This document shows positions 1 to 64,000 of a stretch of DNA of 64,000 nt, one piece after another. The notes under the pieces were generated by a model. That model saw nothing but the letters and a program-made list of their open reading frames with translations. It ran no database searches and was not told the DNA's origin. This DNA comes from Heligmosomoides polygyrus polygyrus. Taxonomy: Eukaryota > Nematoda > Chromadorea > Rhabditida > Heligmosomidae. The first letter of the stretch is position 1; every line of letters begins with the position of its first letter. Made by a program: the position numbers and the translations under genes. The stretch is from contig OX377201.1 of NCBI GenBank assembly GCA_947396885.1, forward strand, positions 28,249,923-28,313,922, given 5' to 3'.

Positions 1-845
1 CTCTTAGGGTGATTCAGATAAGACTAGCTCTAATAACATGGATTTTCTTATGATACAAGTAGCTGATTTAGCTTGACTTTCGCATCGGATATCCGAATCG
101 GAAAGGACATCAGATTTCAGGTCAAAATCATCCGAAAACTTGATCTGGTGAGAATCACATCAATCACCCTAAGATCTGGACTTTTGAACAATCCTATTGC
201 CTGCAAAATCCATTTGACCAGTTTTGAAAAAATGACGGACTGTCCCTACTCTACAAGCTTAGGTACTTCCAGGCTGGCTGCACGTGCAGGCCGTTCCAAG
301 CGACATTGACCCCTTAAATGGAGTTCAGATGCACGGCGCACTCCGTGGAAACTGCAAGCGAGTTTCCGCTTAAAACGAGAAGGAAGAAGCAGATTGAAGC
401 GGTGCAAGAGGTTTCACGATTTCGAGATTTTAATCCTTACGCTTAGCTCTCATCCGCACTTTAGGCTTCTTCCCTTTCTTGAAAATCTACTAGAGGAACG
501 ACAAATCAGGCTTGTACTTGAAATCAGAAGCAAAGACAACCCTTCCGATTCTTCACGATGCTAGGATATATCGGCCACTAAAGTCCATTTAAGAGCATCA
601 GCAACTGCTAACTTTATGCGATGGTTAGTGAAGAACCCACGTTAGTTACGCTAAGAATTCAGAAGATATTGCAGTTCCAGGCTGAGGACCACGACCTCCC
701 TTACACCCCAGCCTGAACTCACTTGAGAACCCGGTAGCCTTTTGAGAGATTTGCATTTCGATATCAGAGAGAGGCAATTACCCCAGATACCCCAGAATGG
801 TACCACAAATCAGGATCGCATTCAAATGAGCCTCCTTAAAAGAAA
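1..845. other. low-copy sequence, no gene recognised
   Basis: Open frames here are short and show no recognisable domain. Downstream exons of the candidate secreted-peptide gene that starts at 941 on the minus strand should lie here, but I could not identify a convincing acceptor and continuing frame. Confidence 0.4.
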
Positions 846-863
846 TCAAGTGAAGGCACTCAC

Positions 864-941
864 GAATCCTCCTCGGTGGAACGGGCCCGCGTAGACGGCC
901 ACGAAGCCGACCGCCAGCAGTAACAGTGCAGTTCGAGACAT
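864..941 (-). CDS. candidate first coding exon of a secreted peptide/protein
   Basis: Seen: an ATG at 941 on the minus strand opens 26 codons beginning MSRTALLLLAVGFVAVYAGP. This is a typical signal peptide: a short basic start, a run of Leu/Val/Ala, and a likely cleavage site after VYA. The frame reaches a strong splice donor, GTGAGT, at 863-858, so the exon would end in phase 0. A TATAAA lies about 40 bases upstream of the ATG. Inference: first exon of a small secreted product such as a cuticle, neuropeptide or defence peptide; the family is unknown. Later exons should lie toward base 1 but were not found. The combination of TATA box, signal sequence and donor in the right order is the only support. 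Confidence 0.4.
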
Positions 942-978
942 TTGTCGTTGCCGATGCGAAGGGACGGCGCGACCGGCC

Positions 979-984
979 TTTATA
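979..984 (-). promoter_or_regulatory. TATA box upstream of the candidate secreted-peptide exon
   Basis: TATAAA on the minus strand in a GC-rich stretch, about 40 bases before the ATG at 941. This spacing allows transcription to start around 950-955 with a very short 5' leader. Confidence 0.35.
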
Positions 985-3900
985 GGACAGCCGGGAGGCG
1001 GGTCGGCAGACGGGACGGCGGCGGCCGCTGCGGCGGTCAGAGCTGGTGATGGTCGTTTTTTCGGCAAACATTCTCGCGCACGACACTCTGATGCTGATGT
1101 TTGTGTTTGCGTGCGTCGGGTACTCCATGCAGAACGCCTAAAAACAGCCTGGAACGCCGAGCTGCAGTCCTGAATCCGAGACCTGCATCGACGACGTCCA
1201 CCTTCTCGCTCGACAACAACGTCTAGTTGACGGCGTCTGAAAAAGACAAAACCGGACCTGTTAGACGTCCGAACTGTCTTCACGCTTCGGTTGAGCATAA
1301 CTGCGATTCTACGGCCCAATACGATAGAAACGATTCGGCGAATTACTAATGAAGAATGAAGGATCAAGCATGGATTCAACAACCCCTATTTGGGGTGCCC
1401 TGACACAGGCGGATACTCACCACTATACTAATTTTTGGGGGCATGTAGCGCAATTGGAGGTGGTGTCGGCCGTGCAACCGATACAAGATTCCTGGTTCGG
1501 ATTTTCGGCTTGGTCCAACCAAGCCTTCACTCCCTCCGGGATCGGTGCAATGGTACCAGGCTTGTCTGGAAGGGATAAAGTGCCGACCAGTTCGTCGGGT
1601 GGCGCCCGCGAGCCATCGTATGTCCAAATACGCATTCAAATCACCTCCATGACATCCGTAGAAGTAGAACGCGTGGAGCATCCTAAAAGCGATTGAGCGA
1701 CGCCGTCCCTTATCCTTTATTTAAGATGCACCACGCATTCTGCTTCTTCAGGTTATAAACTACGCATTCTGCTTCGTGGAGGTCGGTTGAATATTTCGCC
1801 AATACAACGAATTACGGTGGCAGGCCAGTTTACAATTTAGTGCTTTTGCAATTCAGCTTCCCAAACAAATCTGGTAGCAATTCGGCGACTCCAGAATTAC
1901 AGAGGGCTTTGTTGGCCTGGGAGTGAACTGCTGACAAGTCTTGCCAATTTAGCGAGACTGGACGGTTACGATGCCAAACCAAGAGGGACGCGAAGCAAGA
2001 ACCTCGATTAGGGTTTACATGCGGGCTGCGCCACCAACCAAATTCATGCTATGATGTTTATTTTGTTAAGGGAATAAGCATAAAGGATGGCGCTAGTCAG
2101 TCCCTTTCGGAATGCGCCATTCTACTTCCTCGCATGTTGTGTAGGCAACCTGAATGTGTATTTCCCCAATGTGACCAACTGATGGACAAGTCAGTGTTTC
2201 ATCCTTTCTAGACAAGTCTAGTACAAATTCTCTTATTGTTAGTCCAGAAGTACGGACGTTCTTTGGACTTCTTACTGGTTGAGAATATATAAAATCTGGT
2301 GTGTACACTCAGCCGAAGAGCTCCGTGATGGCAGAATGTAGTCGCTGAGAGGAAGCTGTCAAACTGTTAGAAAAACCGTTGATGAGAAGCCACGGTTATG
2401 GGCATGTTGTGGTCGAACACCTTGCTAGTTTACACGTTTACTGATGATGGATCCTATACAACGTGAGAGGAGTGATAGGATAGCTTTTACCAAAGGTTCT
2501 GTCTCGTGACTGTTCCCATTTAGCATGGACGAAATTCCATTTCGATGTCAAAAGCCGTCACTAAGCTTTGGCTCAACCTCCAAGCACAACTCTTCTTATG
2601 TAGAACGCAAAACAATTTTTGCTGAACGGTATTTTAATGGTGCATTAAACATAAAAAAAACGATTAGAGGTTTTCAACTTTATTTATTTATTCAAAGCAC
2701 ATAAAAGTGCGCCAATACCAAGCACTAAACAAGCAATCGTTAGAAAGTGTGACAACCAAACACAAAAAAACCAATGGATTGAAAAAACTCATGAGCAAAC
2801 TCCAAAGACAGCAAAGAGAAAAAAGAAAAAAGAAAAGAAATGAGCAAGAAATACGACATGGTTTTTTTAGACCAACAAGAAGTGATCCGCCAGGGCTTTC
2901 CAGCATCTAGTGAGGGCTAGTGTTCACCCTGCCAAAGAGTAGTCCAGCATTTGGTAATTAGTAAAAGCCTTAAAAAGGAATATAAGCTTAGAAAGAACGT
3001 TTTGCAATAAAGACATCCTGCCCTTGAAACTATAGAATGCGCTTTGCCTACGACCTTCTATACGCACGATTCCGAGGCGGGTCCTGTATCTCAAGGACCT
3101 CTTTAAACTAGTACGCACCCCGGGCGATGGCATAGAAGGGAGCACGCACCTTGATTTGATATGTCGATACGGGCCAAGAAGTCATAAAAATAAAAAATAA
3201 GAGGATTTCAAAAAAAATTATTTAAAAAAAACATTAACAATAGGGACTACGCCTGGACAAAGCGAACCTAGAACTTCTTCTAAGAGAAAGCCGACACGGA
3301 GTAAAATGAAAGCAATAGGCGAAAACAGTAGAGAGCTTCGAAACCTCTGAAAACAAGAACAACTTGCAGGCACAATGTAACAAAAACATTGGTCAAATGG
3401 TTAAAGAAAGCATTTCTGAAGATGAGCGGCTAACTGGAGAAATGTGATTCTTATACTCAGCTCCCGCAGCTTAAAACACATGAAGATACAAGTTCAAAGT
3501 TAGATCTTTTGAGGTATCTCGCCGAGTGTAGCTCACTGCGCGTTTATGAAACGTCGTTGACCTATACACTGGGGGCTGAAAAAAAGAGCTATGAAGTGCT
3601 TAATTGAAAGTAAAATTAAACACATTTAGCCTGTTTTGCTCTAGTGGAACACTCGACTCTCAACCATGCTTCAATCGAAGCGCACAAGCAGTTGACACAC
3701 CTAAAATAGTCCAGGTGAGGGCTTCTAGCATTTCAAAGGCTGACAAGATCCGACAAATGACAACCCAGAGATGTATCACTAGGTTATCACCCACAGACCC
3801 TAGGTTCAGAAAAGAGCAAAAAAAAAGGAAACTAAACTTCTCTCTTCTTGAAACCTCAGCATGGTTAGTTATGGTTTTCTTGTTAGTACTGTGCGAACCC

Positions 3901-5001
3901 GAGGTTTCTAAGGTGGAATTTTATTCCACCTAACTTTTCGACGCAATCGCCGTTTTCAGAGACCTTAATGTGGAGCAACGTTTTTGACATGCAATGTACA
4001 CCATCAAGCGCTTTGTCTGCTCCAGCGATTTTGGCGTAACTCTGTGACCCATCGTCAAAGCCTGGAAGTGAGAAATAAACTCACACATAGATCCACCACC
4101 ACTAGAGCGCGATTGCTCTCTGTTGGTATTGCTAGGAGATTTTTATACTCGTGCCACGGTGGTAGCATTAAAGTCAGAATGTAGGCCACTGTCTTGTCGG
4201 AAGCCGTTTCCCATTTCGTCTGCTTTTTCGACAATAATGACGTAGCGAGAAGGGAATCAATCTATTGATCGACAGTGGACTTCGCATCTGCACTTACTTT
4301 GCACAGAGCAACCAACGAAGACCGGCGAAAGTTTAACGGCAATCGCAACTGACACCCGACCGAATGTCTGCGAACTGAAGTGTCTGCCTGGAAGTTCTTC
4401 AAAAAGAGAGCGGAAGAAGAACCAAGTGCATCTACCAGCTGTTGCTTTTGGCACGTGCAGGGTCTCCTTTTTTCTCTCCGCGAAGAATGATGGTGAGCAA
4501 GGCAATTGGTTGAGCAGCAATTGGTGTGGGCTACAGCATGGTGGACTTCACGAGCAGCAACACAACATGTGGCACGAGAACGACGGCGTGTGCTCGTCCG
4601 TTAGGAACATGAATGCTACTTCCTGGGATGAAGAGGACTTGCTCACATTTTCCTTAAAGCACGTGGTGAGCTGCTAAGTGGACTTGAGCCTTGAGAGAAT
4701 GTCGGCGAGGATCCTGTCCTACTCTCATCTAAAATTCATCCGACTTCGCAATTCTTCTTCGAAGAGAAGAAGGCTTCAGACCGTGTAAAAGCATCGACCT
4801 GATTTTTAAATGTCAGACTATGCGAGATCGCTGTTTCTTCCAGGACCAGAGGGCATTTCGCACCGTAAACACGAGTATGCTGTGTTATGTCCTGCTTTTA
4901 GTACCAAGTTTGCTCAAATAGGACATGGTCCACATCATGACACAACACCTATCCTGGAGAGATGACACATCTACCCGCAGGCACTCTGCCTAGAGGGTCC
5001 C
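985..5001. other. low-copy sequence, no gene recognised
   Basis: Mixed-composition sequence with only short frames, none with a recognisable domain, codon pattern or consistent splice sites. An A/T-rich stretch lies around 3,180-3,240. No tRNA, tandem repeat or transposon termini were recognised. Confidence 0.4.
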
Positions 5002-5170
5002 CTACCACATGGAGTCCGGAGAATGAGGTGTTATATAGGTCAGCGAGAAGCACTTGAGCGCGGCGGCCTCAATGACCTTCTCCATATTCTTCTCACATCG
5101 AATGATATCATAGTCGGAGCAGGCGACGATCAGCTGTTGACTTCCTGTGCGATTTAGCGTGCCGAAAGTG
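5002..5170 (-). CDS. candidate terminal exon of an unknown protein
   Basis: Seen: on the minus strand an acceptor-like AACCTTTCAG ends at 5,171 and is followed by about 56 open codons ending in TAG. The codons are rich in C/G at third positions, unlike the flanking sequence, and encode a mixed hydrophilic segment containing LIVACSDYDIIRCEKNMEK. No family was recognised. It could be the last exon of a host gene or chance. A GT within the final codons could also act as a donor, which would make it an internal exon. Confidence 0.22.
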
Positions 5171-6531
5171 CTGAAAGGTTGAGCATTGGAAAATGGTCCT
5201 AAGGTCGACTGGAGCTTTGACAACAATTTCTCCTTCTTAGGATAGCGGAGGGAGGGGGGAGGGTTGAATTGTAAAAAGATTTTCTCATACAGCGAGGCTC
5301 TGTGCACTCTATAAAAAACGTCTGGCTAACTCCAGCTCAGAGCATATCCAAATTTCAGTATTCTGCAGTTGGCTTGCAAAACTTTTGTACGCCACTGTAC
5401 GTACACATTGACCAAGGAGATGAGACAACAAAGCACTGCCTTCATTTTTTTAAAAGATTGAACTAATGGTGAACTGCCTCACTTGAGTTCCGGCTGCTGT
5501 CTATTTCTAAACAGTTTACTTAATTATTCTACTTCAATTTCAACCATTACCCTCTTTACACGTAAACCTCCCTTGAATAGTTCTGCTACTTTAGACGCGT
5601 CGCAAGGTTCCTAAGGTACACCAACATCGGCTAACCGAGAGGTGAAGCGATCGCGGGGGGGGGGGCTGTAAAAAAAGGAAGCCCTTGATTTTCGATGACT
5701 TTAGAATAGTTTCCTGTTCGTGAGTAAGGTAACCCGATGGGATTCCGAGCGGCTTTTCCAAAGAGGGACTCGCGAAACCATCCACGACGACGAGCTACTA
5801 CCTAAAATTCGCTATGGAAATGTAAAATTTTAAGGTTTTTTTAAAAACTACTACGGCAAAAAGACCACAGATTCGTGGACCTTCGTACAGCGCACCAAGC
5901 AAACACTCCTATTAGCAGAGTGTCCGCCTAATGAAAAACACCAAATCTTATTGGTTCCATCCAATTCCTATATAAATGCAATCTTCAGTCCCGTACATTC
6001 CACCCTAAATCATACCTTCCTGCAGAATAGATACAAGCAATACATAGGCTTCCACACCTTACAGGACTGTTATTGTAAACAGTAGTTCAAAAACGCTGTG
6101 ATCTAGAACACACTGAGGTCTTTTGCACATCCAAGCTAAAATTCGCCCTCCCTTCCTTGGATCTATCCCACACAAGGGCATTATAGAGCACGCGCGAACC
6201 CTCACGAAGAGCTGCTAACAGAATGCTTTCCAATAGCTACTTACGCGTGTCTGTTCGCCAAACATCCACTGTAATTCGTAGAACGTCTAAAAAGCCCACT
6301 GATTCGTCATGCAGTAGTTGCGACAGCAAAGACCACGCGCATCTTCGGCGAAAACGCTATTTTCGTCGATGAAACCGCCGCCGATCGCTGAACGCGAGCG
6401 CGGGAGATAATCTTTCGCCGATTTTTTGAAGCGCACCAGTCGACAATTCCCCGTAAATAATACCCTTGAGCGAGACAATTTCAAACCCAAAAAGCTACGT
6501 TTGAAGAGAGAACGAAAATATTCGAGAACAA
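5171..6531. other. low-copy sequence left of the tRNA array
   Basis: No gene was recognised. The last 250 bases are CpG-rich and could be a promoter region for the candidate exon at 6,532, but no TATA box or other defined element was seen. Confidence 0.35.
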
Positions 6532-6552
6532 ATGGCGGCATATGTCGCGCAG
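6532..6552 (+). CDS. candidate short first exon whose intron would contain the tRNA array
   Basis: Seen: an ATG in good context (ACAAATGGCGGC) opens seven codons, MAAYVAQ, that run directly into a consensus splice donor, CAG followed by GTGAGC. The array begins 21 bases after the donor. Inference: if real, this is the first coding exon of a host gene and the array sits in its first intron. No partner exon was identified on the far side, so it could be a chance match. The ATGGCGGC context also resembles a YY1-type site. Confidence 0.25.
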
Positions 6553-6656
6553 GTGAGCAGAATTGGGGAAGAACTCGAGCAACGCAGGGTGTTCTTCGCC
6601 AGCCGGGCAAACAACAGACGTGCATGTTCGAATTCAGGGCTTCCGAGCGTCTCGTT

Positions 6657-6728
6657 GGCCGGATGGTCTAGGGGTATGATTCTCGCTTCGGGTGCGAGAG
6701 GTCCCGGGTTCGAATCCCGGTTCGGCCC
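6657..6728 (+). tRNA. tRNA-Pro(CGG), first copy and reference for the array
   Basis: Decodes the proline codon CCG. Seen: acceptor GGCCGGA pairs with TTCGGCC with one G-T; the anticodon stem is CTCGC/GCGAG around the loop TTCGGGT, giving anticodon CGG at positions 34-36. The T arm is CCGGG-TTCGAAT-CCCGG and the discriminator base is C. The A box TGGTCTAGGGG and B box GGTTCGAATCC match Pol III internal promoter consensus. No intron and no encoded CCA are present. A TTTT stretch at 6,733-6,736 can end transcription. The body is fully canonical, so it is predicted to be functional. Confidence 0.95.
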
Positions 6729-6732
6729 AATG

Positions 6733-6736
6733 TTTT
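6733..6736 (+). terminator. RNA polymerase III terminator (T4) of the repeat unit
   Basis: A minimal run of four T, four bases after the tRNA, flanked by G on both sides. It recurs at tRNA start +76 in full-length units. It is the only TTTT in a standard unit, so units that lose it have no local stop. The allele AATCTTTTGCGG keeps T4; the allele AATGTTCTGCGG destroys it. Confidence 0.8.
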
Positions 6737-6866
6737 GCGGGTGACCCATCACCGTCCTCTCGCGGCGCTCTTGTCGAGGCGGCCTCGAGCAACGCAAGGT
6801 GTTCTTCGCCAGCCGGGCAAACAACAGACGTGCATGTTCGAATTCAGGGCTTCCGAACGTCTCGTT

Positions 6867-8618
6867 GGCCGGATGGTCTAGGGGTATGATTCTCGCTTCG
6901 GGTGCGAGAGGTCCCGGGTTCGAATCCCGGTTCGGCCCAATGTTTTGCGGGTGACCCACAACCGTCCTGCCGCGGCGCTATTGTCGAGGCGGCCTCGAGC
7001 AACGCAAGGTGTTCTTCGCCAGCCGGGCAAACAACAGACGTGCATGTTCGAATTCAGGGCTTCCGAGCGTCTCGTTGGCCGGATGGTCTAGGGGTATGAT
7101 TCTCGCTTCGGGTGCGAGAGGTCCCGGGTTCGAATCCCGGTTCGGCCCAATGTTTTGCGGGTGACCCACAACCGTCCTGCCGCGGCGCTATTGTCGAGGC
7201 GGCCTCGAGCAACGCAAGGTGTTCTTCGCCAGCCGGGCAAACAACAGACGTGCATGTTCGAATTCAGGGCTTCCGAGCGTCTCGTTGGCCGGATGGTCTA
7301 GGGGTATGATTCTCGCTTCGGGTGCGAGAGGTCCCGGGTTCGAATCCCGGTTCGGCCCAATGTTTTGCGGGTGACCCACAACCGTCCTGCCGCGGCGCTC
7401 TTGTCGAGGCGGCCTCGAGCAACGCAAGGTGTTCTCCACCAGCCGGGCAAACAACAGACGTGCATGTTCGAATACAGGGCTTCCGAGCGTCTCGTTGGCC
7501 GGATGGTCTAGGGGTATGATTCTCGCTTCGGGTGCGAGAGGTCCCGGGTTCGAATCCCGGTTCGGCCCAATGTTTTGCGGGTGACCCACAACCGTCCTGC
7601 CGCGGCGCTCTTGTCGAGGCGGCCTCGAGCAACGCAAGGTGTTCTCCACCAGCCGGGCAAACAACAGACGTGCATGTTCGAATACAGGGCTTCCGAGCGT
7701 CTCGTTGGCCGGATGGTCTAGGGGTATGATTCTCGCTTCGGGTGCTAGAGGTCCCGGGTTCGAATCCCGGTTCGGCCCAATGTTTTGCGGGTGACCCACA
7801 ACCGTCCTGCCGCGGCGCTCTTGTCGAGGCGGCCTCGAGCAACGCAAGGTGTTCTCCACCAGCCGGGCAAACAACAGACGTGCATGTTCGAATTCAGGGC
7901 TTCCGAGCGTCTCGTTGGCCGGATGGTCTAGGGGTATGATTCTCGCTTCGGGTGCGAGAGGTCCCGGGTTCGAATCCCGGTTCGGCCCAATGTTTTGCGG
8001 GTGACCCACAACCGTCCTGCCGCGGCGCTCTTGTCGAGGCGGCCTCGAGCAACGCAAGGTGTTCTTCGCCAGCCGGGCAAACAACAGACGTGCATGTTCG
8101 AATACAGGGCTTCCGAGCGTCTCGTTGGCCGGATGGTCTAGGGGTATGATTCTCGCTTCGGGTGCGAGAGGTCCCGGGTTCGAATCCCGGTTCGGCCCAA
8201 TGTTTTGCGGGTGACCCACAACCGTCCTGCCGCGGCGCTCTTGTCGAGGCGGCCTCGAGCAACGCAAGGTGTTCTTCGCCAGCCGGGCAAACAACAGACG
8301 TGCATGTTCGAATACAGGGCTTCCGAGCGTCTCGTTGGCCGGATGGTCTAGGGGTATGATTCTCGCTTCGGGTGCGAGAGGTCCCGGGTTCGAATCCCGG
8401 TTCGGCCCAATGTTTTGCGGGTGACCCACAACCGTCCTGCCGCGGCGCTCTTGTCGAGGCGGCCTCGAGCAACGCAAGGTGTTCTCCGCCAGCCGGGCAA
8501 ACAACAGACGTGCATGTTCGAATACAGGGCTTCCGAGCGTCTCGTTGGCCGGATGGTCTAGGGGTATGATTCTCGCTTCGGGTGCGAGAGGTCCCGGGTT
8601 CGAATCCCGGTTCGGCCC
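6867..8618 (+). tRNA. tRNA-Pro(CGG) block, 9 copies
   Basis: 72-nt genes start at 6867, 7077, 7287, 7497, 7707, 7917, 8127, 8337 and 8547. The copy at 7707 has G to T in the 3' side of the anticodon stem (GCTAG), breaking one pair. The others match the reference tRNA body. Confidence 0.95.
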
Positions 8619-8958
8619 AATGTTTTGCGGGTGACCCACAACCGTCCTGCCGCGGCGCTATTGTCGAGGCGGCCTCGAGCAACGCAAGGTGTTCTTCGCC
8701 AGCCGGGCAAACAACAGACGTGCATGTTCGAATTCAGGGCTTCCGAGCGTCTCGTTGGCCGGATGGTCTAGGGGTATGATTCTCTGCGTGAGGTCCCGGG
8801 TTCGAATCCCGGTTCGGCCCAATGTTTTGCGGGTGACCCACAACCGTCCTGCCGCGGCGCTCTTGTCGAGGCGGCCTCGAGCAACGCAAGGTGTTCTCCG
8901 CCAGCCGGGCAAACAACAGACGTGCATGTTCGAATACAGGGCTTCCGAGCGTCTCGTT

Positions 8959-11760
8959 GGCCGGATGGTCTAGGGGTATGATTCTCGCTTCGGGTGCGAG
9001 AGGTCCCGGGTTCGAATCCCGGTTCGGCCCAATGTTTTGCGGGTGACCCACAACCGTCCTGCCGCGGCGCTATTGTCGAGGCGGCCTCGAGCAACGCAAG
9101 GTGTTCTTCGCCAGCCGGGCAAACAACAGACGTGCATGTTCGAATACAGGGCTTCCGAGCGTCTCGTTGGCCGGATGGTCTAGGGGTATGATTCTCGCTT
9201 CGGGTGCGAGAGGTCCCGGGTTCGAATCCCGGTTCGGCCCAATGTTTTGCGGGTGACCCACAACCGTCCTGCCGCGGCGCTCTTGTCGAGGCGGCCTCGA
9301 GCAACGCAAGGTGTTCTTCGCCAGCCGGGCAAACAACAGACGTGCATGTTCGAATACAGGGCTTCCGAGCGTCTCGTTGGCCGGATGGTCTAGGGGTATG
9401 ATTCTCGCTTCGGGTGCGAGAGGTCCCGGGTTCGAATCCCGGTTCGGCCCAATGTTTTGCGGGTGACCCACAACCGTCCTGCCGCGGCGCTCTTGTCGAG
9501 GCGGCCTCGAGCAACGCAAGGTGTTCTTCGCCAGCCGGGCAAACAACAGACGTGCATGTTCGAATTCAGGGCTTCCGAGCGTCTCGTTGGCCGGATGGTC
9601 TAGGGGTATGATTCTCGCTTCGGGTGCGAGAGGTCCCGGGTTCGAATCCCGGTTCGGCCCAATGTTTTGCGGGTGACCCACAACCGTCCTGCCGCGGCGC
9701 TCTTGTCGAGGCGGCCTCGAGCAACGCAAGGTGTTCTTCGCCAGCCGGGCAAACAACAGACGTGCATGTTCGAATACAGGGCTTCCGAGCGTCTCGTTGG
9801 CTGGATGGTCTAGGGGTATGATTCTCGCTTCGGGTGCGAGAGGTCCCGGGTTCGAATCCCGGTTCGGCCCAATGTTTTGCGGGTGACCCACAACCGTCCT
9901 GCCGCGGCGCTCTTGTCGAGGCGGCCTCGAGCAACGCAAGGTGTTCTCCGCCAGCCGGGCAAACAACAGACGTGCATGTTCGAATACAGGGCTTCCGAGC
10001 GTCTCGTTGGCCGGATGGTCTAGGGGTATGATTCTCGCTTCGGGTGCGAGAGGTCCCGGGTTCGAATCCCGGTTCGGCCCAATGTTTTGCGGGTGACCCA
10101 CAACCGTCCTGCCGCGGCGCTATTGTCGAGGCGGCCTCGAGCAACGCAAGGTGTTCTTCGCCAGCCGGGCAAACAACAGACGTGCATGTTCGAATACAGG
10201 GCTTCCGAGCGTCTCGTTGGCCGGATGGTCTAGGGGTATGATTCTCGCTTCGGGTGCGAGAGGTCCCGGGTTCGAATCCCGGTTCGGCCCAATGTTTTGC
10301 GGGTGACCCACAACCGTCCTGCCGCGGCGCTCTTGTCGAGGCGGCCTCGAGCAACGCAAGGTGTTCTTCGCCAGCCGGGCAAACAACAGACGTGCATGTT
10401 CGAATACAGGGCTTCCGAGCGTCTCGTTGGCCGGATGGTCTAGGGGTATGATTCTCGCTTCGGGTGCGAGAGGTCCCGGGTTCGAATCCCGGTTCGGCCC
10501 AATGTTTTGCGGGTGACCCACAACCGTCCTGCCGCGGCGCTCTTGTCGAGGCGGCCTCGAGCAACGCAAGGTGTTCTTCGCCAGCCGGGCAAACAACAGA
10601 CGTGCATGTTCGAATTCAGGGCTTCCGAGCGTCTCGTTGGCCGGATGGTCTAGGGGTATGATTCTCGCTTCGGGTGCGAGAGGTCCCGGGTTCGAATCCC
10701 GGTTCGGCCCAATGTTTTGCGGGTGACCCACAACCGTCCTGCCGCGGCGCTCTTGTCGAGGCGGCCTCGAGCAACGCAAGGTGTTCTTCGCCAGCCGGGC
10801 AAACAACAGACGTGCATGTTCGAATACAGGGCTTCCGAGCGTCTCGTTGGCTGGATGGTCTAGGGGTATGATTCTCGCTTCGGGTGCGAGAGGTCCCGGG
10901 TTCGAATCCCGGTTCGGCCCAATGTTTTGCGGGTGACCCACAACCGTCCTGCCGCGGCGCTCTTGTCGAGGCGGCCTCGAGCAACGCAAGGTGTTCTTCG
11001 CCAGCCGGGCAAACAACAGACGTGCATGTTCGAATACAGGGCTTCCGAGCGTCTCGTTGGCCGGATGGTCTAGGGGTATGATTCTCGCTTCGGGTGCGAG
11101 AGGTCCCGGGTTCGAATCCCGGTTCGGCCCAATGTTTTGCGGGTGACCCACAACCGTCCTGCCGCGGCGCTCTTGTCGAGGCGGCCTCGAGCAACGCAAG
11201 GTGTTCTCCGCCAGCCGGGCAAACAACAGACGTGCATGTTCGAATACAGGGCTTCCGAGCGTCTCGTTGGCCGGATGGTCTAGGGGTATGATTCTCGCTT
11301 CGGGTGCGAGAGGTCCCGGGTTCGAATCCCGGTTCGGCCCAATGTTCTGCGGGTGACCCACAACCGTCCTGCCGCGGCGCTCTTCTCGAGGCGGCCTCGA
11401 GCAACGCAAGGTGTTCTTCGCCAGCCGGGCAAACAACAGACGTGCATGTTCGAATTCAGGGCTTCCGAGCGTCTCGTTGGCCGGATGGTCTAGGGGTATG
11501 ATTCTCGCTTCGGGTGCGAGAGGTCCCGGGTTCGAATCCCGGTTCGGCCCAATGTTTTGCGGGTGACCCACAACCGTCCTGCCGCGGCGCTCTTGTCGAG
11601 GCGGCCTCGAGCAACGCAAGGTGTTCTCCGCCAGCCGGGCAAACAACAGACGTGCATGTTCGAATACAGGGCTTCCGAGCGTCTCGTTGGCCGGATGGTC
11701 TAGGGGTATGATTCTCGCTTCGGGTGCGGGAGGTCCCGGGTTCGAATCCCGGTTCGGCCC
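8959..11760 (+). tRNA. tRNA-Pro(CGG) block, 14 copies
   Basis: Starts run every 210 bp from 8959 to 11689. Copies at 9799 and 10849 carry C3 to T, keeping a G-T pair in the acceptor. The copy at 11689 has GCGGG instead of GCGAG in the anticodon stem. The copy at 11269 is followed by TTCT instead of TTTT and so lacks the usual terminator. Confidence 0.95.
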
Positions 11761-12100
11761 AATGTTTTGCGGGTGACCCACAACCGTCCTGCCGCGGCGC
11801 TCTTGTCGAGGCGGCCTCGAGCAACGCAAGGTGTTCTTCGCCAGCCGGGCAAACAACAGACGTGCATGTTCGAATTCAGGGCTTCCGAGCGTCTCGTTGG
11901 CCGGATGGTCTAGGGGTATGATTCTCTGCGAGAGGTCCCGGGTTCGAATCCCGGTTCGGCCCAATGTTTTGCGGGTGACCCACAACCGTCCTGCCGCGGC
12001 GCTATTGTCGAGGCGGCCTCGAGCAACGCAAGGTGTTCTTCGCCAGCCGGGCAAACAACAGACGTGCATGTTCGAATACAGGGCTTCCGAGCGTCTCGTT

Positions 12101-14482
12101 GGCCGGATGGTCTAGGGGTATGATTCTCGCTTCGGGTGCGAGAGGTCCCGGGTTCGAATCCCGGTTCGGCCCAATGTTTTGCGGGTGACCCACAACCGTC
12201 CTGCCGCGGCGCTCTTGTCGAGGCGGCCTCGAGCAACGCAAGGTGTTCTTCGCCAGCCGGGCAAACAACAGACGTGCATGTTCGAATACAGGGCTTCCGA
12301 GCGTCTCGTTGGCCGGATGGTCTAGGGGTATGATTCTCGCTTCGGGTGCGAGAGGTCCCGGGTTCGAATCCCGGTTCGGCCCAATGTTTTGCGGGTGACC
12401 CACAACCGTCCTGCCGCGGCGCTCTTGTCGAGGCGGCCTCGAGCAACGCAAGGTGTTCTTCGCCAGCCGGGCAAACAACAGACGTGCATGTTCGAATTCA
12501 GGGCTTCCGAGCGTCTCGTTGGCCGGATGGTCTAGGGGTATGATTCTCGCTTCGGGTGCGAGAGGTCCCGGGTTCGAATCCCGGTTCGGCCCAATGTTTT
12601 GCGGGTGACCCACAACCGTCCTGCCGCGGCGCTCTTGTCGAGGCGGCCTCGAGCAACGCAAGGTGTTCTTCGCCAGCCGGGCAAACAACAGACGTGCATG
12701 TTCGAATACAGGGCTTCCGAGCGTCTCGTTGGCTGGATGGTCTAGGGGTATGATTCTCGCTTCGGGTGCGAGAGGTCCCGGGTTCGAATCCCGGTTCGGC
12801 CCAATGTTTTGCGGGTGACCCACAACCGTCCTGCCGCGGCGCTCTTGTCGAGGCGGCCTCGAGCAACGCAAGGTGTTCTCCGCCAGCCGGGCAAACAACA
12901 GACGTGCATGTTCGAATACAGGGCTTCCGAGCGTCTCGTTGGCCGGATGGTCTAGGGGTATGATTCTCGCTTCGGGTGCGAGAGGTCCCGGGTTCGAATC
13001 CCGGTTCGGCCCAATGTTTTGCGGGTGACCCACAACCGTCCTGCCGCGGCGCTATTGTCGAGGCGGCCTCGAGCAACGCAAGGTGTTCTTCGCCAGCCGG
13101 GCAAACAACAGACGTGCATGTTCGAATACAGGGCTTCCGAGCGTCTCGTTGGCCGGATGGTCTAGGGGTATGATTCTCGCTTCGGGTGCGAGAGGTCCCG
13201 GGTTCGAATCCCGGTTCGGCCCAATGTTTTGCGGGTGACCCACAACCGTCCTGCCGCGGCGCTCTTGTCGAGGCGGCCTCGAGCAACGCAAGGTGTTCTT
13301 CGCCAGCCGGGCAAACAACAGACGTGCATGTTCGAATACAGGGCTTCCGAGCGTCTCGTTGGCCGGATGGTCTAGGGGTATGATTCTCGCTTCGGGTGCG
13401 AGAGGTCCCGGGTTCGAATCCCGGTTCGGCCCAATGTTTTGCGGGTGACCCACAACCGTCCTGCCGCGGCGCTCTTGTCGAGGCGGCCTCGAGCAACGCA
13501 AGGTGTTCTTCGCCAGCCGGGCAAACAACAGACGTGCATGTTCGAATTCAGGGCTTCCGAGCGTCTCGTTGGCCGGATGGTCTAGGGGTATGATTCTCGC
13601 TTCGGGTGCGAGAGGTCCCGGGTTCGAATCCCGGTTCGGCCCAATGTTTTGCGGGTGACCCACAACCGTCCTGCCGCGGCGCTCTTGTCGAGGCGGCCTC
13701 GAGCAACGCAAGGTGTTCTTCGCCAGCCGGGCAAACAACAGACGTGCATGTTCGAATACAGGGCTTCCGAGCGTCTCGTTGGCCGGATGGTCTAGGGGTA
13801 TGATTCTCGCTTCGGGTGCGAGAGGTCCCGGGTTCGAATCCCGGTTCGGCCCAATGTTTTGCGGGTGACCCACAACCGTCCTGCCGCGGCGCTCTTGTCG
13901 AGGCGGCCTCGAGCAACGCAAGGTGTTCTCCGCCAGCCGGGCAAACAACAGACGTGCATGTTCGAATACAGGGCTTCCGAGCGTCTCGTTGGCCGGATGG
14001 TCTAGGGGTATGATTCTCGCTTCGGGTGCGAGAGGTCCCGGGTTCGAATCCCGGTTCGGCCCAATGTTCTGCGGGTGACCCACAACCGTCCTGCCGCGGC
14101 GCTCTTGTCGAGGCGGCCTCGAGCAACGCAAGGTGTTCTTCGCCAGCCGGGCAAACAACAGACGTGCATGTTCGAATTCAGGGCTTCCGAGCGTCTCGTT
14201 GGCCGGATGGTCTAGGGGTATGATTCTCGCTTCGGGTGCGAGAGGTCCCGGGTTCGAATCCCGGTTCGGCCCAATGTTTTGCGGGTGACCCACAACCGTC
14301 CTGCCGCGGCGCTCTTGTCGAGGCGGCCTCGAGCAACGCAAGGTGTTCTCCGCCAGCCGGGCAAACAACAGACGTGCATGTTCGAATACAGGGCTTCCGA
14401 GCGTCTCGTTGGCCGGATGGTCTAGGGGTATGATTCTCGCTTCGGGTGCGAGAGGTCCCGGGTTCGAATCCCGGTTCGGCCC
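12101..14482 (+). tRNA. tRNA-Pro(CGG) block, 12 copies
   Basis: Starts run every 210 bp from 12101 to 14411. The block repeats the previous one at an offset of 2,932 bp with the same spacer alleles and the same C3 to T copy (12731). The copy at 13991 has the TTCT terminator loss, matching 11269 in the previous block. Confidence 0.95.
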
Positions 14483-14822
14483 AATGTTTTGCGGGTGACC
14501 CACAACCGTCCTGCCGCGGCGCTCTTGTCGAGGCGGCCTCGAGCAACGCAAGGTGTTCTTCGCCAGCCGGGCAAACAACAGACGTGCATGTTCGAATTCA
14601 GGGCTTCCGAGCGTCTCGTTGGCCGGATGGTCTAGGGGTATGATTCTCTGCGAGAGGTCCCGGGTTCGAATCCCGGTTCGGCCCAATGTTTTGCGGGTGA
14701 CCCACAACCGTCCTGCCGCGGCGCTCTTGTCGAGGCGGCCTCGAGCAACGCAAGGTGTTCTCCGCCAGCCGGGCAAACAACAGACGTGCATGTTCGAATA
14801 CAGGGCTTCCGAGCGTCTCGTT

Positions 14823-16534
14823 GGCCGGATGGTCTAGGGGTATGATTCTCGCTTCGGGTGCGAGAGGTCCCGGGTTCGAATCCCGGTTCGGCCCAATGTT
14901 TTGCGGGTGACCCACAACCGTCCTGCCGCGGCGCTCTTGTCGAGGCGGCCTCGAGCAACGCAAGGTGTTCTTCGCCAGCCGGGCAAACAACAGACGTGCA
15001 TGTTCGAATTCAGGGCTTCCGAGCGTCTCGTTGGCCGGATGGTCTAGGGGTATGATTCTCTGCGAGAGGTCCCGGGTTCGAATCCCGGTTCGGCCCAATG
15101 TTTTGCGGGTGACCCACAACCGTCCTGCCGCGGCGCTATTGTCGAGGCGGCCTCGAGCAACGCAAGGTGTTCTCCGCCAGCCGGGCAAACAACAGACGTG
15201 CATGTTCGAATTCAGGGCTTCCGAGCGTCTCGTTGGCCGGATGGTCTAGGGGTATGATTCTCGCTTCGGGTGCGAGAGGTCCCGGGTTCGAATCCCGGTT
15301 CGGCCCAATGTTTTGCGGGTGACCCACAACCGTCCCGCCGCGGCGCTCTTGCAACGCAAGGTGTTCTTCGCCAGCCGGGCAAACAACAGACGTGCATGTT
15401 CGAATACAGGGCTTCCGAGCGTCTCGTTGGCCGGATGGTCTAGGGGTATGATTCTCGCTTCGGGTGCGAGAGGTCCCGGGTTCGAATCCCGGTTCGGCCC
15501 AATCTTTTGCGGGTGACCCACAACCGTCCTGCCGCGGCGCTATTGTCGAGGCGGCCTCGAGCAACGCAAGGTGTTCTCCGCCAGCCGGGCAAACAACAGA
15601 CGTGCATGTTCGAATACAGGGCTTCCGAGCGTCTCGTTGGCCGGATGGTCTAGGGGTATGATTCTCGCTTCGGGTGCGAGAGGTCCCGGGTTCGAATCCC
15701 GGTTCGGCCCAATGTTTTGCGGGTGACCCACAACCGTCCTGCCGCGGCGCTCTTGTCGAGGCGGCCTCGAGCAACGCAAGGTGTTCTCCGCCAACCGGGC
15801 AAACAACAGACGTGCATGTTCGAATACAGGGCTTCCGAGCGTCTCGTTGGCCGGATGGTCTAGGGGTGTGATTCTCGCTTCGGGTGCGAGAGGTCCCGGG
15901 TTCGAATCCCGGTTCGGCCCAATGTTTTGCGGGTGACCCACAACCGTCCCGCCGCGGCGCTCTTGCAACGCAAGGTGTTCTTCGCCAGCCGGGCAAACAA
16001 CAGACGTGCATGTTCGAATACAGGGCTTCCGAGCGTCTCGTTGGCCGGATGGTCTAGGGGTATGATTCTCGCTTCGGGTGCGAGAGGTCCCGGGTTCGAA
16101 TCCCGGTTCGGCCCAATCTTTTGCGGGTGACCCACAACCGTCCTGCCGCGGCGCTCTTGTCGAGGCGGCCTCGAGCAACGCAAGGTGTTCTTCGCCAGCC
16201 GGGCAAACAACAGACGTGCATGTTCGAATTCAGGGCTTCCGAGCGTCTCGTTGGCCGGATGGTCTAGGGGTATGATTCTCGCTTCGGGTGCGAGAGGTCC
16301 CGGGTTCGAATCCCGGTTCGGCCCAATGTTTTGCGGGTGACCCACAACCGTCCTGCCGCGGCGCTCTTGTCGAGGCGGCCTCGAGCAACGCAAGGTGTTC
16401 TCCGCCAGCCGGGCAAACAACAGACGTGCATGTTCGAATACAGGGCTTCCGAGCGTCTCGTTGGCCGGATGGTCTAGGGGTGTGATTCTCGCTTCGGGTG
16501 CGAGAGGTCCCGGGTTCGAATCCCGGTTCGGCCC
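14823..16534 (+). tRNA. tRNA-Pro(CGG) block, 8 copies with irregular spacing
   Basis: 72-nt genes start at 14823, 15235, 15429, 15639, 15849, 16043, 16253 and 16463. The irregular steps come from spacers lacking the 16-bp palindrome (after 15235, 15849 and 16463). Copies 15849 and 16463 have A21 to G, the conserved D-loop/core adenosine, which may weaken the fold. Confidence 0.93.
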
Positions 16535-16865
16535 AATGTTTTGCGGGTGACCCACAACCGTCCCGCCGCGGCGCTCTTGCAACGCAAGGTGTTCTTCGCC
16601 AGCCGGGCAAACAACAGACGTGCATGTTCGAATACAGGGCTTCCGAGCGTCTCGTTGGCCGGATGGTCTGGGGTATGATTCTCGCTTCGGGTGCGAGAGG
16701 TCCCGGGTTCGAATCCCGGTTCGGCCCAATCTTTTGCGGGTGACCCACAACCGTCCTGCCGCGGCGCTCTTGTCGAGGCGGCCTCGAGCAACGCAAGGTG
16801 TTCTTCGCCAGCCGGGCAAACAACAGACGTGCATGTTCGAATTCAGGGCTTCCGAGCGTCTCGTT

Positions 16866-19651
16866 GGCCGGATGGTCTAGGGGTATGATTCTCGCTTCGG
16901 GTGCGAGAGGTCCCGGGTTCGAATCCCGGTTCTGCCCAATGTTTTGCGGGTGACCCACAACCGTCCTGCCGCGGCGCTATTGTCGAGGCGGCCTCGAGCA
17001 ACGCAAGGTGTTCTTCGCCAGCCGGGCAAACAACAGACGTGCATGTTCGAATACAGGGCTTCCGAGCGTCTCGTTGGCCGGATGGTCTAGGGGTATGATT
17101 CTCGCTTCGGGTGCGAGAGGTCCCGGGTTCGAATCCCGGTTCGGCCCAATGTTTTGCGGGTGACCCACAACCGTCCTGCCGCGGCGCTCTTGTCGAGGCG
17201 GCCTCGAGCAACGCAAGGTGTTCTTCGCCAGCCGGGCAAACAACAGACGTGCATGTTCGAATACAGGGCTTCCGAGCGTCTCGTTGGCCGGATGGTCTAG
17301 GGGTATGATTCTCGCTTCGGGTGCGAGAGGTCCCGGGTTCGAATCCCGGTTCGGCCCAATGTTCTGCGGGTGACCCACAACCGTCCTGCCGCGGCGCTCT
17401 TGTCGAGGCGGCCTCGAGCAACGCAAGGTGTTCTTCGCCAGCCGGGCAAACAACAGACGTGCATGTTCGAATACAGGGCTTCCGAGCGTCTCGTTGGCCG
17501 GATGGTCTAGGGGTATGATTCTCGCTTCGGGTGCGAGAGGTCCCGGGTTCGAATCCCGGTTCGGCCCAATGTTCTGCGGGTGACCCACAACCGTCCTGCC
17601 GCGGCGCTCTTGTCGAGGCGGCCTCGAGCAACGCAAGGTGTTCTTCGCAAGCCGGGCAAACAACAGACGTGCATGTTCGAATTCAGGGCTTCCGAGCGTC
17701 TCGTTGGCCGGATGGTCTAGGGGTATGATTCTCGCTTCGGGTGCGAGAGGTCCCGGGTTCGAATCCCGGTTCGGCCCAATGTTTTGCGGGTGACCCACAA
17801 CCGTCCTGCCGCGGCGCTCTTGTCGAGGCGGCCTCGAGCAACGCAAGGTGTTCTTCGCCAGCCGGGCAAACAACAGACGTGCATGTTCGAATTCAGGGCT
17901 TCCGAGCGTCTCGTTGGCCGGATGGTCTAGGGGTATGATTCTCGCTTCGGGTGCGAGAGGTCCCGGGTTCGAATCCCGGTTCGGCCCAATGTTTTGCGGG
18001 TGACCCACAACCGTCCTGCCGCGGCGCTCTTGTCGAGGCGGCCTCGAGCAACGCAAGGTGTTCTCCGCCAGCCGGGCAAACAACAGACGTGCATGTTCGA
18101 ATACAGGGCTTCCGAGCGTCTCGTTGGCCGGATGGTCTAGGGGTGTGATTCTCGCTTCGGGTGCGAGAGGTCCCGGGTTCGAATCCCGGTTCGGCCCAAT
18201 GTTTTGCGGGTGACCCACAACCGTCCCGCCGCGGCGCTCTTGCAACGCAAGGTGTTCTTCGCCAGCCGGGCAAACAACAGACGTGCATGTTCGAATACAG
18301 GGCTTCCGAGCGTCTCGTTGGCCGGATGGTCTAGGGGTGTGATTCTCGCTTCGGGTGCGAGAGGTCCCGGGTTCGAATCCCGGTTGGGCCCAATCTTTTG
18401 CGGGTGACCCACTACCGTCCTGCCGCGGCGCTCTTGTCGAGGCGGCCTCGAGCAACGCAAGGTGTTCTTCGCCAGCCGGGCAAACAACAGACGTGCATGT
18501 TCGAATTCAGGGCTTCCGAGCGTCTCGTTGGCCGGATGGTCTAGGGGTATGATTCTCGCTTCGGGTGCGAGAGGTCCCGGGTTCGAATCCCGGTTCTGCC
18601 CAATGTTTTGCGGGTGACCCACAACCGTCCTGCCGCGGCGCTATTGTCGAGGCGGCCTCGAGCAACGCAAGGTGTTCTTCGCCAGCCGGGCAAACAACAG
18701 ACGTGCATGTTCGAATACAGGGCTTCCGAGCGTCTCGTTGGCCGGATGGTCTAGGGGTATGATTCTCGCTTCGGGTGCGAGAGGTCCCGGGTTCGAATCC
18801 CGGTTCGGCCCAATGTTTTGCGGGTGACCCACAACCGTCCTGCCGCGGCGCTCTTGTCGAGGCGGCCTCGAGCAACGCAAGGTGTTCTTCGCCAGCCGGG
18901 CAAACAACAGACGTGCATGTTCGAATACAGGGCTTCCGAGCGTCTCGTTGGCCGGATGGTCTAGGGGTATGATTCTCGCTTCGGGTGCGAGAGGTCCCGG
19001 GTTCGAATCCCGGTTCGGCCCAATGTTCTGCGGGTGACCCACAACCGTCCTGCCGCGGCGCTCTTGTCGAGGCGGCCTCGAGCAACGCAAGGTGTTCTTC
19101 GCCAGCCGGGCAAACAACAGACGTGCATGTTCGAATTCAGGGCTTCCGAGCGTCTCGTTGGCCGGATGGTCTAGGGGTATGATTCTCGCTTCGGGTGCGA
19201 GAGGTCCCGGGTTCGAATCCCGGTTCGGCCCAATGTTTTGCGGGTGACCCACAACCGTCCTGCCGCGGCGCTCTTGTCGAGGCGGCCTCGAGCAACGCAA
19301 GGTGTTCTTCGCCAGCCGGGCAAACAACAGACGTGCATGTTCGAATTCAGGGCTTCCGAGCGTCTCGTTGGCCGGATGGTCTAGGGGTATGATTCTCGCT
19401 TCGGGTGCGAGAGGTCCCGGGTTCGAATCCCGGTTCGGCCCAATGTTTTGCGGGTGACCCACAACCGTCCTGCCGCGGCGCTCTTGTCGAGGCGGCCTCG
19501 AGCAACGCAAGGTGTTCTCCGCCAGCCGGGCAAACAACAGACGTGCATGTTCGAATACAGGGCTTCCGAGCGTCTCGTTGGCCGGATGGTCTAGGGGTAT
19601 GATTCTCGCTTCGGGTGCGAGAGGTCCCGGGTTCGAATCCCGGTTCGGCCC
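16866..19651 (+). tRNA. tRNA-Pro(CGG) block, 14 copies
   Basis: Starts run every 210 bp from 16866 to 18126 and from 18320 to 19580. Copies 16866 and 18530 have TTCTGCC on the 3' acceptor strand (mismatch with C4). Copies 18126 and 18320 have A21 to G, and 18320 also has TTGGGCC in the acceptor. Copies 17286, 17496 and 18950 lack the T4 terminator (TTCT). Confidence 0.93.
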
Positions 19652-19991
19652 AATGTTTTGCGGGTGACCCACAACCGTCCTGCCGCGGCGCTCTTGTCGA
19701 GGCGGCCTCGAGCAACGCAAGGTGTTCTTCGCCAGCCGGGCAAACAACAGACGTGCATGTTCGAATTCAGGGCTTCCGAGCGTCTCGTTGGCCGGATGGT
19801 CTAGGGGTATGATTCTCTGCGAGAGGTCCCGGGTTCGAATCCCGGTTCGGCCCAATGTTTTGCGGGTGACCCACAACCGTCCTGCCGCGGCGCTATTGTC
19901 GAGGCGGCCTCGAGCAACGCAAGGTGTTCTCCGCCAGCCGGGCAAACAACAGACGTGCATGTTCGAATACAGGGCTTCCGAGCGTCTCGTT

Positions 19992-22130
19992 GGCCGGATG
20001 GTCTAGGGGTATGATTCTCGCTTCGGGTGCGAGAGGTCCCGGGTTCGAATCCCGGTTCGGCCCAATGTTTTGCGGGTGACCCACAACCGTCCCGCCGCGG
20101 CGCTCTTGCAACGCAAGGTGTTCTTCGCCAGCCGGGCAAACAACAGACGTGCATGTTCGAATACAGGGCTTCCGAGCGTCTCGTTGGCCGGATGGTCTAG
20201 GGGTATGATTCTCGCTTCGGGTGCGAGAGGTCCCGGGTTCGAATCCCGGTTCGGCCCAATCTTTTGCGGGTGACCCACAACCGTCCTGCCGCGGCGCTAT
20301 TGTCGAGGCGGCCTCGAGCAACGCAAGGTGTTCTCCGCCAGCCGGGCAAACAACAGACGTGCATGTTCGAATACAGGGCTTCCGAGCGTCTCGTTGGCCG
20401 GATGGTCTAGGGGTATGATTCTCGCTTCGGGTGCGAGAGGTCCCGGGTTCGAATCCCGGTTCGGCCCAATGTTTTGCGGGTGACCCACAACCGTCCTGCC
20501 GCGGCGCTCTTGTCGAGGCGGCCTCGAGCAACGCAAGGTGTTCTCTGCCAGCCGGGCAAACAACAGACGTGCATGTTCGAATACAGGGCTTCCGAGCGTC
20601 TCGTTGGCCGGATGGTCTAGGGGTATGATTCTCTGCGAGAGGTCCCGGGTTCGAATCCCGGTTCGGCCCAATGTTTTGCGGGTGACCCACAACCGTCCTG
20701 CCGCGGCGCTATTGTCGAGGCGGCCTCGAGCAACGCAAGGTGTTCTTCGCCAGCCGGGCAAACAACAGACGTGCATGTTCGAATTCAGGGCTTCCGAGCG
20801 TCTCGTTGGCCGGATGGTCTGGGGTATGATTCTCGCTTCGGGTGCGAGAGGTCCCGGGTTCGAATCCCGGTTCGGCCCAATGTTTTGCGGGTGACCCACA
20901 ACCGTCCTGCCGCGGCGCTCTTGTCGAGGCGGCCTCGAGCAACGCAAGGTGTTCTCTGCCAGCCGGGCAAACAACAGACGTGCATGTTCGAATACAGGGC
21001 TTCCGAGCGTCTCGTTGGCCGGATGGTCTAGGGGTATGATTCTCTGCGAGAGGTCCCGGGTTCGAATCCCGGTTCGGCCCAATGTTTTGCGGATGACCCA
21101 CAACCGTCCTGCCGCGGCGCTATTGTCGAGGCGGCCTCGAGCAACGCAAGGTGTTCTTCGCCAGCCGGGCAAACAACAGACGTGCATGTTCGAATTCAGG
21201 GCTTCCGAGCGTCTCGTTGGCCGGATGGTCTAGGGGTATGATTCTCGCTTCGGGTGCGAGAGGTCCCGGGTTCGAATCCCGGTTCGGCCCAATGTTTTGC
21301 GGGTGACCCACAACCGTCCTGCCGCGGCGCTATTGTCGAGGCGGCCTCGAGCAACGCAAGGTGTTCTTCGCCAGCCGGGCAAACAACAGACGTGCATGTT
21401 CGAATACAGGGCTTCCGACCGTCTCGTTGGCCGGATGGTCTAGGGGTATGATTCTCGCTTCGGGTGCGAGAGGTCCCGGGTTCGAATCCCGGTTCGGCCC
21501 AATGTTTTGCGGGTGACCCACAACCGTCCTGCCGCGGCGCTCTTGTCGAGGCGGCCTCGAGCAACGCAAGGTGTTCTCCGCCAGCCGGGCAAACAACAGA
21601 CGTGCATGTTCGAATACAGGGCTTCCAAGCGTCTCGTTGGCCGGATGGTCTAGGGGTATGATTCTCGCTTCGGGTGCGAGAGGTCCCGGGTTCGAATCCC
21701 GGTTCGGCCCAATGTTTTGCGGGTGACCCACAACCGTCCTGCCGCGGCGCTCTTGTCGAGGCGGCCTCGAGCAACGCAAGGTGTTCTTCGCCAGCCGGGC
21801 AAACAACAGACGTGCATGTTCGAATTCAGGGCTTCCGAGCGTCTCGTTGGCCGGATGGTCTAGGGGTATGATTCTCGCTTCGGGTGCGAGAGGTCCCGGG
21901 TTCGAATCCCGGTTCGGCCCAATGTTTTGCGGGTGACCCACAACCGTCCTGCCGCGGCGCTCTTGTCGAGGCGGCCTCGAGCAACGCAAGGTGTTCTCCG
22001 CCAGCCGGGCAAACAACAGACGTGCATGTTCGAATACAGGGCTTCCGAGCGTCTCGTTGGCCGGATGGTCTAGGGGTATGATTCTCGCTTCGGGTGCGAG
22101 AGGTCCCGGGTTCGAATCCCGGTTCGGCCC
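19992..22130 (+). tRNA. tRNA-Pro(CGG) block, 8 copies
   Basis: 72-nt genes start at 19992, 20186, 20396, 21219, 21429, 21639, 21849 and 22059. The spacer after 19992 lacks the 16-bp palindrome. tRNA bodies match the reference. Anticodon-less or D-loop-deleted copies lie between 20396 and 21219. Confidence 0.93.
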
Positions 22131-22470
22131 AATGTTTTGCGGGTGACCCACAACCGTCCTGCCGCGGCGCTCTTGTCGAGGCGGCCTCGAGCAACGCAAG
22201 GTGTTCTTCGCCAGCCGGGCAAACAACAGACGTGCATGTTCGAATTCAGGGCTTCCGAGCGTCTCGTTGGCCGGATGGTCTAGGGGTATGATTCTCTGCG
22301 AGAGGTCCCGGGTTCGAATCCCGGTTCGGCCCAATGTTTTGCGGGTGACCCACAACCGTCCTGCCGCGGCGCTATTGTCGAGGCGGCCTCGAGCAACGCA
22401 AGGTGTTCTCCGCCAGCCGGGCAAACAACAGACGTGCATGTTCGAATACAGGGCTTCCGAGCGTCTCGTT

Positions 22471-25239
22471 GGCCGGATGGTCTAGGGGTATGATTCTCGC
22501 TTCGGGTGCGAGAGGTCCCGGGTTCGAATCCCGGTTCGGCCCAATGTTTTGCGGGTGACCCACAACCGTCCCGCCGCGGCGCTCTTGCAACGCAAGGTGT
22601 TCTTCGCCAGCCGGGCAAACAACAGACGTGCATGTTCGAATACAGGGCTTCCGAGCGTCTCGTTGGCCGGATGGTCTAGGGGTATGATTCTCGCTTCGGG
22701 TGCGAGAGGTCCCGGGTTCGAATCCCGGTTCGGCCCAATCTTTTGCGGGTGACCCACAACCGTCCTGCCGCGGCGCTATTGTCGAGGCGGCCTCGAGCAA
22801 CGCAAGGTGTTCTCCGCCAGCCGGGCAAACAACAGACGTGCATGTTCGAATACAGGGCTTCCGAGCGTCTCGTTGGCCGGATGGTCTAGGGGTATGATTC
22901 TCGCTTCGGGTGCGAGAGGTCCCGGGTTCGAATCCCGGTTCGGCCCAATGTTTTGCGGGTGACCCACAACCGTCCTGCCGCGGCGCTCTTGTCGAGGCGG
23001 CCTCGAGCAACGCAAGGTGTTCTCTGCCAGCCGGGCAAACAACAGACGTGCATGTTCGAATACAGGGCTTCCGAGCGTCTCGTTGGCCGGATGGTCTAGG
23101 GGTATGATTCTCAGCGAGAGGTCCCGGGTTCGAATCCCGGTTCGGCCCAATGTTTTGCGGGTGACCCACAACCGTCCTGCCGCGGCGCTATTGTCGAGGC
23201 GGCCTCGAGCAACGCAAGGTGTTCTTCGCCAGCCGGGCAAACAACAGACGTGCATGTTCGAATTCAGGGCTTCCGAGCGTCTCGTTGGCCGGATGGTCTG
23301 GGGTATGATTCTCGCTTCGGGTGCGAGAGGTCCCGGGTTCGAATCCCGGTTCGGCCCAATGTTTTGCGGGTGACCCACAACCGTCCTGCCGCGGCGCTAT
23401 TGTCGAGGCGGCCTCGAGCAACGCAAGGTGTTCTTCGCCAGCCGGGCAAACAACAGACGTGCATGTTCGAATACAGGGCTTCCGACCGTCTCGTTGGCCG
23501 GATGGTCTAGGGGTATGATTCTCGCTTCGGGTGCGAGAGGTCCCGGGTTCGAATCCCGGTTCGGCCCAATGTTTTGCGGGTGACCCACAACCGTCCTGCC
23601 GCGGCGCTCTTGTCGAGGCGGCCTCGAGCAACGCAAGGTGTTCTCTGCCAGCCGGGCAAACAACAGACGTGCATGTTCGAATACAGGGCTTCCGAGCGTC
23701 TCGTTGGCCGGATGGTCTAGGGGTATGATTCTCTGCGAGAGGTCCCGGGTTCGATTCCCGGTTCGGCCCAATGTTTTGCGGGTGACCCACAACCGTCCTG
23801 CCGCGGCGCTATTGTCGAGGCGGCCTCGAGCAACGCAAGGTGTTCTTCGCCAGCCGGGCAAACAACAGACGTGCATGTTCGAATTCAGGGCTTCCGAGCG
23901 TCTCGTTGGCCGGATGGTCTAGGGGTATGATTCTCGCTTCGGGTGCGAGAGGTCCCGGGTTCGAATCCCGGTTCGGCCCAATGTTTTGCGGGTGACCCAC
24001 AACCGTCCTGCCGCGGCGCTATTGTCGAGGCGGCCTCGAGCAACGCAAGGTGTTCTTCGCCAGCCGGGCAAACAACAGACGTGCATGTTCGAATACAGGG
24101 CTTCCGACCGTCTCGTTGGCCGGATGGTCTAGGGGTATGATTCTCGCTTCGGGTGCGAGAGGTCCCGGGTTCGAATCCCGGTTCGGCCCAATGTTTTGCG
24201 GGTGACCCACAACCGTCCTGCCGCGGCGCTCTTGTCGAGGCGGCCTCGAGCAACGCAAGGTGTTCTCCGCCAGCCGGGCAAACAACAGACGTGCATGTTC
24301 GAATACAGGGCTTCCGAGCGTCTCGTTGGCCGGATGGTCTAGGGGTATGATTCTCGCTTCGGGTGCGAGAGGTCCCGGGTTCGAATCCCGGTTCGGCCCA
24401 ATGTTTTGCGGGTGACCCACAACCGTCCTGCCGCGGCGCTCTTGTCGAGGCGGCCTCGAGCAACGCAAGGTGTTCTTCGCCAGCCGGGCAAACAACAGAC
24501 GTGCACGTTCGAATACAGGGCTTCCGAGCGTCTCGTTGGCCGGATGGTCTAGGGGTATGATTCTCGCTTCGGGTGCGAGAGGTCCCGGGTTCGAATCCCG
24601 GTTCGGCCCAATGTTTTGCGGGTGACCCACAACCGTCCTGCCGCGGCGCTCTTGTCGAGGCGGCCTCGAGCAACGCAAGGTGTTCTCCGCCAGCCGGGCA
24701 AACAACAGACGTGCATGTTCGAATTCAGGGCTTCCGAGCGTCTCGTTGGCCGGATGGTCTAGGGGTATGATTCTCGCTTCGGGTGCGAGAGGTCCCGGGT
24801 TCGAATCCCGGTTCGGCCCAATCTTTTGCGGGTGACCCACAACCGTCCTGCCGCGGCGCTATTGTCGAGGCGGCCTCGAGCAACGCAAGGTGTCCTCCGC
24901 CAGCCGGGCAAACAACAGACGTGCATGTTCGAATACAGGGCTTCCGAGCGTCTCGTTGGCCGGATGGTCTAGGGGTATGATTCTCGCTTCGGGTGCGAGA
25001 GGTCCCGGGTTCGAATCCCGGTTCGGCCCAATGTTTTGCGGGTGACCCACAACCGTCCTGCCGCGGCGCTCTTGTCGAGGCGGCCTCGAGCAACGCAAGG
25101 TGTTCTCCGCCAGCCGGGCAAACAACAGACGTGCATGTTCGAATACAGGGCTTCCGAGCGTCTCGTTGGCCGGATGGTCTAGGGGTATGATTCTCGCTTC
25201 GGGTGCGAGAGGTCCCGGGTTCGAATCCCGGTTCGGCCC
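22471..25239 (+). tRNA. tRNA-Pro(CGG) block, 11 copies
   Basis: 72-nt genes start at 22471, 22665, 22875, 23496, 23908, 24118, 24328, 24538, 24748, 24958 and 25168. The start of the block duplicates the 19992 region at an offset of 2,479 bp, including its shortened spacer. Confidence 0.93.
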
Positions 25240-25579
25240 AATGTTTTGCGGGTGACCCACAACCGTCCTGCCGCGGCGCTCTTGTCGAGGCGGCCTCGAG
25301 CAACGCAAGGTGTTCTTCGCCAGCCGGGCAAACAACAGACGTGCATGTTCGAATTCAGGGCTTCCGAGCGTCTCGTTGGCCGGATGGTCTAGGGGTATGA
25401 TTCTCTGCGAGAGGTCCCGGGTTCGAATCCCGGTTCGGCCCAATGTTTTGCGGGTGACCCAAAACCGTCCTGCCGCGGCGCTATTGTCGAGGCGGCCTCG
25501 AGCAACGCAAGGTGTTCTCCGCCAGCCGGGCAAACAACAGACGTGCATGTTCGAATACAGGGCTTCCGAGCGTCTCGTT

Positions 25580-28500
25580 GGCCGGATGGTCTAGGGGTAT
25601 GATTCTCGCTTCGGGTGCGAGAGGTCCCGGGTTCGAATCCCGGTTCGGCCCAATGTTTTGCGGGTGACCCACAACCGTCCTGCCGCGGCGCTCTTGTCGA
25701 GGCGGCCTCGAGCAACGCAAGGTGTTCTCCGCCAGCCGGGCAAACAACAGACGTGCATGTTCGAATACAGGGCTTCCGAGCGTCTCGTTGGCCGGATGGT
25801 CTAGGGGTATGATTCTCGCTTCGGGTGCGAGAGGTCCCGGGTTCGAATCCCGGTTCGGCCCAATGTTTTGCGGGTGACCCACAACCGTCCTGCCGCGGCG
25901 CTCTTGTCGAGGCGGCCTCGAGCAACGCAAGGTGTTCTCTGCCAGCCGGGCAAACAACAGACGTGCATGTTCGAATACAGGGCTTCCGAGCGTCTCGTTG
26001 GCCGGATGGTCTAGGGGTATGATTCTCTGCGAGAGGTCCCGGGTTCGAATCCCGGTTCGGCCCAATGTTTTGCGGGTGACCCACAACCGTCCTGCCGCGG
26101 CGCTATTGTCGAGGCGGCCTCGAGCAACGCAAGGTGTTCTTCGCCAGCCGGGCAAACAACAGACGTGCATGTTCGAATTCAGGGCTTCCGAGCGTCTCGT
26201 TGGCCGGATGGTCTAGGGGTATGATTCTCGCTTCGGGTGCGAGAGGTCCCGGGTTCGAATCCCGGTTCGGCCCAATGTTTTGCGGGTGACCCACAACCGT
26301 CCTGCCGCGGCGCTATTGTCGAGGCGGCCTCGAGCAACGCAAGGTGTTCTTCGCCAGCCGGGCAAACAACAGACGTGCATGTTCGAATACAGGGCTTCCG
26401 ACCGTCTCGTTGGCCGGATGGTCTAGGGGTATGATTCTCGCTTCGGGTGCGAGAGGTCCCGGGTTCGAATCCCGGTTCGGCCCAATGTTTTGCGGGTGAC
26501 CCACAACCGTCCTGCCGCGGCGCTCTTGTCGAGGCGGCCTCGAGCAACGCAAGGTGTTCTTCGCCAGCCGGGCAAACAACAGACGTGCACGTTCGAATAC
26601 AGGGCTTCCGAGCGTCTCGTTGGCCGGATGGTCTAGGGGTATGATTCTCGCTTCGGGTGCGAGAGGTCCCGGGTTCGAATCCCGGTTCGGCCCAATGTTT
26701 TGCGGGTGACCCACAACCGTCCTGCCGCGGCGCTCTTGTCGAGGCGGCCTCGAGCAACGCAAGGTGTTCTCCGCCAGCCGGGCAAACAACAGACGTGCAT
26801 GTTCGAATTCAGGGCTTCCGAGCGTCTCGTTGGCCGGATGGTCTAGGGGTATGATTCTCGCTTCGGGTGCGAGAGGTCCCGGGTTCGAATCCCGGTTCGG
26901 CCCAATCTTTTGCGGGTGACCCACAACCGTCCTGCCGCGGCGCTATTGTCGAGGCGGCCTCGAGCAACGCAAGGTGTTCTCCGCCAGCCGGGCAAACAAC
27001 AGACGTGCATGTTCGAATACAGGGCTTCCGAGCGTCTCGTTGGCCGGATGGTCTAGGGGTATGATTCTCGCTTCGGGTGCGAGAGGTCCCGGGTTCGAAT
27101 CCCGGTTCGGCCCAATGTTTTGCGGGTGACCCACAACCGTCCTGCCGCGGCGCTCTTGTCGAGGCGGCCTCGAGCAACGCAAGGTGTTCTCCGCCAGCCG
27201 GGCAAACAACAGACGTGCATGTTCGAATACAGGGCTTCCGAGCGTCTCGTTGGCCGGATGGTCTAGGGGTATGATTCTCGCTTCGGGTGCGAGAGGTCCC
27301 GGGTTCGAATCCCGGTTCGGCCCAATGTTTTGCGGGTGACCCACAACCGTCCTGCCGCGGCGCTCTTGTCGAGGCGGCCTCGAGCAACGCAAGGTGTTCT
27401 TCGCCAGCCGGGCAAACAACAGACGTGCATGTTCGAATTCAGGGCTTCCGAGCGTCTCGTTGGCCGGATGGTCTAGGGGTATGATTCTCTGCGAGAGGTC
27501 CCGGGTTCGAATCCCGGTTCGGCCCAATGTTTTGCGGGTGACCCAAAACCGTCCTGCCGCGGCGCTATTGTCGAGGCGGCCTCGAGCAACGCAAGGTGTT
27601 CTCCGCCAGCCGGGCAAACAACAGACGTGCATGTTCGAATACAGGGCTTCCGAGCGTCTCGTTGGCCGGATGGTCTAGGGGTATGATTCTCGCTTCGGGT
27701 GCGAGAGGTCCCGGGTTCGAATCCCGGTTCGGCCCAATGTTTTGCGGGTGACCCACAACCGTCCTGCCGCGGCGCTCTTGTCGAGGCGGCCTCGAGCAAC
27801 GCAAGGTGTTCTCCGCCAGCCGGGCAAACAACAGACGTGCATGTTCGAATACAGGGCTTCCGAGCGTCTCGTTGGCCGGATGGTCTAGGGGTATGATTCT
27901 CGCTTCGGGTGCGAGAGGTCCCGGGTTCGAATCCCGGTTCGGCCCAATGTTTTGCGGGTGACCCACAACCGTCCTGCCGCGGCGCTCTTGTCGAGGCGGC
28001 CTCGAGCAACGCAAGGTGTTCTCTGCCAGCCGGGCAAACAACAGACGTGCATGTTCGAATACAGGGCTTCCGAGCGTCTCGTTGGCCGGATGGTCTAGGG
28101 GTATGATTCTCTGCGAGAGGTCCCGGGTTCGAATCCCGGTTCGGCCCAATGTTTTGCGGGTGACCCACAACCGTCCTGCCGCGGCGCTATTGTCGAGGCG
28201 GCCTCGAGCAACGCAAGGTGTTCTTCGCCAGCCGGGCAAACAACAGACGTGCATGTTCGAATTCAGGGCTTCCGAGCGTCTCGTTGGCCGGATGGTCTGG
28301 GGTATGATTCTCGCTTCGGGTGCGAGAGGTCCCGGGTTCGAATCCCGGTTCGGCCCAATGTTTTGCGGGTGACCCACAACCGTCCTGCCGCGGCGCTATT
28401 GTCGAGGCGGCCTCGAGCAACGCAAGGTGTTCTTCGCCAGCCGGGCAAACAACAGACGTGCATGTTCGAATACAGGGCTTCCGACCGTCTCGTTGGCCGG

Positions 28501-29818
28501 ATGGTCTAGGGGTATGATTCTCGCTTCGGGTGCGAGAGGTCCCGGGTTCGAATCCCGGTTCGGCCCAATGTTTTGCGGGTGACCCACAACCGTCCTGCCG
28601 CGGCGCTCTTGTCGAGGCGGCCTCGAGCAACGCAAGGTGTTCTCTGCCAGCCGGGCAAACAACAGACGTGCATGTTCGAATACAGGGCTTCCGAGCGTCT
28701 CGTTGGCCGGATGGTCTAGGGGTATGATTCTCTGCGAGAGGTCCCGGGTTCGAATCCCGGTTCGGCCCAATGTTTTGCGGGTGACCCACAACCGTCCTGC
28801 CGCGGCGCTATTGTCGAGGCGGCCTCGAGCAACGCAAGGTGTTCTTCGCCAGCCGGGCAAACAACAGACGTGCATGTTCGAATTCAGGGCTTCCGAGCGT
28901 CTCGTTGGCCGGATGGTCTAGGGGTATGATTCTCGCTTCGGGTGCGAGAGGTCCCGGGTTCGAATCCCGGTTCGGCCCAATGTTTTGCGGGTGACCCACA
29001 ACCGTCCTGCCGCGGCGCTATTGTCGAGGCGGCCTCGAGCAACGCAAGGTGTTCTTCGCCAGCCGGGCAAACAACAGACGTGCATGTTCGAATACAGGGC
29101 TTCCGACCGTCTCGTTGGCCGGATGGTCTAGGGGTATGATTCTCGCTTCGGGTGCGAGAGGTCCCGGGTTCGAATCCCGGTTCGGCCCAATGTTTTGCGG
29201 GTGACCCACAACCGTCCTGCCGCGGCGCTCTTGTCGAGGCGGCCTCGAGCAACGCAAGGTGTTCTCCGCCAGCCGGGCAAACAACAGACGTGCATGTTCG
29301 AATACAGGGCTTCCGAGCGTCTCGTTGGCCGGATGGTCTAGGGGTATGATTCTCGCTTCGGGTGCGAGAGGTCCCGGGTTCGAATCCCGGTTCGGCCCAA
29401 TGTTTTGCGGGTGACCCACAACCGTCCTGCCGCGGCGCTCTTGTCGAGGCGGCCTCGAGCAACGCAAGGTGTTCTTCGCCAGCCGGGCAAACAACAGACG
29501 TGCATGTTCGAATTCAGGGCTTCCGAGCGTCTCGTTGGCCGGATGGTCTAGGGGTATGATTCTCGCTTCGGGTGCGAGAGGTCCCGGGTTCGAATCCCGG
29601 TTCGGCCCAATGTTTTGCGGGTGACCCACAACCGTCCTGCCGCGGCGCTCTTGTCGAGGCGGCCTCGAGCAACGCAAGGTGTTCTCCGCCAGCCGGGCAA
29701 ACAACAGACGTGCATGTTCGAATACAGGGCTTCCGAGCGTCTCGTTGGCCGGATGGTCTAGGGGTATGATTCTCGCTTCGGGTGCGAGAGGTCCCGGGTT
29801 CGAATCCCGGTTCGGCCC
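25580..29818 (+). tRNA. tRNA-Pro(CGG) block, 16 copies
   Basis: 72-nt genes start at 25580, 25790, 26202, 26412, 26622, 26832, 27042, 27252, 27664, 27874, 28495, 28907, 29117, 29327, 29537 and 29747. Ten-unit segments repeat at 2,084 bp. The variant pattern at 23,085-23,769 recurs here at an offset of 4,999 bp. Confidence 0.93.
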
Positions 29819-30158
29819 AATGTTTTGCGGGTGACCCACAACCGTCCTGCCGCGGCGCTCTTGTCGAGGCGGCCTCGAGCAACGCAAGGTGTTCTTCGCC
29901 AGCCGGGCAAACAACAGACGTGCATGTTCGAATTCAGGGCTTCCGAGCGTCTCGTTGGCCGGATGGTCTAGGGGTATGATTCTCTGCGAGAGGTCCCGGG
30001 TTCGAATCCCGGTTCGGCCCAATGTTTTGCGGGTGACCCACAACCGTCCTGCCGCGGCGCTATTGTCGAGGCGGCCTCGAGCAACGCAAGGTGTTCTCCG
30101 CCAGCCGGGCAAACAACAGACGTGCATGTTCGAATACAGGGCTTCCGAGCGTCTCGTT

Positions 30159-33100
30159 GGCCGGATGGTCTAGGGGTATGATTCTCGCTTCGGGTGCGAG
30201 AGGTCCCGGGTTCGAATCCCGGTTCGGCCCAATGTTTTGCGGGTGACCCACAACCGTCCCGCCGCGGCGCTCTTGCAACGCAAGGTGTTCTTCGCCAGCC
30301 GGGCAAACAACAGACGTGCATGTTCGAATACAGGGCTTCCGAGCGTCTCGTTGGCCGGATGGTCTAGGGGTATGATTCTCGCTTCGGGTGCGAGAGGTCC
30401 CGGGTTCGAATCCCGGTTCGGCCCAATCTTTTGCGGGTGACCCACAACCGTCCTGCCGCGGCGCTATTGTCGAGGCGGCCTCGAGCAACGCAAGGTGTTC
30501 TCCGCCAGCCGGGCAAACAACAGACGTGCATGTTCGAATACAGGGCTTCCGAGCGTCTCGTTGGCCGGATGGTCTAGGGGTATGATTCTCGCTTCGGGTG
30601 CGAGAGGTCCCGGGTTCGAATCCCGGTTCGGCCCAATGTTTTGCGGGTGACCCACAACCGTCCTGCCGCGGCGCTCTTGTCGAGGCGGCCTCGAGCAACG
30701 CAAGGTGTTCTCTGCCAGCCGGGCAAACAACAGACGTGCATGTTCGAATACAGGGCTTCCGACCGTCTCGTTGGCCGGATGGTCTAGGGGTATGATTCTC
30801 GCTTCGGGTGCGAGAGGTCCCGGGTTCGAATCCCGGTTCGGCCCAATGTTTTGCGGGTGACCCACAACCGTCCTGCCGCGGCGCTCTTGTCGAGGCGGCC
30901 TCGAGCAACGCAAGGTGTTCTCTGCCAGCCGGGCAAACAACAGACGTGCATGTTCGAATACAGGGCTTCCGAGCGTCTCGTTGGCCGGATGGTCTAGGGG
31001 TATGATTCTCGCTTCGGGTGCGAGAGGTCCCGGGTTCGAATCCCGGTTCGGCCCAATGTTTTGCGGGTGACCCACAACCGTCCTGCCGCGGCGCTCTTGT
31101 CGAGGCGGCCTCGAGCAACGCAAGGTGTTCTCCGCCAGCCGGGCAAACAACAGACGTGCATGTTCGAATACAGGGCTTCCGAGCGTCTCGTTGGCCGGAT
31201 GGTCTAGGGGTATGATTCTCGCTTCGGGTGCGAGAGGTCCCGGGTTCGAATCCCGGTTCGGCCCAATGTTTTGCGGGTGACCCACAACCGTCCTGCCGCG
31301 GCGCTCTTGTCGAGGCGGCCTCGAGCAACGCAAGGTGTTCTCCGCCAGCCGGGCAAACAACAGACGTGCATGTTCGAATTCAGGGCTTCCGAGCGTCTCG
31401 TTGGCCGGATGGTCTAGGGGTATGATTCTCGCTTCGGGTGCGAGAGGTCCCGGGTTCGAATCCCGGTTCGGCCCAATGTTTTGCGGGTGACCCACAACCG
31501 TCCTGCCGCGGCGCTATTGTCGAGGCGGCCTCGAGCAACGCAAGGTGTTCTTCGCCAGCCGGGCAAACAACAGACGTGCATGTTCGAATACAGGGCTTCC
31601 GACCGTCTCGTTGGCCGGATGGTCTAGGGGTATGATTCTCGCTTCGGGTGCGAGAGGTCCCGGGTTCGAATCCCGGTTCGGCCCAATGTTTTGCGGGTGA
31701 CCCACAACCGTCCTGCCGCGGCGCTCTTGTCGAGGCGGCCTCGAGCAACGCAAGGTGTTCTCCGCCAGCCGGGCAAACAACAGACGTGCATGTTCGAATA
31801 CAGGGCTTCCGAGCGTCTCGTTGGCCGGATGGTCTAGGGGTATGATTCTCGCTTCGGGTGCGAGAGGTCCCGGGTTCGAATCCCGGTTCGGCCCAATGTT
31901 TTGCGGGTGACCCACAACCGTCCTGCCGCGGCGCTCTTGTCGAGGCGGCCTCGAGCAACGCAAGGTGTTCTTCGCCAGCCGGGCAAACAACAGACGTGCA
32001 TGTTCGAATTCAGGGCTTCCGAGCGTCTCGTTGGCCGGATGGTCTAGGGGTATGATTCTCGCTTCGGGTGCGAGAGGTCCCGGGTTCGAATCCCGGTTCG
32101 GCCCAATGTTTTGCGGGTGACCCACAACCGTCCTGCCGCGGCGCTCTTGTCGAGGCGGCCTCGAGCAACGCAAGGTGTTCTCCGCCAGCCGGGCAAACAA
32201 CAGACGTGCATGTTCGAATACAGGGCTTCCGAGCGTCTCGTTGGCCGGATGGTCTAGGGGTATGATTCTCGCTTCGGGTGCGAGAGGTCCCGGGTTCGAA
32301 TCCCGGTTCGGCCCAATGTTTTGCGGGTGACCCACAACCGTCCTGCCGCGGCGCTCTTGTCGAGGCGGCCTCGAGCAACGCAAGGTGTTCTTCGCCAGCC
32401 GGGCAAACAACAGACGTGCATGTTCGAATTCAGGGCTTCCGAGCGTCTCGTTGGCCGGATGGTCTAGGGGTATGATTCTCTGCGAGAGGTCCCGGGTTCG
32501 AATCCCGGTTCGGCCCAATGTTTTGCGGGTGACCCACAACCGTCCTGCCGCGGCGCTATTGTCGAGGCGGCCTCGAGCAACGCAAGGTGTTCTCCGCCAG
32601 CCGGGCAAACAACAGACGTGCATGTTCGAATACAGGGCTTCCGAGCGTCTCGTTGGCCGGATGGTCTAGGGGTATGATTCTCGCTTCGGGTGCGAGAGGT
32701 CCCGGGTTCGAATCCCGGTTCGGCCCAATGTTTTGCGGGTGACCCACAACCGTCCCGCCGCGGCGCTCTTGCAACGCAAGGTGTTCTTCGCCAGCCGGGC
32801 AAACAACAGACGTGCATGTTCGAATACAGGGCTTCCGAGCGTCTCGTTGGCCGGATGGTCTAGGGGTATGATTCTCGCTTCGGGTGCGAGAGGTCCCGGG
32901 TTCGAATCCCGGTTCGGCCCAATCTTTTGCGGGTGACCCACAACCGTCCTGCCGCGGCGCTATTGTCGAGGCGGCCTCGAGCAACGCAAGGTGTTCTCCG
33001 CCAGCCGGGCAAACAACAGACGTGCATGTTCGAATACAGGGCTTCCGAGCGTCTCGTTGGCCGGATGGTCTAGGGGTATGATTCTCGCTTCGGGTGCGAG

Positions 33101-33751
33101 AGGTCCCGGGTTCGAATCCCGGTTCGGCCCAATGTTTTGCGGGTGACCCACAACCGTCCTGCCGCGGCGCTCTTGTCGAGGCGGCCTCGAGCAACGCAAG
33201 GTGTTCTCTGCCAGCCGGGCAAACAACAGACGTGCATGTTCGAATACAGGGCTTCCGAGCGTCTCGTTGGCCGGATGGTCTAGGGGTATGATTCTCTGCG
33301 AGAGGTCCCGGGTTCGAATCCCGGTTCGGCCCAATGTTTTGCGGGTGACCCACAACCGTCCTGCCGCGGCGCTATTGTCGAGGCGGCCTCGAGCAACGCA
33401 AGGTGTTCTTCGCCAGCCGGGCAAACAACAGACGTGCATGTTCGAATTCAGGGCTTCCGAGCGTCTCGTTGGCCGGATGGTCTGGGGTATGATTCTCGCT
33501 TCGGGTGCGAGAGGTCCCGGGTTCGAATCCCGGTTCGGCCCAATGTTTTGCGGGTGACCCACAACCGTCCTGCCGCGGCGCTATTGTCGAGGCGGCCTCG
33601 AGCAACGCAAGGTGTTCTTCGCCAGCCGGGCAAACAACAGACGTGCATGTTCGAATACAGGGCTTCCGACCGTCTCGTTGGCCGGATGGTCTAGGGGTAT
33701 GATTCTCGCTTCGGGTGCGAGAGGTCCCGGGTTCGAATCCCGGTTCGGCCC
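30159..33751 (+). tRNA. tRNA-Pro(CGG) block, 15 copies
   Basis: 72-nt genes start at 30159, every 210 bp from 30353 to 32243, and at 32655, 32849, 33059 and 33680. Spacers after 30159 and 32655 lack the 16-bp palindrome. The two shortened spacers are 2,496 bp apart, equal to 12 units minus one 8-bp and one 16-bp deletion. Confidence 0.93.
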
Positions 33752-34091
33752 AATGTTTTGCGGGTGACCCACAACCGTCCTGCCGCGGCGCTCTTGTCGA
33801 GGCGGCCTCGAGCAACGCAAGGTGTTCTCTGCCAGCCGGGCAAACAACAGACGTGCATGTTCGAATACAGGGCTTCCGAGCGTCTCGTTGGCCGGATGGT
33901 CTAGGGGTATGATTCTCTGCGAGAGGTCCCGGGTTCGAATCCCGGTTCGGCCCAATGTTTTGCGGGTGACCCACAACCGTCCTGCCGCGGCGCTATTGTC
34001 GAGGCGGCCTCGAGCAACGCAAGGTGTTCTTCGCCAGCCGGGCAAACAACAGACGTGCATGTTCGAATTCAGGGCTTCCGAGCGTCTCGTT

Positions 34092-37000
34092 GGCCGGATG
34101 GTCTAGGGGTATGATTCTCGCTTCGGGTGCGAGAGGTCCCGGGTTCGAATCCCGGTTCGGCCCAATCTTTTGCGGGTGACCCACAACCGTCCTGCCGCGG
34201 CGCTATTGTCGAGGCGGCCTCGAGCAACGCAAGGTGTTCTCCGCCAGCCGGGCAAACAACAGACGTGCATGTTCGAATACAGGGCTTCCGAGCGTCTCGT
34301 TGGCCGGATGGTCTAGGGGTATGATTCTCGCTTCGGGTGCGAGAGGTCCCGGGTTCGAATCCCGGTTCGGCCCAATGTTTTGCGGGTGACCCACAACCGT
34401 CCTGCCGCGGCGCTCTTGTCGAGGCGGCCTCGAGCAACGCAAGGTGTTCTCCGCCAGCCGGGCAAACAACAGACGTGCATGTTCGAATACAGGGCTTCCG
34501 AGCGTCTCGTTGGCCGGATGGTCTAGGGGTATGATTCTCGCTTCGGGTGCGAGAGGTCCCGGGTTCGAATCCCGGTTCGGCCCAATGTTTTGCGGGTGAC
34601 CCACAACCGTCCTGCCGTGGCGCTCTTGTCGAGTCGGCCTCGAGCAACGCAAGGTGTTCTTCGCCAGCCGGGCAAACAACAGACGTGCATGTTCGAATTC
34701 AGGGGTTCCGAGCGTCTCGTTGGCCGGATGGTCTAGGGGTATGATTCTCGCTTCGGGTGCGAGAGGTCCCGGGTTCGAATCCCGGTTCGGCCCAATGTTT
34801 TGCGGGTGACCCACAACCGTCCTGCCGCGGCGCTCTTGTCGAGGCGGCCTCGAGCAACGCAAGGTGTTCTTCGCCAGCCGGGCAAACAACAGACGTGCAT
34901 GTTCGAATTCAGGGGTTCCGAGCGTCTCGTTGGCCGGATGGTCTAGGGGTATGATTCTCGCTTCGGGTGCGAGAGGTCCCGGGTTCGAATCCCGGTTCGG
35001 CCCAATGTTTTGCGGGTGACCCACAACCGTCCTGCCGTGGCGCTCTTGTCGAGTCGGCCTCGAGCAACGCAAGGTGTTCTTCGCCAGCCGGGCAAACAAC
35101 AGACGTGCATGTTCGAATACAGGGCTTCCGAGCGTCTCGTTGGCCGGATGGTCTAGGGGTATGATTCTCGCTTCGGGTGCGAGAGGTCCCGGGTTCGAAT
35201 CCCGGTTCGGCCCAATGTTTTGCGGGTGACCCACAACCGTCCTGCCGCGGCGCTCTTGTCGAGGCGGCCTCGAGCAACGCAAGGTGTTCTTCGCCAGCCG
35301 GGCAAACAACAGACGTGCATGTTCGAATACAGGGCTTCCGAGCGTCTCGTTGGCCGGATGGTCTAGGGGTATGATTCTCGCTTCGGGTGCGAGAGGTCCC
35401 GGGTTCGAATCCCGGTTCGGCCCAATGTTTTGCGGGTGACCCACAACCGTCCTGCCGCGGCGCTCTTGTCGAGGCGGCCTCGAGCAACGCAAGGTGTTCT
35501 TCGCCAGCCGGGCAAACAACAGACGTGCATGTTCGAATACAGGGCTTCCGAGCGTCTCGTTGGCCGGATGGTCTAGGGGTATGATTCTCGCTTCGGGTGC
35601 GAGAGGTCCCGGGTTCGAATCCCGGTTCGGCCCAATGTTTTGCGGGTGACCCACAACCGTCCTGCCGCGGCGCTATTGTCGAGGCGGCCTTGAGCAACGC
35701 AAGGTGTTCTCCGCCAGCCGGGCAAACAACAGACGTGCATGTTCGAATACAGGGCTTCCGAGCGTCTCGTTGGCCGGATGGTCTAGGGGTATGATTCTCG
35801 CTTCGGGTGCGAGAGGTCCCGGGTTCGAATCCCGGTTCGGCCCAATGTTTTGCGGGTGACCCACAACCGTCCTGCCGCGGCGCTATTGTCGAGGCGGCCT
35901 CGAGCAACGCAAGGTGTTCTTCGCCAGCCGGGCAAACAACAGACGTGCATGTTCGAATACAGGGCTTCCGAGCTTCTCGTTGGCCGGATGGTCTAGGGGT
36001 ATGATTCTCGCTTCGGGTGCGAGAGGTCCCGGGTTCGAATCCCGGTTCGGCCCAATGTTTTGCGGGTGACCCACAACCGTCCTGCCGCGGCGCTATTGTC
36101 GAGGCGGCCTCGAGCAACGCAAGGTGTTCTTCGCCAGCCGGGCAAACAACAGACGTGCATGTTCGAATTCAGGGCTTCCTAGCGTCTCGTTGGCCGGATG
36201 GTCTAGGGGTATGATTCTCGCTTCGGGTGCGAGAGGTCCCGGGTTCGAATCCCGGTTCGGCCCAATGTTTTGCGGGTGACCCACAACCGTCCTGCCGCGG
36301 CGCTCTTGTCGAGGCGGCCTCGAGCAACGCAAGGTGTTCTTCGCCAGCCGGGCAAACAACAGACGTGCATGTTCGAATACAGGGCTTCCGAGCGTCTCGT
36401 TGGCCGGATGGTCTAGGGGTATGATTCTCGCTTCGGGTGCGAGAGGTCCCGGGTTCGAATCCCGGTTCGGCCCAATGTTTTGCGGGTGACCCACAACCGT
36501 CCTGCCGCGGCGCTCTTGTCGAGGCGGCCTCGAGCAACGCAAGGTGTTCTCCGCCAGCCGGGCAAACAACAGACGTGCATGTTCGAATACAGGGCTTCCG
36601 AGCGTCTCGTTGGCCGGATGGTCTAGGGGTATGATTCTCGCTTCGGGTGCGAGAGGTCCCGGGTTCGAATCCCGGTTCGGCCCAATGTTTTGCGGGTGAC
36701 CCACAACCGTCCTGCCGCGGCGCTATTGTCGAGGCGGCCTCGAGCAACGCAAGGTGTTCTTCGCCAGCCGGGCAAACAACAGACGTGCATGTTCGAATAC
36801 AGGGCTTCCGAGCGTCTCGTTGGCCGGATGGTCTAGGGGTATGATTCTCGCTTCGGGTGCGAGAGGTCCCGGGTTCGAATCCCGGTTCGGCCCAATGTTT
36901 TGCGGGTGACCCACAACCGTCCTGCCGCGGCGCTCTTGTCGAGGCGGCCTCGAGCAACGCAAGGTGTTCTTCGCCAGCCGGGCAAACAACAGACGTGCAT

Positions 37001-39413
37001 GTTCGAATTCAGGGCTTCCGAGCGTCTCGTTGGCCGGATGGTCTAGGGGTATGATTCTCGCTTCGGCTGCGAGAGGTCCCGGGTTCGAATCCCGGTTCGG
37101 CCCAATGTTTTGGGGGTGACCCACAACCGTCCTGCCGCGGCGCTATTGTCGAGGCGGCCTCGAGCAACGCAAGGTGTTCTTCGCCAGCCGGGCAAACAAC
37201 AGACGTGCATGTTCGAATACAGGGCTTCCGCGCGTCTCGTTGGCCGGATGGTCTAGGGGTATGATTCTCGCTTCGGGTGCGAGAGGTCCCGGGTTCGAAT
37301 CCCGGTTCGGCCCAATGTTTTGCGGGTGACCCACAACCGTCCTGCCGCGGCGCTCTTGTCGAGGCGGCCTCGAGCAACGCAAGGTGTTCTCCGCCAGCCG
37401 GGCAAACAACAGACGTGCATGTTCGAATACAGGGCTTCCGAGCGTCTCGTTGGCCGGATGGTCTAGGGGTATGATTCTCGCTTCGGGTGCGAGAGGTCCC
37501 GGGTTCGAATCCCGGTTCGGCCCAATGTTTTGCGGGTGACCCACAACCGTCCTGCCGCGGCGCTCTTGTCGAGGCGGCCTCGAGCAACGCAAGGTGTTCT
37601 TCGCCAGCCGGGCAAACAACAGACGTGCATGTTCGAATACAGGGCTTCCGAGCGTCTCGTTGGCCGGATGGTCTATGGGTATGATTCTCGCTTCGGGTGC
37701 GAGAGGTCCCGGGTTCGAATCCCGGTTCGGCCCAATGTTTTGCGGGTGACCCACAACCGTCCTGCCGCGGCGCTCTTGTCGAGGCGGCCTCGAGCAATGC
37801 AAGGTGTTCTCCGCCAGCCGGGCAAACAACAGACGTGCATGTTCGAATACAGGGCTTCCGAGCGTCTCGTTGGCCGGATGGTCTATGGGTATGATTCTCG
37901 CTTCGGGTGCGAGAGGTCCCGGGTTCGAATCCCGGTTCGGCCCAATGTTTTGCGGGTGACCCACAACCGTCCTGCCGCGGCGCTATTGTCGAGGCGGCCT
38001 CGAGCAACGCAAGGTGTTCTTCGCCAGCCGGGCAAACAACAGACGTGCATGTTCGAATACAGGGCTTCCGAGCGTCTCGTTGGCCGGATGGTCTAGGGGT
38101 ATGATTCTCGCTTCGGGTGCGAGAGGTCCCGGGTTCGAATCCCGGTTCGGCCCAATGTTTTGCGGGTGACCCACAACCGTCCTGCCGCGGCGCTATTGTC
38201 GAGGCGGCCTCGAGCAACGCAAGGTGTTCTTCGCCAGCCGGGCAAACAACAGACGTGCATGTTCGAATTCAGGGCTTCCGAGCGTCTCGTTGGCCGGATG
38301 GTCTAGGGGTATGATTCTCGCTTCGGGTTCGAGAGGTCCCGGGTTCGAATCCCGGTTCGGCCCAATGTTTTGCGGGTGACCCACAACCGTCCTGCCGCGG
38401 CGCTATTGTCGAGGCGGCCTCGAGCAACGCAAGGTGTTCTTCGCCAGCCGGGCAAACAACAGACGTGCATGTTCGAATTCAGGGCTTCCGAGCGTCTCGT
38501 TGGCCGGATGATCTAGGGGTATGATTCTCGCTTCGGGTGCGAGAGGTCCCGGGTTCGAATCCCGGTTCGGCCCAAAGTTTTGCGGGTGACCCACAACCGT
38601 CCTGCCGCGGCGCTCTTGTCGAGGCGGCCTCGAGCAACGCAAGGTGTTCTTCGCCAGCCGGGCAAACAACAGACGTGCATGTTCGAATACAGGGCTTCCG
38701 AGCGTCTCGTTGGCCGGATGGTCTAGGGGTATGATTCTCGCTTCGGGTGCGAGAGGTCCCGGGTTCGAATCCCGGTTCGGCCCAATGTTTTGCGGGTGAC
38801 CCACAACCGTCCTGCCGCGGCGCTCTTGTCGAGGCGGCCTCGAGCAACGCAAGGTGTTCTTCGCCAGCCGGGCAAACAACAGACGTGCATGTTCGAATTC
38901 AGGGCTTCCGAGCGTCTCGTTGGCCGGATGGTCTAGGGGTATGATTCTCGCTTCGGGTGCGAGAGGTCCCGGGTTCGAATCCCGGTTCGGCCCAAAGTTT
39001 TGCGGGTGACCCACAACCGTCCTGCCGCGGCGCTCTTGTCGAGGCGGCCTCGAGCAACGCAAGGTGTTCTTCGCCAGCCGGGCAAACAACAGACGTGCAT
39101 GTTCGAATACAGGGCTTCCGAGCGTCTCGTTGGCCGCATGGTCTAGGGGTATGATTCTCGCTTCGGGTGCGAGAGGTCCCGGGTTCGAATCCCGGTTCGG
39201 CCCAAAGTTTTGCGGGTGACCCACAACCGTCCTGCCGCGGCGCTCTTGTCGAGGCGGCCTCGAGCAACGCAAGGTGTTCTTCGCCAGCCGGGCAAACAAC
39301 AGACGTGCATGTTCGAATACAGGGCTTCCGAGCGTCTCGTTGGCCGCATGGTCTAGGGGTATGATTCTCGCTTCGGGTGCGAGAGGTCCCGGGTTCGAAT
39401 CCCGGTTCGGCCC
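34092..39413 (+). tRNA. tRNA-Pro(CGG) block, 26 copies ending the array
   Basis: Starts run every 210 bp from 34092 to 39342 without length variants. Substitutions in the tRNA body cluster at the right end: 37032 (G37 to C in the anticodon loop), 37662 and 37872 (G15 to T), 38292 (anticodon stem), 38502 (G10 to A), 39132 and 39342 (G6 to C in the acceptor). Several late spacers also read CCCAAAG for CCCAATG. This is the pattern expected where unequal exchange homogenises the edge of an array poorly. Confidence 0.93.
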
Positions 39414-39421
39414 AATGTTTT

Positions 39422-39426
39422 GCGGG
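39422..39426. other. target site duplication GCGGG, left side of the LTR element
   Basis: These five bases follow the TTTT terminator of the last tRNA (39,418-39,421). They recur directly after the right LTR at 44,874-44,878, where the spacer sequence resumes. Confidence 0.9.
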
Positions 39427-40017
39427 TGTTTGGACTGCATCAAGGTCCAATACGGTTTTGGTGGTTCAAAGCTATGACTCTTGTTCGATCATATTTATTG
39501 TGCAAGTGGTACATGTGCGGCTAAGGAAGAGAATAGGTGATAGAGCGTTTAGTCTTGGTTAGTTCCTTCTTGTAGTCTTAGTCTTTCTTGAGTCTTGATG
39601 GCCAGTCGGCCTAGTTCTTGTGGCTCTGACAGGCCGGAGTGGGATCGTCCTGTAGGACGCCCCCTCCTCTGTTTCGGCCTCGGAGGCCACGGCAGTCCTT
39701 GCTGCGGGCCTCGGCGACCGGGATGGTACTTGTTGAGCGAGCCTCGTCGGCGGCTCTCTTGAGTTCTTGAGACGGCAAGATGGCGGCGGCGGAGGCGACG
39801 GTGGCGACGGTTGAGGCCGGAGCTGGAGCTGGAGAGCTGCTGCGAGACGAGACGAGACTGCCCTCTGCCCGGAGGAGGCTGCTTATATACGTTTTCCGGG
39901 GGGCGGGCAGTGTGGCGGCAGTGGCCTGTTGGGGGCGGGCCGCTTTACACGGCAGGCCGGCTCTTGAGCCGAGTATTGATTGAAGTATCATGATTCCGTT
40001 GTACGGAAGTCATGACA
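39427..40017 (+). repeat. left LTR (591 bp)
   Basis: It opens with a small hairpin, TTGGAC...GTCCAA, and closes with another, TCATGATTCCGT...ACGGAAGTCATGA. It differs from the right LTR by one substitution near its start (CCAATACGG versus CCAACACGG) and by lacking 11 bp (TCATGCCGGCC). It contains a purine-rich CGGAG/GGCGGCGG segment and an AAGATGGCGGC motif near 39,777. Confidence 0.9.
39884..39889 (+). promoter_or_regulatory. TATA box of the left LTR
   Basis: TATATA in a GC-rich context (CTGCTTATATACG), 458 bases into the LTR and about 130 bases before its end. This is a plausible Pol II start for U3-R-U5. The same box occurs in the right LTR at 44,729-44,734. Confidence 0.5.
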
Positions 40018-42124
40018 CTCCCGACAGCAAGAGAAAAATTCTGGGCCAAATTGTGTTGGCCCATTTGGTGCCTTGTTGGCTCCAGTTTGAGGGATTTTAG
40101 TTTTTTGGTATTAGTTCGTTACGTTTTGAGAGAGAGAGAAGAATATAGAGTACAACGAAAAGATAGGATACAACGAAATGTGAGCACGCAATAATACAAT
40201 ATGACATTACAGTTTCGTATTACAATACAACGAAACATTACAAAATAATTGTATCACTCTTCTTGGTCTGCGAACGTGAGGAAGTCGACGTCGGACGTTG
40301 TTGAGGTGGAGATGTCGAACGGTGTTGGAGTTGGCGTGTAAGAGTTGAGTGTGGTTGACGTTGTAGTGATTAGACGGTGTTGCACGGCGTTGAACGACGT
40401 TGGAGTTGTACGAAGGCGGAGTGGATGGCGTTGTCGAAGTTGAAGGGTGCGTATTGGCGAACTCGTGTGTAGTTTTTTAGTTTTTAAGGAGAAAGTGTGT
40501 TTCCCTTTACTTTTTGGAGAAATGTTAAATTCGTTCATGAGCTTGTGTCACCAGGTGTTTAGTTTTTTTAGAACCGATTTGTTTTCGTTGCTGTCGTTAT
40601 TGGGAGTGAGTTATAATATTTTCTTTAGTATTATTAGTTGTAATATAGTATTAGTATTAGTTTTAGTATAATTCGTTTGGATATAGTCGTTAAAGAGGTG
40701 TCCCTCTCTCTTTCCTTTTTTTTTCTTTTTTTCCCAGAGTATTTACTCAGGAGTTCCTCTGCTTTAGAGTGTATCTTTTAGTTTTTTAGTATGTAGGTTT
40801 CGTGGCTTCGATTATGATGTAGTAGTGTTCAATACTGTACTGGTTGTACCAGTAGCGAGAGATCGTAAAGAGCTATCGCCATTAGACGGATCTCTAGTGT
40901 TTGTATGAGTGCGTAACCGATCTTTACGGTTTGTAACGTATTTCTGTTGGTCCAGAAATTGGGGAAGTATTGGCTGAGGTACGAAGGAGCCTGTTGGCTC
41001 TTATAGTATTGCTAGTGCTTCGTTAAATAGCGTGGCAACACTGTTTAGTTTGAATTCCAGAATAGTTATTAAGTGTGTTATTTGGTGTCGCTGTATTCGT
41101 AGTATTTGGCAAGTATGAAAATTGATGTTTGTGAAAGTGATTGGGGCATGATAGATGTCGCATTCTGCGATTAGTTTTGAATGTCATTGTTATGACGAGA
41201 TATTTTTTATTTGATTCGTCCAATTGTCGTGGCGTATTCGTAGTGAGTTGACGAAAGGGTTGGAGTTTTTTGAGAATGGGTGTGAGCGTGGTGGAGACTG
41301 AGTGAGCTATTACGCGAGAGGTTCTGTATTCGCGTTGTAGTAGTTAGAACGTGGCGCGAAGCACGTTAGGCGTGTTAGTTTTAGTAGTTATTTTAGTTGT
41401 TATTATTGGCTTAGTCGTTTTGTGCTTTTGGTGGCTACAGTCGTTGTCGCTCTTGCGAGAATTGCCATGATTTGTAAATCTGATTGCTTTTCTTAGTTTT
41501 TGGCTCGGCGATTTCGTTGAAGGCTAAGCTGTGTAGTGCTTGTGAGCGAGACTTCAGTGTGAAGTTGGTTTCTTTAAGATTGGGAGCAACTCCAATGGTC
41601 TGGTAGTTTTGAGTTATTATTATGTAGTATATTTTATATTTTTTTCGTATCGTATCGAAACGGTTTTTTCTTTTTTTCCGTGAAGTGCCATGGATTTGAC
41701 ATGAAATGGCTTTTCTTAGTTTTAGTTCAGTAATGCTGTCGTTAGGAAGACTTCATTGTTTGAGGTCTGAGGGCTCGAGCAGTAGCTTTAGATTTGAGTA
41801 CGAGCATTGTGTTAAGCTCGTCAGTTATATTGTCGTACGAAGACTTCGTTGTTCGAGGTCTGGTAGTATGAGGACCAGTCTTAATTTTGAGTGTGAGCTT
41901 TGATTGTACTTCGGATGCTCAAATTATTTAGTGGCCCTTATAGGCCTTGTGAATCGGATCCGTAGATTTTTTTTGTTTCTTAGGTTGTAAAGTTGTAATA
42001 TACCTTGTTGCACTTATAGATCTGTGGCCGGCGTTTATACTGAGTTATGGTGTGGTAAGCTTAAGCTGATAAAGTTGCGGTGAGCAAGTAATATGGCGGG
42101 CAAGATTTATTATTATAGTTATCC

Positions 42125-42520
42125 TGTTATCATCCTTGGGTGGACTTTCCGAACTGCCAATTCGGGTTAGTTCGCACCCAGGTGGCCCTAAATGGCATGT
42201 ATAATGTCATTCGAGGAAGGACTTTCCGACTTGCCCTTTCGGGTTATTTCACTTCCTCGAGGGTGAGCTTATCACCACCCCGTGTAACTGAATGAGGCGC
42301 CATGGTAATTATTTGTTCTATTATTATCACACATTATATGTGGGTAGGTTTCCCAGGTCGGAGTTATCGCTACCAGTAATACTGTATTGTATTATCGCAT
42401 TGTCGTGGCCATTATGTTATGAATTTGGGTGGAATGTCTGTTCACACCCTAAATGGCCCACATCCGTGGATGGGTTTCCCAACGTCCAGGGTCGGGGTTA
42501 TCGCTACTACCGGGTTTCCT
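42125..42520 (+). repeat. reiterated hairpin modules in the LTR-element interior
   Basis: Two copies of GGACTTTCCGA-TTGCC-TTCGGGTTA sit in different stems: GGGTGG...CACCC at about 42,136-42,180 and TCGAGGAAG...CTTCCTCGA at about 42,211-42,261. Related modules with GGTTTCCCA and GGGTTATCGCTAC follow near 42,345 and 42,475. Arms differ while loops are conserved, as in structured RNA, but the function is unknown. Confidence 0.55.
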
Positions 42521-43510
42521 AAATGGGCATACGTGACCTAAATTTGCTAGCACTAGTGTGCACAACGGTACGAATGCCGATTCAGGCGCTAAGTGGTGGG
42601 CAAAGCGTATGTAACCGGTTATGCAGAAGAAAGATAGGAAAAGAAAAAGGAGAGAAAAAGTTTTTATTGGTTTGTGTGCACGCGAGTTGTATTCATTTTG
42701 CACTATAGGCTTGTTAGCCTGTTTGTGTGCTTTTTTGTAGTTGTTGACTATAGTCTTTATGAGTGAAAATATAGTATTAAGGTTGAGTACTCATTTGTTT
42801 ATTAGTAGTCTTACAATCGTAATGGGTTTTATAGTTTTACAGCAAGTGAAATGCTGTTTCGGGAGTTAGTCATTTTCTGAGCGCCATGCTTAGACGCCTT
42901 AACTTGATTGTCATGAACACTTGAGAGTCGAAGCGCGCGTTCTTCTCGTCTCAAGGGATTCTGTATGGCTGGTATATGGATGATCTTGCGGCGCACTGAC
43001 CTGGCCAGTATCAGTTCGCCGGAAGTTCATCCGTGTAGAATCATGTTCACGATGATCAAGTCGCTTAATTTTGCTCATAGTGTCGAGCTAGTTTTGTTTG
43101 GGTAGTGTAGATGTTTATTAGTTGATTAGAGTTCAAATTGTGGGCAATGTCCACGCCTAAGCTTGTTTCGAACTAATGAGTTCACTTTGTGCACTGGCTG
43201 AATTCGTTTTGAGCTAGTTATTGTATCATGTTTGGTGTTTGAGTTCGTTTTAAGTTAGTTACCTATTGCGTCCCTTTGGTCTTCCAGTTGGGACATTAGT
43301 TCTTTTATTCGTATAGTTTTGGTAGAGACGTACTGTTGTACATCTGTTAGTTTTCTGGAAAATTCCCATGGTTTCTGGAGTACCACTGTGTGGCTGTTAC
43401 AGTAGTCCGCTGTAAGGGTGCGGAATGTGGGCTACCGTGTCCTCTGGGGCGAGGTTAGCCGGACACGGTGTAAAATTCCCAGCAGGGCCTTGCATGTGGC
43501 GGCGCGGGCT

Positions 43511-43638
43511 GAGTCACGTAGTGTAGCACTCCCGAGGCGGTCAGGAATGCGGCGTTGCGGACGTGAGTCACGCAGTGTAACCTTCCCGAGGTGGTCAGGA
43601 ATGCGGCGTCGCGGACGTGAGTCACGTAGTGTAACGCT
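43511..43638 (+). repeat. 54-bp tandem repeat, 2.4 copies
   Basis: GAGTCACGYAGTGTAAC recurs at 43,511, 43,565 and 43,619, exactly 54 bp apart, with the intervening GAGG-GGTCAGGAATGCGGCG segment conserved between the first two copies. Confidence 0.75.
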
Positions 43639-44271
43639 TAGTGGGTGCACGCATTAACGGTTTTGCTGTAGTTTTATTATTATTAGTATTAGAATTGGTG
43701 TTAGTATTAGTATTAGTATTAGTAGTATTAGTATTTTTGAAGTGGGAGTTGAGACAAGTGATTTCAGTTGTTACGGAGGCATCGCGTTTTGTAGTGCCAA
43801 ATTTCGTCTAGATTTGATTAGTGCACCTTATTTGGTGCTTTCTCGTTAGATTGACTCGTCTTGGTATTTATTTAGTGTGTTGCTTCGTTGAGATAGTACA
43901 TTTAGTTTAGTGCGTGCATTTTGTTTAGTGCCTGAGTTTGTTCTGATCGTTTAGTGACCTTTGGTGGTGCTTGAGTGCGTCTAAATCGTCTGTGAGCCTC
44001 GTTTGATGCTTGAGTTTATTCGGACCAGTAATGCCTTAGTGCCGGACTTTGCTTCTGTCTGAAATCGTTTCGTGTCGTCCGGAGCACCTTCGGCGTATGG
44101 AATCGTATCGGCCTGAATTTGTTTCAGATCTGCCGGTGCACCTTGTTTTGTGCATGGCCTCGATTGACGCGATGTTTTTTGGCCAGGGTCCGTTTTGACC
44201 CGGCCTGAATCGTTTGCTTGGTGCATGAAATTGATTCGGCCTGGGCTCGTTTCGAACCGGCCGATGCACCA

Positions 44272-44873
44272 TGTTTGGACTGCATCAAGGTCCAACACGG
44301 TTTTGGTGGTTCAAAGCTATGACTCTTGTTCGATCATATTTATTGTGCAAGTGGTACATGTGCGGCTAAGGAAGAGAATAGGTGATAGAGCGTTTAGTCT
44401 TGGTTAGTTCCTTCTTGTAGTCTTAGTCTTTCTTGAGTCTTGATGGCCAGTCGGCCTAGTTCTTGTGGCTCTGACAGGCCGGAGTGGGATCGTCCTGTAG
44501 GACGCCCCCTCCTCTGTTTCGGCCTCGGAGGCCACGGCAGTCCTTGCTGCGGGCCTCGGCGACCGGGATGGTACTTGTTGAGCGAGCCTCGTCGGCGGCT
44601 CTCTTGAGTTCTTGAGACGGCAAGATGGCGGCGGCGGAGGCGACGGTGGCGACGGTTGAGGCCGGAGCTGGAGCTGGAGAGCTGCTGCGAGACGAGACGA
44701 GACTGCCCTCTGCCCGGAGGAGGCTGCTTATATACGTTTTCCGGGGGGCGGGCAGTGTGGCGGCAGTGGCCTGTTGGGGGCGGGCCGCTTTACACTCATG
44801 CCGGCCGGCAGGCCGGCTCTTGAGCCGAGTATTGATTGAAGTATCATGATTCCGTTGTACGGAAGTCATGACA
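44272..44873 (+). repeat. right LTR (602 bp)
   Basis: By eye it matches the left LTR apart from one substitution and an 11-bp insertion next to GCCGGCC repeats, indicating recent insertion. Its TATA box is at 44,729-44,734 and could drive transcription outward into 44,874 onward. Confidence 0.9.
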
Positions 44874-44925
44874 GCGGGTGACCCACAACCGTCCTGCCAT
44901 AGCAGGACGGTTGTGGGTCACCCGC
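44874..44925. repeat. perfect 24-bp palindrome made from array spacer
   Basis: The spacer sequence GCGGGTGACCCACAACCGTC continuing to CTGC (44,874-44,897) is followed by CATA and then its exact reverse complement (44,902-44,925). The left part continues the array interrupted by the LTR element; its first five bases are the target duplication. The right arm is an inverted piece of the same spacer. This marks the original right end of the array. Confidence 0.95.
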
Positions 44926-45340
44926 GTCATAGCATGTGTAGGACAAGATCGTTATGTGAAGTTTGTTTGGCTGGATGTCTCCTGCCTTCTTCTTCTTCCC
45001 AGAGACATCGGAAGAATTGCTCTTCCAAGGAGTATTCTATTTTTCAACTGCTCTGAATGATAAAAGTTAATGTGAAAAGTGAAAAGTTAAGCGCAAAGTA
45101 AGGCTGATAACTAACCAGGATACTATCTCAACGGTAGGTCGGACGGCGCAAATGTTGTATATGGGCAGAACCGCCTCTCCCTGGGAAGTAACAAACTGCA
45201 GGTATCTCGACCCCAATACAACTCTACGCAGAGTTAGGGGCGACGGAACTCGCCTGTTGGCGCCCTGTTGATACACGTGCTCCACAGCTGACGGGCGCGC
45301 GCGGGATGAGGGCTGGTATCGCGGGTTATCGCAGTGCACA

Positions 45341-45401
45341 GGTGGCGTAGTAGGGAAGCGCTCGGGCTCGTGAGCGAGGGGTCGGGGGTTTGGATCCCGC
45401 A
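45341..45401 (+). other. tRNA-like segment (A and B boxes) in the left arm
   Basis: A-box-like TGGCGTAGTAGG (45,343-45,354) and B-box-like GGTTTGGATCC (45,387-45,397) are 32 bases apart. A CGCTC...GAGCG stem lies between them. The order and spacing resemble the head of a tRNA-derived SINE. The anticodon loop is not canonical, so this is not called a tRNA gene. Confidence 0.5.
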
Positions 45402-45905
45402 GATTGTGCTTGTTCTGCACTTTTTCAAAATCCATGTTTATCATATAGGTGATCCACCTAGGGTATTACAGTGTGTTATAGAGCATGTTTACATATACAT
45501 ATATCACGCATACCGTTAACAATGGTGGTCCAGGCAGGGTTACTGATTTCGCTGAAACTTCATCTAGGGGGGTATTTGGGGTGCTGATCACGAATCTGAC
45601 ATCCGTTTTTCACGATTCTTTCTCTACCTGCCGTCACCGGCAGAAAATTTAGGAACGTAATCCTGTGCCTCCCTGTATTTATACTATCCAGCCTTATCGT
45701 GAATAATGGATACCAGATTCGTGATCAGCACCCCAAATAACCCCCCTAGACGAAGTTTCAGTGAAATCGGTGACCTGCCTGGACCACACTTGTTAACGGC
45801 ATGGGTGGTATGTTATATGTAAACATGCTTTATAACACACTATAATACCCCTAGGTGGATTACCTATAAACGTGGATTTTGCAAAAGTGAAAAACAAACG
45901 CAGAA

Positions 45906-45966
45906 CGCGGGATAAAAACCCCTGACCCCACGCTCACGAGCCCGAGCTCTTCCCTACAACGCCACC
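45906..45966 (-). other. tRNA-like segment in the right arm, inverted copy
   Basis: Reverse-complement counterpart of 45,341-45,401 with several differences. Its B box is damaged (a GGTTTTTATCC-like sequence), so it is probably weaker as a Pol III promoter. The two point toward each other inside the fold-back. Confidence 0.45.
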
Positions 45967-46194
45967 TGCACTGAGGTAATCCGCGATACCAGCCCTCATC
46001 CCGCGCGCACCCGTCAGCTGTGGAGTACGTGAATCAACAGGGCGCCAACAGGCGACTTCCGTCACCCCTAACTCTGCGCAGAGTTGTATTGGGGTCGAGA
46101 TACCTGCAGTTTGTTACTTCTCAGGGAGAGGCGGTTCTGCCCATATACAACATTTGCGCCGTTCCGACCTACCGTTGAGACAGTATCCTGGTAA

Positions 46195-48606
46195 GACTGT
46201 CCAGCTAGCCTTTGGAGTGCGCTGTGCACTACGCGTATAGAATGGAACCTATCAATCGAGAGGGAGGGTGAGACAGCTTGTAGAGTGAGCGTTTGGGGAG
46301 TTTTATCACAAATTTGCAGCCGGCCTACTCAGAAATTGCTACTCTGTTCCGTCGAGACCTAGGAGTGCGCCGTGGACAATGTATATAGGATCGGACCTAT
46401 CAATCGAGTAGTCGCAACAGGGTGTAGAGTGGGCGATTGGGGAGTTTATGAAAAATTCTTAGCCGTCCTAGTTAGGAATTGCTCTAACACAGTCCAGCTA
46501 GCCTTTGGACTGCGTTGTGAACAGTGCATATAGAATCGAACCTATCAATCGAGTGGGCGCGACAGTTCGCAAATTGCACCCACGGGCGTATTCGGAGCGC
46601 AATAACTCTGTTGAGATCAAATCGTTCAGGCTACTGCTCGTGAGTTTCGTAGACAACAGAGAGCTTTAGTAGTCCGCAAAAGTACAGCGTTGTAGTTTCT
46701 GTGAGGCTTGTGTTGTGTGACCTAATTCTTTCCCGATTTTAGTCGATCACTGTGGAAAGACGCGATCAGCCAACAGCCCACAAGCGCGTAGGAGAGCAGA
46801 ATACTGAGGGCACTTTGTGATGACATGCTCACAACTTCCTAGCTTATTAAACTGCCTTAGTCCCAGCTGCCATTTTAGGGTGGCGGGCTTAGCGGTTGAA
46901 GTTTCCAGCGCTCTTTCTCGCCCACATTTGAGTTTTCAGCATTCGCAGTGGAAATATTTTGTTCAACTCGATGAGCTCTATCGAGCGGTGTCAATCTCGT
47001 CCAGTTCTGAGAACATCTTTTTTCTTTTTTTTGACAATTTCGCAGCGAAGACGAGGGCAATACAGGTCGCGGTAGAGGGGCGATGACGTCATCGAAAGTT
47101 TGGTACCTTTCGATAGAGCTTTTCATGCTGAATTGAATGGTTCGGCTAAGAGTAGCGAAAACCGTAATCTGGGCCAGTAAGAGCGGGGAGAACATCGACC
47201 GTTATTGTTCTAAATTTGACACGCGGGTGTGTTCTGAGCGCGATAACTCTGTAAATTTTGAACCTTTCCGGTTGCAGCTTGTGGGTTTTGTAGGCAGGAA
47301 AAAGTTCTAGTAGAGTACTGAAACACAGTAATGTAGCTTATGAATGGACAAAGTTACAGTGCTGCGAAAATGCAGGTTAGCCTTTTTTTTGTGGCACGAT
47401 TTTTCCAAATTCAGTCGACCCCTGCGGGAAGACGCGGAGAGCTAACGGGCTACAAATGCGCATGCTAGCAGAACACTAAAGGCGCTTTCAGGCGACATGC
47501 TCACAACTTCCTAGCTTATTAAATTGCTTTAGTCCCAGCTGCCATTTTAGGGTGGCGGGCTTAGCGGTTGAAGTTTCCTGCGCTCTTACTCGCTCAGATC
47601 ACAGTTTTTCCGAAACTATGCGAAACCGTCAAAAATCGATATTTCCAAAATCAGTCGACATTCGCACCATTCGATAGCGCTTTTCATGCTGAACAGAAAG
47701 GTACCATTGCGAGTGTCGAAAACTCAAATCTTGGCAAGTAAGAGCGAAACAAACGCTAACCGCTTTCTTCCGACGCTTTAAACTGGCAACTGAGGTTAAG
47801 GAAATTTAAAAAGCTGAGGAGTTCTGAGCATGGCATCGTAAACTAGCTTTAGTGTTCTGCTAGCCTGCGCATTTGTAGGCCGTCAGCTCATCGCCTCTTC
47901 CCCCAGTGATCGACTGAAATCGAAAAAAAATGGCTTGTAGAAGCCTGGCCTGCATTTTCGCACCACCGTAACTTTGTACATTCATAGGCTACATCGCTGT
48001 GCTTCGGCGAACTGCTAGAGCTTCCTACAGACTACAAAATCCACAAGCTGCAGCCGGAAAGGTTCACACTCGACGGAGTTATCGCGCCCCAAACACCCCC
48101 GCGCGTGCAATTTGCGAGCAGTCGCGCCACCTCGACTGATAGGTTCAATTGTATATGCATTGTTCTCAGCGCACTCCAGATGCAAGCTGGACAGTCTTAG
48201 GCCTCGTTTATACTTCGCCGCGGCGCGACGCGACGCCACGTATAGTGGCCATATTGATTGTGCGACGCGATCGATCAATTTGGCCTCATTGCGTGGCCAT
48301 CGCGTCGCGTCGCGATGAAGTAAAAGCGGGGCCTTAGAGCAATTCCTGAGTAGGAAGGCTAGGAATTTCCTTCAAAACTCCCCAAACGCTCACTCTACAA
48401 GCTGTCCCTCCTCTCTCAATTGAGAGGTTCCATCCTATATGCGTAGTGCACGGCGCACTCCAAGGGCTAGCTGGACAGTCTTAGAGCAACTCCTGAGTAG
48501 GGCGGCTGAGAAGTTCTCATAAAACTCCCTAAATGCTCACTCTACAAACTGTCCCCCCCCCTCGATTGATAGGTTTGATCCTATATGCACTGTGCGCGGC
48601 ACACTC
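46195..48606. mobile_element. compound fold-back element, 2.4 kb
   Basis: Three diverged copies of a module of about 150 bp (GACTGTCCAGCTAGCC ... CTATCAATCGAG ... GTAGAGTG) at 46,195-46,580 reappear inverted at 48,105-48,606. Between them, two diverged direct repeats (about 46,570-47,200 and 47,215-47,770; best match 46,803-46,925 against 47,472-47,595) are followed by an inverted copy of their first part at about 47,830-48,130. There is no coding frame. It looks like an old palindromic or foldback transposon that has undergone internal tandem duplication. Exact termini are uncertain. Confidence 0.6.
48200..48333. mobile_element. 134-bp MITE (PIF/Harbinger type) nested in the fold-back
   Basis: Termini GGCCTCGTTTATACTTCG and the inverted GGCCCCGCTTTTACTTCA extend into CGCGACGCGACG repeats on both sides. 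A TTA duplication flanks the element (48,197-48,199 and 48,334-48,336). The neighbouring module copy at about 48,474 reads GACAGTCTTAGAGCAA without an insert, giving the empty site directly. Confidence 0.85.
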
Positions 48607-50319
48607 TCAGTGGATTCCTGGCATTACGGAACACTTTACGCCATGCTTGAGATGCTCCGAGAGCATGCAAGTCCTAAAAAATAAGCTCCTCCAGTCGCAA
48701 AAGGTCTGCCCCAGCATTTTTGACCACCCACTGCGAAAATGCGGTGATCTGGCGAAGTTGTATACAGCTGCTCTTATTACAAAGTAATGCGCTCTCACGT
48801 AAAACTACTGGAAATTCTTCTCTGGCTCGTGGTGGGGCGCTTCCGTTCCGATGTGACTAAATTTCGGAAGATTGGTTGTTGAACATGTAGTATGATGGTA
48901 TTGTGTAGCGCAGTGCAGAGGCTTCTCAAGAGTGAACATTGGATGAACGGATCTGAACTACAGTAGAAGAACGCTATTAATTTTCTGATCATACAGGATG
49001 CAGCAACCAGCTGGAACAAATGCAATATTCAGCCATGTGCGTAATCTATTACTAAGCAATATGTTGTTTTGAGAAAACTACAAGGAAAGCTCTACAAGTC
49101 CACAAGCAAGACGAAGACTCAGCTATGAGGGGAAGAGACTAGAAGGAAAAATTTGTAAGCGCAGTTGGAGGGCGTCGTTCGAAATGGGTATTCAGCCACT
49201 GCCTCATTTGATGAAAAATTTCTCAAAGTAGAGCGATCCAAGAAAGGTCAAAATAATAGTGCGTTTAATGCTAACTTTGCGGGAACCTGATTATATAAAA
49301 ACAACGGCCACGCATGGTAGGTTTTTGTCATACACGATTTTCCAAAATGTCTCCCCGCACTCCATAGGTTTTTGTGTAAAAATAATGAAAATCAATAAAA
49401 TGTTCGTTTGATAGGAAAGAAAACCTAACACCATATATTAGAGACTCAATCGCGCTGTTTAAAGGCAAAATGCACATTCTGGTAAAGCGATTCCTGTAAC
49501 AGCAAAAGAAAAGGAGGTGGTAGCGGTTCTCAGTCCATCTGCAAAATATTGCACCTGCGAAAGACTAGCTGTGAAATTCCTAAACCTTTAGATTTTCAAT
49601 CTTTGTTTATAGACCATCTTAAAGAAAATGTCGTGCTCTATAAAGCCTAGGAAAAGTATTGTTCAATATCTTGTTCGGAACGAATAAGAAGTAAAACTCC
49701 GTAAGAGGGGCTGCGACGTGAGCTGCAAAGCAACCCACACGATCTGAAGACTCTTATCAATCCAGGAGTAGTCCCTTATAAATAATACCGCTCCACCATA
49801 ATCTACAAACCATGGGCAAACATGGTTTAAAAATGTACCAAATTATGTGCATTCTTAGCCTTTTTATATGCCTATGTTTTTGTTGCAGGACTTATGGGCC
49901 ACCCTGTAGATCTCGAAGAGGCAAATCGAACGGTGCCAACCGTTCCTCAAAACCTAAAACTGCAGGAGTTATGAGCATGTAACGGTTTTCGACGACTTGC
50001 TACCGACAACTGTCCGCAGCCGCTCTTCGCAGTGGAGCACGATTTTGAACGAAAAACTAACCTTTGAAAAAATTCGGTTGAGCTTTAAAATTTTGGCAAT
50101 TTTTAACGCTACCTAATAGAGCATGAACTGCTGAACTCAAAAATGTGCTTGCTTTCGCAATTGGTTAACATTGAAGGAAGTTATTTCGAAAGGCCGAAAA
50201 AGCCGGGAAAATGCGGTTTTTTCGGCATTTTTGAAAAGGCTACGGCCACAACTGTAGTAACAAATATTTGACCAACTTTATGCATAGATTTACAACTAAT
50301 TCTATTTCGTAAGATTGCT
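48607..50319. other. intergenic sequence, nothing recognised
   Basis: A/T-leaning low-copy sequence. No domain-bearing frame, tRNA or paired transposon termini were seen. Confidence 0.4.
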
Positions 50320-50559
50320 CATGTAGCTGTGTGCATTTGAAATGCAGGCGGCTGGCCTTTGTGACAGGCCGGCCTAGAAGACCCATGTCACATCACATGG
50401 TGTATGATAAGTCATGTTTTCGAGATTGTGTCCGCGGTAGCCTACGCGCACTCGCAGAGCCCGGCGAGTGTTTAAATTATGCGAGAGTCCCTGGTGCTGG
50501 GGCGGCATCGGGGGCAACTGAGCTAGTCCGGAAGTCCCGTAACGTAAGCAGGACCCGCG

Positions 50560-51332
50560 TAGCAACGCTGAATGTGGGTGCGTTGACGGGCCGCTGGTTG
50601 TAGTTGGTTGAAGCACTGGAGCGTAGAAGAGTTGATTTCTGTGCGGTGCAGGAGACGAGATGGTCCTGCCGCAAGTCAAGGGACATAGGACGAGGCTTCA
50701 AGGCCGTTCTATGTGGAAGTCCCAGGACCACCAGTGGTGTCGGAATAATCGTCTCCGAACGATTTCGTGACTAGATTGTAAGCGTCGAGCGCTTTGACGA
50801 TCGATTGATGAAGATCGTTGTCGCCGCTAAGGAACGACTCTATCACTTCTTCTCTGCGTATGCTCCGCAGACTGGCTCCTCCGATCAAGCCAAGGATGGG
50901 TTTTGGAGCCAGCTTGATGAGAAGACAGCAGAGGTACCGCCGAAAGATGTCACCATGGTTGCTGGTGACCTTAATGGGCACGTTGGTGCTGCGAAGGACG
51001 GGTAGAGCTGACATGGTGGTTTTGGATACGGGTCTCGTAACGCCGATGGTGAGCGCATTCTTGAGTATGCGGAATCGCATAATCTCACCATTGTGAACAC
51101 CGTTTTCCGAAAACGCGACTCTCACCTCATCTCCTACTATAGTGGGAGCTCCAAGTCTCAGATAGACTTTGTGTTTGTCAAGGATCGCAACCGAAGCGTT
51201 GTCACGGACGCGAAGATCGTGCCGTATGAGACGGTCGCTGCACAGCATCGACCGCTGGTCTGCACCTTTAAGATCACCCCTCCGAGGGTGCAGCAGGTTG
51301 AGCGATGCGGTGCTGCGAGAATCAAGTGGTGA
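50560..51332 (+). pseudogene. RTE endonuclease domain, broken
   Basis: Apurinic-type endonuclease that would nick the target DNA. Visible pieces in order: RVATLNVGALTGRW, then after a stop FCAVQETRW (catalytic Glu region), SERF, VVAAKERLYHFFSAYAPQTG, VTMVAGDLNGHVGA (GDxN motif), SQIDFVFVKDRN and AAQHRPLVC (the SDH-like end, with the aspartate replaced by Gln). In-frame stops near 50,601 and 50,772 and stops/frameshift around 51,003-51,010 interrupt it. Confidence 0.85.
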
Positions 51333-51639
51333 CGAATGAGAGGAGAGAGCAGCTGTGATTTCTCGCGTACGCTTACCGACAGTCACAACTGTCGATGAAA
51401 CTTGGAAGAGAGCAACCGACGCGATACGCCAAGCTGCAAGATTGGAACTCGGCACTACGAAACCTGGACGACGCAAGGTCGACAAGCAGGCATGGCTGTG
51501 GACAGATGACGTGAAAGCAAAAAGTCGCTTTATCACGTGTTTCTCGGCGAAAAGACGGCCGATAACTGGCAGAAGTATCAGAAGGCGAAGAAAACTGCAA
51601 AAAGAGCCGTGGCTGTTGCGAAAGCCACTCATTATATAG

Positions 51640-52972
51640 TGATATGTCAACGAGAAGCTCGCGTCGCGCGATAGTGAGCGGTATTTGTACCGACTTTCTA
51701 AAACCCGCCATCGCCAAACCGAGGATATTGGAAAGTTCTTTGGCATCAATGATGAGAGCGGCCATCTTCTGACAGACCGCAAAAAGGCGTTGAAGCGATG
51801 GCGTGATTACTTTGACGAAATTTCCACTACGGAATTTCCTCACCCGGCCACCTCCCATGTGAGTTCTGTTCACGGTCCCGTTCACAAGATCACCGTGGAG
51901 GAAACAGAAGCGGCTTTGAAGAAGATGAAGCCATGCAAGGCGACAGGACCGGATGATCTGGCGGCCAATGTCTGGAAGTCGAGCCTCTGGTATCCTGCTG
52001 AGTGGTTGGCTGAGATCTTCAACCAGGTAGTAAAGGAGAAGAAAGTGCCGGAGTGTTGGCACAACAGTATGACGATTCCGATTTGAAAGAAGAAGGGCAG
52101 TCCTACAGACTGTTCTAATTACCGTCCGGTTCGCTTGCAAGCCGGTGCATATAGCCTTTCTCGAACTGGAGAAGGCCTTCGACCGCGTACCGCGTGAGCT
52201 TATATGGTACGCCTTGCGACAACACAACGTACCTGAGGAACTCATAGAGTGAGTGCTCTACTCTTGCCCAAAGAGTAGAGTGCAAGCTGCAGCTGGAACC
52301 TCAATGGAGTTTCCAATCTCTGTTGGAGTGCACCAGGGTTCTGCGCTTTCTCCACTCCTGTTTTTTGTCGTCATGGATGCCATTACGAGAGCTCTTCAGC
52401 AGCCTATTCCATGGACGCTGCTTTATGCTGATGAGCTTGGTTCGACCGTCTGGCGAGGTTCGTAGTCAACTTGAACGTCAAGAAGACCGAGTACCTAACG
52501 ACTGACGTGCAGCCTGGTCCAAGTAGCGTTCGCTGACTGGCGTTCTCTGCGATAGGAAGATACCAGAGCACCTGAAGTCGAAGATCTATGTACAGAGCCG
52601 TCGTGAGGCCGGTAGCGATGTACGGCGCTGAGTGTTGGACTGCGACCAAGGAAGTTGAAACGCGCTTCAGCGTCATGGAGTCGAAAATGCTGCGCTGGAC
52701 GGCTGGAGTCACCCGCGTGAACCAGAAATGATGCTATTCGGCAGAAGTTCGGTGCCGCGCCGATAGCGAACAAGATGCGCGAAGCTCGCTTACGATGGTG
52801 CGCCCACTTTTTGCGTGGAAAGGAGGACAGCGTCCGCAGGATAGGCCTTGAGTTGGAAGTGTCAGGAAAGCGGCCTAGAGGACGCCCGAAGCAGCGTTGG
52901 TCGGATACGTTACACATGGACATGAAATTAACTGGCGTCCACCCTGATCAAGCGCAGGACCGGGAAAGGTGA
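51640..52972 (+). pseudogene. RTE reverse transcriptase and C-terminal region, broken
   Basis: Pieces in order: FFGINDESGHLLTDRKKALK, MKPCKATGPDDLAANVWKS (RT motif 1 region), WHNSMTIPI followed by a stop, NYRPVR, then a deletion. It resumes at LELEKAFDRVPRELIWYALR, VHQGSALSPLLFFVVMDAIT and YADELGS, where the catalytic YADD/FADD has lost its second Asp. The C-terminal region RLRWCAHFLRG...KRPRGRPKQRWSD survives at 52,775-52,972. Enzymatically dead. Confidence 0.85.
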
Positions 52973-53224
52973 CGTCATGACACCAGAAGAGCGGACCCAG
53001 CGACGAAGCGGGATAAACGCTGAAGAAGAAGAAGAAAAAGAAGCCCATGTAGCTGTGTGCTGCATAGCTGTTCTGCACTTAACGATATTGTGAGATTTTT
53101 GTTTAGCATGCGGCTTTCGCACTCCGTTTCTTTTTTTTCTGAATGATAATTCTTTATTAATTTCACAACACACAATTGTGCAACATAACCGTGAAGTAAG
53201 AAATTCAGGACCACTAAAATTCTG

Positions 53225-53455
53225 CTATGTATTGGAGGACGTGCGTGGAATTTCTATTGAGGGGACTTGCTGGGAAATTCTCTGTTGCGATTTCGACTTC
53301 AGTATGGGCTTTGCTTTCTCTAATCCAAGCATCGTTCGGAAGACATGTCGATATTCGCTGCTCATAAAGAAGTACACGTAATAGTTCTGGCACATGATGA
53401 TCAGCGGGGGCAGCACGGCGTACGTGTGTATGAGCTCTTGTGTCTCCTGTACAGA
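53225..53455 (-). CDS. candidate last exon of a seven-transmembrane receptor
   Basis: Seen: after an acceptor-like CTCTGTACAG the minus strand encodes ETQELIHTYAVLPPLIIMCQ and then NYYVYFFMSSEYRHVFRTML, followed by a basic/serine-rich tail to a stop at 53,225. A hydrophobic helix ending in a NYYVYFF motif and then SSEYRHVF matches the TM7-to-helix-8 junction of nematode serpentine receptors (chemoreceptor-like, possibly srsx). The earlier six helices were not found upstream (53,456-54,424), so this is either one exon of a gene with a long intron or a truncated remnant next to the RTE insertion. Confidence 0.4.
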   Translation of the reverse strand, partial: SVQETQELIHTYAVLPPLIIMCQNYYVYFFMSSEYRHVFRTMLGLEKAKPILKSKSQQRISQQVPSIEIPRTSSNT

Positions 53456-54424
53456 GGTGAATGGTATGCGGGAAATCCCAGCACCGATGAACCTGGAATG
53501 GCTAACGGTTACGGTTGGGTTGTGGTCTACCTTAGGAGGAGTACCTACCAGCATGTCACCGATATGGCGTTCAGCGTTGCTGTTGAACGGAGAATCTTCT
53601 TGTAGTGTTTCGGTTGTTGCTCGTTCAGTCGTATTATCGAGGCCCTCTTGTCTAAAAATCTGGTGTACTCTTGTTCACTCTTTTGCTCCTAGTTCCTGAC
53701 AAAACCTTCGTTGTTTCTAACTTATACAGATATTTCAATCAGAAATTTCTATGTTTCTCGCGTTCTTGAATGGATCTATAAGCCTACAAATCTGTAATGT
53801 GACCCAGAATTACATCTCAACAGCGTATTGTAATTATTAGGTCGTCTCGTTATTCCTCAACGCCGCATTTCGCTCAAATTTTTAAGTGATTCTGTGGCAA
53901 CTAGCACTCCTATCAAGCGGGGAAACCCCTAACGACATCTTTTTGAGAAAGACTTTATACAGAACAAAGCTGCCTCATCAGGTTCGAAAAAAACTGACCG
54001 AGCTTAAAACAACTGTCTGAAATCAAACATATCGATCCTCTACATCCATGGGAATGGACGGGGTTACCTCGTGTTTTTTTTTTGAAGGATATATAGCCTC
54101 TGCTCGAGGGAGAAATAGCTGGAGGAGCTATCTACTGTTGAGTGACATATATATCACTTGCACGTCGAATTGGACAGTTTTCAAATCAAAGTTGGCACTT
54201 TTCGCATAAAATTGGACATGAACACTCTTCTAGGCTAGAAAGCTTTTCAAATCAAAGTGATCTTTTCCAAATCGAAATGAGCTTCTTCTACACTAAGCTG
54301 GAGACATTACAAGGAGGTTGGAATAATTTTTTTGTTGGTGTATCTTTCTTTAGTATTTCAATTCGTTTACCCAGTAAGTGAGCATATTAATTGAAATTTT
54401 ATAAAAATCTTATTTTTAGAGGAT
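53456..54424. other. intergenic sequence, no further receptor exon recognised
   Basis: The minus-strand frame continues open upstream to about 53,650 but encodes a hydrophilic Thr/Glu-rich segment with no helix, so it is more likely intron or noncoding. No other feature was seen. Confidence 0.35.
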
Positions 54425-54434
54425 AATTAATGTT

Positions 54435-56927
54435 AGCTACGCTATAAGCTTCTACGTGGAGCTGGAAAAGTTCTATAAGGAAGATCACACCTTCTACAAG
54501 GTGATCGTCGGCGACTTCAACGCCAAGATCGGGCCACGAAGGTCGCCGGAAGAACTTCACATCGGAACCCACGGTTTGGAGTGGAACGAGCAAGGTGAAA
54601 GGCTGTCTGAGTTTATCATGTCGACCAAGACCATCCATGGAAACTCGCAGCTCCAGAAGCCTCCCTCCCTACGATGGACCTGGGAATCTCCCGGTGACCA
54701 GTTCCACAACGAGATCGACCACATCATCTTCGATCGCAAGTATTGCCTGACCGCTGTCTCCGTTGTCCCCAAGTTCTACACGGGATCGGACCACCGCCTC
54801 CTTCGCGCGAGGTTCCGCTTTTCGCGTCAAGGAGAGAAGGCCGCGAAGTTCAAGAAGAGGAATCCCAGAATGACCATCAACTGGGATCTCTACACCTCTC
54901 TTGTCGGCCTTTGGGAAGATGCCGTCATGGACAACGTCGACGAGGAATACGATCGCTTCGTGCACCATCTCCACGATAGTGCTAAGGGAGCCGAGAGCTT
55001 GAAGACCACCAAGAGACGCCTGTCTCCGGAAACTCTCGAGCTGATACGCCAGCGTGGAGCAGCACGAGCGTCAGGCAACTACCAGCTGACGTCCGAGCTT
55101 GCAAAGCTATGCAGAGCGGCGATAAAGGAAGATCTCAAGGAGAGAAGGGCGGAAGTGTTGGCTGAAGCAGCAGAGGCAGGGCTGAGCATCCGCAATGCCC
55201 GCCGGAACTTAGCCAACTTCAAGACCAAGATGACCGCTCTCCGACGTCCTGACGGGACCATCACCTCTTCCAGTAGGACCATGGAGAAAGTCATCCACGA
55301 CTTCTACTCCGATCTCTTCGATAGCCACGTCCACCTGCCCCATGCCATCTTCCGCAGGATGGATACGTCGTCCCCTCTCTTCCGAAATCCGACACGCCAT
55401 CTCGTCGGTGAAGAAACGTACAGCACCCGGTTCTGGCAGGATCAGAGCTGAACACCTGAAGAACCTCCCGCCAGCGCTCATCAACACCTTGGCGCGGCTC
55501 TTCACACGCTACCTGTCCAAATGCAAGGTTCCATCTCAGTGGAAGACCAGCAAGACCGTTTTGCTGTACAAGAAGGGAGACGTGCACGACATTGGCAACT
55601 ATCGCCCGATCTGCCTGTTGTCCGTAGTCTACAAGCTGTTCACTCGAGTCATCCTGAATAGGATTAATAGAACGCTGGACGAAGGACAGCCATGCGAACA
55701 AGCAGGATTTCGGAGAGGATTCAGCACGATCGACCACATACACACCATTACGAAGCTCATCGAAGTGTCGCGAGAGTACAAGCTGCCGCTGTGCCTTACG
55801 TTCATCGAGCTGAAAAAGGCATTCGACTCCGTCGAGACTGAAGCGGTCATGGAAGCCCTGCTCACCCAGGGCGTTCCTACTCAGTACGTCAGGGTCCTTC
55901 GAGAGCTGTACAGTGGATTCACGACCAAGATCTCACCATTCTACAACGACGTCGTCATTGACGTGAAGAAAGGGGTTCGACAGGGGGATGCCATATCCCC
56001 GAAGCTCTTCAGCGCCACCCTCGAAAACGTCATGCGCGAACTGGAATGGGAAGACATGGGAGTGAAGGTCGACGGCCGGCAACTGCACCATCTTCGCTTC
56101 GCTGACGACATCGTGCTCATAACACCGAGCATCAGTCAGGCGGAACGAATGCTGGCCGACTTCGATCGTGTATGTGGAAGCGTTGGACTGCAGCTGAATC
56201 TTACGGAGACGATGTTCATGAAGAACGGATGGGTTTCTGATGCTCCATTCTCGCTCAACGGAACGAACATCTCCGAATGCTCCAGCTATGTGTATCTGGG
56301 TCGCGAAGTCAATATGGCCAACGACCTAGCACCAGAGCTGAGCAGGAGGAAACGAGCGGCTTGGGGAGCTTTCAAGAGCGTCGAAGAAGTCGTGAAGAAA
56401 ACGAAGAACGTCCGACTCCGTGCCCACCTATTCGACTCCACTGTTCTTCCTGCCCTAACATACGCCTCAGAGACCTGAGTTATACGAAAGCAGGATGAAC
56501 ACGCGATCAGCGTCGCGCAGCGTGGAATCGAGAGGACGATGCTCGGAGTGACACGACTCACGCAAGTGAGAGAAGACCACCGGAGTTCCGAGCTTCGCCG
56601 ACGTTCGAAGATCAGAGACGCTGTCGCATGGGCCAAGTCGTCGAAAATTAGGTGGGCCGGCCTCGTAATGCGATTCGCAGACACCCGCTGGACGAAAGCC
56701 GTCACAGATTGGATTCCGCGGGATGTCAAAAGAACACCAGGACGACCACCAACGCGTTGGTCGTACTTCTTCGTGAAAGCCCTGAACGACCGATATGACG
56801 CTCTTCGTGTCCCTCGAGCGAGGAGGATCCATTGGACCACTCTGGCACGCGACAGGGACGAATGGAAACGCTGCTGGCGCCCGCTCGAGCAAGTAGATGA
56901 TCAACGGGACGACAGGTGATACAGGTG
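54435..56927 (+). mobile_element. 5'-truncated RTE retrotransposon with 10-bp target duplication
   Basis: AATTAATGTT flanks the copy at 54,425-54,434 and 56,928-56,937. Similarity to the minus-strand copy at 61.3-64.0 kb begins at about 54,448, inside the endonuclease, after some 13 unmatched bases. This is a typical aborted target-primed reverse transcription. The 3' end is GACAGGTGATACAGGTG, a short repeat tail. Confidence 0.92.
54448..56919 (+). pseudogene. RTE endonuclease-reverse transcriptase, truncated and frameshifted
   Basis: Endonuclease pieces VIVGDFNAKIGPRRSPEE, NEIDHIIF and GSDHRLLRARF (catalytic SDH) are intact, but the N-terminal part is absent. One C is missing near 55,341 (a C run of 4 versus 5 in the other copy) and a short deletion follows near 55,380, moving the frame. 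The RT then reads through NYRPICLLSVVYKLFTR, FIELKKAFDSVE, VRQGDAISPKLF and the catalytic FADD at 56,098-56,109. A TGG to TGA change creates a stop at 56,476-56,478; the C-terminal region continues in frame to 56,919. No working product is expected. Confidence 0.9.
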
Positions 56928-57195
56928 AATTAATGTTTCGAAGCCTGTTTTATTGGGGTGTTCGACAATTAATGTCGATATTTTCATGGATGGTGTATCA
57001 TGTTTATTTTTATGTAGTAGTGATTGCGTTGCTTACATTATTATGGACCACTTTAAAGGTTAGACCCTAGACTACTTTCTTTCAGAAACTGGTCGTGGTT
57101 GGTAGAAACAAGAAACAAGAAAGGATGCACAACATACTGGTCGTACAATCACTACTAGTGACGACAAAATAAAGGCATAAATTGAAACTAACTAA

Positions 57196-57707
57196 GGTGT
57201 GACAGCTCGAGAGATGGCTGAGTGGCTTGACATATCGAATTCAACCGTCTACTCGCACTTATATGTAGTTTGGTTACGTGAACAGACTCCTCAGGAAATA
57301 AAGGCAATCCACTTCACCAAACGCATTCACACATTAGAGGGCATAAGGGGGCGAAACCGAGTTATTGACTCGAATGTCCACTGTCGTCAACTATAGGAAA
57401 TTGAGCGATGAAATCAACAAAGGCTTCCTGAACTGGCCAATCGTAGAGGCGTGGTGTGACGACGCCAGACCGCACACCACTTTTATGACCCTTCAATTAG
57501 AAACTGTTGCCACATGCGCCCCCATCAGATTACCAATGGTGACGCTTCCTTCAGGCTCATTTGAAGGGCAAAACTTTTGATTCCATTCAAGTTGTTAAAA
57601 ATGAGTTGCATCAGTTCTTCACTTCTGAAAACCAAAGCCTCTTCGAACGTAGAATCTTTCAGCTTACCGAATGGTGGTAAGATGTTATCCATCAAAATGG
57701 TCAATAT
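57196..57707 (+). pseudogene. mariner transposase remnant
   Basis: Pieces in order: helix-turn-helix TAREMAEWLDISNSTVYSHL, then VIDSNVHCRQL, LPELANRRGVV, a frame change to DDARPHTT (the HDNARPHT region holding a catalytic Asp), another frame change to GKTFDSIQVVKNELHQFFTS, and the C-terminal QNGQY just before the RTE insert. The central catalytic segment is missing and there are several stops. Non-functional. Confidence 0.85.
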
Positions 57708-58726
57708 CACCTGTCGTCTCGTTGATCATCGAGTTGCTCGGCGCGGGCAGAGTCTCCGTTCCCCTCTCGCCCAGCGAGTGTCTGCGAATCGCATTACGTG
57801 GCCGGGCCACCTAATTCTCGACGACTTGGCCCATGTGACAGCGGCTCTGATCTCCGAACGTCAACAAAGTTTGGAAAGTGAGAGGCCGTCTCTCACTTGC
57901 GTGAGTCGTGTCACTCCGAGCATCGTACTCTCGATTCCACGCTACGCGACGCTGATCGTGTGTTCATCCTGCTTTCGTATAACCCAGGAAAGAACATCTT
58001 CGAATGCACCGGCTATGTGTATCTGAGTCGCGAAGTCAACATGGCCAACGACCTAGCGCCAGAGACGAGCAGGAGAAAACGAGCGGCTTGGGGAGCTTTC
58101 TGATCGTCGAGGAAGTCAAAGGCCTCTGAGGCTTGTGTTATGGTAGGAAGAATGGTAGAGTCGAAGAGGTTGGCACGAAGCCTGACGTTCTTCGTTTTCT
58201 TTTCGGCTTCCTCGACGATCAGAAAGCTATCCAAGCCGCTCGTTTCCTCCTGCTCAGCTCTGGTGCTAGGTCGTTGGCCATGTTGACTTTGCGACCCAGA
58301 TACACATCACTGGAGCAATCGGAGATGTTCGTTCCGTTGAGCGAGAATGGGGCATCAGAAATCCATCCGTTCCTCATGAACATCGTCTTCGTAAGATTCA
58401 GCTGCAGTCCAACGTTTCCACATACGCGATCGAAGTCGGTCAGCATTCGCTCCGCCTGGCTGGTGCTCGTTGTTATGAGCACGATGCCGTCAGCGAAGCG
58501 AAGATGGTGCAGCTGCCTGTCGTCGACCTTCACTCCCATATCTTCCCATTTCAAATCGCGCACGACGTTTTCGCGTTTTCGCTGAAGAGCATCGCGTCTG
58601 GTATCCCCAGCTGACCCCCTCTCTGCACCTTGACGGCGATGTCGGTGTGAAATGGTGAAATCTTGGTCGTGAATCCACTGTACTGCTCTCGAAGTACTCT
58701 AATGTGTTGAGCAGGATCGGCCTGAG
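57708..58726 (-). mobile_element. RTE 3' fragment inserted in the mariner relic, internally rearranged
   Basis: Minus-strand copy of the same RTE family. The 3' end (CACCTGTCGTC...) abuts the mariner C-terminal codons at 57,707. The far end stops within the RT (TQADPAQHIRVLREQYSG), after which mariner sequence resumes with TGATAAATAAATCAC. About 180 bp near the C-terminus are deleted. A segment at 57,987-58,115 is in the opposite orientation. Confidence 0.85.
57987..58335. repeat. inverted duplication inside the RTE fragment
   Basis: 57,987-58,115 (plus-sense, encoding SREVNMANDLAPE) is an inverted copy of 58,207-58,335 (minus-sense). The inner 22 bp of each arm, 58,094-58,115 and 58,207-58,228, are perfect complements around a 91-base loop. 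Confidence 0.85.
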
Positions 58727-59014
58727 TGATAAATAAATCACTTTGAAAAATATGGAAAAACGGCATTAATTATCGAACAACCCAATAAGAAGGCAGACAT
58801 TTTTAGTTCCAAGAGAAGAGTTTGCGCCATGCCTTCTTTCCAGACGTTGTGATTTATATTCGACTGATAGCAAAATGTCTGTACCCATGGGATCTCACAC
58901 CCGTAGACGATACAACATAAACAGTTGTAAAAAACACACATATACTCAATTTCACGCTTAATGTAAAATTCAATCAGTTAGGAAACACTATAGTTGTGCT
59001 TGAACGAATATATT

Positions 59015-59220
59015 TATTTATTAATTTAATAATTTAGTAATTTATTCGAATGATTGTTCGAATATTCGAATATTCTATAATTCTTAATTTTCGAATATTC
59101 GTTTAAATTCGAACAAGAAGTAGTCACATTCGAAAATTGTTCGAAGATCGAATAATTAAATTCTATTCGATTGAGTAATTTTATTCGAATGTTGAATTAA
59201 CTTCAAATCTTTAATCGTAG
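59015..59220. repeat. degenerate TTCGAAT/ATTCGAA low-complexity tract
   Basis: More than ten occurrences of TTCGAA or close variants in about 200 A/T-rich bases, in no fixed period. Because TTCGAA is self-complementary the tract can fold extensively. Confidence 0.6.
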
Positions 59221-59479
59221 AACTTTATCACGCAACATTTGAGTGATCGTGTCCTATGTTTTTATCAGAGTAACAAGTTAGAATGCATTGAAAAGAAAAG
59301 AAAATAGCCACTGATTTCAGCGTAGAAGGTGTATTCGTGCATCTTCATGTATCTCCCCATATATCTTCTAATCTACAACCCTCACACCTCAGTGGCAACT
59401 GCTGCAGCGTGCGTGCACATCTCAAACCAGTACTGTTTTGGCCTCAACCACTCCTATGTACGTACACAGGGAATGACGG

Positions 59480-59516
59480 AGGAGCGGTATTTATGTACGA
59501 ATATAATACCGCTCCT
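59480..59516. repeat. 12-bp perfect inverted repeat
   Basis: AGGAGCGGTATT and its complement AATACCGCTCCT are separated by 13 bases. The half-site AATACCGCTCC also occurs near 49,785, suggesting a dispersed element end. Confidence 0.6.
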
Positions 59517-60426
59517 GTCTTTTGGTTTTTGGGCGGAATAGACGGAAAAAGCCGCCGTTTCCGCCGCTTTTCCATAAATCCCTTCAAAGTGCTTTGATCA
59601 GAAAATAATTGCCACCATTGGAATCCACTCTTGGTGATCTATCCAATGATGTAGGTGGCATTCAGAGGTTCTTAAAAAAGTTGATTCCGTGACCTATATA
59701 GTCTCGACGGCGGCGTCCTCCATTCGCCGCTCGAGATAATTGCCCCAATGGGAATATCTACCTAGCTCGTCAGAATAAGCACTTTTAAATAAATCTCTCG
59801 CCTTTCGCTTGTGGTGCGCCCTGCATAGTACACTTTTTTATAGCTAATAAAAAATTGCGATCATTGTGATCTACTTTTTTCTAAAATTTCACTCATCTTA
59901 GCCGCCAGATTTTTTGAAATCGAACGATTTCGTGTGCTCCCATTTGGTCTCGGCTTCGTCCATGAAAACTCAAAATGCAGTATTCAGCTGAGCTAAAGAT
60001 ACTCCACAAGATAGCTTAAAGAAAGCGATGCCAATAAAGCGGTTCGAAAACTATCAGCTGCGAAAGTCACCTACAGGGTCAATTGTTGACGGGAAATGTG
60101 ATTTTTGCCAGATGAAGTGCACGACAGAAGTCTCGCCTTCAGGAGGGCGGGCCGCAAAATGAGAGGTTCACGGTAGTGCTCTGTCGCCGTCCACCTGTGG
60201 TCTTCTTGGCTTGGTAGTGGATTGCATCACATGTAAACGAGCGGCCAAACCTCACTGGAGCCGTTAGATGGCTCAACAACAATTTCGGCTAAAAAAGTTG
60301 TTCTAGAATGGAAAACTTTCTCATCCAATGATTTTCCCCGTAAATTCTGAGTCGAATAATGTTAGTTTCTAAACTTTTCCAGTACTTTAACCATTTTCTG
60401 AAACTCTGTGATTGCTCGCCTGGCTG

Positions 60427-60475
60427 TGGAGTGCGGTCCGAGCCACGATTAGGGCGACCGCCGCTCTACCAGTGT
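60427..60475 (-). other. weak tRNA-like (SINE head) segment
   Basis: The minus strand reads ACTGGTAGAGCGGCGGTCGC, an A-box-like TGGTAGAGCGG, followed some 20 bases later by GGCTCGGACC, a loose B-box match. The acceptor and T arm do not pair convincingly, so it is not a tRNA gene. It may be the head of an old tRNA-derived SINE. Confidence 0.25.
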
Positions 60476-61260
60476 GGTGACCTCACGTGACCCCCTTGAT
60501 GCCTAATGCCGCCCAATACACTACCGCCTCTGATGGTCTTGTACTCCGGCTTCTTATTGATTTTTTGAAAATAAGAACTCGAAAAGTTTTTTAAATGGAT
60601 GCTATAACTAAGCAGTGTTATAGCACCACTGAATGCGCCATAGCGTACCATTTTATTTAATTTTCTAATTTTGGCCTACATGCTCGCGCCATGTAATCGC
60701 CTAAATTCTTGCATTCAACACTCAATTGATTGCGTTTCGCATAAATACCTGCTATAGTTTCTTCGCAAAGTGGTCGTATCGATTGATTTGTACTTTTATT
60801 AAAGTTTAAAATTTAAAAACACACTAATGCTTGCGAAAAATACAGAATACCCCAAAAATGCAGGCGCTGTTTGAAAGGTTTTAACGTTGCTGCTCATGGG
60901 GCTTTCGTGGAGGTTTAAGAGTCATACGAAAGCACAGGTTAACGAGATTTCAGCGGCGCAAAAGTAGTCTAGACTAAGTCATGCTCTGCCTGAAAGCTTG
61001 CATTTCACATTCGATTGATTGTGCGTTAACCTGTTCTGTGCTTCTTTTAACGCTTAGAACTTGACAATCACGTGAAAGACATGTGAAGTATGGGTTTGCT
61101 GATTGCACAATTTAAATGTGAGCAGGAGCAACATTTTTCAAGACGGATTCTGTCGACTGATAAAGCAACATTCAGGTTGAATGGAGAGGTTAATCGGCAT
61201 AATTGCAGCTGCTGAGCGACCGAAAACGTCAAATGATGCAAAGCACAGGTTAATTTGGCC

Positions 61261-64000
61261 ATCACCTGTATCACCTGTCGTCCCGTTGATCATCGACTTG
61301 CTCGAGCGGGCGCCAGCAGCGTCTCCATTCGTCCCTGTCGCGTGCCAGAGTGGTCCAATGGATCCTCCTCGCTCGAGGGACACGAAGAGCGTCATATCGG
61401 TCGTTCAGGGCTTTCACGAAGAAGTCCGACCAACGCGTTGGTGGGCGTCCTGGTGTTCTTTTGACATCCCGCGGAATCCAATCTGTGACGGCTCTCGTCC
61501 AGCGGGTGTCTGCGAATCGCATTACGTGGCCGGCCCACCTAATTTTCGACGACTTGGCCCATGCGACAACGTCTCTGATCTTCGAACGTCGGCGAAGCTC
61601 GGAACTCCGGAGGCCTTCTCTCACTTGCGTGAGTCGTGTCACTCCGAGCATCGTCCTCTCGATTCCACGCTGCGCGACGCTGATCGCGTGTTCATCCTGC
61701 TTTCGTGTAGCCCAGGTCTCTGAGGCGTATGTTAGGGCAGGAAGAACAGTGGAGTCGAATAGGTGGGCACGGAGTCGGAAGTTCTTCGTTTTCTTCACGA
61801 CTTCTTCGACGCTCTTGAAAGCTCCCCAAGCCGCTCGTTTCCTTCTGCTCAGCTCTGGTGCTAGGTCGTTGGTCATGTTGACTTCGCGACCCAGACACAC
61901 ATAGCTGGAGCATTCGGAGATGTTCGTTCCGTTGAGCGAGAATGGGGCATCAGAAACCCATCCGTTCTTCATGAACATCGTCTTCGTAAGATTCAGCTGC
62001 AGTCCAACGCCTCCACATACACGATCGAAGTCGGCCAGCATTCGTTCCGCCTGGCTGATGCTCGGGGTTATGAGCACGATGTCGTCAGCGAAGCGAAGAT
62101 GGTGCAGTTGCCGGCCGTCGACCTTCACTCCCATGTCTTCCCATTCTAGTTCGCGCATGACGTTTTTCGAGGGTGGCGCTGAAGAGCTTCGGGGATATGG
62201 TATCCCCATGTCGAACCCCTCTCTTCACGTCAATGACGACGTCGTTGTAGAATGGTGAGATCTTGGTCGTGAATCCACTGTACAACTCTCGAAGAACTCT
62301 GATGTACTGAGTAGGAACGCCCTGGGTGAGCAGGGCTTCCATGACCGCTTCAGTCTCGACGGAGTCGAATGCCTTCTTCAGGTCAATGAACGTAAGGCAC
62401 AGCGGCAGCTTGTACTCTCGCGACACTTCGATGAGCTTCGTAATGGTGTGTATGTGGTCGATCGTGCTGAATCCTCTCCGAAATCCTGCTTGTTCGCATG
62501 GCTGTCCTTCGTCCAGCGTTCTACTAATCCTATTCAGGATGACTCGAGTGAACAGCTTGTAGACTACGGACAACAGGCAGATCGGGCGATAGTTGCCAAT
62601 GTCGTGCACGTCTCCCTTCTTGTACAGCAAAACGGTCTTGCTGGTCTTCCACCGAGATGGAACCTTGCATTCGGACAGGTAGCGTGTGAAGAGCCGCGAC
62701 AGGGTGTTGATGAGCGCTGGCGGGAGGTTCTTCAGGTGTTCAGCTCTGATCCTGTCAGAACCGGGTGCTGTACGTTTCTTCACCGACGAGATGGCGTGTC
62801 GGATCTCGGAAGGGAGAACAGAGGGAACGACGTATCCATCCTGCGGAAGATGGCATGGGGGCAGGTGGACGTGGCTATCGAAGAGATCGGAGTAGAAGTC
62901 GTGGATGACTTTCTCCATGGTCCTTCTGGAAGAGGTGATGGTTCCGTCAGGACGTCGGAGAGCGGTCATCTTGGTCTTGAAGTTGGCGAAGTTCCGGCGG
63001 GCATTGCGAATGCTCAGCCCTGCCTCTGCTGCTTCGGCCAACACTTCCGCCCTTCTCTCCTTGAGATCTTCCTTTATCGCCGCTCTGCATAGCTTTGCAA
63101 GCTCGGACGTCAGTTGGTAGTTGCCTGACGCTCGTGCTGCTCCACGCTGGCGTATCAGCTCGAGAGTTTCCGGAGACAGGCGTCTCTTGGTGGTCTTCAA
63201 GCTCTCGGCTCCCTTAGCACTATCGTGGAGATGGTGCACGAAGCGATCGTATTCCTCGTCGACGTTGTCCATGACGGCATCTTCCCAAAGGCCGACAAGA
63301 GAGGTGTAGAGATCCCAGTTGATGGTCGTTCTGGGATTCCTCTTCTTGAACTTCGCGGCCTTCTCTCCTTGACGCGAAAAGCGGAACCTCGCGCGAAGGA
63401 GGCGGTGGTCCGATCCCGTGTAGAACTTGGGGACAACGGAGACATCGGTCAGGCAATACTTGCGATTGAAGATGATGTGGTCGATCTCGTTGTGGAACTG
63501 GCCACCGGGGGATTCCCAGGTCCATCGTAGGGAGGGAGGCTTCTGGAACTGCGAGTTTCCATGGATGGTCTTGGTCGACATGATAAACTCAGACAGCCTT
63601 TCACCTTGCTCGTTCCACTCCAAACCGTGGGTTCCGATGTGAAGTTCTTCCGGCGACCTTCGTGGCCCGATCTTGGCGTTGAAGTCGCCGACGATCACCT
63701 TGTAGAAGGTGTGATCTTCCTTATAGAACTTCTCCAGGTCCACGTAGAAGGCCTCGACGTCTTCGACGTCGTAGTCGGATGTTGGGGCATACGTGACGAA
63801 CACAGTCAAGGCTGGCACTGAGCCACATCGCTTCAGTCGCAGACGTCCGATTCGGCTAGTCAGAGACTCGTACGAATCGATGTTCATGGCCAAGTGCGTG
63901 TTGACGAGGACACCAACGCCGCCTACTCCCCTGCTGTCGCATGTTCCGAGGAACAGTTCTTCTCCGGAGTCGTAGGCGGCGTGTAGGGGGTGGTGTCTTC
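61261..64000 (-). mobile_element. nearly intact RTE retrotransposon, 5' end beyond the window
   Basis: Minus-strand element of the family seen at 54.4 kb. The 3' end carries the tail (CACCTGTATCACCTGT on the plus strand). Unlike the other copy it extends upstream through the endonuclease and remains open to base 64,000, so the 5' part lies outside the window. The second target duplication cannot be seen. Confidence 0.92.
61271..64000 (-). pseudogene. RTE endonuclease-reverse transcriptase, one frameshift, N-terminus off-window
   Basis: Would nick target DNA and copy the element RNA into it. Reading down from 64,000: GTCDSRGVGGVGVLVNTHL, TVFVTYAPTSDY, VIVGDFNAKIG (about 63,690), NEIDHIIF, GSDHRLLRARF (about 63,410), then RT motifs NYRPICLLSVVYKLF, CEQAGFRRGFSTIDHIH, FIDLKKAFDSVE and RHGDTISPKLFSATLE. 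The frame breaks at a run of five A (minus sense; 62,163-62,167) where the sister copy has four. It resumes with NVMRELEWEDMGVKVDG, catalytic FADD (62,081-62,092), TYASETWATRKQ and the C-terminal PRDVKRTPGRPPTRWSDFF to 61,271. Apart from that single base it appears intact in the window. The motif normally VRQGD reads VRHGD. Confidence 0.88.

Follow-up and report, generated by a model that had tools for sequence, protein, structure and literature searches.

The number of genes that a genome devotes to each tRNA is often taken as tuned to codon demand. Among the described systems closest to the locus analysed here, Entamoeba histolytica carries 25 array units of up to five tRNA genes each, which make up more than 10% of its genome and whose copy number is unlinked to codon usage (PMC2652664). 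Plants carry shorter clusters, such as 25-27 tRNA-Pro genes in Arabidopsis and 28 tRNA-Ile genes in maize, and the largest clusters in a 50-plant survey have 26 genes where all copies are identical and 110 under a looser, non-identical definition (PMC12652284, PMC11700998). Methylation and repression are reported for the Arabidopsis clusters (Hummel et al. 2020, as cited in PMC11700998). Among animals, thousands of zebrafish tRNA genes lie in repetitive clusters on the long arm of chromosome 4 (PMC11417395, PMC2888827), and tRNA-like genes are put at about 20,000 in zebrafish and more than 17,000 in Nematostella, mostly as mixed pairs (PMC2888827). A different source of high counts is the Helenus and Ajax LTR elements, whose tRNA or 5S sequence inflates predicted tRNA numbers, tRNA-Pro included; the same work notes tandem arrays for one such family (PMC10886601). 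A search of the open-licence literature turned up no account of animal one-isoacceptor arrays of the size described below. The words tRNA and satellite are absent from the main text of the Heligmosomoides polygyrus assembly paper (PMC10682056), as is the word tRNA from that of a nematode chromosome review (PMC9071541).

Here we describe a bona fide metazoan tRNA-Pro(CGG) gene array from this nematode, which is one of several giant one-isoacceptor arrays in its genome. With a probability of roughly 0.57, we read it as a tRNA-gene satellite: a Pro(CGG) gene that was amplified and homogenised, and one of a set of independently amplified arrays, each of a single isoacceptor.

The tRNA-Pro(CGG) array

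The window, by which we mean the whole stretch of 64,000 nucleotides that was analysed, is free of non-ACGT letters, and the array it contains is therefore free of N. Run over the whole window, TRF delimits a tandem array at 6574-39428 with periods of 210 and 420; combined with ARAGORN, Rfam and a B-box count, this places the array at 6574..39426 on the + strand. The unit, mostly 210 bp long, consists of one 72 bp tRNA gene and 138 bp of spacer, and the units run head to tail. A count of B boxes that tolerates one variant base yields 158 units, the number present in the assembly, in agreement with the 158 copies of the earlier note; ARAGORN and Rfam each accept 139 as tRNA genes. ARAGORN finds 139 tRNA-Pro(CGG) in the window, every one on the + strand with anticodon CGG in a cloverleaf, and Rfam RF00005 returns 139 matches of 44.6-53.9 bits against a cut-off of 29. 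The 157 distances from one B box to the next measure 210 bp in 126 cases, 202 in 19, 194 in seven, 209 in four and 193 in one; such regular spacing is not a chance product.

The first tRNA-Pro(CGG) of the array (6657..6728, +; ARAGORN, Rfam) has the commonest body, and is followed by a spacer (6729..6866, +) that separates it from gene 2 and begins with AATGTTTTGCGGG, which includes a Pol III terminator. The last lies at 39342..39413 (+; ARAGORN, Rfam). At gathering cut-offs, the 139 tRNA matches are all that Rfam returns for the window, leaving no second RNA in the unit. The one spacer tested folds no better than its shuffles, and the tRNA itself is likewise unremarkable (z -0.31). A protein meaning of the long open reading frames was rejected: they are reads through the repeat with one spurious Pfam match below cut-off, and comparable protein predictions from other animals resemble tRNA-Pro read in reverse. 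The array patterns tried had 0 matches in viral and bacterial contig collections.

Intact and defective units

The suggestion that nearly all copies are intact proved too generous: the A-box consensus, the TTCGGGT anticodon loop, the B-box consensus and the T4 terminator are all present in 127 of the 158 units. The anticodon-loop sequence is absent from 20 units, 19 via a common 8-nt deletion and one via substitution; six units fail the A-box consensus, and five have TTCT in place of TTTT. Through the anticodon deletion, 19 of the 158 drop out of the tRNA family, the first being the 64-nt body at 8757..8820 (+). This null allele sits on two main spacer backgrounds, which indicates that a null copy has been passed on within the array. 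Judged by structure, most units nevertheless look like intact genes. Their promoter boxes, correct tRNA body and TTTTGC terminator suggest that the majority are probably transcribable.

The main rival to the satellite reading is a tuned dosage array, comparable to the oocyte 5S RNA genes, in which arrays would be selected for tRNA supply at times of high demand, egg production for example, and would be regulated as blocks. That most units are structurally intact (127 of 158) and identical to dispersed genes is what such a role would call for; null copies that are common and have spread are not. We regard this possibility as tentative and, on the present evidence, rather unlikely. The B box raises a further alternative, in which the array would be a set of TFIIIC sites with a structural or chromatin-boundary role. 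It is present in all 158 units with dense, regular spacing, a tally that is biased because the B box served as the unit finder. A role that uses the B box only needs no further part of the tRNA, yet the tRNA body is identical in 116 of the 158 units, and we consider a boundary function improbable.

Homogenisation and diversity

Alignment of the 157 pieces between B boxes, with the leading part of the first unit left out, resolves 55 haplotypes of the unit, which occur in mixed order. Stretches of 8 identical units reappear 12, 14 and 61 units further on, and an offset of 49 gives a match of 13 units, none of which differs by more than one event; under 200 shuffles of unit order the longest identical run was 4. 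The array is homogenised in blocks. Recurring blocks are the expected trace of unequal exchange or block duplication, and from them we infer unequal exchange as the mechanism.

Exact recurrence of blocks of up to 8 units could also be produced if the assembly had expanded a true array that is much smaller. In keeping with that explanation, the assembly paper describes an assembly made from single worms, with PCR duplicates removed from the HiFi reads, a contig N50 of 291.5 kb and 3460 gaps (PMC10682056). It is opposed by the mixed order of the 55 haplotypes, by the absence of N from the window and by the presence of several unrelated tRNA arrays on different chromosomes. A much smaller true array is highly improbable; the exact unit number, 158, may still be off.

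Per-site diversity in the 157 aligned units is 0.0039 for the tRNA versus 0.0168 for the spacer, a gap with a permutation p of 0.036 that 12 of 210 circular shifts reach or exceed. Variable sites are equally dense in the two parts (13/72 in the tRNA, 29/138 in the spacer; Fisher p=0.72), a point that counts against tuned dosage. We read these figures as a sign of weak selection, at most, on the tRNA inside the array. A longer view is afforded by a single diverged, near-full unit about 2.6 Mb away from the array, from which the array differs at 1 of 72 tRNA sites and 14 of 136 spacer sites (p=0.02). The lower divergence of the tRNA suggests that its body has been conserved over longer times.

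tRNA-Pro(CGG) genes elsewhere in the genome

The assembly searched comprises 656,174,362 bases, and holds the exact 39-base CGG core 138 times on the + strand and five times on the - strand. Of these 143 cores 135 lie inside the window array, a majority that supports the earlier suggestion of one array supplying most tRNA-Pro(CGG) genes of the genome. Among nine dispersed CGG genes read, six carry the array's commonest body with other flanks. Since they share that body, the array multiplies the species' standard tRNA-Pro(CGG).

These genome-wide counts also bear on whether the unit might be a tRNA-derived mobile element, a SINE or a Helenus-type LTR element, in tandem. Elements of this kind do raise tRNA counts, and one of them is reported to form tandem arrays (PMC10886601). 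Here, a 27-mer of the spacer occurs 154 times in the genome, with all 154 occurrences in the window array; elsewhere there is just the one diverged near-full unit, and the units are direct and head to tail. Many dispersed copies with element ends, as expected of a SINE or Helenus-type element, were not found, and we give this explanation hardly any weight.

Array edges and flanking sequence

Self-comparison of the window reveals no similarity between the left flank and the array unit. The right edge is more intricate. The earlier note had ended the array at 39426, and its units do reach that position; what it had not taken into account is an LTR insertion that splits the last unit, 25 bp of which continue at 44874..44898 (+). 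The element (39427..44873, no strand assigned) lies inside this unit directly after TTTTGCGGG. Its LTRs, at 39427-40017 and 44272-44873, have TG...CA ends, and a target duplication, GCGGG, is found at 39422-39426 and 44874-44878. Across 602 aligned columns the LTR pair shows one mismatch and 11 columns with gaps, a near-identity that makes the insertion look recent. Its internal part has no open reading frame of 130 aa or more. The element sits directly behind a Pol III terminator; some yeast and Dictyostelium elements prefer tRNA genes. An inverted 24-bp copy of the leftover unit piece follows at 44902..44925 (-), such that the unit piece and its inverted copy form a near-perfect short palindrome (44868-44930) at the right array edge.

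Further to the right, a large self-inverted repeat with arms 85% identical (45111-46195) is perhaps a foldback element. On the minus strand at 53225-53674, an open reading frame or GPCR exon matches the Srsx chemoreceptor family, which is a nematode family. Two RTE-type LINE copies in opposite orientation (54449-56928 and 61262-63750) are 97% identical, and an RTE-type reverse transcriptase reading frame in the flank has its matches in strongylids, among them Heligmosomoides, Necator and Haemonchus, with 53-86% identity among the best 120 of 1808 matches. Between 39000 and 64000, Rfam at permissive settings finds two microRNA matches, both far below their cut-offs; a MIR533 match at 58077-58245 scores 45.7 bits, below the cut-off of 80.

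Other one-gene arrays

The Pro(CGG) array does not stand alone. Further one-gene arrays exist for tRNA-Pro(TGG), Lys(TTT), Glu(CTC) and Thr(AGT), together with a sixth array, and the counts given for them are lower bounds. At least five isoacceptors are arrayed, and dispersed genes also exist for Pro CGG, TGG and AGG. One tRNA per unit is the rule in the Pro(CGG), Pro(TGG), Lys, Glu and Thr arrays. Tandem pairs of pyrimidine-type B boxes were also sought, in two spacing ranges. The patterns used produced 2230, 557 and 204 matches genome-wide, the 557 set being in effect a subset of the 2230 set, versus 0 for each backward control; array isotypes were assigned among the 100 places listed for each pattern, a minority of the matches.

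The tRNA-Pro(TGG) array, of 240-bp units, lies on C1 at about 27.06-27.16 Mb. Parts of this region read as N; in the part that was read, at least 178 genes were called, 6-7 in every 8 of them labelled Pro(TGG) and the remainder being 71-nt forms with the label tRNA-???; the standard loop is found in 150 copies and a loop short of one T in 30. Exact Pro(TGG) cores number 247 genome-wide, and all 100 places listed fall in this array. Diversity, taken over 163 units whose bounding B boxes are readable and lie 225-260 bp from each other, is 0.0132 in the tRNA versus 0.0206 in the spacer. The T arms of tRNA-Pro(TGG) and tRNA-Pro(AGG), GGTTTCGATCACC and GGGATCGATCCCC, deviate from the usual B-box consensus in the dispersed genes of both and, for TGG, also in the array. 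A Pro(TGG) pattern built with the CGG T arm accordingly had 0 matches, because tRNA-Pro(TGG) has another T arm. Several dispersed tRNA-Pro(TGG) genes form divergent minus/plus pairs about 200 bp apart, and tRNA-Pro(AGG) has a small run of five genes.

The tRNA-Lys(TTT) array, of 196-bp units, lies on C39, where 62 of the 63 scored RF00005 matches, which came from 79,215 candidates, fall at 54.279-54.672 Mb. Its 37-base core occurs 1310 times genome-wide, all on one strand; the listed places, a minority, comprise single ones on C1 and C27, with the rest on C39 from 54.216 Mb. TRF finds about 50 units in each of two 10-kb samples. tRNA calls numbered 50 in the first, 46 Lys and four labelled Stop(tta), and 34 in the second, all Lys. 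A 7-nt insertion occurs in 10 of 50 and 13 of 45 aligned units of the two samples, and units with this D-arm insertion, labelled Stop(tta) by ARAGORN, are seen in L037 at 1660-2147 and 4824-4905. With tRNA limits set some three bases too wide, and 50 of 50 and 45 of 47 intervals used in the two 10-kb samples, diversity in tRNA versus spacer is 0.0149 versus 0.0339 in one and 0.0183 versus 0.0189 in the other.

The remaining arrays were sampled more briefly. The tRNA-Glu(CTC) array, of 189-bp units, begins on C1 at 7.173 Mb, with similar matches up to 7.217 Mb and 14 genes in the 5 kb read; by eye, its left end adjoins sequence resembling the end of a LINE reverse transcriptase (L039, 2000-2310). 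The tRNA-Thr(AGT) array, of 191-bp units, starts on C1 at 79.002 Mb, with 15 genes in the 3 kb read. The sixth array, on C52 from 89.838 Mb, has 248-bp units and 82 of the 100 listed matches of its pattern; its unit ends in what we take to be a Gly tRNA-like sequence, a candidate isotype. On C39 at 72438334-72462377, B-box-like sites spaced by 289 bp form nine pairs, which recur every 1.0-6.2 kb and perhaps mark a further repeated tRNA cluster whose unit is longer.

Comparison of one plus-strand unit from each of five arrays reveals no similarity between their spacers, and these unrelated spacers suggest that the amplifications were independent. All five have TTTTGC after the tRNA. A common spacer motif acting as an amplification signal was considered and rejected, nothing being shared in this comparison beyond the TTTTGC terminators.

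A proposed tRNA-gene satellite

The proposed history would begin with one ordinary tRNA-Pro(CGG) gene and about 138 bp of flank, amplified head to tail into 158 units. Unequal exchange or gene conversion would then have kept the array similar and reshuffled it in blocks of several units, while arrays of different isoacceptors would have been amplified independently in the same genome. Most units would remain transcribable, each single copy would be close to dispensable, and defective units would be tolerated. The array is long and head to tail with near-identical units, as a satellite is. Tandem amplification on several occasions, unrelated spacers, and null copies that are tolerated and spread together amount to satellite-like behaviour, in which the repeated thing is a gene. 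Defective loops have spread in the Pro(CGG) and Pro(TGG) arrays, and the 7-nt insertion has done so in the Lys array. Among the three alternatives listed in the earlier note, namely a selfish satellite, codon demand and a boundary, the selfish satellite fits best; arrays of Pro(TGG), Lys(TTT), Glu(CTC) and Thr(AGT) weaken any explanation via CCG codons alone.

Lower diversity of the tRNA than of the spacer in the Pro(CGG) and Pro(TGG) arrays, and in one of the two Lys samples, counts against the satellite reading and, together with the lower divergence, would be compatible with dosage under selection. As a separate candidate, strong purifying selection that acts on each copy is unsupported by the Pro(CGG), Pro(TGG) and Lys diversities and the spread null copies. 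That several isoacceptors were amplified is likewise congruent with dosage, and the recurrence of arrays across them could also reflect selection. Exact core numbers, however, are about ninefold apart between CGG and Lys TTT, which counts against a tuned supply. A more doubtful extension is that a large part of the nuclear tRNA gene set lies in satellites that are each specific to one isoacceptor and number from hundreds to more than a thousand copies; these would be reservoirs switchable for egg production, and the body would rely on the dispersed copies. By analogy, the arrays may either provide extra tRNA or be mostly silent, as precedent exists for both outcomes.

The 143 Pro-CGG, 247 Pro-TGG and 1310 Lys-TTT core copies offer a natural test of the codon-demand idea, and testing is practical in H. 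polygyrus, a common laboratory model. The questions are whether tRNA levels follow from gene copy number, whether genes transcribed by Pol III can act as selfish satellites, and how arrays of genes cope with null copies. A warning also follows for annotation, as tRNA counts in nematode assemblies may be array-dominated.

Comparison with known systems

Entamoeba resembles this genome in having long tandem tRNA arrays, several types per genome, and homogenised copies; nearly all of its tRNA genes are arrayed (PMC2652664), and here at least five isoacceptors are, with dispersed copies outside the arrays. E. histolytica has multi-gene units with short tandem repeats between the genes, whereas the present units, found in an animal, hold a single gene and a plain spacer; the multi-gene type of unit, with as many as five different tRNAs, was not found here. 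For Entamoeba no clear pseudogene copies are noted (PMC2652664), as against 19 null copies in 158 here. Helenus and Ajax elements differ in another respect: the spacer word of the present unit stays within a single array, and no LTR is seen in the unit. The plant clusters are likewise tandem runs of one isoacceptor, often tRNA-Pro (PMC12652284, PMC11700998); in the 50-plant survey, identical-copy clusters reach 26 genes, whereas 158 regular units stand here in one array, with more in others. The zebrafish clusters set a precedent, among animals, for a role in the egg (PMC11417395, PMC2888827). Adjacent pairs there are mostly of different isoacceptors (PMC2888827), whereas each array of this nematode is given over to one.
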